From Cucumis sativus (lineage: Eukaryota; Streptophyta; Magnoliopsida; Cucurbitales; Cucurbitaceae), in NCBI RefSeq assembly GCF_000004075.3, contig NC_026660.2, positions 24,803,498 through 24,867,497 of the forward strand: a stretch of 64,000 bases of DNA. Reading direction: 5' to 3'. Below, piece after piece: positions 1 through 64,000 of this stretch. Each line of letters opens with the position of its first letter. Position 1 is the first letter of the stretch. Made by a program: the position numbers and the translations under genes. The notes under the pieces were generated by a model, which was not told the origin of the DNA, did no database searches, and saw only the letters and a program-made list of their open reading frames with translations.

Positions 1-1048
1 CGAATATGGGAACCGGAGGGGAAGACTACTTGAAATGGTTCGGGGGAGTCATCTCCTCCTTACTCGCTCTACTTCTAAATCACCACCGTTGGTTTGTTTT
101 ACACTCATTTTCTAAATGGATGGATAAGATCTACTTGGAAAAAATAGTGAATTGAATACTCCATCAATCTTTTCTTTTCTTTTCCCCTTTTTTCAGTTCA
201 ATTATACAAAATGTTTGTAATAAGTTTTCATTATTAGAAGTTCTTCTTCTTAGAGATTGGATTGAAAAAAATTGTTGGTTTATATAGTTGTAAATTATTA
301 AGAATCTTCTTGGCGTTTTTAGAAATTTGGTAGAGTAATTGGACATGTTTCATTGTTAATTGATATCAACTTACTACATATTTTTAGATAAATAAGCAGT
401 GTCTTACTTGAAAAAAGTTGAATCAAGTTATAGATAACATATTTGGATTGTGTAGATTGTCACAATGACAAGAATAAATGTAGGTAACCATTTTTTTTTA
501 CTTTTCCTTCTAATTTTTATGATCACATGTCATATATTTTTTAAAACAAGATTTAAAGTTAGAAAGGTCTAAAAATATGATTGAAACCTACCCAAATGTT
601 TTTACTAAGTAAAGTTTTTTTTTAAATGTCGGATAGAAAATTAGCCAAACAACATGTAGATTGAGATGCACCGACTCTCTCCAACACTATAATGGTTTTT
701 TTTTATTCCAAGAACCGTTTTTAAACGTTTACGAAAGTTCAAAGGTAATATTTCAACTTTTGAAAAGGACGGATACCTCTTAAACATCAACTTTTAGATA
801 ATATAGTTTAGCCTATGTTTTTGATAAAGACGTGCATTGAATCTGTAAGAAAGTGAGCAGGAAGAGCTAAAAGGCCAATTCCCTTTTCCAGAAGGGCAAA
901 AGCAGACATATCACCAACGACTAGTAATAGAAGGTATACTATTAGGATCAATTGTCAAGCAATGTAAGAGTTTTTATACATTCTAAGTTTTCTTTAACCT
1001 GAAACTATCAAGTTTCTATTCAATCATTCATATAAACAAAATATGGTC
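1..1048. other. Left edge, no recognised gene
   Basis: AT-rich sequence with no reading frame that I can assign. The first 115 bases are less AT-rich and could be the edge of an upstream gene or repeat, but neither strand gives a recognisable product. The part just before 1049 is the 3' flank of the minus-strand Fe-S assembly gene. Confidence 0.4.
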
Positions 1049-4000
1049 CTACATTTCTGCATTAAATGATTTTCCACAACCACAAGTTTGTGTAGCATTT
1101 GGGTTCTTGAAAGAAAATCCTCCACCAATAAGTGCGTCGCTGTAGTCCAATTGCATTCCAAACAAGAAAAGTAGGCTCTTGGGATCACATACTACAAAAC
1201 AAGAAGAGAGGGAAATTTGTATCAAAAGTGCAAACTAAAAGTGAACTTAAATTCGTGTTCGAGGGTACAACTTAAAAGGGCATAGAGGAAAATGAAGTAG
1301 ATAAAAAAATCCTTTCATAGTTCACTAAAAGATGCTAACTTTCCTTTATCAATAGAGTAGAGAGCAATTATCAAGAACACTCTTTTCATTGGTAAGAGGG
1401 TGGAAGGACTCGAAGTTTTGAATTACAAACTTTTTTATCACTTTGGCAATTATCAAGGAATTGAAACAATATACCACTTTATGTTGAATAGCATGCATTA
1501 AAGAAAAATATATTTGACAAAAGTTGTCGAGCAACCTACTTATCAGTTAGCATAAAAAATTGCTCATATCAAATAATTCAAGTGATTGAGTGTCGAAGAG
1601 AAGTGATAGATTATGAGCTATAGAGTAAAACTTCTTATAGAGTCCAGCAAATTTATGGCACGCAGCTCATGATATGTAAGCTTCTTTCATCCTAATAAAA
1701 ATTGAAAACTTGTCCTCTACCGATCCACGGGAAAGAAAGCATCAATCTAACAATATGCAAACCTAGACTTCTTTTCTGGGACTCTCATTATGCAAGGGCA
1801 GTTTGGAGTTCTTTCCTGCAGGAGTTGGGTGTTTGTTTTGTTGGCTCTAGGAGTGACAGAGCAACGATCAAGGAGTTCCTCCTCCATCTGCCTTTCAATG
1901 ATAAAGGGGGATTTTTATTGTTGGTTGGGGTGTGTACTATTGTTTGAGACATTTGGGGTGAGAGGAACGATCGAGTCTTTAGAGGTAGGGAGAAGGAGCA
2001 TAGTCGGCTTCAATATCAAAGCATTTTTGTAATTACTCTATTGGTAACATTTTACTTAGTTGGTCCTCCTTACGATGGTTGGGGTGTTTTGGTGGGCTGG
2101 ATTTTTTTCACGCCCTTGTATTCTTTGTGTTGGAATTCTTTCCTTTTTTCTAGGCTTTTTCCTTGTTAGAATCCTAGAATAATTATGGAAAGATTATGGG
2201 AATGTATTCCTTATTTTCCTAAATCTTTTCCTTTTTTATTTCATTGTGTACTCTATTTATTCTCCCTTGTACCTATTGCTTTATTCATTAGAAAATAATA
2301 ACAACACAAACAATCGTGGTTTTTCTCCCGGTACTCGGGTTTCCACGTAAATTGGTGTGAACTCGTTGTCTCTCTTTTCAATACTTTGCAGTTTGATTCA
2401 TAAAAAAAATGCAAACCTAGACTTATGTATACCACCGTTTTCTTTTAGAGCTAAGAGGTAGATTATGAACTATAGAGAAAAATTATTCTTGCAGAGTCCT
2501 TCAAATTTATGGCATATGGTTCATGAAATATCCATCACTATCTGAATGTATAGAACTATAAAAGAGTAAGCCTCTTTCATCCTAAGGAAATTTGAAAACT
2601 TGCCCTTACCATTCCACAGTATCAAAATTCAACACATGTTCAAAACAAGACTTGGACTTTCCACTATCCTCACACCCCCCTCCCCCACCCACCCACACAC
2701 ATACACATGTATATAAAGCAATGGGTTCAAAAAAAGGATTGCTTCAAACAGTTGCACTATCACTAGTAAAAATCTCACTAGAAATTCAAGGTGAAAAATA
2801 GCAAAGCCATAACTCTTACCTATCACAAAGCCATTATATTCTATAATCGAGTCATCAGGTCTAGCATTTGCCCTGCTCTCAAACTCCATGGTGTAAGACA
2901 TACCAGAGCATCCACCCTGTCTGACACCAATTCTTAAGCACAAATCTTCATTACGTTCAGATCTCATTTTATTCAAGTGTTTCAATGCAGTATCGGTTAA
3001 TGAGATAGCAGGTGCTATACCCTCAGATGCTGGCGCAGCTGTTTAATTACAAAAAACATAAGATGACGAGGCAAACTTTGATCATAACTGCATGATATAC
3101 TCATCGTATTTCATATGCCAAAACTATAGGACAAGATTCATTAGGTTTTATCTTTTGATCTGCAGTAACAGGCAAAGGGAAAGTGACATAGAGAAAACAA
3201 CAAATAATTTGCACCAGAAGATATAAAAGGGCATGTTTGGACTTATTTTGAAAGGGTTAAAATCACTTTTCATATCCAAAATGACTTGAAATATGCTTTT
3301 AATCCTTCAAAATTAAATTTAGAGATATGGAAATTGCATTTAAAAGTGAAATTATCGAACATTAAATCTTTTTTTAATGATTAAAGACAAATTCCGGAGT
3401 GGTTTTGAACATGAAAGAAAGCCATTAACCATTTCAAAACCACTCCCAAACAGGCTCTAAAACAAACAACCAATCAATGGTATCAAACACAAGAAAAAGT
3501 AAACACCTTTGCCTCCACATGAAGGCCAATCCATCCTACTAATCATTTAGGCATTAGAACAAAACAAAGACCTAAAATTCACGGTTTGTATATCACCAAC
3601 TGGATCTTGAACTATAACTCATAAACAAGTCGTCAGTACAAGTACAGGGGAAATTTATTTTCCATGAAAATCAACAATAAAGTCCCAAAATTCTGTTACT
3701 TAATTTCAACACAAGACATCCACCAGCTATCAATTTCGATTACAATCAACCAACAAAAGAATCCTACGTTTGATTGATTTTTTTAAAAAATAACTCTAAT
3801 CCAGACGTTCTCCACAACCTCAAATTTCAATCCAATCCAAAAGGGAAAAACAAAACCCTGATTAATTTCGTCCCAAGTAGTACAACGATGAACTAAGGTG
3901 ATATAGCCAAGTATAATAACGGAAAACAGATGGGAAAATTGAAAATTAGAGCGTACCTGGGACTGAAACCGATCGAATCGATAAGGATTTTCTCCGGCTG

Positions 4001-4119
4001 AATTTCGTAGAAGGAAAACGAAAGGAAATAGAAGTTTGAGGTGCATAACTTTTAGGAAGAGCTGGCAAGTGAAGGACGGGAGGGCAAGGGCATTTCATGG
4101 AAATCGAAGAGAAAGCCAT
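1049..4119 (-). CDS. CPISCA: Plastid iron-sulfur cluster assembly protein, IscA/SufA type
   Basis: Scaffold/carrier protein for Fe-S cluster assembly in the chloroplast (SUF pathway). The minus-strand exons are 4119-3957, 3038-2820 and 1191-1049; GT-AG borders and phases agree and give 174 residues. Residues 1-54 are rich in Ser, Arg and Pro with few acids, as in a plastid transit peptide. The A-type carrier domain follows from about residue 63, with the three invariant cysteines: Cys98 in [10 protein letters not shown], and Cys164 and Cys166 in TCGCGKSF at the C-terminus. The pattern [17 protein letters not shown] and the final FNAEM match the Arabidopsis CpIscA type (At1g10500) from memory. 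Introns are 918 and 1,628 bp and both carry transposon insertions. The start is the first ATG, directly ahead of the transit peptide. Confidence is high for family and good for plastid location. Confidence 0.95.
1755..2424 (+). mobile_element. 5'-truncated LINE with 16-bp target duplication
   Basis: The 16-base repeat ATGCAAACCTAGACTT lies at 1755-1770 and again, perfectly, at 2409-2424. The second copy directly follows a run of eight A, the signature of target-primed reverse transcription. The insert starts inside the region after the reverse transcriptase: frames at 1771-2040 read [13 protein letters not shown] and then [14 protein letters not shown], typical of the zinc-binding C-terminal end of plant LINEs. 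The element is a short dead 3' fragment, on the strand opposite to its host intron (intron 2 of the plastid IscA gene). A Copia-type solo LTR sits in its tail. Confidence 0.8.
2128..2390 (+). mobile_element. Copia-type solo LTR fossil inside the LINE tail
   Basis: About 263 bp beginning TGTTGGAATTC and ending TTTGCA, with a body (repeated TTCCT/CCTAG blocks, TATTTATTCTCCCTTG, a stretch with TCCACGTAAAT) resembling LTRs of plant Ty1-copia elements. The flanking bases share TTTG on both sides, which fits a worn short target duplication. No internal coding region is present, so this is a solo LTR, younger than the LINE it interrupts. The assignment rests on sequence style only. Confidence 0.5.
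3229..3457. mobile_element. MITE-like element in intron 1 of the IscA gene
   Basis: A 229-bp stretch opens with GGGCATGTTTGG and closes with CCAAACAGGCTC, which are imperfect terminal inverted repeats. TAAAA precedes the left end and follows the right end. The right half contains a second inverted repeat (GAGTGGTTTTGAA against TTCAAAACCACTC). There is no coding capacity. This is a non-autonomous DNA transposon; superfamily (PIF/Harbinger or hAT) is not settled by the short duplication. Confidence 0.65.
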
Positions 4120-4411
4120 CGGAGAAACCCGGTTGTGCTGCCGCGATATTTCCGGCGAAGGGTGAACGACGACCAGTGAATATGCGTACCGCCGTGTTTG
4201 ACTAGTCGAAAATGTTTGGGTATTGGGATCGTGCGGTCAAGATATATTGTTTTCGTTAAGATCGAGCGTTTCAGATATTTTTCTTCATCTTCTCTTCTTT
4301 TGTATTTTTATTACGAGGTGTACAGTTTTTTTAATTTTTCTCTTTGTTATTTATTTTATTTTGGAAGCCTCCATCCATTTTCTTCCCAACCAAACTAAGT
4401 TTGAGTAGTCA

Positions 4412-4490
4412 ACATGAGCTTAGCTCAACTGACACTTATATGTTCCTGTGGACAAGAGGTTTATGTTCAAATTCTCACTCCAACATTTAT
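4412..4490 (+). repeat. Possible tRNA-derived SINE head
   Basis: The stretch contains TAGCTCAACTGAC, similar to a Pol III A box, and about 45 bases later ATGTTCAAATTC, similar to a B box. The arrangement is that of a tRNA-derived SINE. No poly-A tail or target duplication was found, so it may be a fragment. Confidence 0.35.
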
Positions 4491-5458
4491 TACAATACCC
4501 CGTTTGAGTAAGTTTCTTTGTTTTCTAAAATTTTATTTATTTTTTATTTTCTCACTAAAACACAATTTTAAAAGGTGAAACTTCCTAACTAACATAGTTC
4601 TTCGTCCATTTACTATCTAATCATTAATTTTCTAAAACTACATATTCAAAGAAGTATGCACACATTTGAGAATCAATATGCATTGATGATATTTCCAAGC
4701 ATACCAATACCAAAAGGTTTAACTTGATTGACTTGTAAAAATTTAAAAGTTTAATTTACTCAAATTATAAGTTTCACATACATTTTTTTTTTAAGGGAAT
4801 TCAGATGAAGGTGTAAATTAAGACATTTACTAAACTTCACGGTTTAGATTGATACAATATTATATTGCTAGTTTATAATTCTTATTAATACAACTCTCAA
4901 AGTTTATAGGCATAAATTTATCTTTGTCTAAAAAAGTTATAAAAAAATTTCTAAACGTATATTAAAATAAAATAAAATCTTAGACGACACAAGTTTTAAA
5001 AAAAATCTATTTTATTTAGTTATCTCATCTGAACAATACATTAACACTAGAAAGTATTTGAGTATAAAAAAAAACTCACGTGGTATTAAATTTTAGGTAG
5101 GTGACTACTATAGAATCATTAAATTAAATTTATTTTAGATTTAACCTAAATTATTTAAGTTGACAACACATATGCCTAACTCATAGAAGACATGTCTTTA
5201 AAGGTATGAATAATCAACATACCTATTCTGGAAAAAAAAGTTGAACATACCTTATTGATCATGAAATTATCAATAAAATGAAAAAATTGATTGTATTTTG
5301 TTTTTTCTAGGGAAAAAAATTAAATTTATTCTATGTTTCCATGATTTCTGCTAAATATAAAAAGCACCCCAAAGATGAGGATGATTGATAGGGACAGAAA
5401 ATTTTCAAATTCATTTCACTGCTATGTCCATTTTGTTCAAGTCTTCTTTTAGTCTTCC

Positions 5459-5464
<6 letters not shown>

Positions 5465-5495
<31 letters not shown>
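5465..5495. repeat. (AT)n microsatellite
   Basis: An uninterrupted run of about 15 AT dinucleotides. Confidence 0.9.
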
Positions 5496-5499
<4 letters not shown>

Positions 5500-6275
5500 C
5501 TAAGGGCACTTAATTCATCCACTTGTGCTAAATTTTAAGTGTTTAATGAAAACGTTTTGTCTTTTTTAATTAGGTCATTTCTTATGAAATTTGTATCATT
5601 GAAATGCTGAGAAATTATTTTTCTCTATTTGTTAATTAGTCATTTATCACTTTTAAAATAATACTATAACTACAAGGTTAATTTTGGAGGAAAAGGCATA
5701 AATTATCATCAAACTAAAGATTGAACACTAAAAGGCATTAGGTTTTATCATAAAAAATTTAATGTAATATTTTCAATTTAAACATTAAATTGTTCAAGAT
5801 TTGTTGTAATTTTACTCTATCACAGTCAACTTTATATCATTATATGATCTAATTTAAATATGTTTTTAATTAGTCATTTTTAGCTGTAGGAAATGGTTAA
5901 GATTATTTTTAGTAACTATATTATTTTTTTAAAATTGAGTTCGTTTTTTATTAACGGTTTTAGTATTAGATTTTTTTGGAACAAAATATAAAAATAAAAA
6001 CTTGTTAGATACGGAATTTAAAAGTTTGTATAATACAAACTTAGAAGCTAAAATGGCAGTTTAATATAATTGTGCTTAAATTTAGGGAGAGAAAAAGACC
6101 GTAGGGGGAACCCACTTTGAATCACAAAGTGACATCACATTGATGATGCCATCGCCCCAGCGTGATGACACGAGAGTGAAGGAACCTTCTTGGCAGGCAG
6201 CAGGAATTGAAACGAAAGTGAGTGGGAAAGACTCAAACATTTTAAGAGAAAAAGAGAAAAAAAAGAATTAAACTT

Positions 6276-6283
6276 TATATAAA
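6276..6283 (+). promoter_or_regulatory. Putative TATA box of the WRKY gene
   Basis: TATATAAA about 100 bases ahead of the WRKY start codon, followed by a pyrimidine-rich leader (CTCTTACACTTTGCTCC...). Position and sequence fit a core promoter. Confidence 0.5.
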
Positions 6284-6378
6284 GTTTAAATAATTAAAGC
6301 AAGCCAAAACCAACGAGTAACTCTCTTACACTTTGCTCCTTCATTTTTCTCCTCTTCTAAGAGTCTACTTTTCTAGCC

Positions 6379-8147
6379 ATGAACTCCCTTCAAAACCCTA
6401 ACTTCTTCTTTGACCACCATCAACAATTCGATCAAGATCACTCATCTTCTTCAATCATGGATTTCCTTAATTTCTCGGGTTACCCGCTTCCCGATTTCGG
6501 CCTTGAAGCCGAGACCACCACGTTTTCGTTGTCCGAAGCGGAAACTGGCGACGGGAGTGGATCCATGAAAGCAACATCCATAGACAATAATACCATGCAA
6601 TGAGCTTTTAATTAGTACTTTATATGTTTTATTAATCAGTTAATAAATGACCATGCACGTAAATATATATTGATATTCTCTTTTTCTTTTTTTGCAGAGA
6701 TGATGGGTGGTTTGAGGGTAAGGGTGTGAAGAGAAAAAAACCTAGAGAAAATGGACGCACTAATAGAGTTGCATTTATAACAAAGTCGGAATTGGAAATC
6801 TTGGATGATGGCTTCAAATGGAGAAAGTACGGCAAAAAATCTGTCAAGAATAGCCCTCATCCGAGGTAATTTTAATGTCATGATTGATTATACATTTTTT
6901 TTTTCTTTTTTGCCCGTCATAGGTTCATTTTAGTGCAAAATTTAATCTATTTATCAAATAATTTATATAAAATAATATTAAGATTGAATAGTATAAACTC
7001 TATGTTATGGGCTACGTTCAACATCTATATTTTTATGAATGGTTACAGAGATAGAGAGGCAGCTAGAATATTGAGATTAAGATAAATAGATTAAAAAAAA
7101 AAGCTTTTTGTTGTGGTGGGAATAAAAGTTGAATATCATGAAGCTGATAATTAGATATCAAGTAGTGGATAAAGTTAAACTCCAATATTTATACACAATA
7201 TTCCATTTACTAACCTTTTTTCTTTTTACATGAAAGAAAACATTTTATTTTTCTTTTAAATCACTCCACTTGATTCTTTGAAGACACAAAATTGCCAATT
7301 TGCTCAAATGGGAATTAGACATCATCACAAATTGATCTATTTACTGCTCTGTCTCATTGGGGCAATATATAGATAGATAGATAATATATGAGCCACTAGT
7401 GTCCTTATCTAAATGTGATAAATGAAAATTTCCTTTTTTTATATGCATTTAATGACGTCTAATATAAGATGCAATTCAAAACAATGTCCTTTACCTTTTC
7501 AAATTAATCATAATTTGGAGTGGGGTAATGCAAGAAAATTAACCACAAATTAACATCTTTCCCTACCTTAAGTTTTGTTTATAATTAGATAATATATGTT
7601 AATATCTAAAATGATCTAGCTTAGTTCAACTAATATAAAATATATAGTTAAAGTAAATTTGGTTATGTGACTTTGGTATGTGCTCCGTCGTCTTTAGAGT
7701 TTGGACGTTCTATCTCTCCTACCTCCACAATTTTATACTAAAAAGAATTGGCATAAAATTTATACTATGTTATGTTAACTATGTTTGAATCTTTCATTCA
7801 TAGGCAAAAATTGATAGACATGTAAAACTATACGTGTGAAATAATTGATTATAATAAATGAATAATTTTAATTTTTTGTTGTATGTGTGTGTATAGATTT
7901 ATTATCTTGATGTTCTGAAATTGTGAATTATAGGAATTACTACAAATGCTCGAGTGGAGAATGTGGAGTGAAAAAGAGAGTAGAAAGAGACAGAGATGAT
8001 TCAAGCTATGTTATAACAACATATGAAGGTGTTCACAACCACGAGAGCCCTTTCCTGATGTATTGCAATGGTTCAAAACTATTTCATCCTCATCCCATTT
8101 GCCCTAATTCCTCTTCTCCTCCCTATTCTTCTACCACTACCCTTTGA
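6379..8147 (+). CDS. WRKY51-like: WRKY transcription factor, group IIc, WRKY50/51-like
   Basis: DNA-binding regulator, in Arabidopsis tied to salicylate/jasmonate defence responses. Exon 1 (from 6379) encodes an acidic, Ser/Gln-rich N-terminus beginning [11 protein letters not shown], resembling the start of WRKY51. Exon 2 (about 6700-6865) encodes a basic KRKKPR stretch and then [21 protein letters not shown]. Exon 3 (7934-8147) completes the zinc finger: CSSGEC (C-x4-C) and HNH, then a Pro/Ser tail. The core is WRKYGKK rather than WRKYGQK, typical of the WRKY50/51 pair, and changes W-box preference. The 1,068-bp intron after PR is the conserved R-type WRKY intron. The exon 1 donor is unclear. 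GT at 6557 joined to an acceptor after 6699 gives 185 residues. A GC donor at 6597 with the acceptor after 6697 gives 199. An in-frame TGA lies at 6601. Confidence 0.9.
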
Positions 8148-8691
8148 GTTTCACTTTCTCCATTTTTTTTCTCCTTAGATGGGGGAAAATAAAAAATATA
8201 TGTATTTTCCAATAATGTCAAGTAATGATTGGGGGTGATTTAATATAATTCATGTGTGTTTTTTACTTTTACTTATCATATACTTATCTCTCTAACTATT
8301 TATATAATTTTACATTATATTATTGGCTTAAAAGTGTAGTTTATATGGATATATCAAAACCAACAATGTTTATAATTTGTTTTTTACCCGTAAGTGAATG
8401 GTTGATGATATTTGATTCCAAATTTTTAAAAGTGATTTTGTCTTATTAATATATATTCGATTTTAAAAGCGATAATCAATGATTCAATTGACTTGTTTTC
8501 AAAACTTATCATATACATCCATTTTGAAGATCAATTCCTTCTCCTCAACAAGAGTAAACAAATAAATAAATGAAATCATATATGAGTATGTATATGGCTC
8601 GTGTTTATTGTAAATTAGATGCATTAGTAGTAAAACTATATACATAATTTCGTGCATATGTATGTATAAATATTACGTATAGTATATATGT
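8148..8691. other. Short spacer between convergent genes
   Basis: AT-rich 3' flanks of the WRKY gene (plus strand) and the following small minus-strand gene. No other feature is seen. Confidence 0.5.
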
Positions 8692-8937
8692 TCAATTTTG
8701 ATCAGGGCAAATTTGTTTGAATACCAGCAAACGAGCTGTCGTTTTGGGGCCGTGGAGGACATTGTCGATCTGCGTTTGAACATCTTGATCTCCATTTGCT
8801 AGTTGTTGTGGTAATTTGAGATCTGAAATTGGTGACCATGATGAATTGCTATTATTATTGTTGTTGTTCTTTTCTTGTTTCTTATTAATTCCATTGTTCT
8901 TGTTATTCACCACTCTGTAATATCTCTTCTGATCCAT
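8692..8937 (-). CDS. Small protein of unknown function (81 aa), paralogue of the gene at 19.9 kb
   Basis: A single uninterrupted frame of 81 codons, starting MDQKRYYR, with an Asn-rich stretch (residues about 20-32) and a more ordered C-terminal half: SWSPISDLKLP, then DVQTQIDNVLHGP, then LLVFKQICP. The same order of motifs (W-S-P, an acidic-hydrophobic helix with xIDxIL/VL, then a short L-x-IF/VF-x-x-ICP ending) is found in the 82-aa gene at 19897-20145. That conservation in two places argues for a real gene. It is not secreted (no signal peptide) and has no membrane segment. A leader intron is possible: minus-strand AAG|GTCAGT near 9566 and an acceptor near 8963. I do not recognise the family. 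Confidence 0.6.
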   Translation of the reverse strand: MDQKRYYRVVNNKNNGINKKQEKNNNNNNSNSSWSPISDLKLPQQLANGDQDVQTQIDNVLHGPKTTARLLVFKQICPDQN

Positions 8938-11247
8938 GTATTATCCTTCTTCAAATATCCTACCAATAAATCACCCCAATCAAAACATAATAAAAATAGT
9001 AATTACAAATTCTAAAAAGAAACATTATTTTTAATTTTAATTGGTGATCACAGAAGATTGGAATACAATATATGGTCTCTTAGTCTTATATATCCTTACA
9101 ACCATTTATTTTATCTTTGAACAAATTATATCCCTTTATAAATCTATGAACACAATCTCAAAGATTAATCAGAAATCAGGACCAAAGCCAAAGAAGGAAG
9201 ATAGACTTTTGTATTCAACGTCTTTATAATCAAGACAATAATAATAATGATAATAATAAAAACAATAGCAGCCATGTCTCATCCCACCTCTCGTCTTCTT
9301 GACTTGACTGACTTCTAATTTTCACGTTTATAATTTGAAGGAAAAAAAAAATAATATATCGAAAAACACATATATTTGGAACAAAAACAGATCTAGAAAG
9401 AACAACCCATATCTACTGTTCATCAACTCCATGGGTTTCCACTAATTTTCACTTTTATTTTCAATGTATTTTAATTAGTTTTTCCATCCACAAATTAGAA
9501 ACTACAGAAGAAAAAAAAACAATAATAATACACGCAGAATCAACTATTTTAGATATATTACTGACCTTCAATTATTTTTCTTGGCTGACCAGACAGGAAA
9601 GAACAGTCCTGCAAGAAAATTAGGGTTTTGAAGCTGTCTATATTATATTATATATAGAGATAAAGAAAGATAATAAAATGGTTGAAAAGGGTATTTATTT
9701 TTAAAGAATAATATTCAAGATTAGGAAAATTACTCAAAGTTGATATTTACTATATTTATATGGTAATTTGTTGGGCTGGCAGTGTAAGTTTGAGACTTTC
9801 CTGTTTAACTTTTAGTTCTTCCCTTTTTTAGTTTCTTCTTTTCCTTCTAGATATCATCCATAAGTAATTGGTTTTTATATAGTAATGAATAATCATTAGT
9901 GATTAATTCTATGATAACACACCAATTAATTAAGACGTTTTTAATGTCTTATGTTTTTGATAAATAAGAGCCTTTGCTTATTGGTGATTTGATTTCTGTA
10001 ATAAGTAATTTTACCCTTTTAGCATTATCTATGAAAATCATTACTTATGAAATCCCAAATAATTAAGTTTTAGAAATTAAAGAGAAATAGCATTTAAAAT
10101 TATAATCCACTTTTTACCTCATAAAAAATCTCCTTACTTTTTTTTTTATATATATATAATTTAGCATGGTAAGAATTTAAATACTTTTTTTTTTTCTTTT
10201 TGAAGCAATTTATTTTTGTATTTAATTTTTTTATCATGCCATGCATATACTTCTCCTTAATTAACACACTTGCATACTTATTTATTTATGTTACTTTCTC
10301 CACTTTTTTCAATCATTACATATTTATATGGAAACTAATAATATATATTTATTTTCTTTTTTAGATAAGATAATTATATCTTTTCAAGATAGGTAAGATA
10401 TTCTTCATTCAAATGGAATATTTCTTAAGACTTCGATATAATGATTATGTCTTTCTTTGGCAATTTTTCCTTTTTCCTTTTGACATAAATTCAGAGGGTG
10501 TTTGAAAAATGTATCGTAATATAATTCAAAATTAACGTTTGAATCGAGTATTTTGAATTCAAATGGTAATATTACACTAATTTTGTTAATTCAGTTTTTA
10601 ATTAAACTTAATTTTCTATTCTTTTCATTTGTTACAATGTCATTTTTGTTCTACCATAATTGAACAAACATTCCAATAGTCCTTTGATTTTCAATAATCA
10701 TAATTACATTTTAGCTCTCGAAACATTCATTTTGGTTGATATTCTTACGTGTGTATTTATTTTGGTTATTATTCCACGCAAATCTTTTCTTTTTTCGTAA
10801 ATATATAATGAAACATTATTAATCATGACGTTACTCAATGACTTAAACGACTAACAAATACATAACTATTATGGTTCTCGAAGAGGAAAAAGGCCAAAAA
10901 CGTTATTATTAGAGGTCTTAGATTAAATATTTAATTTAATTCTTGTGTTTAAGGTACTGTGTATTTACTTTAATAAGCTTCCATTATTTTTCAATGCAAT
11001 TACATCACAACTCAATAAATTTATTCCAATAGAAGAAAAAAAAAACTCTCTATGGACAAAATATTAAAATATATCATCTTGAAAAGTCAATCCAATTATT
11101 TACAATCAAACAAAAGAAAACACGGATTAAACTTTATATATAATTAAAATTCTAAAACTGTTTGTAAGTGAATCTATTAAAAAAGTTTCTTATAAAATCG
11201 TTAGTTAATAATTTCATACACAATTGAAGAATAGTAAGATATAATAA
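8938..11247. other. Intergenic, with tandem W-boxes
   Basis: 2.3 kb of AT-rich sequence, the upstream side of the small minus-strand gene and the left flank of the Mutator-like element. It contains a doubled W-box at 9299-9309. The minus strand near 9640-9665 has a TATATATAA-type run that could be the distal promoter of the small gene. No coding frame is supported. Confidence 0.5.
9299..9309 (+). promoter_or_regulatory. Overlapping pair of W-boxes
   Basis: TTGACTTGACT contains two overlapping TTGACT W-box cores, the binding site of WRKY factors, about 360 bases upstream of the minus-strand small gene. The WRKY gene itself lies next door. A chance occurrence cannot be excluded. Confidence 0.35.
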
Positions 11248-11256
11248 GAATGTCAA

Positions 11257-11365
11257 GGGGAATTATCAAAAATAGGATAATTTGGAAGGATGTAAAGAGT
11301 TTTGAGATGAATTTTAAAAAAGATGACTTTTAGGACAAATTAGTTGGAAAAAGTCTATATTACCC
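11257..11365 (+). repeat. Left terminal inverted repeat of the MULE
   Basis: Opens GGGGAATTATCAAAAATAGG. Its inverted partner is at 14222-14330. The outermost 20 bases match at 18 positions and inner blocks match in the same order with more divergence. Confidence 0.8.
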
Positions 11366-11894
11366 TCAAGTTAAAAAATATCCGAAAATCAATTTATGAA
11401 TCCTCTCTTCTCCTTCTCCTTCTCCCTCCGTTTTTTCACTTTCTAAAAATGTTTCATTTTTCTCTCATCCCTCCCTCTGGTGTTCACATTTTCCCTCATT
11501 TTCACGAAATTTCCTTTTTCTTCCTTTTCCATTCTTTAATTCGTTTTCTTTGAAATTTCTTTCTCAAGCTCTTCCCATGGTTTCCATCGGCCTTTGAAAA
11601 CCATTTTCTCCATTTTCTCACTTCCAAAAAGAATATTTCATTTTTCTCTCACCTCTCTCCATTTTCATACATTGTGGGATAAATTGGCCTTCCTAATTCT
11701 AAGAGCATGAGAATGTTGCTCTCACCTGCATTGTTGTACATTATATAAAAGTTCTGCACACTTTACAATTTTCCAAGATAATGAAATAAAAATTGCATAC
11801 CAAAAAACAAAAATGGTATTCATTCCATTATATAAAACTATTTATGTACATAGTTTGGAACATATACAATTCCTTCAAAAGTTGGAACTAAAAG

Positions 11895-12179
11895 TCAATA
11901 CATGGGATTGTTGGTCCATAATTGAAATGCCAATTGTTTTCTAAAATATGACATGTTTTCTTGACATAATGTAGCTACATCTAAACCAGAAGCTTCATAT
12001 TCGAAATACTTAATTGTAAATACACCACAATCACTATTGTTGCGTTGAAGTGGAATGGAGTCGACAATGACAAGTGGCCAAGGTTCCTTGTGTGTTGATG
12101 ATCCGCCTCTCCTAACAAAGAATCCAGTAGCATCGAGCAAATTTGGCACCGTTAGTTGATGTCGAAGCCATACTGAAAC
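11895..12179 (-). pseudogene. Ulp1-type SUMO protease (C48) terminal exon captured by the MULE
   Basis: The minus-strand exon opens after a good acceptor (TTTTTTTTATGCAG) at 12179 and runs to a stop at 11895. It encodes about 94 residues including PWPLVIVDSIPLQ and NNSDCGVFTIKY. The Gln and the catalytic Cys of Ulp1/C48 peptidases are present (Q-x4/5-DCG). The His and Asp of the triad should lie further upstream, but there the satellite array begins, so the protease is incomplete. Plant MULEs often carry Ulp1-like genes. This is a remnant, not a host deSUMOylase. Confidence 0.75.
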
Positions 12180-12239
12180 CTGCATAAAAAAAAAACTAAT
12201 TAAATATAATTGCATAAGAGACTTACTAAACATGGATGC

Positions 12240-13396
12240 ACTAGCATCTTGGGACTTCTACTCAAAATTTTGGAAGGTGAGAGATAGGTGCTGATAGGTG
12301 CGAGATGCTGGAAAACTTCAAGGCAAAGTTGCTAAGTCTAATAAAATTGCTAACCCTAAAGCCTTAACACCATAGTAGAGTAGCTAAACATGCATTCTAA
12401 ACGGTTTAGGAGGTTTACACTCTTATATTGGGACTTCTACTCAAAATTTTGGAAGGTGAGAGATAGGTGCTGATAGGTGCGAGATGATGGAAAACTTCAA
12501 GGCAAAGTTGCTAAGTCTAATACAATTGCTAACCCTATAGCCTTAACACCTAGTAGACTAGCTAAACATGCATTCTAAACGGTTTAGGAAGTTAACACTC
12601 TTATATTGGGACTTCTGCTCAAAATTTTGGAAGGTGAGAGATAGGTGCTGATAGGTGAGAGATGATGGAAAACTTCAAGGCAAAGTTGCTAAGTCTAATA
12701 CAATTGCTAATCCTAAAGCCTTAACACCTAGTAGACTAGCTAAACATGCATTCTAAACGGTTTAGGAAGTTTACACTCTTATATTGGGACTTCTACTCAA
12801 AATTTTGGAAGGTGAGAGATAGGTGTCTGATAGGTGCGAGATGATGGAAAACTTCAAGGCAAAGTTGCTAAGTCTAATACAATTGCTAACCCTATAGCCT
12901 TAACACCTAGTAGACTAGCTAAACATGCATTCTAAACGGTTTAGGAAGTTAACACTCTTATATTGGGACTTCTACTCAAAATTTTGGAAGGTGAGAGATA
13001 GATGCTGATAGGTGAGAGATGATGGAAAACTTCAAGGCAAAGTTGCTAAGTCTAATACAATTGCTAATCCTAAAGCCTTAACACCTAGTAGACTAGCTAA
13101 ACATGCATTCTAAACGGTTTAGGAAGTTTACACTCTTATATTGGGACTTCTACTCAAAATTTTGGAAGGTGAGAGATAGGTGCTGATAGGTGCGAGATGA
13201 TGGAAAACTTCAAGGCAAAGTTGCTAAGTCTAATACAATTGCTAACCCTAAAGCCTTAACACCTAGTAGACTAGCTAAACATGCATTCTAAACGGTTTAG
13301 GAAGTTAACACTCTTATATTGGGAATTCTACTCAAAATTTTGGAAGGTGAGAGATAGGTGCTGATAGGTGCGAGATGATGGAAAAATTCAAGGCAA
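12240..13396. repeat. 178-bp tandem array inside the MULE, about 6.4 copies
   Basis: The landmark TTGGGACTTCTACTC recurs at 12249, 12428, 12606, 12784, 12963, 13141 and (with one change) 13319, so the period is 178-179 bp. Copies are nearly identical. Diagnostic sites alternate: copies 2, 4 and 6 share GGTGCGAGATGATGG and GAAGTTAACAC, whereas copies 3 and 5 share GGTGAGAGATGATGG, GCTAATCCTAAAG and GAAGTTTACAC. The array therefore grew as a 357-bp dimer. The last copy breaks off at about 13396. Confidence 0.95.
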
Positions 13397-14221
13397 ATGA
13401 AATGGTCTTTCAACAATGCAGCTTATGATAATGTCTTTAGAATACAATCTTTAGAATGCATGTTTAGGCACATATCTATTGTACTGGTAACTTTGCAGAG
13501 TTTATATGGGATACCAAATATATGTTCGAATTCAAGTTCTAAACTCCAAGGTATGGTTTTTCTATTATTACAGTACATTGCAAAGGAAATGGTTTTTCTT
13601 CCTAAAAACAGAATGGCTCCCACGGTTCTCTATGTCTGTGTGCATATGACATGCATTTCTTCTCTAAAATGTGCCAAAAACAAAAAACTCACATCTCAAC
13701 AGACAACTTAAACAAACAAGATGAAATACTATAATAATAAATAAGCTACAACAGACTAACTCTAAAAAAAAACTGAGATTTTATTACTCACTTGACTTCA
13801 AAGATGATGGATACGGCACTGCCAATGTAGAGGAGTGGATAAGAAATGGAGAGGTCCGGTGAAAACAAACCTGAAATCGAAATGGATGGAAGTGGAGAAG
13901 CGTCCGCCGGAGATGAAGTCGAAAGTAAAACAGAGACCCGTGCAGAAGAAATGGAGACGTTCCGTGAACAAGTTGAAATCGGAAAATATAGCGGAGAGTC
14001 GTGGAGAAGAAATGGATGGAAGTGGAGAAGAAATGGACGGAAGAGAAAAACGTTCACCGGAGGCGGGAGAGAGTTGAAGGGGGTAACTGCAGACGCGGGA
14101 GAGTTCAAAGGCTCTGGTTTACGTTTTTCTTTTGAACGACCTTCTGTCTTCGGGTTGAAGAAAAGGAAAAAGAAGAAAAGGAAAAAAAAGAAAAAAAGAA
14201 AAGAGGAAGGAAAATAAAAGA

Positions 14222-14330
14222 GGGTATTTTCGTCATTTCACCTCCAATTTATCCTAAATCTCAACTTTTTTACAATCAATCCTAAAACTCTATTTCTACC
14301 CCATTTTTGGCCTATTTTTGTCAATTCCCC
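14222..14330 (-). repeat. Right terminal inverted repeat of the MULE
   Basis: Read on the minus strand it opens GGGGAATTGACAAAAATAGG, the partner of the left terminal repeat. The 9-bp target duplication follows immediately. Confidence 0.8.
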
Positions 14331-14339
14331 GAATGTCAA

Positions 14340-14994
14340 TAACGTCGTGTAAGCTAGCTAAAATCCGTTCAAGTGCACCTACTCATTCATAATTTTTTTT
14401 GTATGGATCTTTTTATTTTTAATATCATAGACAATAATTCAATAACATTTAAAAAAAAAAAACCTAAGAAAAACAAAATAAATATCAAAGTATTAGAAAA
14501 AGGAAGAGTTGGTGGGTGATGTGAGAGGCAGCTAAAAAGAAAAATATATTTGAGGCTGGTCAAAAACAAGAATAAATGTTGACTTCAATAAGTCTAATTA
14601 GGAGTACCAATTCAATTTTTTTATCTCTTAATTAATTAAGATTAGCAACAGCAATTCCCATTTCAAGATCAATGGGAGCTTCTCGTCTTTATCTACCCTT
14701 TAAACTTTAATCAATCAGTAAAGCAAATGTGATCCCGTGCCGCCTCATCTTTCCTTTATATATAGTTTAATCTTCTTAATGATTATACAATTTTCCCTAT
14801 TCAGCTCGTTTTAAACCAACCGCTTTTGCTGATTTTTCTACTAGGAAAATAGAGGCAAAGAAGTTTCATGGGGTACTACAACTTTGATTGATATTTTTTA
14901 ATTCCTTGGCTTTTGGGTGTAGATTTTGATTTTTCTATCTGGGTATTTATTTTTTCCAATCCCCAGACAAGTAAGACGTATCTGAGCTTCGAAA
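14340..14994. other. Upstream region of the receptor-like kinase gene
   Basis: Spacer and presumed promoter/leader of the kinase. It holds a TATA-like TATATATA at 14757-14764. No other feature is seen. Confidence 0.5.
14757..14764 (+). promoter_or_regulatory. Putative TATA box of the kinase gene
   Basis: TATATATA preceded by a CT-rich stretch (CATCTTTCCTT) and 230 bases ahead of the start codon at 14995. This would leave a leader of about 200 bases. Confidence 0.4.
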
Positions 14995-17900
14995 ATGGTG
15001 GCTGCCCGCTTTGGACAGTGGAATTTGCTTTTAAATCATCATGGGAGAAAGATTGCAGATGGTAATCACGAAAGAGAGATTGAAAAAGAGACGAACATGA
15101 TTAAAGAAGTAGGTAGATTGAACAAGAAGGGGCAGCCGGCGTTTTCTGGGATTATAGTCGATGGTGGCGGTGCACGGTGGCTCGACGGCGGCGATGTACA
15201 GTCTGCCAAATGGAGACACCACTTGGTTGCTATTCATATTTGTGAAGTTTTAGGTATTGGTTTGCTTTGACACTGCTACATTGCATGCAGAGCAATTGCT
15301 TGACTTAATTTCTGAATGAGTAATAATACTTGGGTGTTCTGATTTTTTTATTTGAATTGTCCTCTTCAGAAGATGGTCTAAAGTTCAGCGAAAGTTTTCC
15401 TGTAATGAAAACGGTGAGTTACCAGTACAGCCTCCGACCGAGCTGTAAGTTGTTTGTTGTTTGTTTGTGTGCTGTAAACACAGTATAACTATGTTGTTGT
15501 TTTTTTTAATTAGTTGAATACGTATGTTTCAGAACGAAATTAGGGGTTCAGATTCAGGGGAAACCTTTGCCAAGAAATTGATTAAAAGGCTAGCTAAGCG
15601 AAGAGGAATGGCTATGATGTTAGAATTTGATCCGATTGGTCCACTCGGGTAGGTTAGGCTATGAACTTCACCATTTTAGCAAGCTGGTTTGGATTTTGTC
15701 TAACTTTACTTTGGAAATTATCATCCAGCAATTGGGTCTCACTTGCCAAATATTATTGCAATCAACTACCTGCAACTAGTATCGTGGTTGCTGTTCACAA
15801 GGGAAAGACCATCTTTAAAAGGCAGTCCGTTGATCAGTTTAGAGGTTTGACTTGCATCGTGTAAGATTGTCTGCTTTGAAATTGCTTCAATGTTTTCTGA
15901 TATTTGTAAAATTTTCAGGTTTTGAATTACACTTGAGGCCTGAATTCTATTTCAGTGAAGTGATTTCTACCTCAAGAAATCTAAAACCAGCAAAGGGCGA
16001 TAATGATGAGCTCCTTGCAGCTGATGCCTCAGATGACTGGGATGCAGAAACAAACTCAAGAAATGGCAATGTGAACAGTCATGATAAGAAAGCTCTTCTG
16101 AGTTCAATTTCCATTGTACGGAGACAGCTTCCAGAATCAAATCTTGGTTGGCCCTTTCAACAGAGAAGTTCTCAAGCAGGTCGAGAGGTTATAAGAAAAG
16201 GAGCTAGAAATGTGTCTGTGGTTCAATGGGTAATGAGCCTGCCTAATAGATCAGGTGCAGGGATACCAAAAAGCCAGAATGATATGACTTTGGAAATACC
16301 AAAAATTTGTTTACAAAATAAATCCGAGGGGATGGAAGAAACCAATCATCTAGTGCTTCAGAACTTTGGAGATGAGGCTGAGGATAGTGATGAAAATTTG
16401 AAAGGCGGTGAACTTGTTAATGAATTCAAACACAATGCAAAAATGGGCCTTTCAGTCTCTTTCATTGTGAAAGAATTTCAACAAGAGATGCCTGGTTGGC
16501 CTCTTAGACCTGATGCTCTTTCGGAAAGGTCAGATTCGTTGCAAGAATCTGAGGAAACAGACATACAAGAAGGAGATTCCGAGACGAGCATATCTAACCG
16601 AACAATCGACACAAATTTGGAGTCCCAGATTGGTTCTGTTGCTAAGAATTTGAAAGAGCGTGAAGAAAGGGTGATCTTTTTTCATTCTGAAGAAAAGAGT
16701 ATTGAGAACAACATCTTTAAAATAGCATCCAAGCAGCTGGAGTTTCCCATCAAGATGAATCAATCAGTTTGCAAGTGCTTTAGCTATGCAGAGCTGAAGA
16801 TGGCAACTTCCAATTTCTCGGCAGGTTGGTCAGTTTGATCTTGGAAGCATATATTTCATGTTATACATGGGCTTTATTTCAATCATCAAACTTCTCTGAT
16901 TTATATGGTAAAGGTCTATTCCTGAGCATTGTATTTAATAATTGAACAGAAAATCTCATAGGAGAGGGAGGATATAGCGCTGTATACAAAGGATGTCTTC
17001 TTGATGGAACTTCAGTTGTGGTAAAAGTTTTGAAGTCATACAAGGATGCTCGGGACAACTTTCTGCTGGAATTAAACATCGTTTCCTCAATCAAACACAA
17101 TCACATCACACCTCCTATTGGTGTATGTATGGAAAATGAGCATCTTATTTCAGTATATGACTACTTTCCTGAAGGGAGTTTGGAGGAAAATTTGCATGGT
17201 GAGTTGCTATGACTTGGATCATCTCTTTTCTTCATCTTTGAAATTACATTGAACTCATTATAATTATGTGGACGGTTCTGTGAGGTAGGTCAAAGTGGAA
17301 GAAGTAAGATTCAATGGGAAATGAGGTTCAAAGTTGCTATCGCTGTTGCTGAGGCATTAAACTACCTTCACAACGAGCGTTCTTCACCTGTTATTCACAG
17401 AGATGTTAAATCTTCCAACGTTCTTCTTTCTGAGAAGTTCCAACCCCAGGTGACTTTCTAGCATATCATACATAAGTTTATGCATCGCTCAACAGATATA
17501 TCCCCTGGGCGTTTCAGTGGCATTATATTCCTTTGAAGTTAAAAGGGGAAAATGACCTGAAAAAGTCTAACTGGAGGTTGAATTTGTTGCAGCTATCCGA
17601 TTTTGGGCTTGCTATGTGGGGACCAACAGATTCACCGTATGTAATTAACACCGATGTGGTTGGCACATTTGGATATATTGCTCCAGAATATCTCATGCAT
17701 GGAAAACTTAGTGACAAAATCGACATTTATGCCTTTGGGATCGTCCTTCTTGAACTTTTGTCAGGCAGACGTCCCATTGATTTTGGTGTTGCTGAAGGAC
17801 AAAGAAGCTTAGTTCTATGGGTAAAAACTTGGTTCTTTCTTCAACGTATATTCTGTGCATTAACTACTTTCAAGTTCATAACCATAAAAAATGCTACTTA

Positions 17901-18678
17901 CAGGCCAAGGAAGTGTTAAACAGTGAGAATCCTAAGGCACTAATGGATCCAAACATGGATATAAAGTTCAATGATGATCAAGTTCAAAGAGTGGTTCTGG
18001 CAGCCACCCTTTGCATCAATGCATCAGCTCGATTACGGCCAAATGCGAGCGAGGTAAAAAATCCAATGCTCTTATTGTTCAGATTCTGTCATGTGAAATC
18101 AGAGTACATATATGTTCTTATTGTATTGGGTTTTAATTTGTTATTATTTGCTAGAAGCTATTGGTTTTGGTTAGAAAACTTTGGCATCTATAAGGGTAAA
18201 GCCAAGTGTACCCCAGTTTGCTAAAATACAGTTTGAACATGTGAATCTGGGTTGAGTCATTTCAAATTATTCGAGTCATTTAATCTAAATGGTGTAAAAG
18301 AAAAAATAGTATTTAGCGTAGGGGTGAAGGAATTCAAACATCTAATTCATTGTCAGTGTCAATTCAGCCTAAACCAAATTCAAAATTCAGTTGATTGTAT
18401 TTGTGTTTGTTTTTATCTTAATTCAGATTCTGAAGCTATTAAAAGGGGAGGCAAGAGTAGATGATTTCATAAATTTTCCTGGTTCGAAAGAGCTAACCGA
18501 TCATGACATCGATGATATCTTTCCGAAGTTCATGAGCAAACCTAGTCTAAGTTTTGCACTCCGTGACATAGACAACGATTGTACACCGTCAAGCAATGCA
18601 AATACAACATCAAATACCATGGTGAAAAAACCCGGTCGTCTGAAGTTAAAAGACTACTTGAAAGAACCCCATGAATAA
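14995..18678 (+). CDS. Receptor-like cytoplasmic kinase with N-terminal USP-like domain
   Basis: Serine/threonine kinase without signal peptide or membrane segment. Ten exons fit in phase: 14995-15253, 15370-15413, 15533-15648, 15729-15844, 15919-16824, 16950-17198, 17289-17449, 17593-17820, 17904-18053, 18427-18678; 2,481 bases, 826 residues. Residues about 50-175 look like a diverged universal-stress-protein fold (GIIVDGGGAR, LVAIHICEVLE, SLAKYYCNQLP, IVVAVHKGK). A polar linker contains NVSVVQWVMSLPNRS, a signature of the At1g77280/At1g21590/At5g63940 kinase group. The kinase domain (from about 475) has GEGGYSAVYKG (485-495), Lys506, HRDVKSSN (HRD 600-602), DFG (620-622) and GTFGYIAPEY. All catalytic residues are present and it is an RD kinase, so it is probably active. 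The C-terminal tail is Ser/Asp-rich. Upstream ligands and substrates are unknown. Confidence 0.92.
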
Positions 18679-19896
18679 ACAGATAAAAACAAGGTTAGCT
18701 CCAAATCAATAGAGAAATAAAAATGAGTGTAAATACAAAAAAAAAATTGTTTTTGTATATTTGGCAACAAGAGTTAAAGTCTTTTTAAATTTTCAAATCT
18801 CTATTTTTCCCAAATGAGTGAACATTATTTTATTTTATTTTATTTTTTGTCATGAATATGACATTGTATATATATATACATATTGATCAATTAGCAGAAT
18901 TTGGAGCATGAATAATACAGTTTTAGTTGTGATATTATTTTTGTTCCTTTCTTCTTTCATATATTTCTGAAATTAAAAGTATGGTATTCTAGAAATGGCT
19001 AAATTATTAAAAATGTGCATTGATTTTGCCCTACTTAGATTTTAAAAGTTTAAAAAATGCCTTAAACTTTTTTAAATGGAAATGTTAAAATTTTATTTAC
19101 AATGTCAAAAAAAAAATAGAATATTTAAAAATATATTTACACTTACAAAAATGAGTGTAAGTGAGTCTAAGATAAAATATTTTTATCTCGTTTTGTTATC
19201 GGGAGTGAGAAACCCTATAATATTTTTTTTTTTCTGTTTACCATTTCAATCTTTGATTTTTTTATATACATTTTAGAAAGGACATTAAATATTTTGTTAA
19301 TATTAAAAATATGCAAAATCTTGTTATAATTACCCAAAGGATATATATTGTTTTGATTCTATAATTATATATTTTTGCGATAATAATATTGTTAATATTA
19401 AAATTTAGTAAAAATAATCATATCTTATTACTATATTTTATAGTCATAGATTTAAATAAGAAAACAAATAAACTTCATCTAATCTAATTTTTTTAATTGA
19501 GTTATTTGGCTATATGAAAAATTAAATTTATAAATAATATTGATTTTGGAACTAACAGTTTTTAATTTCTTTTAATCAGAATTCAAAATGCTTAGATAGA
19601 AGGGATTGAAAGTCAAGGCTAAGAAACTTATTGAATGAATGAAAAAAAAAGTTGAATAATCAAATCTCATAGAAATCTAATGGTGGATTATTTATTACAA
19701 TTATTCTTGACCAAATTCAAAGTCAAAACCACAATTTAAAAAAGAAAAAGACTAATCATAATTCCCTAATCAATTAGAACTATGATCTCTTCCACCATCT
19801 TCATCTTGAATCCACAAAATAAATCAAACTCACAAAGAATTAATGAAAATCCAGAATTGAGTTAGAAACAAAAAAAAAAAAGAAAAAAAAAAAAAC
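18679..19896. other. Intergenic, no gene seen
   Basis: 1.2 kb of very AT-rich sequence between the kinase and the convergent small gene. A TTTTATTTTATTTTATTTTTT run near 18828-18848 is the only simple repeat of note. Confidence 0.5.
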
Positions 19897-20145
19897 TCAC
19901 GAAGATGAATGAATTGGACAAATCTCCTCAAAAATTGGCAATCTCTTGGTCCTGCGTGAAGAAGAATAAAGAATAGCATCGATTTTGGCATCGAGTTCAT
20001 CCAGTGCTTCACCCAATGACATCTTGGGGGAGAGCTTCACTATATTATCCATCGCCGGCGACCAATTGGACGTCGACTTTTTCTTTGTTTCACCAGACCT
20101 GAGCACAATCGGAGTCTTTTTATCGTCGTTGTTTTTCTTCTCCAT
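19897..20145 (-). CDS. Small protein of unknown function (82 aa), paralogue of the gene at 8.7 kb
   Basis: A single frame of 82 codons opening MEKKNNDDKKTPIVLRSG. The basic, polar N-terminus is followed by SNWSPAMDNIVKLSP, an amphipathic helix LGEALDELDAKIDAILY, an Arg-rich turn SSSRRTKRLP and the ending IFEEICPIHSSS. The WSP, IDAIL and ICP landmarks are shared with the 81-aa gene at 8692-8937. There is no signal peptide or membrane segment, so a cytosolic or nuclear role is likely. A TATA-like run lies about 100 bases upstream on the minus strand. The sequence at the stop (TCGTGAGTTT) also reads as a GT donor, so a 3' intron is possible. The family is not recognised. Confidence 0.7.
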   Translation of the reverse strand: MEKKNNDDKKTPIVLRSGETKKKSTSNWSPAMDNIVKLSPKMSLGEALDELDAKIDAILYSSSRRTKRLPIFEEICPIHSSS

Positions 20146-21030
20146 GACGGTCGAGTTTAGGATGGTGAGAGTTTTTAATCACAGACTAATGATTGTGGAT
20201 CAAAACCAATTAGCTACGAATTGAAGTGATGAGACGGGGATTTATATATATATATAGGTAATGAAATTAGTAGATTTTAAGTTCTTTTCAGCCAATAAAA
20301 AAGGAGAGAAGGAGAAGAATTTCCTTTTTTGGTGCAAATATCGTTAGATCCGGAAAATATGAATTTAGGTTTCATTTTTTATGAATACATATGTTCTATG
20401 TTTATAACATCTATCTATTCGATATAAACTGAATTTATATCTAATAAAACTTTTAACTTTTGTATTTAATTGAGTGATGACATATTATTCTATTAAAAAA
20501 GATTTAGAATGTTACAAACCTTAAAATGCACACAAAACTAAAATTCTAATACTTTATATACAAATTAAAGTTTATGCTTTTCTAAATTTCAGGCACATTT
20601 TGTACTTCAAAGAAATCTAAAGAAATGAAAAACTTCTTGTTTTTCTGTTTTTGTTAATTTTTTCTTGTTTCTCAGGAGCCATGTTTATAAATTAAAAAAA
20701 GATTGAGAAGTGATAGACAAGAGAAAAATATTATTTTTTTACGATAACATGAATTATGTCATTACATTTTTTAAATTGTAAAAAATGTAAATTCTCGTGA
20801 TTGAAACTAAAATGACATTCATAAACTCTTATTTTATATTACGATTATGTTTTATCAACTCATAAATGTTAAAGTTTTTATTTTTATTTTTGTATGTTTG
20901 TAAATTTAGGAAGAAACTTATCTTACAAATGGACATTTGAGTCACAAACTTTTCAACCACATGTTAACTTCGATCTTCAAAACTTGGAATGAGTTAAAAA
21001 AAATTTAAAGGTAAAATGAAATAAACATAA
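20146..21030. other. Intergenic, shared upstream region
   Basis: About 0.9 kb between the divergent 82-aa gene (minus) and the Cys-rich gene (plus). No coding frame is supported. Confidence 0.5.
20241..20256 (-). promoter_or_regulatory. Putative TATA box of the 82-aa gene
   Basis: On the minus strand CTATATATATATAAATCC lies about 95-110 bases ahead of the start codon at 20145. Confidence 0.55.
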
Positions 21031-21035
21031 TAAAC

Positions 21036-21205
21036 CAGAGGAACCCTAAACCCTTTCACCATCATCTTCACGTCCTCCCCTCCTCTCTTCCAGCAGCTGC
21101 CTCTCTCCGGTTTAGTTCTGCCGCTGCTGTATATCTTTAGCTCGTGCCTCTACACCCTCATCCTTTGAGGGTTTGCACTGGAGTTCTACTCTATCGTTGT
21201 TTCTG
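21036..21205 (+). other. Likely 5' leader exon with telo-box
   Basis: GC-richer, CT-rich stretch unlike the AT-rich sequence around it, with AACCCTAAACCC (telo-box) at about 21043-21054 and ending TTTCTG|GTATTC, a usable donor. Joined to the acceptor TTTGTGCAG at 23121-23123 it would form the 5' untranslated exon of the Cys-rich gene, with a 1.9-kb leader intron. A second small non-coding exon near 21480-21511 (ATGG|GTGAGTC) is possible. Confidence 0.5.
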
Positions 21206-23123
21206 GTATTCTCCTAATCTCCAGTTTTTTCTTTCTCCTCACTTGAAAATCATTAATTAGGACTTCCTATGAAAAAAAAAATGGAGTGTTGGTTTTGATT
21301 TATTGTTATTATTTCTTTTCTTTCTAAAAAACAGAAGCTGAATGGAATTGAAAACAAAACTAGCTCCAACGGGCTTTCGACTTGTTGCACGAGACAAAGA
21401 ATTTTCCAATCATCTCATTCTTCTTTATATATCAAATTCTCCTTTAATCCGTAGCTCTTAGGCGTTATTTTGATCAACATTCGTAGGATGTAGTAAGGAA
21501 GAAGACAATGGGTGAGTCTTCTTTGAAATTGGAATTCTCTCGCTTACATTTTCTATTTCTATTTTATTTTTTAGGCGAAACATTAGAAACACTTCATTTC
21601 TCTAAGAAAATAGAGACAACCTAAAGGGGCAGGGAACGAGACTGATAGATTGAGTGGTGTAATTACAGAACATTGAGTTAGCTACTCCAATTAGAAGCCG
21701 TTAACTGTGCAAGATCACAAAAATACTGAAAAAAATGACACTTAATTTAAAGTATTGTTATTTCTCTCCTTCCACACTAACCGCAACATAGCCTTTGTCA
21801 TGTTGCTCCAGAGCACGCTGACTTTGTCTTTCAACCCTCTTCCAACGAGGGACTCAACCATCCAAATTTAGTATTAATGATTTCAAGTACCGTGGTTGAA
21901 TGGGTTGACAAAATGCTCTCAAGCCCTTGTATGGACTCTCAATGGAAATGCATGGGGTTCAAAGTTTCTTCATTTTGCTTGCACTAAATGCACATATTTA
22001 GAGAAAGAGCAAAATTTGGATACCTTGTCTGAACTTTGTCATTAGTATTAATCCTTTCAAGCACCGTGGATGAATAAGTTGAACAAGAAAAACATGACCT
22101 TTTTCAGGACTGTTCCTTTCCAGAATTGCAAGTAATTTAGTCAAGAATCCTTCTTTTCATATACAAATCTGAATAAGCTGATTTAACAGACTACTTAGCT
22201 CCGGACTATAATCTCCTGACCACGTGGAGGGAATACAGTTCTCCAGAGTACCACTAAGGTTCCCCAGCCATTCAACTGTCTATCAAAATAATTTCTTGTC
22301 AACTTTAAATCCTAACTTTGGCCCAACGGTTCATAACTCACACACCCTGCTTTCTCGCTCAAATTAAACCATTGATATTTTGAACTTATTGAAAACAAAT
22401 GCCATGTATATGCTTTGTAGTCCATGTATGTAAAAAATGTTTAGGTGAAATAGACATTTGGTCATTTCATAGGGGATCTTAGTCCATGTATGACGTTCAC
22501 TTAAAGGGGATCTTTAGATTCTCATAGCCACTTTTAACGATAGTGTGAGTATAGATATAGATATAGATAGTCTGTGTATATGTCAACTCGGTTTTTTTTT
22601 CCCTCTGTTTTGTTTCTGAGTTTGGCTCTTTCTTGCATGGGAAATGCTATCTGTGATTACTAAATGATTGAATGTACCCGAGTGAGTTAAGCTACTAGCC
22701 AGCAACGTCAAGTTTAATTGTTTGATCCGTTGGTTGGTTGCCAAATCACTGAATACATTTGTTGTTCCTATACTCAAATTTTACTGGTAACAACAAGAAT
22801 CGCATTCTCATTTCTCTTTATAACTTAATGTCCTGGGGTTGCTTTCTGCCTTACAATGGTTCTGAGAATATAGAACTATCAAATACTAAATATTCATGGG
22901 GGCATTGTATGCTCCTTTGTTGTCTTGGTTTGTCTCTCTCACAGTAAGACACGGACCCTTATCATTTTTTTTAATTAACGAACTCCAGAAAACAACTTTT
23001 TAATGGTTTTAGATGAGTTTAGTCAGAATATTGGTAGGTTTAGATCATACTATCATAAATTAATTGTTGAATGAATGATCAATCAATATTCTGTTTCCCC
23101 CTATTCTTCTTCTGTTTGTGCAG
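21206..23123 (+). other. Probable leader intron of the Cys-rich gene
   Basis: 1.9 kb without a supported coding frame. It contains two diverged direct repeats, AGTATTAATGATTTCAAGTA (about 21870) and AGTATTAATCCTTTCAAGCA (about 22043), 173 bases apart, each followed by CCGTGG.TGAAT. Confidence 0.4.
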
Positions 23124-23144
23124 CATTAAGGGGGAAGAGAGCTA

Positions 23145-23525
23145 ATGGTGGAAGTATGGTGGTCACTATTGGGGGCAGCTATTCCAGCAGTAGTTGCGGG
23201 ACAAGTATACAAAATGAAGAGGAGGCATTCTGAGGAGCAGAGAATCAAGACTGCTAGGGGTAGGGAGAAGAATTCGGATGACATTTTTGTCTGTGAGAGG
23301 GTCTGCACATCAAAAAGAATGTTGAAGAAGGTAGGGTCTTTCTCGAAAGATCCAATTCCTGATACATGCGTGACTGTCTGTGGATTATCTGAACTTGATG
23401 CCTGCACAGATGCATGTGCTCGCACTGTTTGTGTGAACCAGCATCAAGTACCAAACTGGAATGACGTTTGTCTTAGGAGATGCCAGAGTGAATGTCTTAA
23501 GCTTTCTGCTTCATATTCATCTTAG
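23145..23525 (+). CDS. Small cysteine-rich protein with CX3C motifs (126 aa)
   Basis: One frame of 126 codons directly after an intron acceptor (TTTGTGCAG, 23123). Residues 4-22 are hydrophobic (WWSLLGAAIPAVVAG), followed by a basic KMKRRH stretch: a short membrane anchor or signal. The rest holds ten cysteines, mostly in CX3C pairs: 50/54, 75/79, 87/91, 109/113 and 113/117, plus 96. Repeated CX3C pairs are a feature of disulfide-linked helical-hairpin proteins of the mitochondrial intermembrane space, but the spacing here does not match a family I can name. The upstream leader (21036-21205), a long leader intron and a clear open frame support a real gene. Function is unknown. Confidence 0.75.
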   Translation: MVEVWWSLLGAAIPAVVAGQVYKMKRRHSEEQRIKTARGREKNSDDIFVCERVCTSKRMLKKVGSFSKDPIPDTCVTVCGLSELDACTDACARTVCVNQHQVPNWNDVCLRRCQSECLKLSASYSS

Positions 23526-23963
23526 TGGAATGATACGATGCGTAAATAATGCAGTTTTTTCTCGTATTGCATTTTGGATTGTAAACATTGGCCTGGAATT
23601 CTTGGTTTTCTGGAGATGATATGAAATGCTTTTCTCAGTTTACCCATCTTTCTCTTGTTAATACAATGTTGCTTCTTCAAGATTTCAAATTGCTTGCATT
23701 CTGTCATTTGATGACTTCATAAATTTGGTTTTGTCTATTACTTTTTTTTGTGCAGATTTATCTTAAGCCTGTTTCCAATTGGAAATTAGGTTTTCTCTAT
23801 TCTAAAAATAAGTAAATCATTTCTAAAGACTTCATTCATGGTAGAAGGTTAGTGACTAGGGTAAGGCACAAAGTGATCCTCATCTGTCACAAGAAGCCTA
23901 TTGAATTTAATCTCTAAGTTTCAAAGAAAAATAACAGAGTTTTAAGAAAGTGGACATGGATGA
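23526..23963. other. Spacer between convergent genes
   Basis: 3' flanks of the Cys-rich gene (plus) and the HDEL gene (minus). Nothing else is seen. Confidence 0.5.
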
Positions 23964-25374
23964 TCAAAGCTCATCATGTTTGTTCTTGACCCTGTCCTTA
24001 TTATCTGCTAAGTTCTCTTTAACTTTGTCTACTGCTTCCTCCATAACTTTTGCTGCAGATTTTGCAGATTCTTCAACTGCATCTTTGCTTGCTCCAAAGC
24101 TCTTTTCCACTGCTTCTTTCATTTCATCAACCACACCACCCTTTGTTTCATCACTACTCCTAAAACTGCATAACACAATTTTTTCTATATAAAATGAATA
24201 AATAAAATAAAATAATAACCTGATACTTGACTTATTAGATATAATAAAAGGGTTGGAAAAAACTATCAATATTTTCTATAACGGATCCGCAAAATATTTG
24301 ATGCCAATGGACATTCTTGTGAACCAGAAAAATAAAAACAAAAAAAATTATAGGTCACTTAAACTTTAATATAAATAACCAATTTTATTTTCAAACTTGT
24401 AATTATCACTTGTATTCTTAAATTTGAAATAATTTAGTTAACTTTTACGTAGATAACAATTTAGTTCATGAAGTTAGTAACGACTTACACCAAAATTTTT
24501 AACAATTTAATTCATACACTTGAATAAGTAACGATTTATCTTCTATATACTTTGTAATAAGTAACGATTTATCTTCTATATACTTTGTAATAAGTAACGA
24601 TTTATCTTCTATATACTTTGTAATAAGTAACGATTTATCTTCTATATACTTTGTAATAAGTAACGATTTATCTTCTATATACTTTGTAATAAGTAACGAT
24701 TTATCTTCTATATACTTTGTAATAAGTAACGATTTATCTTCTATATACTTTGTAATAATTTAGTTTTTGTTATGAACTTTTTTCTTCAAAATTAACTGTC
24801 AACTTTATTAATCGACTTAATCTATCTTAGTTTATAAAAGAAATCAATTCATCTATCAAGTAAAAAAATTCATTAAACTTCAAAAATATTTTTCATAATA
24901 AGATTAATTTGGAGTCAATCGTTACTAACTAAATTTGAACAACTAAATTGTTATTTTTCTTGAAATTTGAAGGATTAAGAGTGATTTTTAACCTAATATT
25001 CTATGAATATATTGACATATCAAGCCCTCTAATCTCCAATTTAGGAAGCCAAATAGAACAAAGTAAGAAAACAGAGTTTCTTAAAGGGAAGGAAATTACT
25101 CTAAATTGGGAGGGAAAAACTGCAACTGCATTTGGTGAATGAGACTCTTGATTTTCTCCAATGGAGTGGAATGAGATTTCTTCAAAATAGCCACAGTTTC
25201 TTGAATGAAATTCCAAAAAGACGGCCTCTCGGGAGCATTGTTAGAATCTGCAAAACACGAAGCAACATGAAGCATCAAAATTAACAACACAAGAAGCAAA
25301 CTGCTTCGTGTTCTTGCATTGCAAATTTCCATGGCCTTTTCCCAAAGGGATCTCATTTCAACCAACTCTTTCAT
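23964..25374 (-). CDS. LEA-like protein with signal peptide and C-terminal HDEL
   Basis: Two minus-strand exons, 25374-25100 and 24165-23964, with GT-AG borders and matching phase, give 158 residues. Residues 24-42 (SSLLLVLLILMLHVASCFA) form a signal peptide, with likely cleavage before Asp43. Residues 43-95 hold a WNFIQETVAILKK helix. Residues 96-150 are highly charged and helical with an 11-mer-like pattern (VDEMKEAVEKSF, KDAVEESAKSAAK, EAVDKVKENLADN), as in group 3 / LEA_4 proteins. The last four residues are HDEL, the plant ER-retrieval signal. The combination predicts an ER-lumen LEA-like chaperone or stabiliser; this function is inference. The intron (934 bp) contains a 33-bp tandem array. 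The start codon is the first ATG; a second at residue 7 would also keep the signal peptide. Confidence 0.85.
24523..24753. repeat. 33-bp minisatellite, 7 copies, in the HDEL-gene intron
   Basis: A unit beginning AATAAGTAACGATTTATC recurs at 24523, 24556, 24589, 24622, 24655, 24688 and 24721 with essentially no divergence. A partial unit follows. The identity of the copies implies very recent expansion or ongoing length variation. Confidence 0.97.
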
Positions 25375-27987
25375 TTGTAGTTATTTGGTTTTTTCAAATT
25401 CCTCTTGCCCTTCACTCCCCTAACTTTAGCTTTTGAAAGTTTCTCAGTCCCCTTTTGTGGTTTTAAATTTAGCAAAGATACACACTTCTTTTGTGGTTTT
25501 TTCTTTCTATATTTAGATTAGAAGTTTGAAGTTTAGTGAACACTTCTTTTTTTTTCTTTCCTTTTTTTTTATTGTAAACAAAAGTGAAAATTTAGATTTG
25601 GCTTCGTTAAATTATAAATTTCAAATTTATGTCTAACAAAACCCATTTTTTTTATTAAACACAAAATCCCATTTTTTTTTATTAAACACAAAATTAAAAA
25701 TTTAGAAATTTAGTATAATTGTTTGAAGTTTAGAAATTTAGGATAATTCTTAACAAAAGAATGTACTTAATAATTAGGTTCACTTTTAATAGTTACAAAT
25801 ATATATCCATTAGTACAAATATATATCCATTAGATTTAAAATATATAACAATATTTTAAAAAATTATAAATATAGTAAAACCATAGACAATAATAAAAGT
25901 TTCCTGTCATTTTTCATATGTCACAGCCCATTTCAAATTAAGATATTAAAATTTTGATAATTTTTTAATTTAGTTCCTAAGTTATTTAGTTAAATTATAA
26001 ATTTATAATTAAATATAAGGTAATAGTATAGTTGATTATGTTTGTATTCATGAAATAACAGAAGCAACTCAATATTTAAAAATAATATGTCCAATATTTG
26101 ATACGTTAATAACTATGTTCAATACTTTGGGATACTTGTAATTAGATCCAAAAAATTAGCATATATAATATTTTAAAAAATTACAAAGGATAGAAGTCTA
26201 TCTAATATATAGACTTTGATATATTTGTGATTTTAAAAAATGTTGATATATACTTAATTAGCATTTCTAATATTGGTATCCATTATAATTACTGCTCAAA
26301 TTTATCTGTGTAAATATTTTGAGAGTTGTGTTGGTTCGAACTGAAAGCAACCTAGCTACTAAATCATTAATTTTGTCATGTATAATGTTAAGATAGAAGT
26401 ATCTTGGAATCTTTGGGTTTTATAGTGATTGCATCATGAGTTATTTAGCGTGGTATTATATTCAGGTAAGGTCGAAATAGGTCGGGTAAGGAATACCTTT
26501 ACATTGACCTATCTTGTCGGACTAACTTGAAATCTAAAATTTTTGAATTCCTAAAAATGGAGAATAATTTTCTATTTATAGGTTGAGAGATAGTTTTGAA
26601 GTATTTTTTTTTAAAAAAAGATATCGTCAGTAGGTGCACATGTACATCTCCACTGGCTGGATACTCCCTTAGCACCTTAGTCGTTCCCACTTTCATTAAT
26701 ATAAGAAGAATTAGTACAATTCCAATAGTAGAGACAAAAGTCAAATGGTAGCGCAAAAGCTAAAGGGCTAGAACTAAGCCCATATCAAAAAAGTTAGAAA
26801 GCACTTAAATTGATAGCGATAGAGGAAGCACTATAATTTGTAAACATAGAGGATTTGCTAGTCGCGAGAGAGAAAAAATGTCTCCCAAAGATCAATGGTA
26901 GATTTTTCCTTACCCTTGAAAATGAGATTATTTCTCTCCAACCATAAATTCCATACCACCAATGCAATGATATTAGAAATGATGATACCATTTTGTTGTG
27001 TTGTTTTATTGAGCAAAGGAAAGAGCACACATACAAAAAATGATATATAAAACTAATTTAAATTTGACCATTGAGCTCAACTAAGTAGAATTTGGGTACA
27101 GTATTATAACTACGTAAATGATATATTAAATGGCTAATTTTAAAAGAAAATAAAAAGAGTAGTCATTGATGTTTACGTGATTAAATACCAAAATAAATGA
27201 TTAAACGGATGAATATTATATTTTAGAAGAAAGAACGGACAAAATGATTCATTCAATATATTTGATCTAAATTGATGTTCTTTCTCTAATTTTTTGTTGA
27301 AGGGTTTTTTTCTGTCTAATATTTTTTAAGAAAAAAAAGTCTTTTTAAATATAAATTATGGATGAAGACATTTAAATCGGAAGAAATATTGAGGATGGCA
27401 TTTAATTTTCTTTTTAAAAATATATATAATATTTAAAATAAATAAAATTTTGCTAAAATAATAATAAAAATAGTTAGTAGTTATTCATGTATGAGGTGCT
27501 CCCATAATACTTTTTTTAAATGGTGTTGAAATTTTAAATTTTGAGTTAAAATATTATTGAATAATTTTTCTTTGGTAAACAAAAAGTTTTGAAATATAGG
27601 TATTATTTTATCATTGTTAATTCAATATTTGAAATTATAATCTCATAAAATAAATAAGAGATTTTTTTTTAAGTAAATCAATAAAACTATTACCAATATT
27701 TCATCAATATTTTTATAAAATGTAAATATTTTATTAATTTTTCTATTTTTAAGCATTTCTCTTATTTTAGACCATCTTAGCTTGAATACATTATAAAAGT
27801 AAAATATGATGACAATGATAAATAATAATAACAATAATACGTTTATAATAACAACAAACTCCATGAAGTGAATTGATTCTTCCAACTTTAAATAGAAAAC
27901 AACCAAAAGTAACACAAACAATGTAGCCTACTCCATTATATATTACATTTACAAATTACAAAGTAGTTAAATTCTCAAAGCTCTTGA
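25375..27987. other. Intergenic with repeat remnants
   Basis: 2.6 kb, very AT-rich. It contains the promoter side of the HDEL gene, worn copies of the inverted-repeat element family (about 25845-25880 and 26160-26255), a short 29-bp tandem duplication near 25643-25692 and a LINE 3' fragment on the minus strand. No host gene is supported before the first P450 start. Confidence 0.5.
26600..27010 (-). mobile_element. LINE 3'-end fragment
   Basis: Minus-strand frames read NIIALVVWNLWLERNNLIF, then KGKEKSTIDLWE, the W-x-x-W-x-ERN pattern of the last part of plant LINE ORF2, followed by PASGDVHVHLL. It is short and interrupted by stops and frame changes, so it is an old dead fragment. No clear target duplication was found. 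Confidence 0.6.
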
Positions 27988-30381
27988 ATGGCATCTCTTG
28001 ATCTTCTTCTTCTCAATTTTCTCATTTCATTACTCTTTCTTTTTATCCTTTTTTACTTTTCTTCCCTCTTTCTCAAATGGAACTCACGTGGGATTCCTTG
28101 GAATTGGCCAATTTTAGGAATGATTCCGATGGTAATTCAACATATAGACCGAATTCACGACCGTATAACCGAAATCTTACAACAAACTTCTTGCACTTTC
28201 TTCTTCGAAGGCATTTGGTTCACCAACACTAGCTTGTTAATAACAGTTGATCCTTCCAATATTCACCACATCATGACCTCAAACTTCCAAAACTATCCAA
28301 AAGGTCCCGATTTCAAGTACATATTCGACGTTTTAGGAGATGGAATTTTCAATTCTGACTCCGATTCGTGGAAGAACCAACGCAAAATTGCTCAGTCTTT
28401 GATAGTTCATGAGAAGTTTTTTGAGTTCATGTGTGGAGTTGCAAAGGAGAAAGTGGAGAAAGGGTTGGTGCCAATTCTTGAGCATTTTTGTGAAAGTAAA
28501 AAAGTGGTTGATTTGAAAGATTTATTCTTGAGATTGATGTTTGATACTACCTGTACCATGGTTGCTGGATTTGATTTCAATAGTTTGTCTATTGATTTTC
28601 CTGATATTCCTTTTACTAAAGCTATGGATGACATTCAAGAAGTGATTTTTTTTCGACATTTGTATCCTAAATTTTATTGGGAGTTGCTTAAGAAGCTTGG
28701 GCTCGGTGATGCTAAGAAGATGAAAAATGGCACTGATACCATAAATCAAGTCATTGCTCACTTGATCGCTCTAAAAAAACAGCGTCTTAAACTACAACAA
28801 GAAGATGATGGTGGCGATCCTGATTTGATCACACGGTATCATTTTCGTTATACTATTATTGATTTTAATTTTGTTTAAATTAAAACATTTTAGCTCAATT
28901 ACGTAACAACTTTTACTTCTTATATTGGTAACTTTTTTATAAAAATAAAAAATTAATTTTATTTCCTCTTAATTATTTCTTACCGTAATTTGAATCTCAT
29001 TTCAGCCAAATTGATCAAAATTTCAAAGACCCCTTTTTTGAGTTTTCAGAATTTAACTTAGATTTGGTAAAAAGTAAATAGAAAAGTGACAAAAAGGATT
29101 GAGAATCAATTGGTTCTTTTATTTTTCATCTTCAGTTTTAATTTCAGAATTCAACTTAGTTCATTGTTAATAAAATACAAATTTATCTCTTTTCTAATTA
29201 TAATAATAAACTTTAAGATCATTTAATTTTATATTATTGTGACACATTTAAAAATATTGAAATTTAAATTGAAAACTGAATGAATGAATATACAAAGGTT
29301 TTCCCTTTCCAAAGATCCAATGAATAAACAAGAAAAGGAGCTTTGTTGTTATCAAATGCTAAACGTAGGCTCTTGCAATTGTCGCCAGGGCTCTAATTCA
29401 ATTCCTATACAAAATTTAAAAGCAGCATTAATAATTAATAACAACAACAACTTAAAGCCACTATTATTATTTATTAGGTATATTTAATTAGCAAAGATAT
29501 AGTTTATAAACCCACTAAATGAAATAATTGACATAAAACTAGCTTCTTAGTTGAGCTAAATTATCATGTGAATGTGAATCTCTAAGATATGGTGTGTCAA
29601 TCCTTTTATATAAATCCATATAGATTAAATTAATATTAGATTAGAAAATATCTAATCTTTTTAATTTTTCCATATTCTTATTAGGTATATGATGAATGAA
29701 CATGACGGTATCGACTATAACGACAAGTTCTTCAGGGACTTGATCTTAACCTATCTAATCGCAGGGCGAGACGGTTTGAGCATAGCTCTATCATGGCTCT
29801 TCCTTACCCTCTCGAAAAACCCCACCATAATAGCAAACATTCGAGAAGAGCTGAAAAATATACCACAAAAAGAATCAGAATCCCGAAAAGGAAAACCACA
29901 AATATTTGGCAGTGAAGAACTTAGCAACTTGGCTTACTTACATGGAGCCATATGTGAAATCCTTCGTCTCTACCCTCCAGTTGCATTTGAACACAAATCC
30001 TCGGTTGAAGCCGACACACTTCCGAGTGGCCACCTTGTGAAAGCTGGGACTAGGATCGTGCTGTCAACGTATGCATTAGGAAGAATCAAGAGTGTTTGGG
30101 GAGAAGATTGTGAAGAATTTAAACCAGAGAGATGGATTAGTGAGAAAGGGAGGATTAAAAGAGAGCCATCTTATAAATTCTTCACTTTCAATACAGGGCC
30201 GAGGTCTTGCTTAGGGAAAGAAGTGACAATTGCCCAATTGAAAATTATTTCAGCTGCAATTATCCATAATTATGACATTGAAGCTGTGGTTGAAGACAAT
30301 AATGGAATTGCTCCAGTTGCTTCTATCATACTTCATATGAAGACTGGGTTTAAGGTTAGGGTTTCTAAGAGATCATGGTAA
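27988..30381 (+). CDS. CYP96A-like: Cytochrome P450, CYP96A family (copy A)
   Basis: Membrane-bound monooxygenase of the CYP86 clan; relatives hydroxylate alkanes or fatty acids (Arabidopsis CYP96A15/MAH1 acts on wax alkanes at the ER). Exons 27988-28835 and 29685-30381, phase 2, give 514 residues. An N-terminal anchor (residues about 5-30) is followed by a Pro hinge IPWNWPILGMIP. The motifs are ExxR in EILRLYPP, FKPERW and heme-binding FNTGPRSCLG with Cys at about 458. The I-helix reads AGRDGLS: the usual AGRDTTS threonine is Gly. The intron (849 bp) splits the codon between DLIT and YMMNEHD, a place where copies C, E and F have none. First of the tandem array; its closest relative is copy B. 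Confidence 0.93.
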
Positions 30382-30642
30382 TTATGATATCATTACAAGA
30401 TTTTCAATAAGGTGCTCTTTAATTTAGACTATATATCTATACATTGTGTTATGAACTTGAGCATCAAATTATTGTTTATGTTTTATTTAATAATTTTAAT
30501 GTAAAATTTAGTATTTTCTAATTTTATACATTTTTTTGGCTCCCTCACATAAGGGTTTAAAAACTATGATCAAAGTACAAGTGGGAAAGAACAACAGCCT
30601 TCTTTTGAATCTCTACACTTAAAAAGTCGTATTCCATTAAAA

Positions 30643-30716
30643 TGGCGTCGCCCGGACTTGAACCGGAGACCTTCAGTGTGTTAGACTGACGTGATAACCA
30701 ACTACACCACGACACC
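30643..30716 (-). tRNA. trnV-AAC: tRNA-Val (anticodon AAC)
   Basis: The minus strand begins GGTGTCGTGGTGTAGTTGG and ends CGACGCCA. Acceptor arms GGTGTCG and CGACGCC pair at all seven positions (one G-U). The anticodon loop is CTAACAC with AAC, closed by AGT...ACT pairs. The T arm contains GGTTCAAGTCC. There is no intron. Sequence and length (74 with the discriminator A) match plant nuclear tRNA-Val(AAC). Confidence 0.96.
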
Positions 30717-31556
30717 ATGTGCAAAACAAACTCATTAAAAGCAACTTGATCTTTTTCAGATTATTTTTATTTTGGACAGTTATAGAAAAGATTTTTGATA
30801 TCTCATTGTATGTTGTAATTTTAATGCATATAGAAAAGCCATGTATTAAACTTTTTCAGGTTTTTTTTCTCAATACTTTGAAGGAACGTTGCATTGACTA
30901 GCTGTTTAGGAATGTAATATTGTAGCCATGTCATATACTTTTTGTTCTTTTTTTTTAAAAAAAAATCATATTTTTTATTTTTTTGGTTACTCTCAAATTG
31001 TCCGGTAACGAAACTTTATCTTCTCTCCTCCAACTTCAAATGTATGTCTTTTTCTTTTTATGTTAGAACATTCTCCATCGATGCAAGCACAACACAAACA
31101 ATGATAATATAACCATCAATATCAAATGAAAATCGAAGTACAATATTTTACTATTTGAAATAATTAGTTGGTCAATTTTATCGTTTATATGTAAAAACTA
31201 TTAATACTTTGAACTTTTATTAAAATTCAAAATTACTTGATAACTTAACCTTAAATATTACTATATTAATTAAAAGAAATTTTACATTGTGTAACATCTA
31301 TAAATATTTGGATTTGCTTGTTGCGATTGTTCTAAAGATAATCAAGTTAGATTTAATTATTTTGACAAGTTGTTTCGTCTTTAAATGCGGACATAAATAT
31401 AACCACATTTCATTTATTCTTGAGATATAAAAGCCCTTCCTCAAAGGGACCAGAAGCTCCAAGATGAGTATCACAAGTATGTTCTGGATTTTCAAATTCA
31501 TTCTTACAATCACAATGAAATTGTCTAAAAGTCATAAAACCATTGATGATAATATT

Positions 31557-31558
<2 letters not shown>

Positions 31559-31591
<33 letters not shown>
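31559..31591. repeat. (GA)n microsatellite
   Basis: An uninterrupted run of about 16 GA dinucleotides. Confidence 0.9.
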
Positions 31592-31593
<2 letters not shown>

Positions 31594-33435
31594 AGATGGT
31601 TTGGTTGAGAGTAAGAGTGTGGGACGGCCAAGTTTTAATGAAAACTGGCTGGAAAGAAATGGCAGTGTTTGAATATGGGAAATATCAAGTGGATGTCAGA
31701 AAATTTATGTTTGGCCAGCGAAGTAGGCTTTTCCCATCCATGGAATGCGTCTCTGTTTCCTTATAATAATGGTTGGATTTTACATATCTTTATAAATAAA
31801 TGTCATTCATCGATTATAAATTTGAAATATTATTGTACAAGTTCCCTCGCACAATATCAAACTAATATAATGGCCGACTGCATGTTGTAACGATGGGCTA
31901 CAACTTCTTTGAATGATCGATGTCCCATATTTCTTATTATGTTAGGTCCTTTTGTTCAATTTATTGACAGGCCTCCAAATCTTGAAAGAGTAGGGTTTCA
32001 ATTCATTGAACGTATTTAGAAACATGAGTTATATAGGATGGAGTGGTTTGGAGTCATTAACTTTACCTTCTTTGTTTGATCAAGCGATTTTTAAGTTTCA
32101 TGACTTATTAATCTTACATATGGTGAACTCCATGACTAAATAACTCTTTTAGGGTAAAGAACTTCATTTTCTTGTATGGACTACCCATGACCAAGTGGCT
32201 TCTTATGGATTTTAGACTCATCATCCTTTCTCTAAACAAAAATTTAATAAAGTCAAGTTGTCTCTATTCTATTAATCTTCGAGTAGACTTCAGATTGGGA
32301 AATGTATGGTAGCCCTAGCAAGTTGAATATTGAATACATTGATCATAACACATTGATGTTAGTTATTAGTTATGTTCTTATGCTTTCTTCTCTAAATTTA
32401 TACCATGCTCATTTATGGTCTATATATTTATTATGGGTTGGTCTTGGATAAGGAGAAGGGTTAGGATTGTGCAACTTGTAAGCTAAAATTGTAAAAAGAA
32501 GTTTTGAAGAAAATATATTAAAGTTGGTTTGGTAACCATTTTCTTTTTTATTTTGAAATTTACAATAATTTTCTCTTAAATTTCATACTATAAATTTTAC
32601 CAGTTTTTACAATAGTTTTCTACTATAATTTTTAGCAGAATTTTTTTTTTAGAAACACACTTGATTTTATAGCCATATATATATATATATGAACTATTCT
32701 TTTAGTTTTAAAAATACAGTTTGATTCTTACTAATATATGGGTAAATGAAATTAAAAACAAAAACAAAAAATTTAAAAGAGTATTATTTATAAACTTATT
32801 TTTTAAAAAATAAAACCCTAAATGTTAATATGGTTTAATTTTTAGTTTTACTATTTTAAAAATATTTCTGCTTATTTTTTTTTAATAATTTCAATGCTTG
32901 TTCATGCTTTCTACATAAACATCATTCTTAAACAATTTAAAAAAGAAAAACAAGTGTACTTTTGTTTTAAAGTTTTATTCTAAAAAGTTGACCTTGATTT
33001 TGAAAACATTCCTAAAATTATGTTGAAAACATTTTTAAAAGTTCAAGAAAAAAAAGAAAATCATTAGAAGTACTAAAAAAATCATTAAAAGATTCAAGAT
33101 AAGAACCAACCTAATAACACACAACTCAAACCTCAAAGTACCAAACTCATAATTAAGGATGTCCATTTTCTTCGTGAAGAATCCTAAATGAGAAGACCAA
33201 CTCAAAACTTATAAATTTGAAGGATTTACCTTTGCTATACAAATTAGATTAGAAGTTAAGATGTTAAAGAGTAAGGACAAAATCTTTCTAGTTATTTAAA
33301 TGGGGACAAAATATATATATTGTATATGTATATACATTTTCCACTTTGCTATATATATATATATATACTTCGTTATAAATTACACCACCTAAAACTGCAT
33401 GCATACTTCAAAACTTAAAACCAAAGCTCTTCAAA

Positions 33436-36393
33436 ATGGCATCTCATGATCTTCTTCTTCCCATTTTTCTCATTTCATTACCCTTAATTTTCATCTTCTT
33501 TTCACTCTTTCTCAAATGGAACCCACACGGGATTCCTTGGAATTGGCCTGTTTTAGGAATGATTCCAACTGTAATTCATAACATCTACCGAGTCCACGAT
33601 CGTATAACCGAAATCTTACAACAAACTTCTTGCACTTTCTACTTCAATGGCATTTGGTTCACCAACACTGGCTTCTTAATGACCGTTGATCCTTCCAACA
33701 TTCACCACATTATGAGCACAAATTTCCAAAATTACCCAAAAGGCCCTGAATTCAAGTACATTTTCGATGTTTTAGGAGATGGAATTTTCAATTCCGACTC
33801 GGATTCATGGAAAAGCCAAAGGAAAATTGCTCAGTCTTTGATTGTTCATGAGAAGTTTCTTGAGTTTATGGCTAGAGCTGCTAAGGAGAAAGTGGAGAAA
33901 GGGTTGGTGCCAATTCTTGAGTATTTTTGTGAAAGTAAAAAAGTGGTTGATTTGAAAGATTTGTTTTTGAGATTGGCTTTTGATTCAACTTGCATGATGG
34001 TAACTGGGTTTCATCTCAATAGTTTGTGTATTGAGTTTCCTGAAATTCCATTCTCCAAAGCCATGGATGATGTTCAAGAAGTGCTTTTTCTTCGCCATTT
34101 GTATCCTAAGTTTTACTGGGAATTGCTTAAGAAACTTGGGATTGGTGAGGGTAAGAGGATGAAGAAGGCTTGTGATATTATTGATGAAGTTATTGCCAAC
34201 TTGATGGCTGTGAAAAGAGAGCGTTTACAACGAGATCGAGAGGTGAAAGAAGATCAACAAGATCATGGTGCTGATTTGATCACATGGTATTAATAGTTGA
34301 AACAACAAAAATTAATTAACTGCTATCAATAATTTTTATTTTTTATTTTAAATTTTTTATTTATTAAATTTAAAATCATATGTATATATATATATATTAA
34401 GCTTACTTGTTTGAAAAATAAAAAAGTAAATTAGAAAGAATAAGAAAATATACTCTATATATTTTTTGTTTTCTAAACCTTGATATGAAATTTGAAAAAC
34501 TTTTAGAAAAAGTTAGAAATATTTTACTTTTTAAAAGAAACAACAAACTAAAACCAATAAAAAATTATATATTAAATCCAATCAAAGTCTAAACTTTCAA
34601 TTTTGTATCATTCATTTTTTTTTTTACTTATTTTAATTTGAATGGTATGCATTTTTAAGTCTTATTTTCAATTGTTTTTAGTCTCACATGAGTGTTTGAT
34701 TAGAGATAAGTTATTAAACCAAACTTAAAATATAATGTTAAAGTGAACTTAGCTGAATTGTATGATTGACGCGATCTTTCATTTTAAATGTGAGATATTC
34801 GATTTTCATTAATTATGTTGTAGTAATTGAAAAGATTTGAAATTAATTAGTATCACGTTGGATCGGCTAATTATTGATATTAAACAAGTTTTTTTAAAAA
34901 AAAACTAGTCTAAAGTTATAGAAACCTAGTTTATATTGAAGTTATATAATTAAATATTTCATCAATTATATAAGGACTTAATTAAAACCTCTAATGTAAC
35001 ATGTTTTTTCAAGATCATGTTATCTAATTAGATATATTTATATAAAATACTAGGATCTAAATTAAATTTTATGAAAACTTCTTTTTATAGATAATTTTAA
35101 CTTAGATGATAATCTTTTATTCTTGTTAAAATTATAACTAAACATAAAAGAATTCAGTCGATAATTTTTGTTTTTAAAACACCTTTAAGTCGATAACTTA
35201 CTTGATATTATATTTTGTCTCTCTATGGATAGCCTTAATCTTAACATATTAAGTACTTGACATCACATTATATCTATAAGAGCATTTGTTGATTAAGGTT
35301 ACACAATTTATTAATTTTTTATACATATTTTTAACCAATAATTTAGTTCTAATACCGTCATAAACTATATGTTGTTAAAATCAACAAGTTTTAGGTTTAA
35401 GTACCCTTACCCTAATTTATGTTAAAAAAAAAAAAAACTCTATATCTTTTATCATTAAGTTCAAAATTCAAATTCTTTGTTAAAATAAATAATACCATAT
35501 ACAATATATGTTAATCTTTTATACATATGCACATATCATCATTGTTATTACATTCATATATAAATAATTAATACCATATACAACATATGTTAATCTTTTA
35601 ATATGTTTCATTACCACGGGATATAAAAATCTTTTGTCAATATAAATTTTTACATGTATCTAACTTTACTTTTATTCATATCCTTTATTGCAGGTATATG
35701 GTGAATGAACACGACGAGATCGACTGCAATGACAAGTTCTTGAGAGACACAGTCTTAAATTTCATGATTGCTGGTCGTGATGCACTCAGCGTAACTCTCT
35801 CCTGGTTTTTCTTCGTTCTCTCAAAAAATCCTGCCATAGTAGCAAAGATCCGAGAAGAGCTGAAAGACATAACAACAATCCAACAGAAAGAACAAGAACA
35901 ACAACAAAAACCAAGAGTATTCACCATCGAAGAGCTCAACAACTTGGTTTACTTGCATGGAGCCTTATGTGAAACCCTTCGTCTCTATCCACCGATTGCA
36001 TTCGAGCACAAATCTCCGGTAGTAGCCGAGACACTCCCAAGCGGCCACCACGTGAGACCTGGGACGAGGATACTCTTCTCGTTATATGCATTGGGAAGAA
36101 TGAGGTCTGTTTGGGGAGAAGATTGTGAAGAATTCAAACCGGAGAGATGGATTTCGGATAAAGGGACGATCAAGAGAGAGCCATCTTATAAGTTCTTCAG
36201 TTTCAATGCCGGGCCAAGGACTTGCCTAGGGAAAGGAGTGGCATTTTCACAATTGAAGATTGTTTCAGCTGCCATTGTTCATAACTATGACATTGAAGCT
36301 GTTGATGAAGATATTAACAACGTTGTTGTTCCAGCTGCTTCTGTCATACTTCACATGAAAAGTGGATTTAGGGTTAAGGTTTCTAAGAGATAA
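33436..36393 (+). CDS. CYP96A-like: Cytochrome P450, CYP96A family (copy B)
   Basis: Same family and general role as copy A. Exons 33436-34286 and 35694-36393 (phase 2) give 516 residues. The N-terminal anchor is LISLPLIFIFFSLFL and the hinge is IPWNWPVLGMIP. Motifs: ETLRLYPP (ExxR), FKPERW and FNAGPRTCLG with the heme Cys at about 461. The I-helix is AGRDALS; the threonine is Ala. The intron sits at the identical codon as in copy A (TG|G, DLITW|YMVNEHD) but is 1,407 bp. Residues and leader (AAAGCTCTT just before the ATG) are very close to copy A, so the two arose by a recent duplication after the intron was in place. Its intron holds a 31-bp imperfect direct repeat near 35490-35520 and 35569-35600. 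Confidence 0.93.
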
Positions 36394-37410
36394 ATAATAA
36401 AATGAAAGGTTTCGGTATATATATATATATATACATAATGTGCATATATATATGTTTTATTGGTAATCTTAATTAATAATGTGTGCATGAGTTTGTGTGT
36501 AACATTTGGTCGTTTCACATTTGTGTATCTTTTATATTTATATATATACACACACTAATGTAAGCGTCCACTTTGGATTAATAATTAAATGAAAGATAGT
36601 AATTTAATAGATTGTGTATGATTTGAATTGAGGTGATGAAAGTCAAAATAAATATAGTTAAATCTTTAATATTAATTTTCTATATAATTATCCATGTCAA
36701 GTTAAAAAACATGTTTTAGCTTTAGAAAATTTGATCATGCTGAGAGTAGGATAATATATCTTTGAATCACTATAAAAAATTTTAATAACTCCCTCCACCT
36801 ATTGTCATTTAAAAAAAAAAAGATTACTTCATTTGTTGGCGTACTAGAAAGAGGAAACCAAATTACTTCAATAAATGAGGGCACATCAAGAAAGAAAAAC
36901 GAATGAAGTTCATCACCGACCTAATATGTCCAACGCGGGCTTCCCCTCCCCACCCTATCACCACTTTCCTTTTATTGCATGGAATTCCCCAGCCGGTAGT
37001 CCATACCAATAACCTTCCCCAAACTCCTCTCCTTTCACTTTTGTCTTTTCCTTCAATACTTTTTATTAAAGATGTTGAGAGTCTTTAATAAAAAAAACTA
37101 AGAAAATTCATGCTTTTACAAAATAGATAGGCTACTCCTCTTATTACCAATTGCTTTTAAGATTGAAACTTTATACTATCACCCAATTATCACCTCTATA
37201 TCCTATTTTGTGATACAAAAATCTATCTTTTTTAACTTTCAAAGATCTCAAAAAATATATCACTTAAAGGAGTTCAATCTCTGGAGACTAGAAAAATAAA
37301 AAGAAAAGTTGAGGACTCAATATTATTTGTCGCAACATCGCCCATTTAGTTCCTGCATGAATCAGTGATAAAGATGAAAGAAATACGAAACAAACGCCTG
37401 AATCAAATGC
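36394..37410. other. Intergenic before the U2 copy
   Basis: AT-rich 3' flank of copy B with short AT/GT simple repeats near 36417-36450. A sequence resembling the plant snRNA upstream element (GTCGCAACATCG, compare RTCCCACATCG) lies at about 37329-37340, some 70-80 bases before the U2-like start. No protein gene is seen. Confidence 0.45.
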
Positions 37411-37606
37411 GTACCTTTCTTAGCCTTTTGGCTAAGAACAAGTGTAGTTATATGTTCTTATCAGTTTAATATTCGATACATGGCCCATTGTTTTACATGA
37501 TATTAAATTAATTTTTCATGGTGGATTCCCCACCGCACAGCAGCTTGGCTGCTTGGGGTATTCGAGCGTTGCCACGGCTTTGCATTACAGCCCAGGTCTG
37601 GCGTAC
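37411..37606 (+). pseudogene. Degenerate U2 snRNA copy
   Basis: Opens GTACCTTTCTTAGCC and continues TTTTGGCTAAGAACAAGTGTAG, TTCTTATCAGTTTAATAT, then a block GATATTAAATTAATTTTTCATGG and terminal stem sequences to GGCGTACC, following plant U2 along its roughly 196 bases. It differs in important places: the branch-point recognition GUAGUA reads GTAGTTATATG with an added T, and stems carry several changes. The snRNA upstream element at about 37329 is recognisable but imperfect, and a TATA box at the expected place is lacking. It is probably a decaying true U2 gene copy, not a retroposed one. Confidence 0.75.
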
Positions 37607-40600
37607 CGCTCCAATTGTTTAGGATCCTGATTTTGAGTTATTAACTTATATTCAGTGTTTCAGTGTTGTTAGGCTTGGTTTAAGCATATCAATGTGGAAG
37701 AAAATATAGTATTTATAATTAAATTATATGAACAAAGTGGATTTATCATTTTAATTTTATATCATTATCCACTTTTACACTATACTAATTATAATTTTAA
37801 AAAATTATTTAACAATTTGATTTACCAAACAAAAAAAATGGTTTAAGATTTTCTCAAAATATCTTTATACTATACCATTTTAAATGGAAAAGAAAAATGC
37901 AAATCCCAAATTGTAGTCTTAGTTTTGTTTGAGCTAAGATTTGAATATGCTATTTGATTGAAATATTTTTTTTTTGGCCCTGGAGGTACTCTTGTAGTTC
38001 TTTTAAAATATATATCAGATTGTTTTATGAAATATCAAAAGCTATGAACATATAATTAAAAAGAATTATTAGGAAATTGAACTTCGGTTCTAGTCAATGT
38101 ATTAACTTGAAATATATTACGAGAAATAGTAAGCTTTAAATTTTGTTGGGTATAAATGAATGAAGTTAATGTATAAATGTATAAACAGTCAATGTGTATA
38201 TAAATGAAGTTAATTAATTACACTTGTTGGTTTGTTTCAGATTGGTCAGTCTCTGTTGCCATCTGTATTTTAATTATTGCCTTCACACCTTTGTGTATAA
38301 GTAAATAGGCTTTTGCAGTTGATTTATATTAATTTCTCTCTTGGTTAATATTATATACATATATATATATCACACTTCACTTGTAAAATCTTGTGTAGAA
38401 TAAGGGTAATGGTTTTAAACACCAAACATACTTTTTCCTTTTTCAAAATTATTTTATGGAGTTTAAATAATTTTTTTCATTTCATTATATTTTCTAAAAA
38501 ACTCACTTTAAAAAGGATGAAAACAAAGATTTTATAATATGGTAGAGCCAATCATGATCAAAATGGAAATTATTAAATTTACTTTTTCTAATTTTGACTC
38601 ATAAAATTCGTAATATCTCTAAATGGGTGGATAACATATGCCCCAAATATTAATAATAGATCTTTATTTGAATAAGTCTTACTATTATATAATATATATT
38701 ATTTTCTATTTCTTCTCTCTTCTTTATCCTTTATATAATTTTATTTTTAATTCCTATTTATTGTCATCTAGTTCTTCCCGTCTATGTATTTACTGCTTCT
38801 TACTAAGATTGAAAACGATTTACATTCCAAACTTAAACCAGTATAGTTCAAAAATTATAATAACAATCAATTCTCAATATCTTAATTAAAGGCCATAATT
38901 AATATTTTCAACATTCGAACTATAAACTCTTGCAACCGCATACGAGCTGTTGCCATCATCACATCTTTTTCAACAAATCTAAAAAGTAACAATGGTCTCG
39001 CGAAAGGACCCAATATCTTTATCATGAAAGAAGCTAAATGGCAATAATATATTACATGTAAGTCCAAGGCTGGAATACCCTATCAAAGAAATAAATATTA
39101 TAGTACGGATTATTGTCCCTTAGCCACATATATAAACCACCACGTTGATTTTTCTTAATAGTTCATAAACCATTTACACAAGTCATAATTAATATCTTAC
39201 CCTACAACTTCTATCTTTGAATTGATTCCCATTACATCAAATATTTTGATCATTCCTACAATATTGTTGTGTGCACTTGTAAACTAATCACAAACCTACC
39301 CTTCATTGCAAAATGACTGAAGACCATAACTTTTTACATGCTTACACATAGGGTCAACCATGATAAATTAAAAAGATCAACTTATGAGATGAAACAAAAT
39401 GTCAATAATGCCATGAAAATCAACTAAACAGTACTTTTAGAATCAGGCATGGAGGCCACGACCACATGATGGGAAAATTTTACTGATCAAAGTACAAGTT
39501 TGTTTATTGTGACAGCTACATGTGCTTGAATATATCCACCAATGGAATTAGTTTATTAATTAGTCATTTTCTATCTAACAAAGAGGACTTAAGAGTCCAC
39601 GTTTGATATATGTACATTAAACTCTATATCTCTTCTCTTGACTATATATCGTCTATACTATTGCTAACTTAATCATGAGAGTGGTAAATGGGCAGTTAGC
39701 ATGGAAGGGTTGAAAGAAAGTGATATAACATTGAATTGGCACAGAAGATACCCTCAAATAGTATTTTAGGGTTACTGTTAGATACTTATTTAAAAAGTAA
39801 GTTAAAGGCAAATAAATTTATAGAATGTGTAAGACGTGGCATGTATAGTTGTTTTCAGTTTCTCCTCCTACAGATATTCCATATTGGAATAGTCTTTGTT
39901 TTTATTTGTAATTATATACTATTTTTTGGAAACAAATTAATAATGAATTAACTAAGACTAAAACTGTATACAATTTTCTTACAAACAAAATTTAAAGAGT
40001 TCGTCATGCCTCATTTGATTGAAATGAAAATGACGTCTAACTTTCAAAATCCACCTCAATGTTTACGTCCCTCTCCTCCTCATTTTCACTCCTCACTCTT
40101 TTTTTCTTTAATTTCTTTTCTTCCTTAAGTTGTTGATGACGAGGATACGTTTGCCCTAATATCAATCGTAATCGCGTTCTTCTTGTTTTGACATATTTGC
40201 ACTCTTATTGTTATTACAAATGTTACAACGATTTGACCCTCCTACATAGGGATAAGATTAACCTTTACAAAATATATAATTTTAAATAATTGTGACCAAA
40301 AAGCAATTCATTTAATTACATTTGTGATTTAAACTCATTACAATTGATTCATCAATGACAGGCCATTACCACTAAATCAATTTTCATTACTGTTTGGTAA
40401 TTAAACATGGCATGGTATAATTATTGTTCATTTTTTCTTTTAAAATTTTTCTACTTAGTACGTTTGAAGAATTATCAATTTCGAAAATGGTCACCAAAAT
40501 AAATATAGTTTAAGTAACATAAATTAACTTACTCTATCAATCTCAAAGTAAAATATACCTGAATATTCAAACGCAAAACTTAAAAGAAAAGAAAAGTCAA

Positions 40601-41429
40601 AGGTGACAGTAAAGAGAGTGTATGAACACATGTACACATAACAATTATAATTAAAAGATGTAATTATAGAATAATTTGAGTAGACAAAAAGTGATAAAAT
40701 ATGAAAAATGACATTTTGATTACGAGTATGATCACATGGGGTGTTAAGTAAAATAATTGGAAGGCTATAGCTATGAAATTGAGTAAAGAGGGGTTGCATG
40801 ATATGTAACACAATAAAAGATGAATATATACAATATCGTTGTACGATGCCTCTGTGCCCTTATATTAATGAATTCAACCTACACACAACACACAGACTTA
40901 AATTCCTAACTTTTAGTTTGGTGGTTGGTGACAGATACAGATTCAATCAATGCAAAACCAACTGAGTATCAAGTGGTCACACTCCTAAATTAAATTTATA
41001 TCCAATACTTTCTCTTACCCTTCCCCGATTTATATGATCATCAATCATCATCCCCTACACTGCTCTCCCTTACGCATTTACCTGTTGTTTGAAATCTTGT
41101 AATAGAACAGGTCTGTAATGTAATATAATTTAATGTCTAGATTTCGATTCAGTATTATATTTTGAATCCAATTTTAATTATAATATTAAACGGTTCAATT
41201 CTAGTTTTCAATATAACTATTTTGACCATTTACTATTCCATCTTCGTTCCACCTTCAATACGACACTCATTCTAATATTGTTGTGTTTTAGCTTTATTTG
41301 GGGAGTTTTTCAAAAATAAAACAAAACGCGAAAATACTTACACCGTATAGAATAATTTTGCAAAAGAAAAAAGTGCACAAGTCCACAACGTGAAATAATA
41401 AAAATAATATGTGATTAATAGGTCACACC

Positions 41430-41560
41430 ACTCGAAAAATGATCTTATACCGAATCTAAACGATCTTGTACCAAATTTAAACAATCTTGACACACGATCT
41501 TTCTTTGTACCTAGTCTAAACGATATTTGTACCAAATTTAAACGATCTTTTGTTACAATA
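41430..41560. repeat. Degenerate short tandem repeat (AAACGATCTT units)
   Basis: ACGATCTT recurs with spacers of about 18-40 bases, often followed by GTACCAAATTTAA. Four to five units are visible. No function is apparent. Confidence 0.6.
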
Positions 41561-44500
41561 ATTGATAATGAAAGATAGTAAAAAAAAGAAAGATACAATA
41601 TTTGATAATGAAAAAAGAATAAGGAAAAAAATATTATCTGCATGGAAAGATGACATGAAAAGATGACGTCGAAAATATGGGAGATTGACGAAGGATGAAG
41701 AAACTCATATGGAATGAAAAATGTGAAATTTATGAAAAAATTAAATCAAGTTATACAGAGGTTTTTTTTTTTTTTTTTAATTGTTAATTTTGAGTTTTGT
41801 TGTATATAGATAATTAACCTTCCACTTTCACCTTTCATATTTTCCAAACAACCCTTAAATGTATATATACACATGATCATCTCCCTTTGTTAATAATTAT
41901 TAATTACAATAATTTCCTTTTGTTATAAATTTTGATAGGTTTCCCAATTTTGTTGTTCTTTGCAATAAATAGCTATGCAATATTACCCCTAAAATAAAGA
42001 TGAATTGTTATTATTGCAAAATATATAAACATGCGATTTTTATTCAAATTAATGAGTTTTAAGAGGGATTAATGGATTTAAAGAATATAATAAAAAAATT
42101 TACAATACGGTTAACTTTGATTATTTATAATTTTTTCATACTAATTAAAAGAAATTGAGTTAATCATGATTTAGTAAACCATTATTTTTGGGTATCATTA
42201 TATATTTATAAGGAAGATTATTGAAACTTACGGTTGTTTTATAACATCTCACTAATTTTTAATAGTTTTATTTTATATTTAAAATCAATGCATATACATT
42301 CAAAATTAAATGAATAAAGTAGTCCAAAAAAGTTTCTCAAATATTCTAAGCTTTTATATACTATAGATTTAAAAAATACATATCAATAATAGAATATTTG
42401 ATAAAATATCATTAAAAAATATTAAGTGTAATAGTTTTTAGTGGTTTTGTTCTACAAAATTCATTATTTTATGTATTTTAATTTAACTAGATTTTAACAC
42501 CGGCTGAAATTTGTGTTTCATTTTCTCTCTGATTTTTTTCACATATCAACGTTTTTTCTATTTTTAATTGATTAATTTTTCTGTAGATTGTTGTTTAAGA
42601 TTAAACTTATAAATAGTTCTCAAAATGTAATGTTGTAAATGATTGCTAAACAATTCTATTTTACAACTGTTTGAAAAAAAAAATAACTATACTATATTCA
42701 TTTACAATACTAAATTCTATAAATTTTTAGAGAAGACGGTTGATGAATCAATAAAAAAACATAAATTAAGAGAATGTAGCAAATCCAAAAAAAAATTTCT
42801 TATATACATCCATACAGATATTCGTAAAGATGTCAATTGATGAGATAATTCATCTAGAAAACCATAATATATATATATATATATATATAAAATACAAAGG
42901 GAATAAAGAACCAAACATGCAATGAAACTGAGATACTTCTTCAGAGGTAGGTTGGATAAGCCGGATTGGTCGGGTTACCATTTTTTTTAACATAAGAAAT
43001 TCTTCTTATTTGAAAGGCTATCCAAACAAATTGGATGTTGAAGAGGGGGTTCTATAGTCATTCATATTTAAGAATTCCTAAAGGTTTATTCATTGAATTT
43101 TGTGTATGAATTAATAATTAAATGTATTATTAATTCTTCTCATTTAGAAGATGAACTTTTTGATAAGGTAAATAAATTATTCATGAGTTACAATTGTTCA
43201 TCAAATTAATTACAACTAGCAAAATTAGTTGATAAGGTAAATAAATTATTCATTATTCATTTTAGAAGTTGAAATGACTTTCGATTTTTTCTGAGTTATT
43301 AAAAGTTGGAAAGACTCTTGTTTTTTTAAGCTATTAGTTATTTGTAAATTACAATTTGCTTAATTAATTCATAAAATCATATTCAATTAGTATAATTAAA
43401 ATATGAGAGGTAAAGGACAACATTGTCATCTACCTAATTACATAAGCTACTTCTAAAGGAAGGTCAATAATAATGGAAAAAAAAATTCTCCTCGTCCAAG
43501 CTTTTATATATACTACTAGTAAACAACATGTGCATTAAAATCACACACGAACAAAATTATAGTATTAATTTAACTTTATAAAATTGAAACCGTTATTATA
43601 ATATTTTCATATTTATATCATTTTTATATTCACATCGTAATGAGTGAAAAATGAATTTATTTCGTAAGGAGAAAATGTTGTCATCTTTTGAATGTATCTT
43701 TGAATTTGATTTGTTTGCACAATTCAAATTTTATTTCTTAACATCTTGAAAAACAATGTTAACATATATCATTGTGTAATATCAATTATGAAAGATTGAA
43801 AAAATACATTATGACCCTAATAACATAGAGCATTAACTAATATCAGTTATGGATCAAAACATTTTTTTTCAAATAAGGAGATGAAAAGTTAACAAAGTGT
43901 AACTTCTATTTTGTTGAATGTAAAAATGATCGCAAACATTAAATCTATGTGAATGATAAAATTGTTATAATGAAAAGGGTAAAACATCCCCAAAATCATA
44001 TTTCTTTTGAAATTATGAAATTATAAATGTGAAATCATAATTTTTTTATAATGATTTTATAGGTGAAAAAATAAAGAAAAGACTTTAATATTTCTTGTTT
44101 TACACATTTTATTATATTTATTTATACTTAATAAATTTCAACGATATTTACATTTTTTTTTAAATTAAAGCATAAGTCACTCAACCATTTCATTAATAAA
44201 ATAGTTTTAATAAAAAAAATTAAATAAAGAAAAAAACATGAGCAAGATTTTCATGGTTACATTAAAAAAAGATTTTCAATATTAAATGATTTACATATGT
44301 TGGTGGTTCAAGTTTCCCCAACTTTTGTTGTGTACTAAAAAGAAACTTATAAATGAATGAATAAACAAAAAAAAAAATAAAACAAAAAAAAAAAGAATAG
44401 AAAAACATGATTTGATTTCTTCTTCATCTTTAACATTTTGTCATGACTTGTGAATATGATAAAAAAAAATATTTATAACAAGATTTGGAAATAAGAGATA

Positions 44501-45249
44501 TGAAAAGTTAAAAGAGATAGGAAATGTGAATAGTTGACCAGAGATAGAAGATTAAAGGAGAGAAGAGAATATGAATGAATTTGGATAAATTTAAATGACA
44601 TAATTAATTGGAGTGATTGTTTCTTTAAAACAAAGATTATAACAAGGAGATGAAAAGTTAAAAAAATCATTCTCACTTTATAATGAAAATGATTCAAATA
44701 TTAAATCTATATAAATGATAAAATTGTTACTAAATCAAAATTGAAAAGTTAACTAATGAAAGGGTAAAATGGAGCTAAAAAAATTTCTCACACTTCCATC
44801 TTTTATCTATAGTATACATAAATATAGATTTAATTATTAGTTTATTTCAATTTAATTATTCTCATATACTACATATGTTTGTAATTATAGTTATTTATTA
44901 TGGTGTTTTTCATGTAACTTATAATATTATTTATTTGTAACATAACTCTCCAAATTCCCTTTTTCTCATATTTTTATCTTTTAGTTTCAAATTTTTACCA
45001 TAACTCTCAAAATAATTTATCTTTAATACAAAAACTACAAAATCTCAGATATATATGTGTTTGGAATTTTTTCTAAACCATTCCATTCCTTTGGAGACAT
45101 GAAATCTATTGATTTTATCACTTGTAGTAACTTCTCATTTAAGAAGATATTAAAGTTAGGTTTTCAATCCATCAGTCATCTAGTCCAAAGTCATCCCCAA
45201 CAGAGGTAAACCCATGAACAGTGGAGATTGGAGACCATGTAGTGTTCAA

Positions 45250-45262
45250 CTATATATATATC
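45250..45262 (+). promoter_or_regulatory. Putative TATA box of P450 copy C
   Basis: CTATATATATATC about 60 bases ahead of the start codon, inside a block TAGTGTTCAACTATATATA that resembles TAGTGTTCCACTGCACACTATATATA before copy F. Confidence 0.55.
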
Positions 45263-45317
45263 CACACTCATCATACAAAAAAAGTTTAATTGAGTGTTTT
45301 TGTAGAGATCAGCTCCA

Positions 45318-46883
45318 ATGGCTTCTTGTTCCACTGATTATTCAGCCATTGTTTTTGCTTTAACGGCCATTATCATTGTTCCAATATTTCTCTTCATCTT
45401 TTTAGTATATCACAATATAATTATGAGATATTGGAATTACCTTGCGACTGTTCCTTGGAATTGGCCAATCTTAGGTATGACACCCACTGTTATTGCTCAT
45501 ATCCACAGAGTTCATGATCGTCTTACTGAAGTCATACAAGAAGTTGGTTCCACTTATTTATTCAAAGGCGTTTGGTTCTCAGGTATGGACCTTCTTTTCA
45601 CAGTTGACACTTCAAATATTAACCACATTTTGAGTGTCAATTTTGAACGTTACCCGAAAGGCCCTGATTTCAAATACATTTTTGACATTTTGGGAGACGG
45701 GATTTTTAATTCTGATTCTGATGTTTGGAGAGCGCTACGTAAAACCGCTTATGCTTTGGTCCATGATCACAAATATCTTAAATTCTTGGAGACAATTACA
45801 TTAAAGAAAGTGAAAGAAGAGCTTGTTCCTATTCTTCAAACTGTTTCTGAAAATGGATCTGTGTTGGATTTTCAAGATTTGTTTCAAAGACTCTCTTTTG
45901 ATGTAACTTGTATGTTGGTAACTGGCTCTGACCTCCACAGTCTATCTCTTGGATTTCGTCATCTTTTTTCCAAGGCTATTGATGATGTTGAGGAAGTGAT
46001 TTTACTAAGACATTTTTATCCTAAGAAATTATGGGAACTTCAAAAGAAACTCCAAATTGGTCAACCCGTGAAGTTGAAACAAGCTTGGGAAATCATAGAT
46101 GAAAACATCTCCACATTGATAGCCTCCAAGAGGGAAAGCTTGAAAAATCAAATGAAAGAGAAAGAGGGTGGTGATGACGACGAAGAAGGAGCTGATTTGA
46201 TCACATCATATATTACAAATATGAATAAAGATGACAAATTTTTAAGAGACACTGTATTAAATTTCATGATTGCAGGTAGAGATGGCCTAAGTGCAACTCT
46301 CTCTTGGATTTTCTTTTGTCTTTCAAATAATCCAATCGTCGTGGAAAAGATTAGAGAAGAGCTCAGAACAACGATTCCAACGAGCGAACCTTGTGATCAA
46401 TGGCGGATATTTTCGACTGAAGAGGTAGATAAATTAGTTTATTTACATGCAACGTTGTACGAAACTCTTAGATTATATCCTCCACTGCCATTTCAACATA
46501 AGGTATCCGTACACCATGATGTTCTCCCAAGTGGTCATCACATAAAACCCAAAACAAAGATTTTGTTTTCATTATATGCTTTAGGAAGAATGAGTGAAGT
46601 ATGGGGAAAAGATTGCTTCGAGTTTAAGCCAGAAAGATGGATTTCTGAAAATGGAAAGATCAAACATGTGCCATCTTATAAATTCTTGGCATTCAATGCT
46701 GGACCAAGAACTTGTTTAGGGAAACAAGTGGCTTTGATTGGAGTTAAAATAGTTGCAGCTGCCATTATTTATAACTACAATGTTATTCAACAATCAGGCC
46801 ATGAGGTTGTTCCAAGTTCCTCCATTATTCTTCATATGAAGCGTGGACTCAAGGTTAGGGTTACAAAGAGATGGATCACTTGA
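45318..46883 (+). CDS. CYP96A-like: Cytochrome P450, CYP96A family (copy C)
   Basis: Intronless frame of 521 residues; same family as copies A and B but in the other subgroup with E and F. Residues 10-33 form the membrane anchor (IVFALTAIIIVPIFLFIFLV), then VPWNWPILGMTP. Motifs: ETLRLYPP (ExxR), FKPERW, FNAGPRTCLG with the heme Cys at 466. The I-helix is AGRDGLS, so like A and B it lacks the oxygen-activating threonine. The acidic loop EKEGGDDDEEG (about 282-292) is longer than in other copies. Compared with E and F it is more diverged (for instance VWRALRKTAYALVHD in the C-helix region). The start is the first ATG after a TATA box and a short leader. Confidence 0.93.
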   Translation: MASCSTDYSAIVFALTAIIIVPIFLFIFLVYHNIIMRYWNYLATVPWNWPILGMTPTVIAHIHRVHDRLTEVIQEVGSTYLFKGVWFSGMDLLFTVDTSNINHILSVNFERYPKGPDFKYIFDILGDGIFNSDSDVWRALRKTAYALVHDHKYLKFLETITLKKVKEELVPILQTVSENGSVLDFQDLFQRLSFDVTCMLVTGSDLHSLSLGFRHLFSKAIDDVEEVILLRHFYPKKLWELQKKLQIGQPVKLKQAWEIIDENISTLIASKRESLKNQMKEKEGGDDDEEGADLITSYITNMNKDDKFLRDTVLNFMIAGRDGLSATLSWIFFCLSNNPIVVEKIREELRTTIPTSEPCDQWRIFSTEEVDKLVYLHATLYETLRLYPPLPFQHKVSVHHDVLPSGHHIKPKTKILFSLYALGRMSEVWGKDCFEFKPERWISENGKIKHVPSYKFLAFNAGPRTCLGKQVALIGVKIVAAAIIYNYNVIQQSGHEVVPSSSIILHMKRGLKVRVTKRWIT

Positions 46884-48593
46884 AGAAATGAGAATTCAAG
46901 AGGATAAAGGAGTATAATATTACAAGTTTCTAGCTTTGTTTATTTTGGGTCAAATTAATATATGGTCGAGAATAAAATAAAATTAAGGTAAAGAATTGTG
47001 TAATATGTTTGTGTGTGATAGTGTTTTTTCTTTTTACATGGTGTAAAATGTTGCCATGTACTTATGCTAATTTAGACTAATTAGTTCAATTAGGTGAAAG
47101 TATTAATTAGTAATATAATGCATGTTGAAGCTTTTGCATTTTTGGTTTTAAATGTAGTAGTTTTAAATTTCAAGAAAATTAGAGATACATTATGAAGTAT
47201 GAAGTATGATTGGATATTCGATATCCAACTATATAATCATATTGATCCTCTCTATTCTCGCTATTTACTTGTTTTTAGTTATATTTTATTCTCTTTATGA
47301 CTTATAGATTTTTTATTTAATTTTAAATTTTTAAAAAAATTTCTACTCGATTCAAAAGTTAAGCAATAGTATTACCGTTAGACTAATTATTTGGTTTTCA
47401 AATGTCTCACATTTTAAAACTTAAAAGTGTTGCCAATGGTTTATGTCATGAAGAGTCAAAAATATCATAATGTTATGAAATGATGGATTGGTAAATTATT
47501 TCAAAGTAAATGAGTAAAGGGGTTTCATAAATATAAAGGTTAGAGATGAATACAAAATTGATGTACTTTTCCTTATTGGTAGATTGTGTATCAACAGATA
47601 TTTTCAACATCATTTATTTCCACACTTCAATTCCAAACTATTGACTCACCAATTATTCAAAGTGTAAACCATATATTCAAAATGTTCAAAAATGATAAAA
47701 TTGACTAAATATTTATATTTTATGGTAAAATGAGAAGTACGTTTCTATATGTAATACGCATAATAGTTTGTTCTTTTTTTTTTTTGTGTTGTTCGTTAAC
47801 AATATTTTCCTTATTATTGAACTTTTTTAATATTATTGTTGATTTTTAAACGTGTTATTATTATCAATGTATGTCGTTACTCACTTAAATAGTAATATGA
47901 CTTGTGAAAGTAAAAAGTGATAATTGAATGTGAAAGTGAGATCACACGAATGTTTTATACGTTCAAATAGCTCTTTATAGTTTTATATTTTTTTCATCAG
48001 TAGCTTTGTTTTGTTGAGTTGTGATCAAAGTGATTATACCCTAAACTTTTATCGTAAATATGTGAAAGAAAATTATGCTAATAAGTATGGGGTTACTTTG
48101 AGAACTTCATGTAAATGTAAATTACTACAAATGTGAGATTTCAATTATAATAGTTATTTATAATCTATGATTAAATATAATAATGTGTTAAAAGACGATA
48201 ATTGACATGATTTGTATATCGTGCATGTGAAAGTTTCAATCTTTCCTTCAACCATAGTTGTTGCAATAAAATAATAAAATAAACTATAATAATACTATTT
48301 TAAATTAGTGTTTAGTATCTACTAATACCACAAATATAGATATTATTATCATCTAGACTAAAATGGTTTTTGCCATAAACATAGATTTTTATGGATTAAC
48401 TTGAAAAAAAATATATTTTAACGAACACATTTATTAAAAGAAAAATGAATACACAAGAAAAGCTATTTTAAGGGTTACTAAATAAATTTTTTCTTTCTAA
48501 AATGAGTTATCTTTTTAATTAAACAATTGAAAATTTATTCCAAATATATCTATAGATGATTGTAATTTACAAATATTATAATAAAACAACAAA
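46884..48593. other. 3' flank of copy C, no gene seen
   Basis: 1.7 kb AT-rich sequence without supported features. Confidence 0.5.
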
Positions 48594-48691
48594 CTAATAA
48601 TTCCTACCAAAAAAATTATTATTAGAATTTTCTTTTATACAAGTGGGAATAAAGATGATTAAAAATAAAATGGGTTTTAGAAAAAAGAATC

Positions 48692-48838
48692 TTCCTGGTC
48701 TTGTAGGATTTCCGAGAAATTCTTCGATTTCTTCCGGAAGCGGTTGTTGAATCTCTTTTTGATTGATCAATGTGTGATATTCCGAATCCTCATTACTAAT
48801 GGAATCAAAATGATCTCTCGATTGATCATTTAACATAG
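48692..48838 (-). pseudogene. ycf2: Plastid ycf2 fragment in the nucleus (NUPT)
   Basis: The minus strand reads [20 protein letters not shown], then [11 protein letters not shown], joined directly to [14 protein letters not shown]. Both parts are recognisable pieces of the chloroplast protein Ycf2. In plastid Ycf2 they are separated by roughly 50 residues, so the inserted DNA has an internal deletion. Similarity stops abruptly at both ends. It is a small nuclear integrant of plastid DNA, with no function expected. Confidence 0.88.
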
Positions 48839-48864
48839 AAATAGATACCCGTTGGAGATAAGAT

Positions 48865-48990
48865 GTAATTTAATATATATATATGTATATGTATGTGTAT
48901 ATATGTACATATTTATATCTATATATATGTGTATATATGTACATATTTATATCTATATGTATGTGTATATATGTATATATATGTGTGAAT
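48865..48990. repeat. TATATG/GTGTAT-rich simple repeat with 33-bp duplication
   Basis: Alternating purine-pyrimidine sequence. GTGTATATATGTACATATTT occurs at 48896 and again at 48929, a 33-base period. It directly follows the ycf2 fragment. Confidence 0.8.
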
Positions 48991-50089
48991 TTGTTTAGGT
49001 ATAATTTAGTTGGAGATAGAACGTGATTTTTTTATACTTTCTTTAATGTGAAGTAAATATTAGTAAGATATAAAATATGATTTAAGAGAAGTGGAGATTG
49101 TTAGAGATAAAGGTGTTTTTTTTCAAAATTATACTTTGATTTAAGGTGAAGTAAGATTGATTAGAGATAGAATGTAAATATTTTACAACTTCTTTCCCAT
49201 GATTTGAAGTAGATATACTAGCTATTGATAAATTTTGATTTGAGGGTGAAAAAATGAATTTTTATTTTATTTTTTACTGGAGGAGGTGGAAAATAAAAAA
49301 TAAAAAAATAAAAATTTGACAAACTATTTATCTCTCTACCAAAATTTTATTCTAAGTCCAAAATGGATAACAAAAATGTTAATCCAAACCCTTTTATATT
49401 TTCTAATACGATATAAATATTTTTCATTTTCTTCTATTTATGTAATTTTTTCTTTTTAAAAACTAAGTTTTTCCCATGGTTAGAACCTTAAAATCTAACC
49501 TAAGATTTTAAAAAACTACAAAAAAAAAAAAAAAAAGTAAAAGTTCTAAAATAAAAGAGAATGGTAGAAAATAGAACATTTAACACAATATATCACTTCT
49601 ATCACTTATAAGTGTATTGAATTTTCCTTTTTAGTGGTTTTGTTTTATAAAACGTAAATAGTTTATCAATTTTTTATTTATGAAAAAAAAACCTCCTACT
49701 AGTTTTCGGCTTGATCAATGGGAATCGATCCAAAAAATCAACCCAAACCCAGGGAGCTCGAACACTAGTTGGGCTAGACTTGAGCCGACCCAATCTTTTA
49801 ACAAAGGCCTATAACTCAATCCATAAACCTTGCTTCAACCGTTAAAGTTGGATTAAAATTGTCGAAGCTATTTTTTGAATTGGGATAGTTGCATATATAG
49901 CAATTAACAATTAGATTGTTGTAGCTTTTGAATTGGAAGGGTTGCTTTTACAATTGACTCAAATAAACTATACTTCGAATTTATACTGGATATCGAAGTT
50001 TTTCACCTCAACCAATAGTTCGTAACAAAAGTTTATTAAGAAGAAAAAGATGGAGATGGAAAACATAGATTTCATGAACAAAGTTTATA
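48991..50089. other. Spacer, no gene seen
   Basis: AT-rich. A less AT-rich patch at 49690-49860 contains CAACCCAAACCCAGGGAGCTC and CGACCCAATC, resembling dispersed plant repeats, but I cannot assign it. Confidence 0.45.
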
Positions 50090-51090
50090 CTATAATTCTC
50101 CTTGATCAAATTTATGGATCACATCATTATGAAACCAACAAACAAACATGCAAAGTATCGTATAAGTCCTTGGCCCTGCATAAAATGTCAAGAGTTTATA
50201 AGATGGCACGTGTTTGATCTTTTCATTTTCTGAATTAATCCATCTCTCTAGCTTAGACTCCATGCAAAATCTTCTCCCCCACACATCACTCATTCTTCCC
50301 GGTGCATATAATGAAAACACAATCTTTGTTTTGGGATCTACATGATGACCTGATGGAAGCTTCTTCAACTCTTCATAGGAAAATATATGGCATTGATCAC
50401 GTGTAGTTCTCGTCATTTGATAATGGAATCGTTTGTTTCGAGTTCTTCTCTTATCTTTGCTTCCACAATTGGATTGTTTGAAAGGCAAAAGAGAAACCAA
50501 GAAAGAGCTGAACTTAGAATTTAAAACCGTGTCTTTCAAGAACTTAGAATCACCACCACAATCATATTTGTAATAATGTATGATGTTAGCAAATGAGGAT
50601 GATCATGATCTACCTGGCCTCCTCTTGATTTTTCAAGCTAGCTTTCCTTTTTTAAAGCTATCAATTTTGTGGATTGTTTCATATCCATGATGTTCCGAGC
50701 TTGTTTTATAGCTTCTTGGGTTGACCAATTTGGAGTTTGTTCTCTGAAATTTCCATATTTTTTTAGGAAATAAATGTGGAAGAAATACGACATCCTTGAC
50801 CATCATCCATAGCCTTTGAGAAAGGAATTTGAGGAAATTCAAGAGATAAATTCATGAGCAGTTATTCGTTGGATTTCCATGAAGCAAAGTCAGAATTGAA
50901 AATCCCCAGCTCCAAAGTAGTCGAGTATGCAATTGAAATGAGGGCCTTTAGGATATTGCTCAAAGTTGGCACTCATAATATGGTGAATATTTGAAGGGTT
51001 AGCTGTGAGGAAGAAATCAATACCAGAAAACTAAAACCCCATTCATGAAGAAATTGGAACCTGCAGCTTGGTGCAAAATTGTAGGGAGCA
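50090..51090 (-). pseudogene. CYP96A pseudogene (copy D), inverted
   Basis: On the minus strand, pieces of a CYP96A protein occur in order. Near 51060-50890 are GSNFFMNG and NPSNIHHIMSANFEQYPKGP. At 50842-50640 is VFLPHLFPKKIWKFQ. At 50540-50120 are LKDTVLN, LPSGHHVDPKTKIVFSLYA, ERWINSENEKIKHVPSYK and FYAGPRTY. It is dead for several reasons. The first about 70 residues are missing, there are stops and frame changes, the I-helix is out of frame, and the K-helix block with ExxR is deleted (EELKK joins LPSGHH). The heme cysteine is Tyr. Remaining motifs match the intronless copies C, E and F best, and no intron is seen. It is the only member on the minus strand. Confidence 0.9.
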
Positions 51091-52880
51091 TTTTTTATTT
51101 TATTTATAAGAAAATTGTAAAAATAAAAACAAAATAATTTTAAAAATCTTATCTAATAATTTTGTTTGTTTTTTTTAGAATTTTTTAACAACTCCGTATT
51201 TTATGTCATTTAATTTGTAAAATTTTGAAAAAGAAAACAGAAGTTCAAAAATCAAGTTATTAAGTTTGGAAGACACTAAATTGTATATTTTGTTTTAAAT
51301 TTCTTTTATAAAAAAATTATGTAGCATTTTGAAAATATGATATTACAAATATAGCATATTGTATTATAATTTTGTAAATATAGTAAAAATTTTACTTATA
51401 AAAATCCTTTCACTTTAAATTTGTTATTATTTATAAACTTCCCGGTCTTACTCTTACTCATTAAATAATAAAAGTTTATTCAACTAAGTGTTTGTAACTT
51501 TTTTAAATTAGTTTGATATTAAATATCTATTTAAATATCTTAGAAGAACAGAACGAAACAAAAAAATATCTTCTAAGATACCTATAATTAATTGGACAGA
51601 AAATATCTAGAATTTATAGTAGGAGGCTTATATGCTTTGACAGTAGTAAAATATAATATTTTAAATAATTATAATGGATAATAATTTTTATAATAATTAT
51701 TAATTACGTATAATATATTTAAAAATTATAGATATAGCAAAATATTTGAATAAATTTTAGTGATAAATCTAATATTTACTAGATGGTCTATAAGTCATTG
51801 TTATCTCGAATGAATGTGAAGATTTGAATGTGAAGTAGGATAGAAAATAACACAATTGGATTGAAATTGTTTCTCTTTTTTTTTTCACTCCAACTTCATC
51901 TTTTTACCATTTTTTCTCTCAGTTCTTCTCTTGCACGTATTAAAATTGGAGAATTAAAAGTTTGAAGACCTAAATAAAACAAACATCAAGATACAAAAAT
52001 CTATATAATTTTCTATCAATGTGTTTAGGAGACTTATAGGTTTTCGTATTATACTATACTTTCTAATAGAATTGATTGTAACATTGGAAAAAAATACTTC
52101 AATTTATTTTTCATTTAGATTTGGTATTAGGAAAGAAACCACATTAGATTCAAAGAATCGTTTCAAATCAATCAAGACTAAAAAAATATTTTCATAAAAC
52201 GTGTATGCATCTTTGTATTTATATAAACTAAAAAATATATATACTTAAGATAAATATTTAAATGGAGAAACCAAGCCATCAAAATTGGTTTGTGTGTTGT
52301 TATTTATCATATATGTATGTACACGAGGTCAATTTTACCCTCTCCTTAGTCCGATCACCAATTTGTTATTTTTATCTATTATTCCAACCGATTTGAAGTT
52401 TCTCTTGTGAATACTCTACTAAACTCCTAATTCATCCAAAAGCTCAAGTTAGTAGTTGAAGTCAAATGTAATTATATATCACTCATGTTAATGAGATATT
52501 TTTTCTTGAATTTTTTTTGTTCTTTATTTATGTGTTTGATTTGTTTATATCTGATGTCAATTGTTTCTTTGTTACTTTGTGACTTAACCTCATACTATCA
52601 TGAGGTTCGTCTTTTATATTTGTCTAATGTGTATATATAATTTTCTAGAAACGATAATGTAAAAACTAAAAAAGACAAAGTAATGAAAAAGAAAAGAGTT
52701 GGACAATACATTTTTCCATCTTATAAACAAATGTATTTCATTAGTTCTCTAGTTATTAGGTAAATGAGGATTACTGTGTGTTCTGTGTTAGGAACCAGTC
52801 AGTCACCATGGGACTCCGACCTCACAGGTAGGAGAATAGACCTCTAATTTCAACTAATACTTGGGACCTCCATACCCATG

Positions 52881-52911
52881 ATCTCTATCTCTATCTCTAT
52901 CTCTATCTCTA
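52881..52911. repeat. (ATCTCT)n microsatellite
   Basis: Five copies of the hexamer ATCTCT/TATCTC in a row. Confidence 0.9.
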
Positions 52912-53319
52912 TATGGACACTCTAGAAAAATAAAAAATAACAGAAGAGGGCCTTTAGATAGACTTTTTGGCCTTCCTGTATTCTCATATTTATCTATCAC
53001 ATAACATACAGAAACGGCTATTTATTGTCATTTAATGAACTCTGGTAACCTGTCTCATTTATCATCCTCTCTACTAAGTTATTACTATTTTCAAATCTTT
53101 GTTCTTTTAAACAAAATTTCCCATGTCAAAATGCTCGAATTTGTCAACATTTTGAGTCTTTTTTTCTTTTTTAACTTTACCCAAAAACTATTGTTTCTTC
53201 CAAGTTTCAAACTGAAGCATAAACCTCGTTTAACAAACAAACTGAAAGTATATCAATGGATCAAGAGAATGGAAACTAAAATATCAGAAAATAGTATTGG
53301 GCCATACGTAAGTTTTATT

Positions 53320-53351
<32 letters not shown>

Positions 53352-54661
53352 CGTTTGTTATCAAAGAAATCTTGTTGTGACGATTGTGTTAGATGAAAAC
53401 GGCAAAGGGCGGCATGTACAAGGTGGGTATTATTATTCTTAATGAAACCTTGGAAAATGGAGAAGGGTGGAGAGATCAGAATAAAACGAAAACCTGAAAC
53501 CTTGCAGTCTATGGAGAATCTAATTGAGGAATTCATGGATAACTTTTTGTTAATGAAAACTATAGTTTAAGAACATTATAAAAAATGATTTATAAGTACA
53601 CTAAAGTAATCAAATTATTAAATATTAAATAACAAAAGATTAAAAAAAAGAAGTAAAGATGTTATATTTTTCTTTTTAATTTCCATGATATCCACGTAAC
53701 AAAATTAAAATTTTCTAATTTGAAATGAATTTGGTTCCAAACTATGTTGAAATCATTTACACACATTGAAATCCTAAATTTGAAATCATTTCTATCCAAA
53801 TCCTAAAGCCAAATAAAATTTAAGAAAAATTTTTACAAAAGGAAAAAAAAATGAAACTAGCAAAATAGAAACTTGGACAATGATAGATTTCAACCACCGA
53901 AAATGTATTAGATGACAAAAATAATTTTTTTAAAAGTAGCTACAAAAATCTTTTTTGTATAATGAAAATATTGATTTATCTCTTATATATCTATGAAAAC
54001 ATTGTAATATCAACCTGTTAATGAAAATTTAATACTATGACTATAAAATTATCTTAATACTACTTTTTCTTCTTTGCAATTCTAAACTAAATTTCATATG
54101 TCAAGTGAAATTTAATTGATGTATGAATTGTAATAAGTCTTAGTTGCAATTAAACTAATTATAATTAAATTGTTTTATTTACCATGTTTAATTAGACATT
54201 TTAAAATGCTATTTGATTAGGATTGAGGTTGGTTAGCAATGAAATGAATAGCATAATGGTTAAGAAGAAATTATCTCAACATCCGTAGAACCACGAATTC
54301 TCAAAAACATCATACATTGTTATCATATTGTCTTTTTACCGTTCCTTTTAAACACTGTATCTATATATGACAAATTCATAATTTTTTTTATAACATATCT
54401 ATAACAGTAACCATATTTGAGACTAAAACAAAAGTTTGTTTAAAAGCACATAATAAAGGAAATTGGGAGGCCCCCCACAATTTTCTAGCATAACAAAATT
54501 GGTTATCATCAACTTCACAGTTACGCTTATTGATTACGAATTTAGTAATAGACCCCAGGGTTGATTAGATGATGCATCATCTACATATGGAAACAACAAC
54601 ATGGGGCCACTCGAGAAAGTAGAAAATGACTTAATTAGTTTATCAACATTTATAAGATATG

Positions 54662-54673
54662 TATATAACGTAC
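54662..54673 (+). promoter_or_regulatory. Conserved upstream element of copy E
   Basis: TATATAACGTAC at 107 bases before the start codon. The identical 12-mer lies 106 bases before copy F. The first half could serve as a TATA box; the second half contains a GTAC core. Confidence 0.45.
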
Positions 54674-54768
54674 GAATGGTGGATATATTGGTGAGGTAAG
54701 TGTCCATTGTATATCCAAACTCAAAACAAACCAACCAACAAGTTTATTGAGTTGCAGAGCTAGCTCCA

Positions 54769-56304
54769 ATGGCTTCCATCGATTTTTCATCCATCCTTTT
54801 TGCATTTATTATACCCTTTCTAGTTTTCATCATTTTATCTCGTATTTGGAGATGGGATTTCCATGGAATCATTCCTTGGAACTGGCCAATCGTTGGAATG
54901 ACACCCACTGTTATTGCTCATATCCACCGACCCCATGATCGTGTTACTGAAGTTTTACAACAAACTGCTTTCACTTTCTTCTTCAAAGGCATCTGGTTTT
55001 CAGGTATGGACTTCCTCTTCACAGTCGACCCTTCAAATATTCACCACATCTTGAGTGCCAATTTTGAGCGATATCCCAAAGGCCCTGATTTCAAGTACAT
55101 ATTTGAAGTTTTGGGAGATGGTATTTTCAATTCTGATTCTGATGTTTGGAAAAATCAACGTAAAACTGCTCATTACTTGGTTCGCCACCACAATTTTCTT
55201 CAATTCTTAGAGAAAATTACATTGAATAAAGTGAAAACAGGGCTTGTTCCTATTCTTGACAGCGTTTGTGAAAATGGGTCAGTGTTGGATTTGCAAGATT
55301 TGTTTCAAAGATTCTCATTTGATTCAACTTGCATGATGGTAACTGGTTTTGATCTCAATAGTTTATCACTTGAATTCCCTGAAGTTCCTTTTTCCAAGGC
55401 TATGGATGATGCAGAGGAAGTGATTTTTGTAAGACACTTTTTCCCTAAAACAATATGGGAATTTCAAAAGAAACTCCAAATTGGTCAGCCCAAGAGACTA
55501 AAACAAGCTTGGGAAATCATAGATGAAACCATTGCTAAATTGATAGCCTCCAAAAGGAAAAGCTTGAAAAATGAAATGAAAGAAGAGGATGATAATGGCA
55601 AAGAAGGAGTTGATCTGATCACATCATATATTACAAATATAGAAAATGATGATGAATTCTTGAGGGACACAGTTTTGAACTTTATGATCGCAGGTAGAGA
55701 CACTTTAAGTTCAGCGCTCTCTTGGTTTTTTTTTTGTCTTTCAAACCATCCAACCGTCGTAGAAAAGATTAGGGAAGAGCTCAGAACAACGATTCCAACG
55801 AACGAAGCTTATGATCAACGGCGGATATTTTCAATTGAAGAGGTGGATAATTTGGTTTACTTCCATGGAACATTGTGTGAAGCTCTTAGACTATATCCTC
55901 CAGTACCACTTCAACACAAGGTGTCTATACAACATGATATACTCCCAAGTGGTCATCACATAAAACCCAAAACAAAGATTTTGTTTTCATTATATGCATT
56001 GGGAAGAATGAGTGAAGTGTGGGGAAAAGATTGCTTGGAGTTTAAGCCAGAGAGATGGATTAATTCAGAAAATGGAAAGATCAAACATGTGCCATCTTAC
56101 AAATTCTTGGCATTCAATGCAGGGCCAAGAACATGCTTAGGAAAACATGTGGCTTTCACTGAATTGAAAATAGTAGCAGCTGCTATCATTCATAACTACA
56201 ATATTATTCAACAAGCAGGGCATGAGGTTGTTCCAAGTGCCTCTATTATTCTTCATATGAAGCATGGATTCAAGGTCAAAGTAACAAAGAGGTGGAGTAC
56301 TTGA
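54769..56304 (+). CDS. CYP96A-like: Cytochrome P450, CYP96A family (copy E)
   Basis: Intronless, 511 residues. The membrane anchor is at residues 5-23 (FSSILFAFIIPFLVFIIL), then IPWNWPIVGMTP. Motifs: EALRLYPP (ExxR), FKPERW and FNAGPRTCLG with the heme Cys at 456. The I-helix is AGRDTLS: the oxygen-activating threonine is present, the second Thr of the common CYP96 AGRDTTS is Leu. It is nearly collinear with copy F (same length, same KVKTG, GSVLDLQDLFQRFSFDS and NSENGKIKHVPSYK blocks), so the two are recent duplicates. It is predicted to be a competent hydroxylase; substrate (alkane, fatty acid or other long chain) cannot be read from sequence. Confidence 0.94.
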   Translation: MASIDFSSILFAFIIPFLVFIILSRIWRWDFHGIIPWNWPIVGMTPTVIAHIHRPHDRVTEVLQQTAFTFFFKGIWFSGMDFLFTVDPSNIHHILSANFERYPKGPDFKYIFEVLGDGIFNSDSDVWKNQRKTAHYLVRHHNFLQFLEKITLNKVKTGLVPILDSVCENGSVLDLQDLFQRFSFDSTCMMVTGFDLNSLSLEFPEVPFSKAMDDAEEVIFVRHFFPKTIWEFQKKLQIGQPKRLKQAWEIIDETIAKLIASKRKSLKNEMKEEDDNGKEGVDLITSYITNIENDDEFLRDTVLNFMIAGRDTLSSALSWFFFCLSNHPTVVEKIREELRTTIPTNEAYDQRRIFSIEEVDNLVYFHGTLCEALRLYPPVPLQHKVSIQHDILPSGHHIKPKTKILFSLYALGRMSEVWGKDCLEFKPERWINSENGKIKHVPSYKFLAFNAGPRTCLGKHVAFTELKIVAAAIIHNYNIIQQAGHEVVPSASIILHMKHGFKVKVTKRWST

Positions 56305-59300
56305 CATAAGTTAAAAGAAGAGGAAGGAATTTCAAGTTTGTTGTTTGTTTTAGGTAAAATTACATTGGTGGCATTGAATAAAAGAAAATGTAAAAGGACT
56401 GTATAAAATGTTCTGATAGTTCTTTTTTTGTCTTTTTTCTTGTCATGGTTTAATGTTGTTGGGTACCCATGTTGATTGATTTGGACCTATATCAGTTGTA
56501 GTAATAATAATAGTAATGTCAAAGTTGTTACATATGGTATGAAATGTACTACTTTTAGGGATTGTTTATAATGATCAGTTTGTAAGCAGATGAAAAAGAG
56601 CAAAATGTATTGTTGCATGAACAAAGTAAAAAACTCCTTTTTCTTTTATTTTCCATGTAATAAAAACAAAAGTTATCGTCTTTCTATCTTTTTTTGAAAA
56701 GTTAGAGGATGGAGTGGAGGGTTTTCGTCCTAATATCCCTTCTCCCTCTTCTTTCAAGGAAAAAAAAATCAAATTATAAAATCATACCCGCAATCATATT
56801 TAAACTTATGATAATATAATTGAGCTTCTAAACTTTTAGAAGTGTTAAAACAAAAATGGATCCATGAAATAAATATATAAAAAAAAAAAGCAAAATCCTA
56901 ATTATACTTATGTAAAAGTGTAATTTATACATTTTTTTATTTTAAAAACTTAAATGTATAATTGCAATTTAGGAAAAAAAATATCTCCCAATATCTCCAA
57001 CCTCCCCTTCTACATATGCCTAGCTATGCATTTCCTCACTCTGTCCAATCAATCAAAAATTTTTCTCTCTCTTTCTTTTCTTTTGTGTTTTTGTTCTTAT
57101 CCCTTCTTTCCTCTCTTCATTAATGCTACAGATGTTCAACTTAGATTGAAATAATTGTAGGGATTTAGTTGAGTTAGTTTTTATTTTAGTTCGTTTTAAA
57201 TTTTTATGTTTTTTAATTCAGGTTTGGGTTATATTGATTCAATCTAATTTATATATTATATCATATTATGAAGTTTTGTGATACATACGGTAGATTTTGA
57301 TATTTAATATTTAAATTTTATAAAATTTTAGTTAAAGAAGTTGGTTCCAAATATAACTCATTTACAATTATTTCATATTTAAATAGCTGTTATTTTTTAT
57401 TACATTTTGTTTGTGTACATCAAGGCATAGGAGGCATCTTTTTCTAGAAAAATTATTAGTGAAACATAAATAAAATGTATGATCTTGTTGTTTAATTTTC
57501 TTTCTATTTATTAGAAGTGTCTCAAGTCTGCACCTTACCAATTTTGAATCTATTTTCAAAATTAGGTATCACTCGTTGTTTTACTTTTATATTTAGGTTT
57601 TACCGGTCATAATTAAATTCTCCATAAGAAAACTTATATACATGAGACATTATGATCCTATTCTCAATTTTCTTTCTAGCTTATAAATTTTCAACTACTC
57701 ATTTACATTGATTACCACGTCACTAACCCTAAAAATTTGAAATTTTTCAGAAAGGAAACAGAAAGAAATGTAGTGATCAATGAAAGTTGGATAAATGTCC
57801 AAATCCAAATGTCCAAATCAATGAAATATAAAAAATTGTGTTACATCCCATTATTATTATTAAAGATGACCACCTTATTATCTCACAGTTCTCCATAATC
57901 TTCCTTTGCATGCATAAAAAAAACACTTTACTATTATAGAAAATTCAAAAATATTTTTCTCTTTCCCTTCTACAATTTGGATTAATTATTTTCAGGGTTA
58001 TCTAATTTAACAGCGTAAATAGTTTGTTTTTTCCTTTTTTATTACTTTTTTAAAACCCATTGAATAATTAATTAACTAAAATAGAATCATTTTAATTATG
58101 TAGTTTGAAAGAACTGTTAGAAAGTTAATAAAACTGGCTTTTCTTAAGTTAAACCATTAATGTTTTAAATAAATATCATTAACATAATAATAATAATAAT
58201 AATTTAGTGTATTTTTTATCGACGAGTATAACTTCAATGGATAATGTCTATTTGTTTATTACAATTAAGTATTTAATTTTAGTTAAGTAAGTTGGATTTT
58301 ATTTGTTATAAATTTAATTTTGAAATAAAAATAATATAAAGAAATATATTTTAATAAATAATATATATATCTACTAACTTTAAAAATGTGGTAAGATAAT
58401 TGATTTTACTAAAAAAAAAATGAAAGAAAAAGTATAGAAAGGTAGTTGGATAAATGTCCAAATCCATTAATTATGGTTAGTAGCTTGAGAGGGTCTATGC
58501 TTAATATATAAATGAGAGAGATTGAATTACAAGTTTATCCATTAACGTATGTTTGTGTTTATATTTGGTTTTATTTTTTTATTTTTAGAAAAACAAGTAT
58601 CTTTAACTTATTTTATATTTTGTGTTTAATACTAATAGATTTTTTAACCTCTTATTTGTTTTTAAATTTATTAAATTTTATGTATAAAAAATTTAGTTTT
58701 CAATTTGGTATGTCTGGTAAATTATGATCTTGAAGTTTTATAAATACTGTATAAAGTCAATAATATTGTTCGAGGAAAAAGTTTCTCCTAATACGCAAAC
58801 TATATTAGAATGTATATGAGTTGTAAGCTTTGTGACTATAAATATTATTTTAAAAGTTTCATAACTTAAAATAGTTCCCTTTTATTTTATTTTTGTTTTT
58901 GTTTTTTTGTTCTAATCTTTCTTTTTTCATTATTTTCGTTATTATATGAATTCACCGTTTCTCCAATTCTGTAGAGTTTTATCTTTTATTCAATTAAATT
59001 GGCAAGATACTTCATATTTATCATTTTTTAAAAAATTGTTTTTCCTTCTAACTAATCGAGATCAACTCATAAAAATATTTGTAAAACATAAATCTTAAGT
59101 CTATACATGTTATTGAAACAACTCAATCATTTAAGATAATTTTGATGGATAAAATTATTGTGATTCTATTTTAATATTTCTACTTTAACATTTTTTTCAA
59201 AGAACGTAATTGAAATTCCGTTGGAAAAATGTCCAAATCCATTATGGTTAGTGGTTTGAGTGAGTTAATTAGGTGTTAATTAAAAGAAACCTTGAATTAC

Positions 59301-60779
59301 AAGTTTATTTATTGAAAGTTTTGATTAGTGTTTCTTTGGATTTTACGTTTTTTTTTTTTTTTTAAATATTTGTTCTTCAATTTTAAATTTTGTGTAATGG
59401 GCAATAAACATCACGTGGAAATTAGGATTTGACTCAAGAGTACATCCTCTTAAATTGTCAAAATTTATTTTTATGAAATCCATGTTAATGAAAACTATCT
59501 TGTTTCGCTTTAGTTATGAATTAAGTTCTTTAAAGGGTTGGTTCTCATGGATACGTACTCTGAAGGATAGGTGGGTTAGCCAATTTAACTATATTACTGT
59601 AAGTTTATCGATGAATCTGAGAAAACAATTAGTAGACTTATTAGAGTTGGACATAGGGAGTCACACACATAGGAGACACCTTAAGCAATAGTGCATGAAA
59701 CTATATGGTTGGGAATTGACTTTGGGGAAACCCCAATAACAAAAAGCAAAGTATAGTTTAAGGGAAAGGTACGTAGGGTAGTGGTTTGTTATTACACATT
59801 GGAAAGTTTTGGTTCTGCCAAAAGGGAAAATATACAAAGGGTTGCAACGGACATTCTTTGTATTATTGTGGTTGCGGTGATTATCCTCTATCACTAAAAC
59901 TATGTTATGTGTATATATGCTTTTCAACTTCTCACCTTAAATATTCTAATCATTTTCCATTTCATGCTTAAAAAATAATTTAATTATTTCCAACAAAGTG
60001 TTGATCACTGTAAAAAAAATGTTTAAGAAAACACTATTTTTAGACTTTTTTTTTTTTCGTGAAATTTCATACAGACATTGAATATTTCTATTTGTTTCAC
60101 GAATTTTCACTTTTTAAAACTTCAGATTTTTTAATACTTTGCAAAAGGGTAGGATTTTCATGTATGAAAGAAAAACAACTACGTAAATATAGCTTAATTA
60201 ATTTGTAAATTAATATCAATTACTTATTAGTGTTTTTTAATTGATTATTGAATCTAAATATATTATTTAGGCTAAATAAATTTCAACTACTGTTTTTTTC
60301 GTTAATACTTTTATGTTATCTTAACTATTTAATTTAAATTAGTTAGAATGTGTTCTTTTGTTTTTATTTTATTAACCATTTTATTAACCAAACAACTAAT
60401 GAACTTAAAAATAAATTAATTTATGTTAAATTTAAGTGATCACCAATATTTAACTAATTTTATGTTTTATTGAATTGAACACAAATATTGCCATACGAAT
60501 CAAAACAAATATGTTAATCAATATTCAAATCTCAAATATTCAATATCCATATCCACCAAATGAAATAATACATGGTCTTCTTAATTAGTTTTTGTATGTG
60601 TCAATTCTAATACTAATCCAAAATAATTTTCAACGTCAAAACGACCTTTCAAACAAACCCAAGTTATGAAATATATATAACGTACAATTGTAGAGATTAT
60701 GAATATAATTTAGTGTTCCACTGCACACTATATATACTTCAACTCATAATACTGAAAAAACCAAGTTGATTGCTCAAAT
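56305..60779. other. Spacer between copies E and F
   Basis: 4.5 kb, AT-rich. The stretch 59440-59930 is less AT-rich and holds broken frames on both strands, perhaps an old transposon, but no family is recognised. No P450 fragments were noticed. Confidence 0.5.
60674..60685 (+). promoter_or_regulatory. Conserved upstream element of copy F
   Basis: TATATAACGTAC at 106 bases before the start codon, identical to the element before copy E. A second TATA-like CTATATATAC lies at about 60728-60737, some 45-50 bases before the ATG. Confidence 0.45.
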
Positions 60780-62315
60780 ATGACTTCCATCAACTTTTCA
60801 GCTGCCATCCTTTTGGCGTCGATCATACTGTTTCTTTTCATAATTTTCTGTCGTATTTGGAGAAGGAATTTTCATGGGGCTGTTCCTTGGAACTGGCCAA
60901 TCGTTGGTATGACACCAAGTGTCGTTACTCATATCCACAGATCTCATGATCGTATTACTGAAGTCATACAAGAAGTTGGTTCCACTTTTTTTTTCAAAGG
61001 CGTTTGGTTTTCAGGTATGGACTTCCTCTTAACCGCTGATCCTTCAAATATTCACCATATTTTGAGTGCCAATTTCGAGCGATATCCAAAAGGCCCTGAT
61101 TTCAAGTATATTTTTGAAGTTTTGGGAGATGGGATTTTCAATTCTGATTCTTATGCTTGGAAGGATCAACGTAAAACAGCTCGTTCTCTAGTCCATGATG
61201 AGAAGTTTCTTCAATTCTTAGAGAAAATTACATTGAATAAAGTGAAAACAGGGATTGTTCCTGTTCTTGATGGTGTTTGTGAAAATGGGTCAGTGTTGGA
61301 TTTGCAAGATTTGTTTCAAAGATTCTCCTTTGATTCAACTTGTATGATGGTAACCGGCTTTGACCTCCAAAGTTTATCACTTGAGTCTCCTGCGGTTCCT
61401 TTTTCCAAAGCTATGGATGATGTAGAGGAAGTGATTTTTCTCAGACATTTTTTCCCTAAAAAAATATGGGAATTTCAAAAGAAACTCCAAATTGGTCAAC
61501 CTATGAGGTTGAAACAAGCTTGGAAAATCATAGATGAAACCATTGCCAAATTGATAGCCTTGAAAAGGGGGAGCTTGAAAAATCAGGTCAACAAAGAGGG
61601 AGATGAGCAAGGAAGAGGAGTTGATTTGATCGCATCATATATGATAAATAATACAAACAAAGATGATAAGTTTTTTAGAGACACTGTTTTAAATTTCATG
61701 ATTGCAGGTAGAGACACTCTAAGTTCAGCACTCTCTTGGTTTTTCTTTTGTCTTTCGAAAAATCCAACTGTCGTAAAAATGATCAGAGAAGAGCTCAAAA
61801 CAACAATTCCTTCAAACGAAGCTTGTGATCAACTGCGGATATTCTCGATGGAAGAGGTAAATAAGTTAGTTTACTTCCATGCAACATTGTGTGAAGCACT
61901 TAGACTATATCCACCGGTCCCTTTTCAACACAAGGTAGCTACGCAACATGATATACTCCCAAGTGGTCATCACATAAAACCCAAAACAAAGATTGTGTTT
62001 TCATTATATGCATTGGGAAGAATGAGTGAAGTGTGGGGAAAAGACTGCTTGGAGTTTAAGCCAGAGAGATGGATTAATTCAGAAAATGGAAAGATCAAAC
62101 ATGTGCCATCTTACAAATTCTTGGCATTCAACGCTGGACCAAGAACATGCTTAGGAAAACACGTAGCTTTCATTGAGTTGAAAATAGTAGCAGCTGCCAT
62201 TATTCATAACTACAATATTATTCAACAAACAGGACATCAGGTTGTTCCAAATGCTTCTATTATTCTTCATATGAAGCATGGATTCAAGGTTAAGGTTACA
62301 AAGAGATGGACTTGA
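60780..62315 (+). CDS. CYP96A-like: Cytochrome P450, CYP96A family (copy F)
   Basis: Intronless, 511 residues. Anchor at residues 7-25 (AAILLASIILFLFIIFC), then VPWNWPIVGMTP. Motifs: EALRLYPP (ExxR), FKPERW and FNAGPRTCLG with the heme Cys at 457. The I-helix is AGRDTLS with the threonine retained, as in copy E. The front part (EVIQEVGSTFFFKGVWFSG) is closer to copy C than to E, while the C-terminal half is almost the same as E; this mosaic hints at gene conversion. It is the last member of the array in this window; more may lie beyond. Confidence 0.94.
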   Translation: MTSINFSAAILLASIILFLFIIFCRIWRRNFHGAVPWNWPIVGMTPSVVTHIHRSHDRITEVIQEVGSTFFFKGVWFSGMDFLLTADPSNIHHILSANFERYPKGPDFKYIFEVLGDGIFNSDSYAWKDQRKTARSLVHDEKFLQFLEKITLNKVKTGIVPVLDGVCENGSVLDLQDLFQRFSFDSTCMMVTGFDLQSLSLESPAVPFSKAMDDVEEVIFLRHFFPKKIWEFQKKLQIGQPMRLKQAWKIIDETIAKLIALKRGSLKNQVNKEGDEQGRGVDLIASYMINNTNKDDKFFRDTVLNFMIAGRDTLSSALSWFFFCLSKNPTVVKMIREELKTTIPSNEACDQLRIFSMEEVNKLVYFHATLCEALRLYPPVPFQHKVATQHDILPSGHHIKPKTKIVFSLYALGRMSEVWGKDCLEFKPERWINSENGKIKHVPSYKFLAFNAGPRTCLGKHVAFIELKIVAAAIIHNYNIIQQTGHQVVPNASIILHMKHGFKVKVTKRWT

Positions 62316-63732
62316 AATGGGGCATAAAGGAGTTACATGTTTCCAGAAAGTTTGTTCTACATCAAATTAATTACAGAATAAAAGAATTTGTAAATTGGAT
62401 TGTAATGCTTTTTAAAGTAACTTTTGTTCTGAAATGTAAAACTTAATTTATAATGTCATGTTAAATCAGTTTTGGACTATTTTGTCCAAATGGTAATTTT
62501 ATAATATTCTTACTATGTCCCTTCTTTCATTAGGATAATTTAGTTGACTAAACTTCATGAAGACTCTTCACTAATTTGTGTTATTATTTAAATGTAGAAA
62601 AAAGATACTAAGTGCATATTGGTGATTGAGATAGTAAGATGTAGAAACGTATGCAATTATTATCATGTGGGTATCTGAGCATTTAAAACTATTATCCATT
62701 TGTAACTATTTACTAGTTAACTATTATATTGCATATTTCAAATGTTAGAAAATATAACACAGACAAAAGTTTGGTATGTCAGCTTAAGTATTAGTACTAT
62801 TTAAATTTATTATTCTATTTATTTTGTGGATTCCACTTAATTTTTTAAAAAAAGATTGAATGATTTAAAATGGCATTATCTAATTAAAATAAATTAAAGA
62901 TATATAGTGGGTGGCAACTTACAAAGTATTAAAATATATTATAATAAATAGAAGTGTTAAAAAGACTAGGTGATTAGAAAAGATCCATCAACTTCAATCC
63001 AACTCGTGCAGTTTGGGTGAGGTTATGATTAACTCTTTTGGGTTGATTGGTATGAATGAAAGTTGAATAGGTTTGGTTGATTCGGTTAGTTCACCTAAAA
63101 TAATCTAATTCATTTTGAATCAACTTGAAATTTAGGATCATTTTAAGAATAATAATTAAGAATATAATAATATTTTAAAAAAATTACAAATATAACAAAA
63201 CTATCACCGATAAACTTGTATGGTCTGTCAGTGATAAACTAATATTTACAACATGATATATCGGTAATAGACTTCTATCATTGATAGAATTTGACAAATT
63301 TTGCTATATTTACAAATTTTTTAAAATATTACTATATATTTAATTATTTTGAATCTAATGGTTAAACTTACCACCATTTAAAAAAAAAATTAACGTCATG
63401 AAAACATTCCTAATAATAAATAATGTTTATTACTCTTTTCAAATATCGTATAAGAGGCAAATTACTAACATATTCATTGTAGCATCTCCTGCCTTTTATA
63501 AATAGTTTTATGCCTTATTTGAAATGCTTTATTTTGGTAAGAAAAGATAACTTTTTTATAAAAAAAAAATTGTGTCCACGTTGATACATTATTTGTGGTA
63601 TATATTTCAATCGTTCATTTTTTTATATAGAAAAAACCCTGCCTTAAACCAATTTTAGATTTGTCATAATTTCTTTAATTTTTATTTAAATGATGGTTTA
63701 CTAATATATTGTGGTAAATCTACATGCTAATA
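62316..63732. other. 3' flank of copy F
   Basis: 1.4 kb AT-rich with the inverted-repeat element listed separately. No gene is seen. Confidence 0.5.
63158..63343. mobile_element. Inverted-repeat (MITE-like) element, cucurbit-type
   Basis: The left arm AATATTTTAAAAAAATTACA, then AATATAACAAAA, is matched by the right arm TTTTGCTATATT, TACAAATTTTTTAAAATATT in inverted form. The centre contains TTCTATCATTGATAGAA and related GATAAAC units. The arms make a hairpin of about 185 bp. I recall this type as abundant in cucurbit genomes. Partial relatives occur near 25845, 26160, 51340 and 51655. Ends are approximate. Confidence 0.65.
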
Positions 63733-64000
63733 CAAGATTTGGAATCCTTAGAGACGAAGGAAGCCTTGGCACTACACCTATTACCAACACAAACTTTGTC
63801 TTGCTAACCAAATGGTTATGGAGATATCACACTGAACCTAAGGCTCTTTGGAGATCTTTTATCAATGCTAAATATCTCATCTTTGTTCTTGGTAATATTT
63901 CTAACAAAGGAAAATATAGTAGCACAAATCCCCCTTGGAGGTCTATTTGTAAAGGGATTGATTGGTTCAATAGCAAAATGAAGTGGAGTGTGAATAATAT
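63733..64000 (+). mobile_element. LINE ORF2 fragment, runs off the window
   Basis: One plus-strand frame reads DEGSLGTTPITNTNFVLL, then TKWLWRYHTEPKALWRSFI, NAKY and PPWRSICKGIDWF. This is the region after the reverse transcriptase in plant LINE ORF2 proteins (compare LLAKWxWR...ALW...PW). The open frame continues to the edge. The left end near 63720-63735 seems to be a 5' truncation. Whether the element is complete at its 3' end cannot be seen. Confidence 0.75.

Follow-up and report, generated by a model that had tools for sequence, protein, structure and literature searches.

Within a single tandem array of cytochrome P450 genes of Cucumis sativus, the helix-I threonine has most likely been lost twice, once before copies A and B diverged (Thr to Ala, and then to Gly in A) and once in copy C (Thr to Gly), as judged from trees and reconstructed codons. 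The wider reading, that these two losses left threonine-less copies that are under constraint and still work as O2-dependent monooxygenases of long-chain lipids, stands in our estimation at an even chance.

The window analysed, a stretch of 64,000 nucleotides (C6:24803498-24867497), holds five intact copies (A, B, C, E and F) and the pseudogene D, and searches that covered the 226.6-Mb genome (88 contigs) added two intact copies, G and H, beyond its end (Table 1), so that the array spans seven intact P450 copies and one pseudogene. A preliminary description of the window had counted three genes out of five without the threonine; the three stand, but the proportion becomes 3/7 because the array continues past the window with G and H. 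The gene models agree with its statement that the loss spans both an intron-containing subgroup (A and B, with the intron at the same position) and an intronless one (C). Exon by exon, A and B are 49-66% identical to F, and C shares 69 to 76% identity with the threonine-bearing sister copies. When D is aligned to F, about 23 nt (length by eye) are gone where FMIAGRDT would be expected. Outside the array, the best identity to F is at most 47% in a whole-genome search in which the best 84 of 224 candidates were scored, and the array is therefore probably this genome's whole set of this P450 type. Along the array the copies fall into two blocks, three threonine-less ones followed by four threonine-bearing ones, a grouping that chance would give in 2 of 35 arrangements.

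Table 1. Gene models, helix-I codons and further copies of the P450 array (window positions unless prefixed C6)
Feature	Position	Strand	Remarks
Copy A, exon 1	27988..28835	+	ATG start; joined frame 514 aa
Copy A, intron	28836-29684	+	GT-AG, 849 bp
Copy A, exon 2	29685..30381	+	carries AGRDGLS, EILR, PERW, FNTGPRSCLG
Copy A, codon GGT (Gly313) at the helix-I Thr place	29773..29775	+	coordinate by counting
Copy B, exon 1	33436..34286	+	joined frame 516 aa
Copy B, intron	34287-35693	+	GT-AG, 1,407 bp
Copy B, exon 2	35694..36393	+	carries AGRDALS
Copy B, codon GCA (Ala314) at the helix-I Thr place	35782..35784	+	coordinate by arithmetic
Copy C, single exon, 521 aa, AGRDGLS	45318..46883	+	Pfam p450 E 1.6e-63
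Copy C, codon GGC (Gly323) at the helix-I Thr place	46284..46286	+	coordinate by arithmetic
Copy D, inverted P450 pseudogene, frames broken	50165..51039	-	helix-I motif missing
Copy E, single exon, 511 aa, AGRDTLS	54769..56304	+	Thr312, codon ACT
Copy F, single exon, 511 aa, AGRDTLS	60780..62315	+	Thr313, codon ACT; Pfam p450 E 5.8e-66
Copy G, intact, AGRDTLS	C6:24872519-24874045		past window end; genome search with F
Copy H, intact, AGRDTLS	C6:24881085-24882590		past window end; genome search with F

Other features are interspersed with the copies. A tRNA-Val gene (anticodon AAC; 30642-30717, minus strand) lies just downstream of A, a full-length match to U2 snRNA (Rfam RF00004, 103.9 bits; 37411-37611, plus strand) lies between B and C, and an open frame with a Ycf2 Pfam match (E 1.7e-13; 48594-48869, minus strand), resembling a plastid DNA fragment, lies between C and D. 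Elsewhere in the window are a Fe-S_biosyn domain gene (2629-3042, minus strand), a Ulp1 protease fragment (11895-12257, minus strand), frames that by eye look like a receptor-like kinase (15843-18224, plus strand; the first frame, the only one scanned, gave no Pfam match) and a tandem repeat (24481-24824) with 33-bp spacing and a core about 96% alike, in which a minus-strand open frame repeats ITKYIEDKSLL.

The cytochrome P450 family model (Pfam PF00067) is matched by C and F in direct scans, and in a genome-wide Pfam search C, E, F, G and H score over the cut-off, A and B being absent from the list when the best 92 of 508 candidates were scored. All seven intact copies carry ExxR, PERW, the C-helix WxxxR and the Cys loop, which bears out what had been said of ExxR, PERW, the Cys loop and uninterrupted frames for the five genes of the window, with A and B read as joined two-exon frames. 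The Gly and Asp of the O2 motif are likewise retained in 7/7 copies, and the altered Gly and acid found in CYP96T1 do not occur. The copies are probably of CYP96 type and presumably belong to the CYP86 clan; membership of subfamily CYP96A would, by the naming rule, call for 55% identity or more with its named members. A provisional placement in CYP96 was made by comparison with the published soybean motif row; that row, in the available part of its source, gives the hinge P-I-[I/L]-G, PERW and FNAGPRxCLG, with spacings of 53-55 from O2 motif to ExxR, 52 from ExxR to PxRx and 17 from PxRx to heme (PMC9048032). In the array, PERW is present in 7/7 and FNAGPR in 6/7, copy A having FNTGPR, and the hinge reads PILG in A, C and G, PIVG in E and F, PVLG in B and PFFG in H. 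The ExxR-PERW spacing is 52 in all seven and the PERW-heme spacing 17 in five, being 18 in E and F, whereas 57-61 residues separate the O2 motif from ExxR, against 53-55 in soybean CYP96. One scan each of a prokaryote and a viral contig collection gave no relatives, and the structure that AlphaFold predicted for C, built on 6 sequences, had a mean pLDDT of 46 and was too poor for use.

Rereading of helix I confirmed, codon by codon, the motifs reported earlier for A, B and C (AGRDGLS, AGRDALS and AGRDGLS) against AGRDTLS in E and F; G and H also read AGRDTLS, and the codons are GGT, GCA and GGC in A, B and C as against ACT in all four others. The altered place is, by motif, presumably that of Thr252 in P450cam, and the acid (Asp) of the acid-alcohol pair is present in A, B and C. 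Helix I was read in 19 CYP86-clan-like genes; threonine occupies this place in 16 of them, the exceptions being A, B and C only, and in 12/12 of those outside the array. Eleven of these 12 came from genome-search loci and one from a later targeted 500-base read; their clan label rests on similarity to the array and on AG[R/Q]D motifs, and as the genome search scored the best candidates only, the clan may have further members here. The soybean CYP96 consensus, AGR[E/D]T-X for seven listed members (PMC9048032, in part; one species' description and no naming rule), agrees with E, F, G and H and disagrees with A, B and C, which contradicts the possibility, raised earlier as a refutation, that AGRDG/ALS runs throughout CYP96. 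On these sequences, threonine is the usual state and its loss in A, B and C is unusual, because the 12 other clan-like genes and the soybean consensus all keep it.

The available portions of three papers describe a plant P450 with Ser at the place (PMC9663428), honeysuckle P450s in which the threonine is highly conserved (PMC5600180) and durian P450s whose helix-I residues differ slightly from those of Arabidopsis (PMC8631664). For CYP96 itself, a helix-I residue is given neither in these portions nor in those of PMC3912173, PMC9864978, PMC11578719, PMC6220293, PMC3095325, PMC11659181 and PMC7525064. Helix-I threonine loss in cucurbit CYP96 was not found among the titles and abstract starts listed from open-licence literature, and the strings AGRDG and AGRDT brought up only unrelated papers (for AGRDT, among the matches listed). 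A compensating threonine at i+4 was considered as well. It is present in B and C, and the residue there is Ala in 15/15 threonine-bearing clan-like genes first read (Fisher p 0.02); a sixteenth such gene has Thr at both places, so that p, recounted by hand, becomes about 0.05. Since A has Ala at i+4 and one threonine-bearing gene has Thr there, the idea was dropped.

In a protein tree with two CYP86A-like outgroups, A+B is supported at 99/99 and C+E+F+G+H at 94/97, just below the double cut-off, and the branching order within this intronless group varies among near-tied trees. When seven author-chosen protein trees, outgroups included, were compared, the top two placed G first with C inside the group (AU 0.59) and H first with G and C together (AU 0.58); C as the first branch of the intronless group was not rejected (AU 0.095), and C joined to A+B, the tree that a single loss would want, received AU p = 0.005. 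In the codon test, which was run without outgroup, the trees with C first and with C joined to A+B collapse into a single unrooted tree (AU 0.041) and cannot be separated. G agrees with A and B, against the remaining four copies, at 16 nucleotide sites, H does so at 14, and C, E and F at 5 each, which places C inside the intronless group. Two observations count against the two-loss reading: joining C to A+B is not rejected by the SH test (0.275), which is stricter than AU, and amino-acid sites 192, 241 and 376, of which two stay clean when both outgroups are considered, set E to H apart from C.

Under a codon model with outgroups, the A/B ancestor is reconstructed as Ala with posterior 0.97 in all three topologies and the ancestor of C as Thr with 0.81 to 0.98 over the same three. 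An older single loss with regain in E to H is disfavoured, since the deepest array node is Thr at 0.63 to 0.78 and Ala at 0.22 to 0.36. The preliminary description had left a choice between two losses and reversal by conversion; trees and codon reconstruction favour two losses, and no conversion tract was detected over the site. The longest polymorphic runs that C shares with A and with B exclude the codon, and conversion was thus rejected as the source of the Gly in C. At the codon itself C matches A at 2/3 bases and B at 1/3, and A differs at the nearest flanking sites. The longest B-C run (alignment codons 290-294, p 0.0445) lies a few codons upstream of codon 299 and is read as conservation because B and F have an identical run. 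Long shared runs elsewhere (F-G, 0 of 2,000 shuffles; G-H, 0.001; A-B, 0.002; B-E, 0.0025), with p values from single-pair shuffles uncorrected for 21 pairs, suggest past exchange or close kinship between array members away from helix I.

Pairwise dN/dS lies between 0.12 and 0.30 in 21/21 pairs, with dS of about 0.60 for A/B and 1.5 to 2.2, near saturation, between the two groups. In our own GY-type branch model, whose figures are branch averages, the terminal omegas on the best topology are 0.34 (A), 0.19 (B), 0.38 (C), 0.13 (E), 0.30 (F), 0.40 (G) and 0.23 (H). Neutral evolution (omega = 1) is rejected on the branches of A, B and C alike (p 7e-4 or lower, three topologies), and the loss of function that the preliminary description proposed to recognise by dN/dS near 1 on these branches accordingly fails; to judge from substitution rates, A, B and C are constrained proteins under purifying selection, not wrecks. 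If the A/B ancestor already lacked the threonine, the low omegas of A and B measure constraint after the loss. Recent relaxation, above all in C, could hide within the branch averages. Grouped by helix-I residue, the threonine-less and threonine-bearing terminals have omegas of 0.30-0.31 and 0.24 (p 0.11 to 0.14, three topologies). A model that frees the omegas of A, B and C from that of the rest fits better with borderline significance (p 0.041 to 0.054), and separate terminal omegas beat a single one (p 0.009 to 0.02), from which the copies differ among themselves in constraint; this last result counts against the explanation that we prefer.

The best-known relative by function is CYP96A15 (MAH1), of the same family and clan, and A, B and C lack the threonine of the CYP96A consensus, given as AGRDTTS in the preliminary description. 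The available parts of four papers cite this enzyme as the midchain alkane hydroxylase of Arabidopsis (PMC3912173, PMC9864978, PMC7848009, PMC4766306). In cucumber mict mutants a MAH1 homologue, which need not be an array copy, is reported to be down-regulated and a wax alcohol to be missing, though a MAH1-like gene shows no significant change by qRT-PCR in leaf trichomes (PMC7848009, in part). Copies A, B and C are themselves most likely O2-dependent monooxygenases of long-chain lipids, in which the retained Asp would feed protons to bound peroxide by way of ordered water; by analogy, the hydroxyl of an already oxygenated substrate may offer an alternative proton route, as in P450eryF. The likely cost of the loss would be weaker coupling or a narrower substrate range, with no wholesale switch of reaction. 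We favour an oxygenase with another proton route because A, B and C keep both Gly and acid. Against this, loss without a substitute should be costly, as P450cam T252A is described to have lost effective hydroxylation, to epoxidise one substrate still and to pass electrons to H2O2 (PMC9112060, in part). P450eryF (CYP107A1), as the accessible text of PMC10741444 describes it, naturally has Ala at the place and hydroxylates, with a substrate OH as the probable proton donor, and its function is lowered when A245 is changed to Ser or Thr; it is a bacterial enzyme with a macrolide substrate, and the likeness is one of analogy, not kinship.

That A, B and C have switched reaction type, for instance to radical coupling, dehydration or peroxide-driven chemistry, with E to H staying hydroxylases, we consider unlikely. 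CYP74 and CYP79 perform unusual chemistry. They are, with CYP72 in part, the only soybean families without T/S at the place (Gly in CYP74, Asn in CYP79, T/A in CYP72; PMC9048032, in part), which favours such a switch, but all three belong to other clans and in CYP74 the whole motif differs, whereas A, B and C lost the residue inside a family whose soybean consensus has it. A parallel from the CYP96 family is CYP96T1, the noroxomaritidine synthase of Narcissus, a phenol-coupling enzyme whose O2-activation motif is altered by G322Q, D324N and T326Q (PMC4766306), and whose coupling type flips with one further substitution, Leu308 to Ala, according to the available part of a review (PMC11659181). 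The CYP96 family is thus able to change its chemistry, with a motif more altered than in A, B and C: CYP96T1 changed motif places 2, 4 and 6 and lost both acid and conserved Gly, whereas the array copies changed only place 5, which on our reading of the numbering is not among the listed changes, and keep both. All other catalytic landmarks are unchanged in A, B and C, their omegas as a group do not differ significantly, and P450eryF remains a hydroxylase without this threonine.

The indistinguishable group omegas also favour the idea that A, B and C drifted, buffered by four threonine-bearing neighbours, into hydroxylases of the usual kind with some uncoupling and gained no function, and the threonine-bearing G (omega 0.31 to 0.40) lies near C (0.37 to 0.38). 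We hold such tolerated drift to be unlikely, since the threonine-less state has seemingly been kept through the A/B split under constraint, and the same residue was lost twice in one array while 12/12 other clan-like genes keep it. Early decay, or a non-catalytic role of A, B and C, seems very unlikely. Copy A is unique at 6 sites identical in the other eight sequences (two CYP86A-like outgroups included), the highest count of the nine, the array already includes one pseudogene, D, and separate omegas for A, B and C fit borderline better; however, such unique changes also number 5 in the threonine-bearing H and 4 in B, the heme and K-helix landmarks are intact, and neutrality is rejected for each copy. 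A divided array, in which E to H oxygenate plain alkyl chains while A, B and C would need a hydroxyl-bearing substrate as proton donor, perhaps wax alcohols or hydroxy fatty acids, rests on the analogy with P450eryF and is a rather faint prospect; if true, substrate-assisted oxygen activation would have arisen twice in one plant tandem array.

The role of the helix-I threonine in P450 oxygen activation is textbook knowledge, and three intact copies without this residue beside four with it amount to a natural experiment on its worth in a plant lipid P450. The helix-I contrast between C and E bears on whether loss of the threonine marks a new surface-wax activity or drift.
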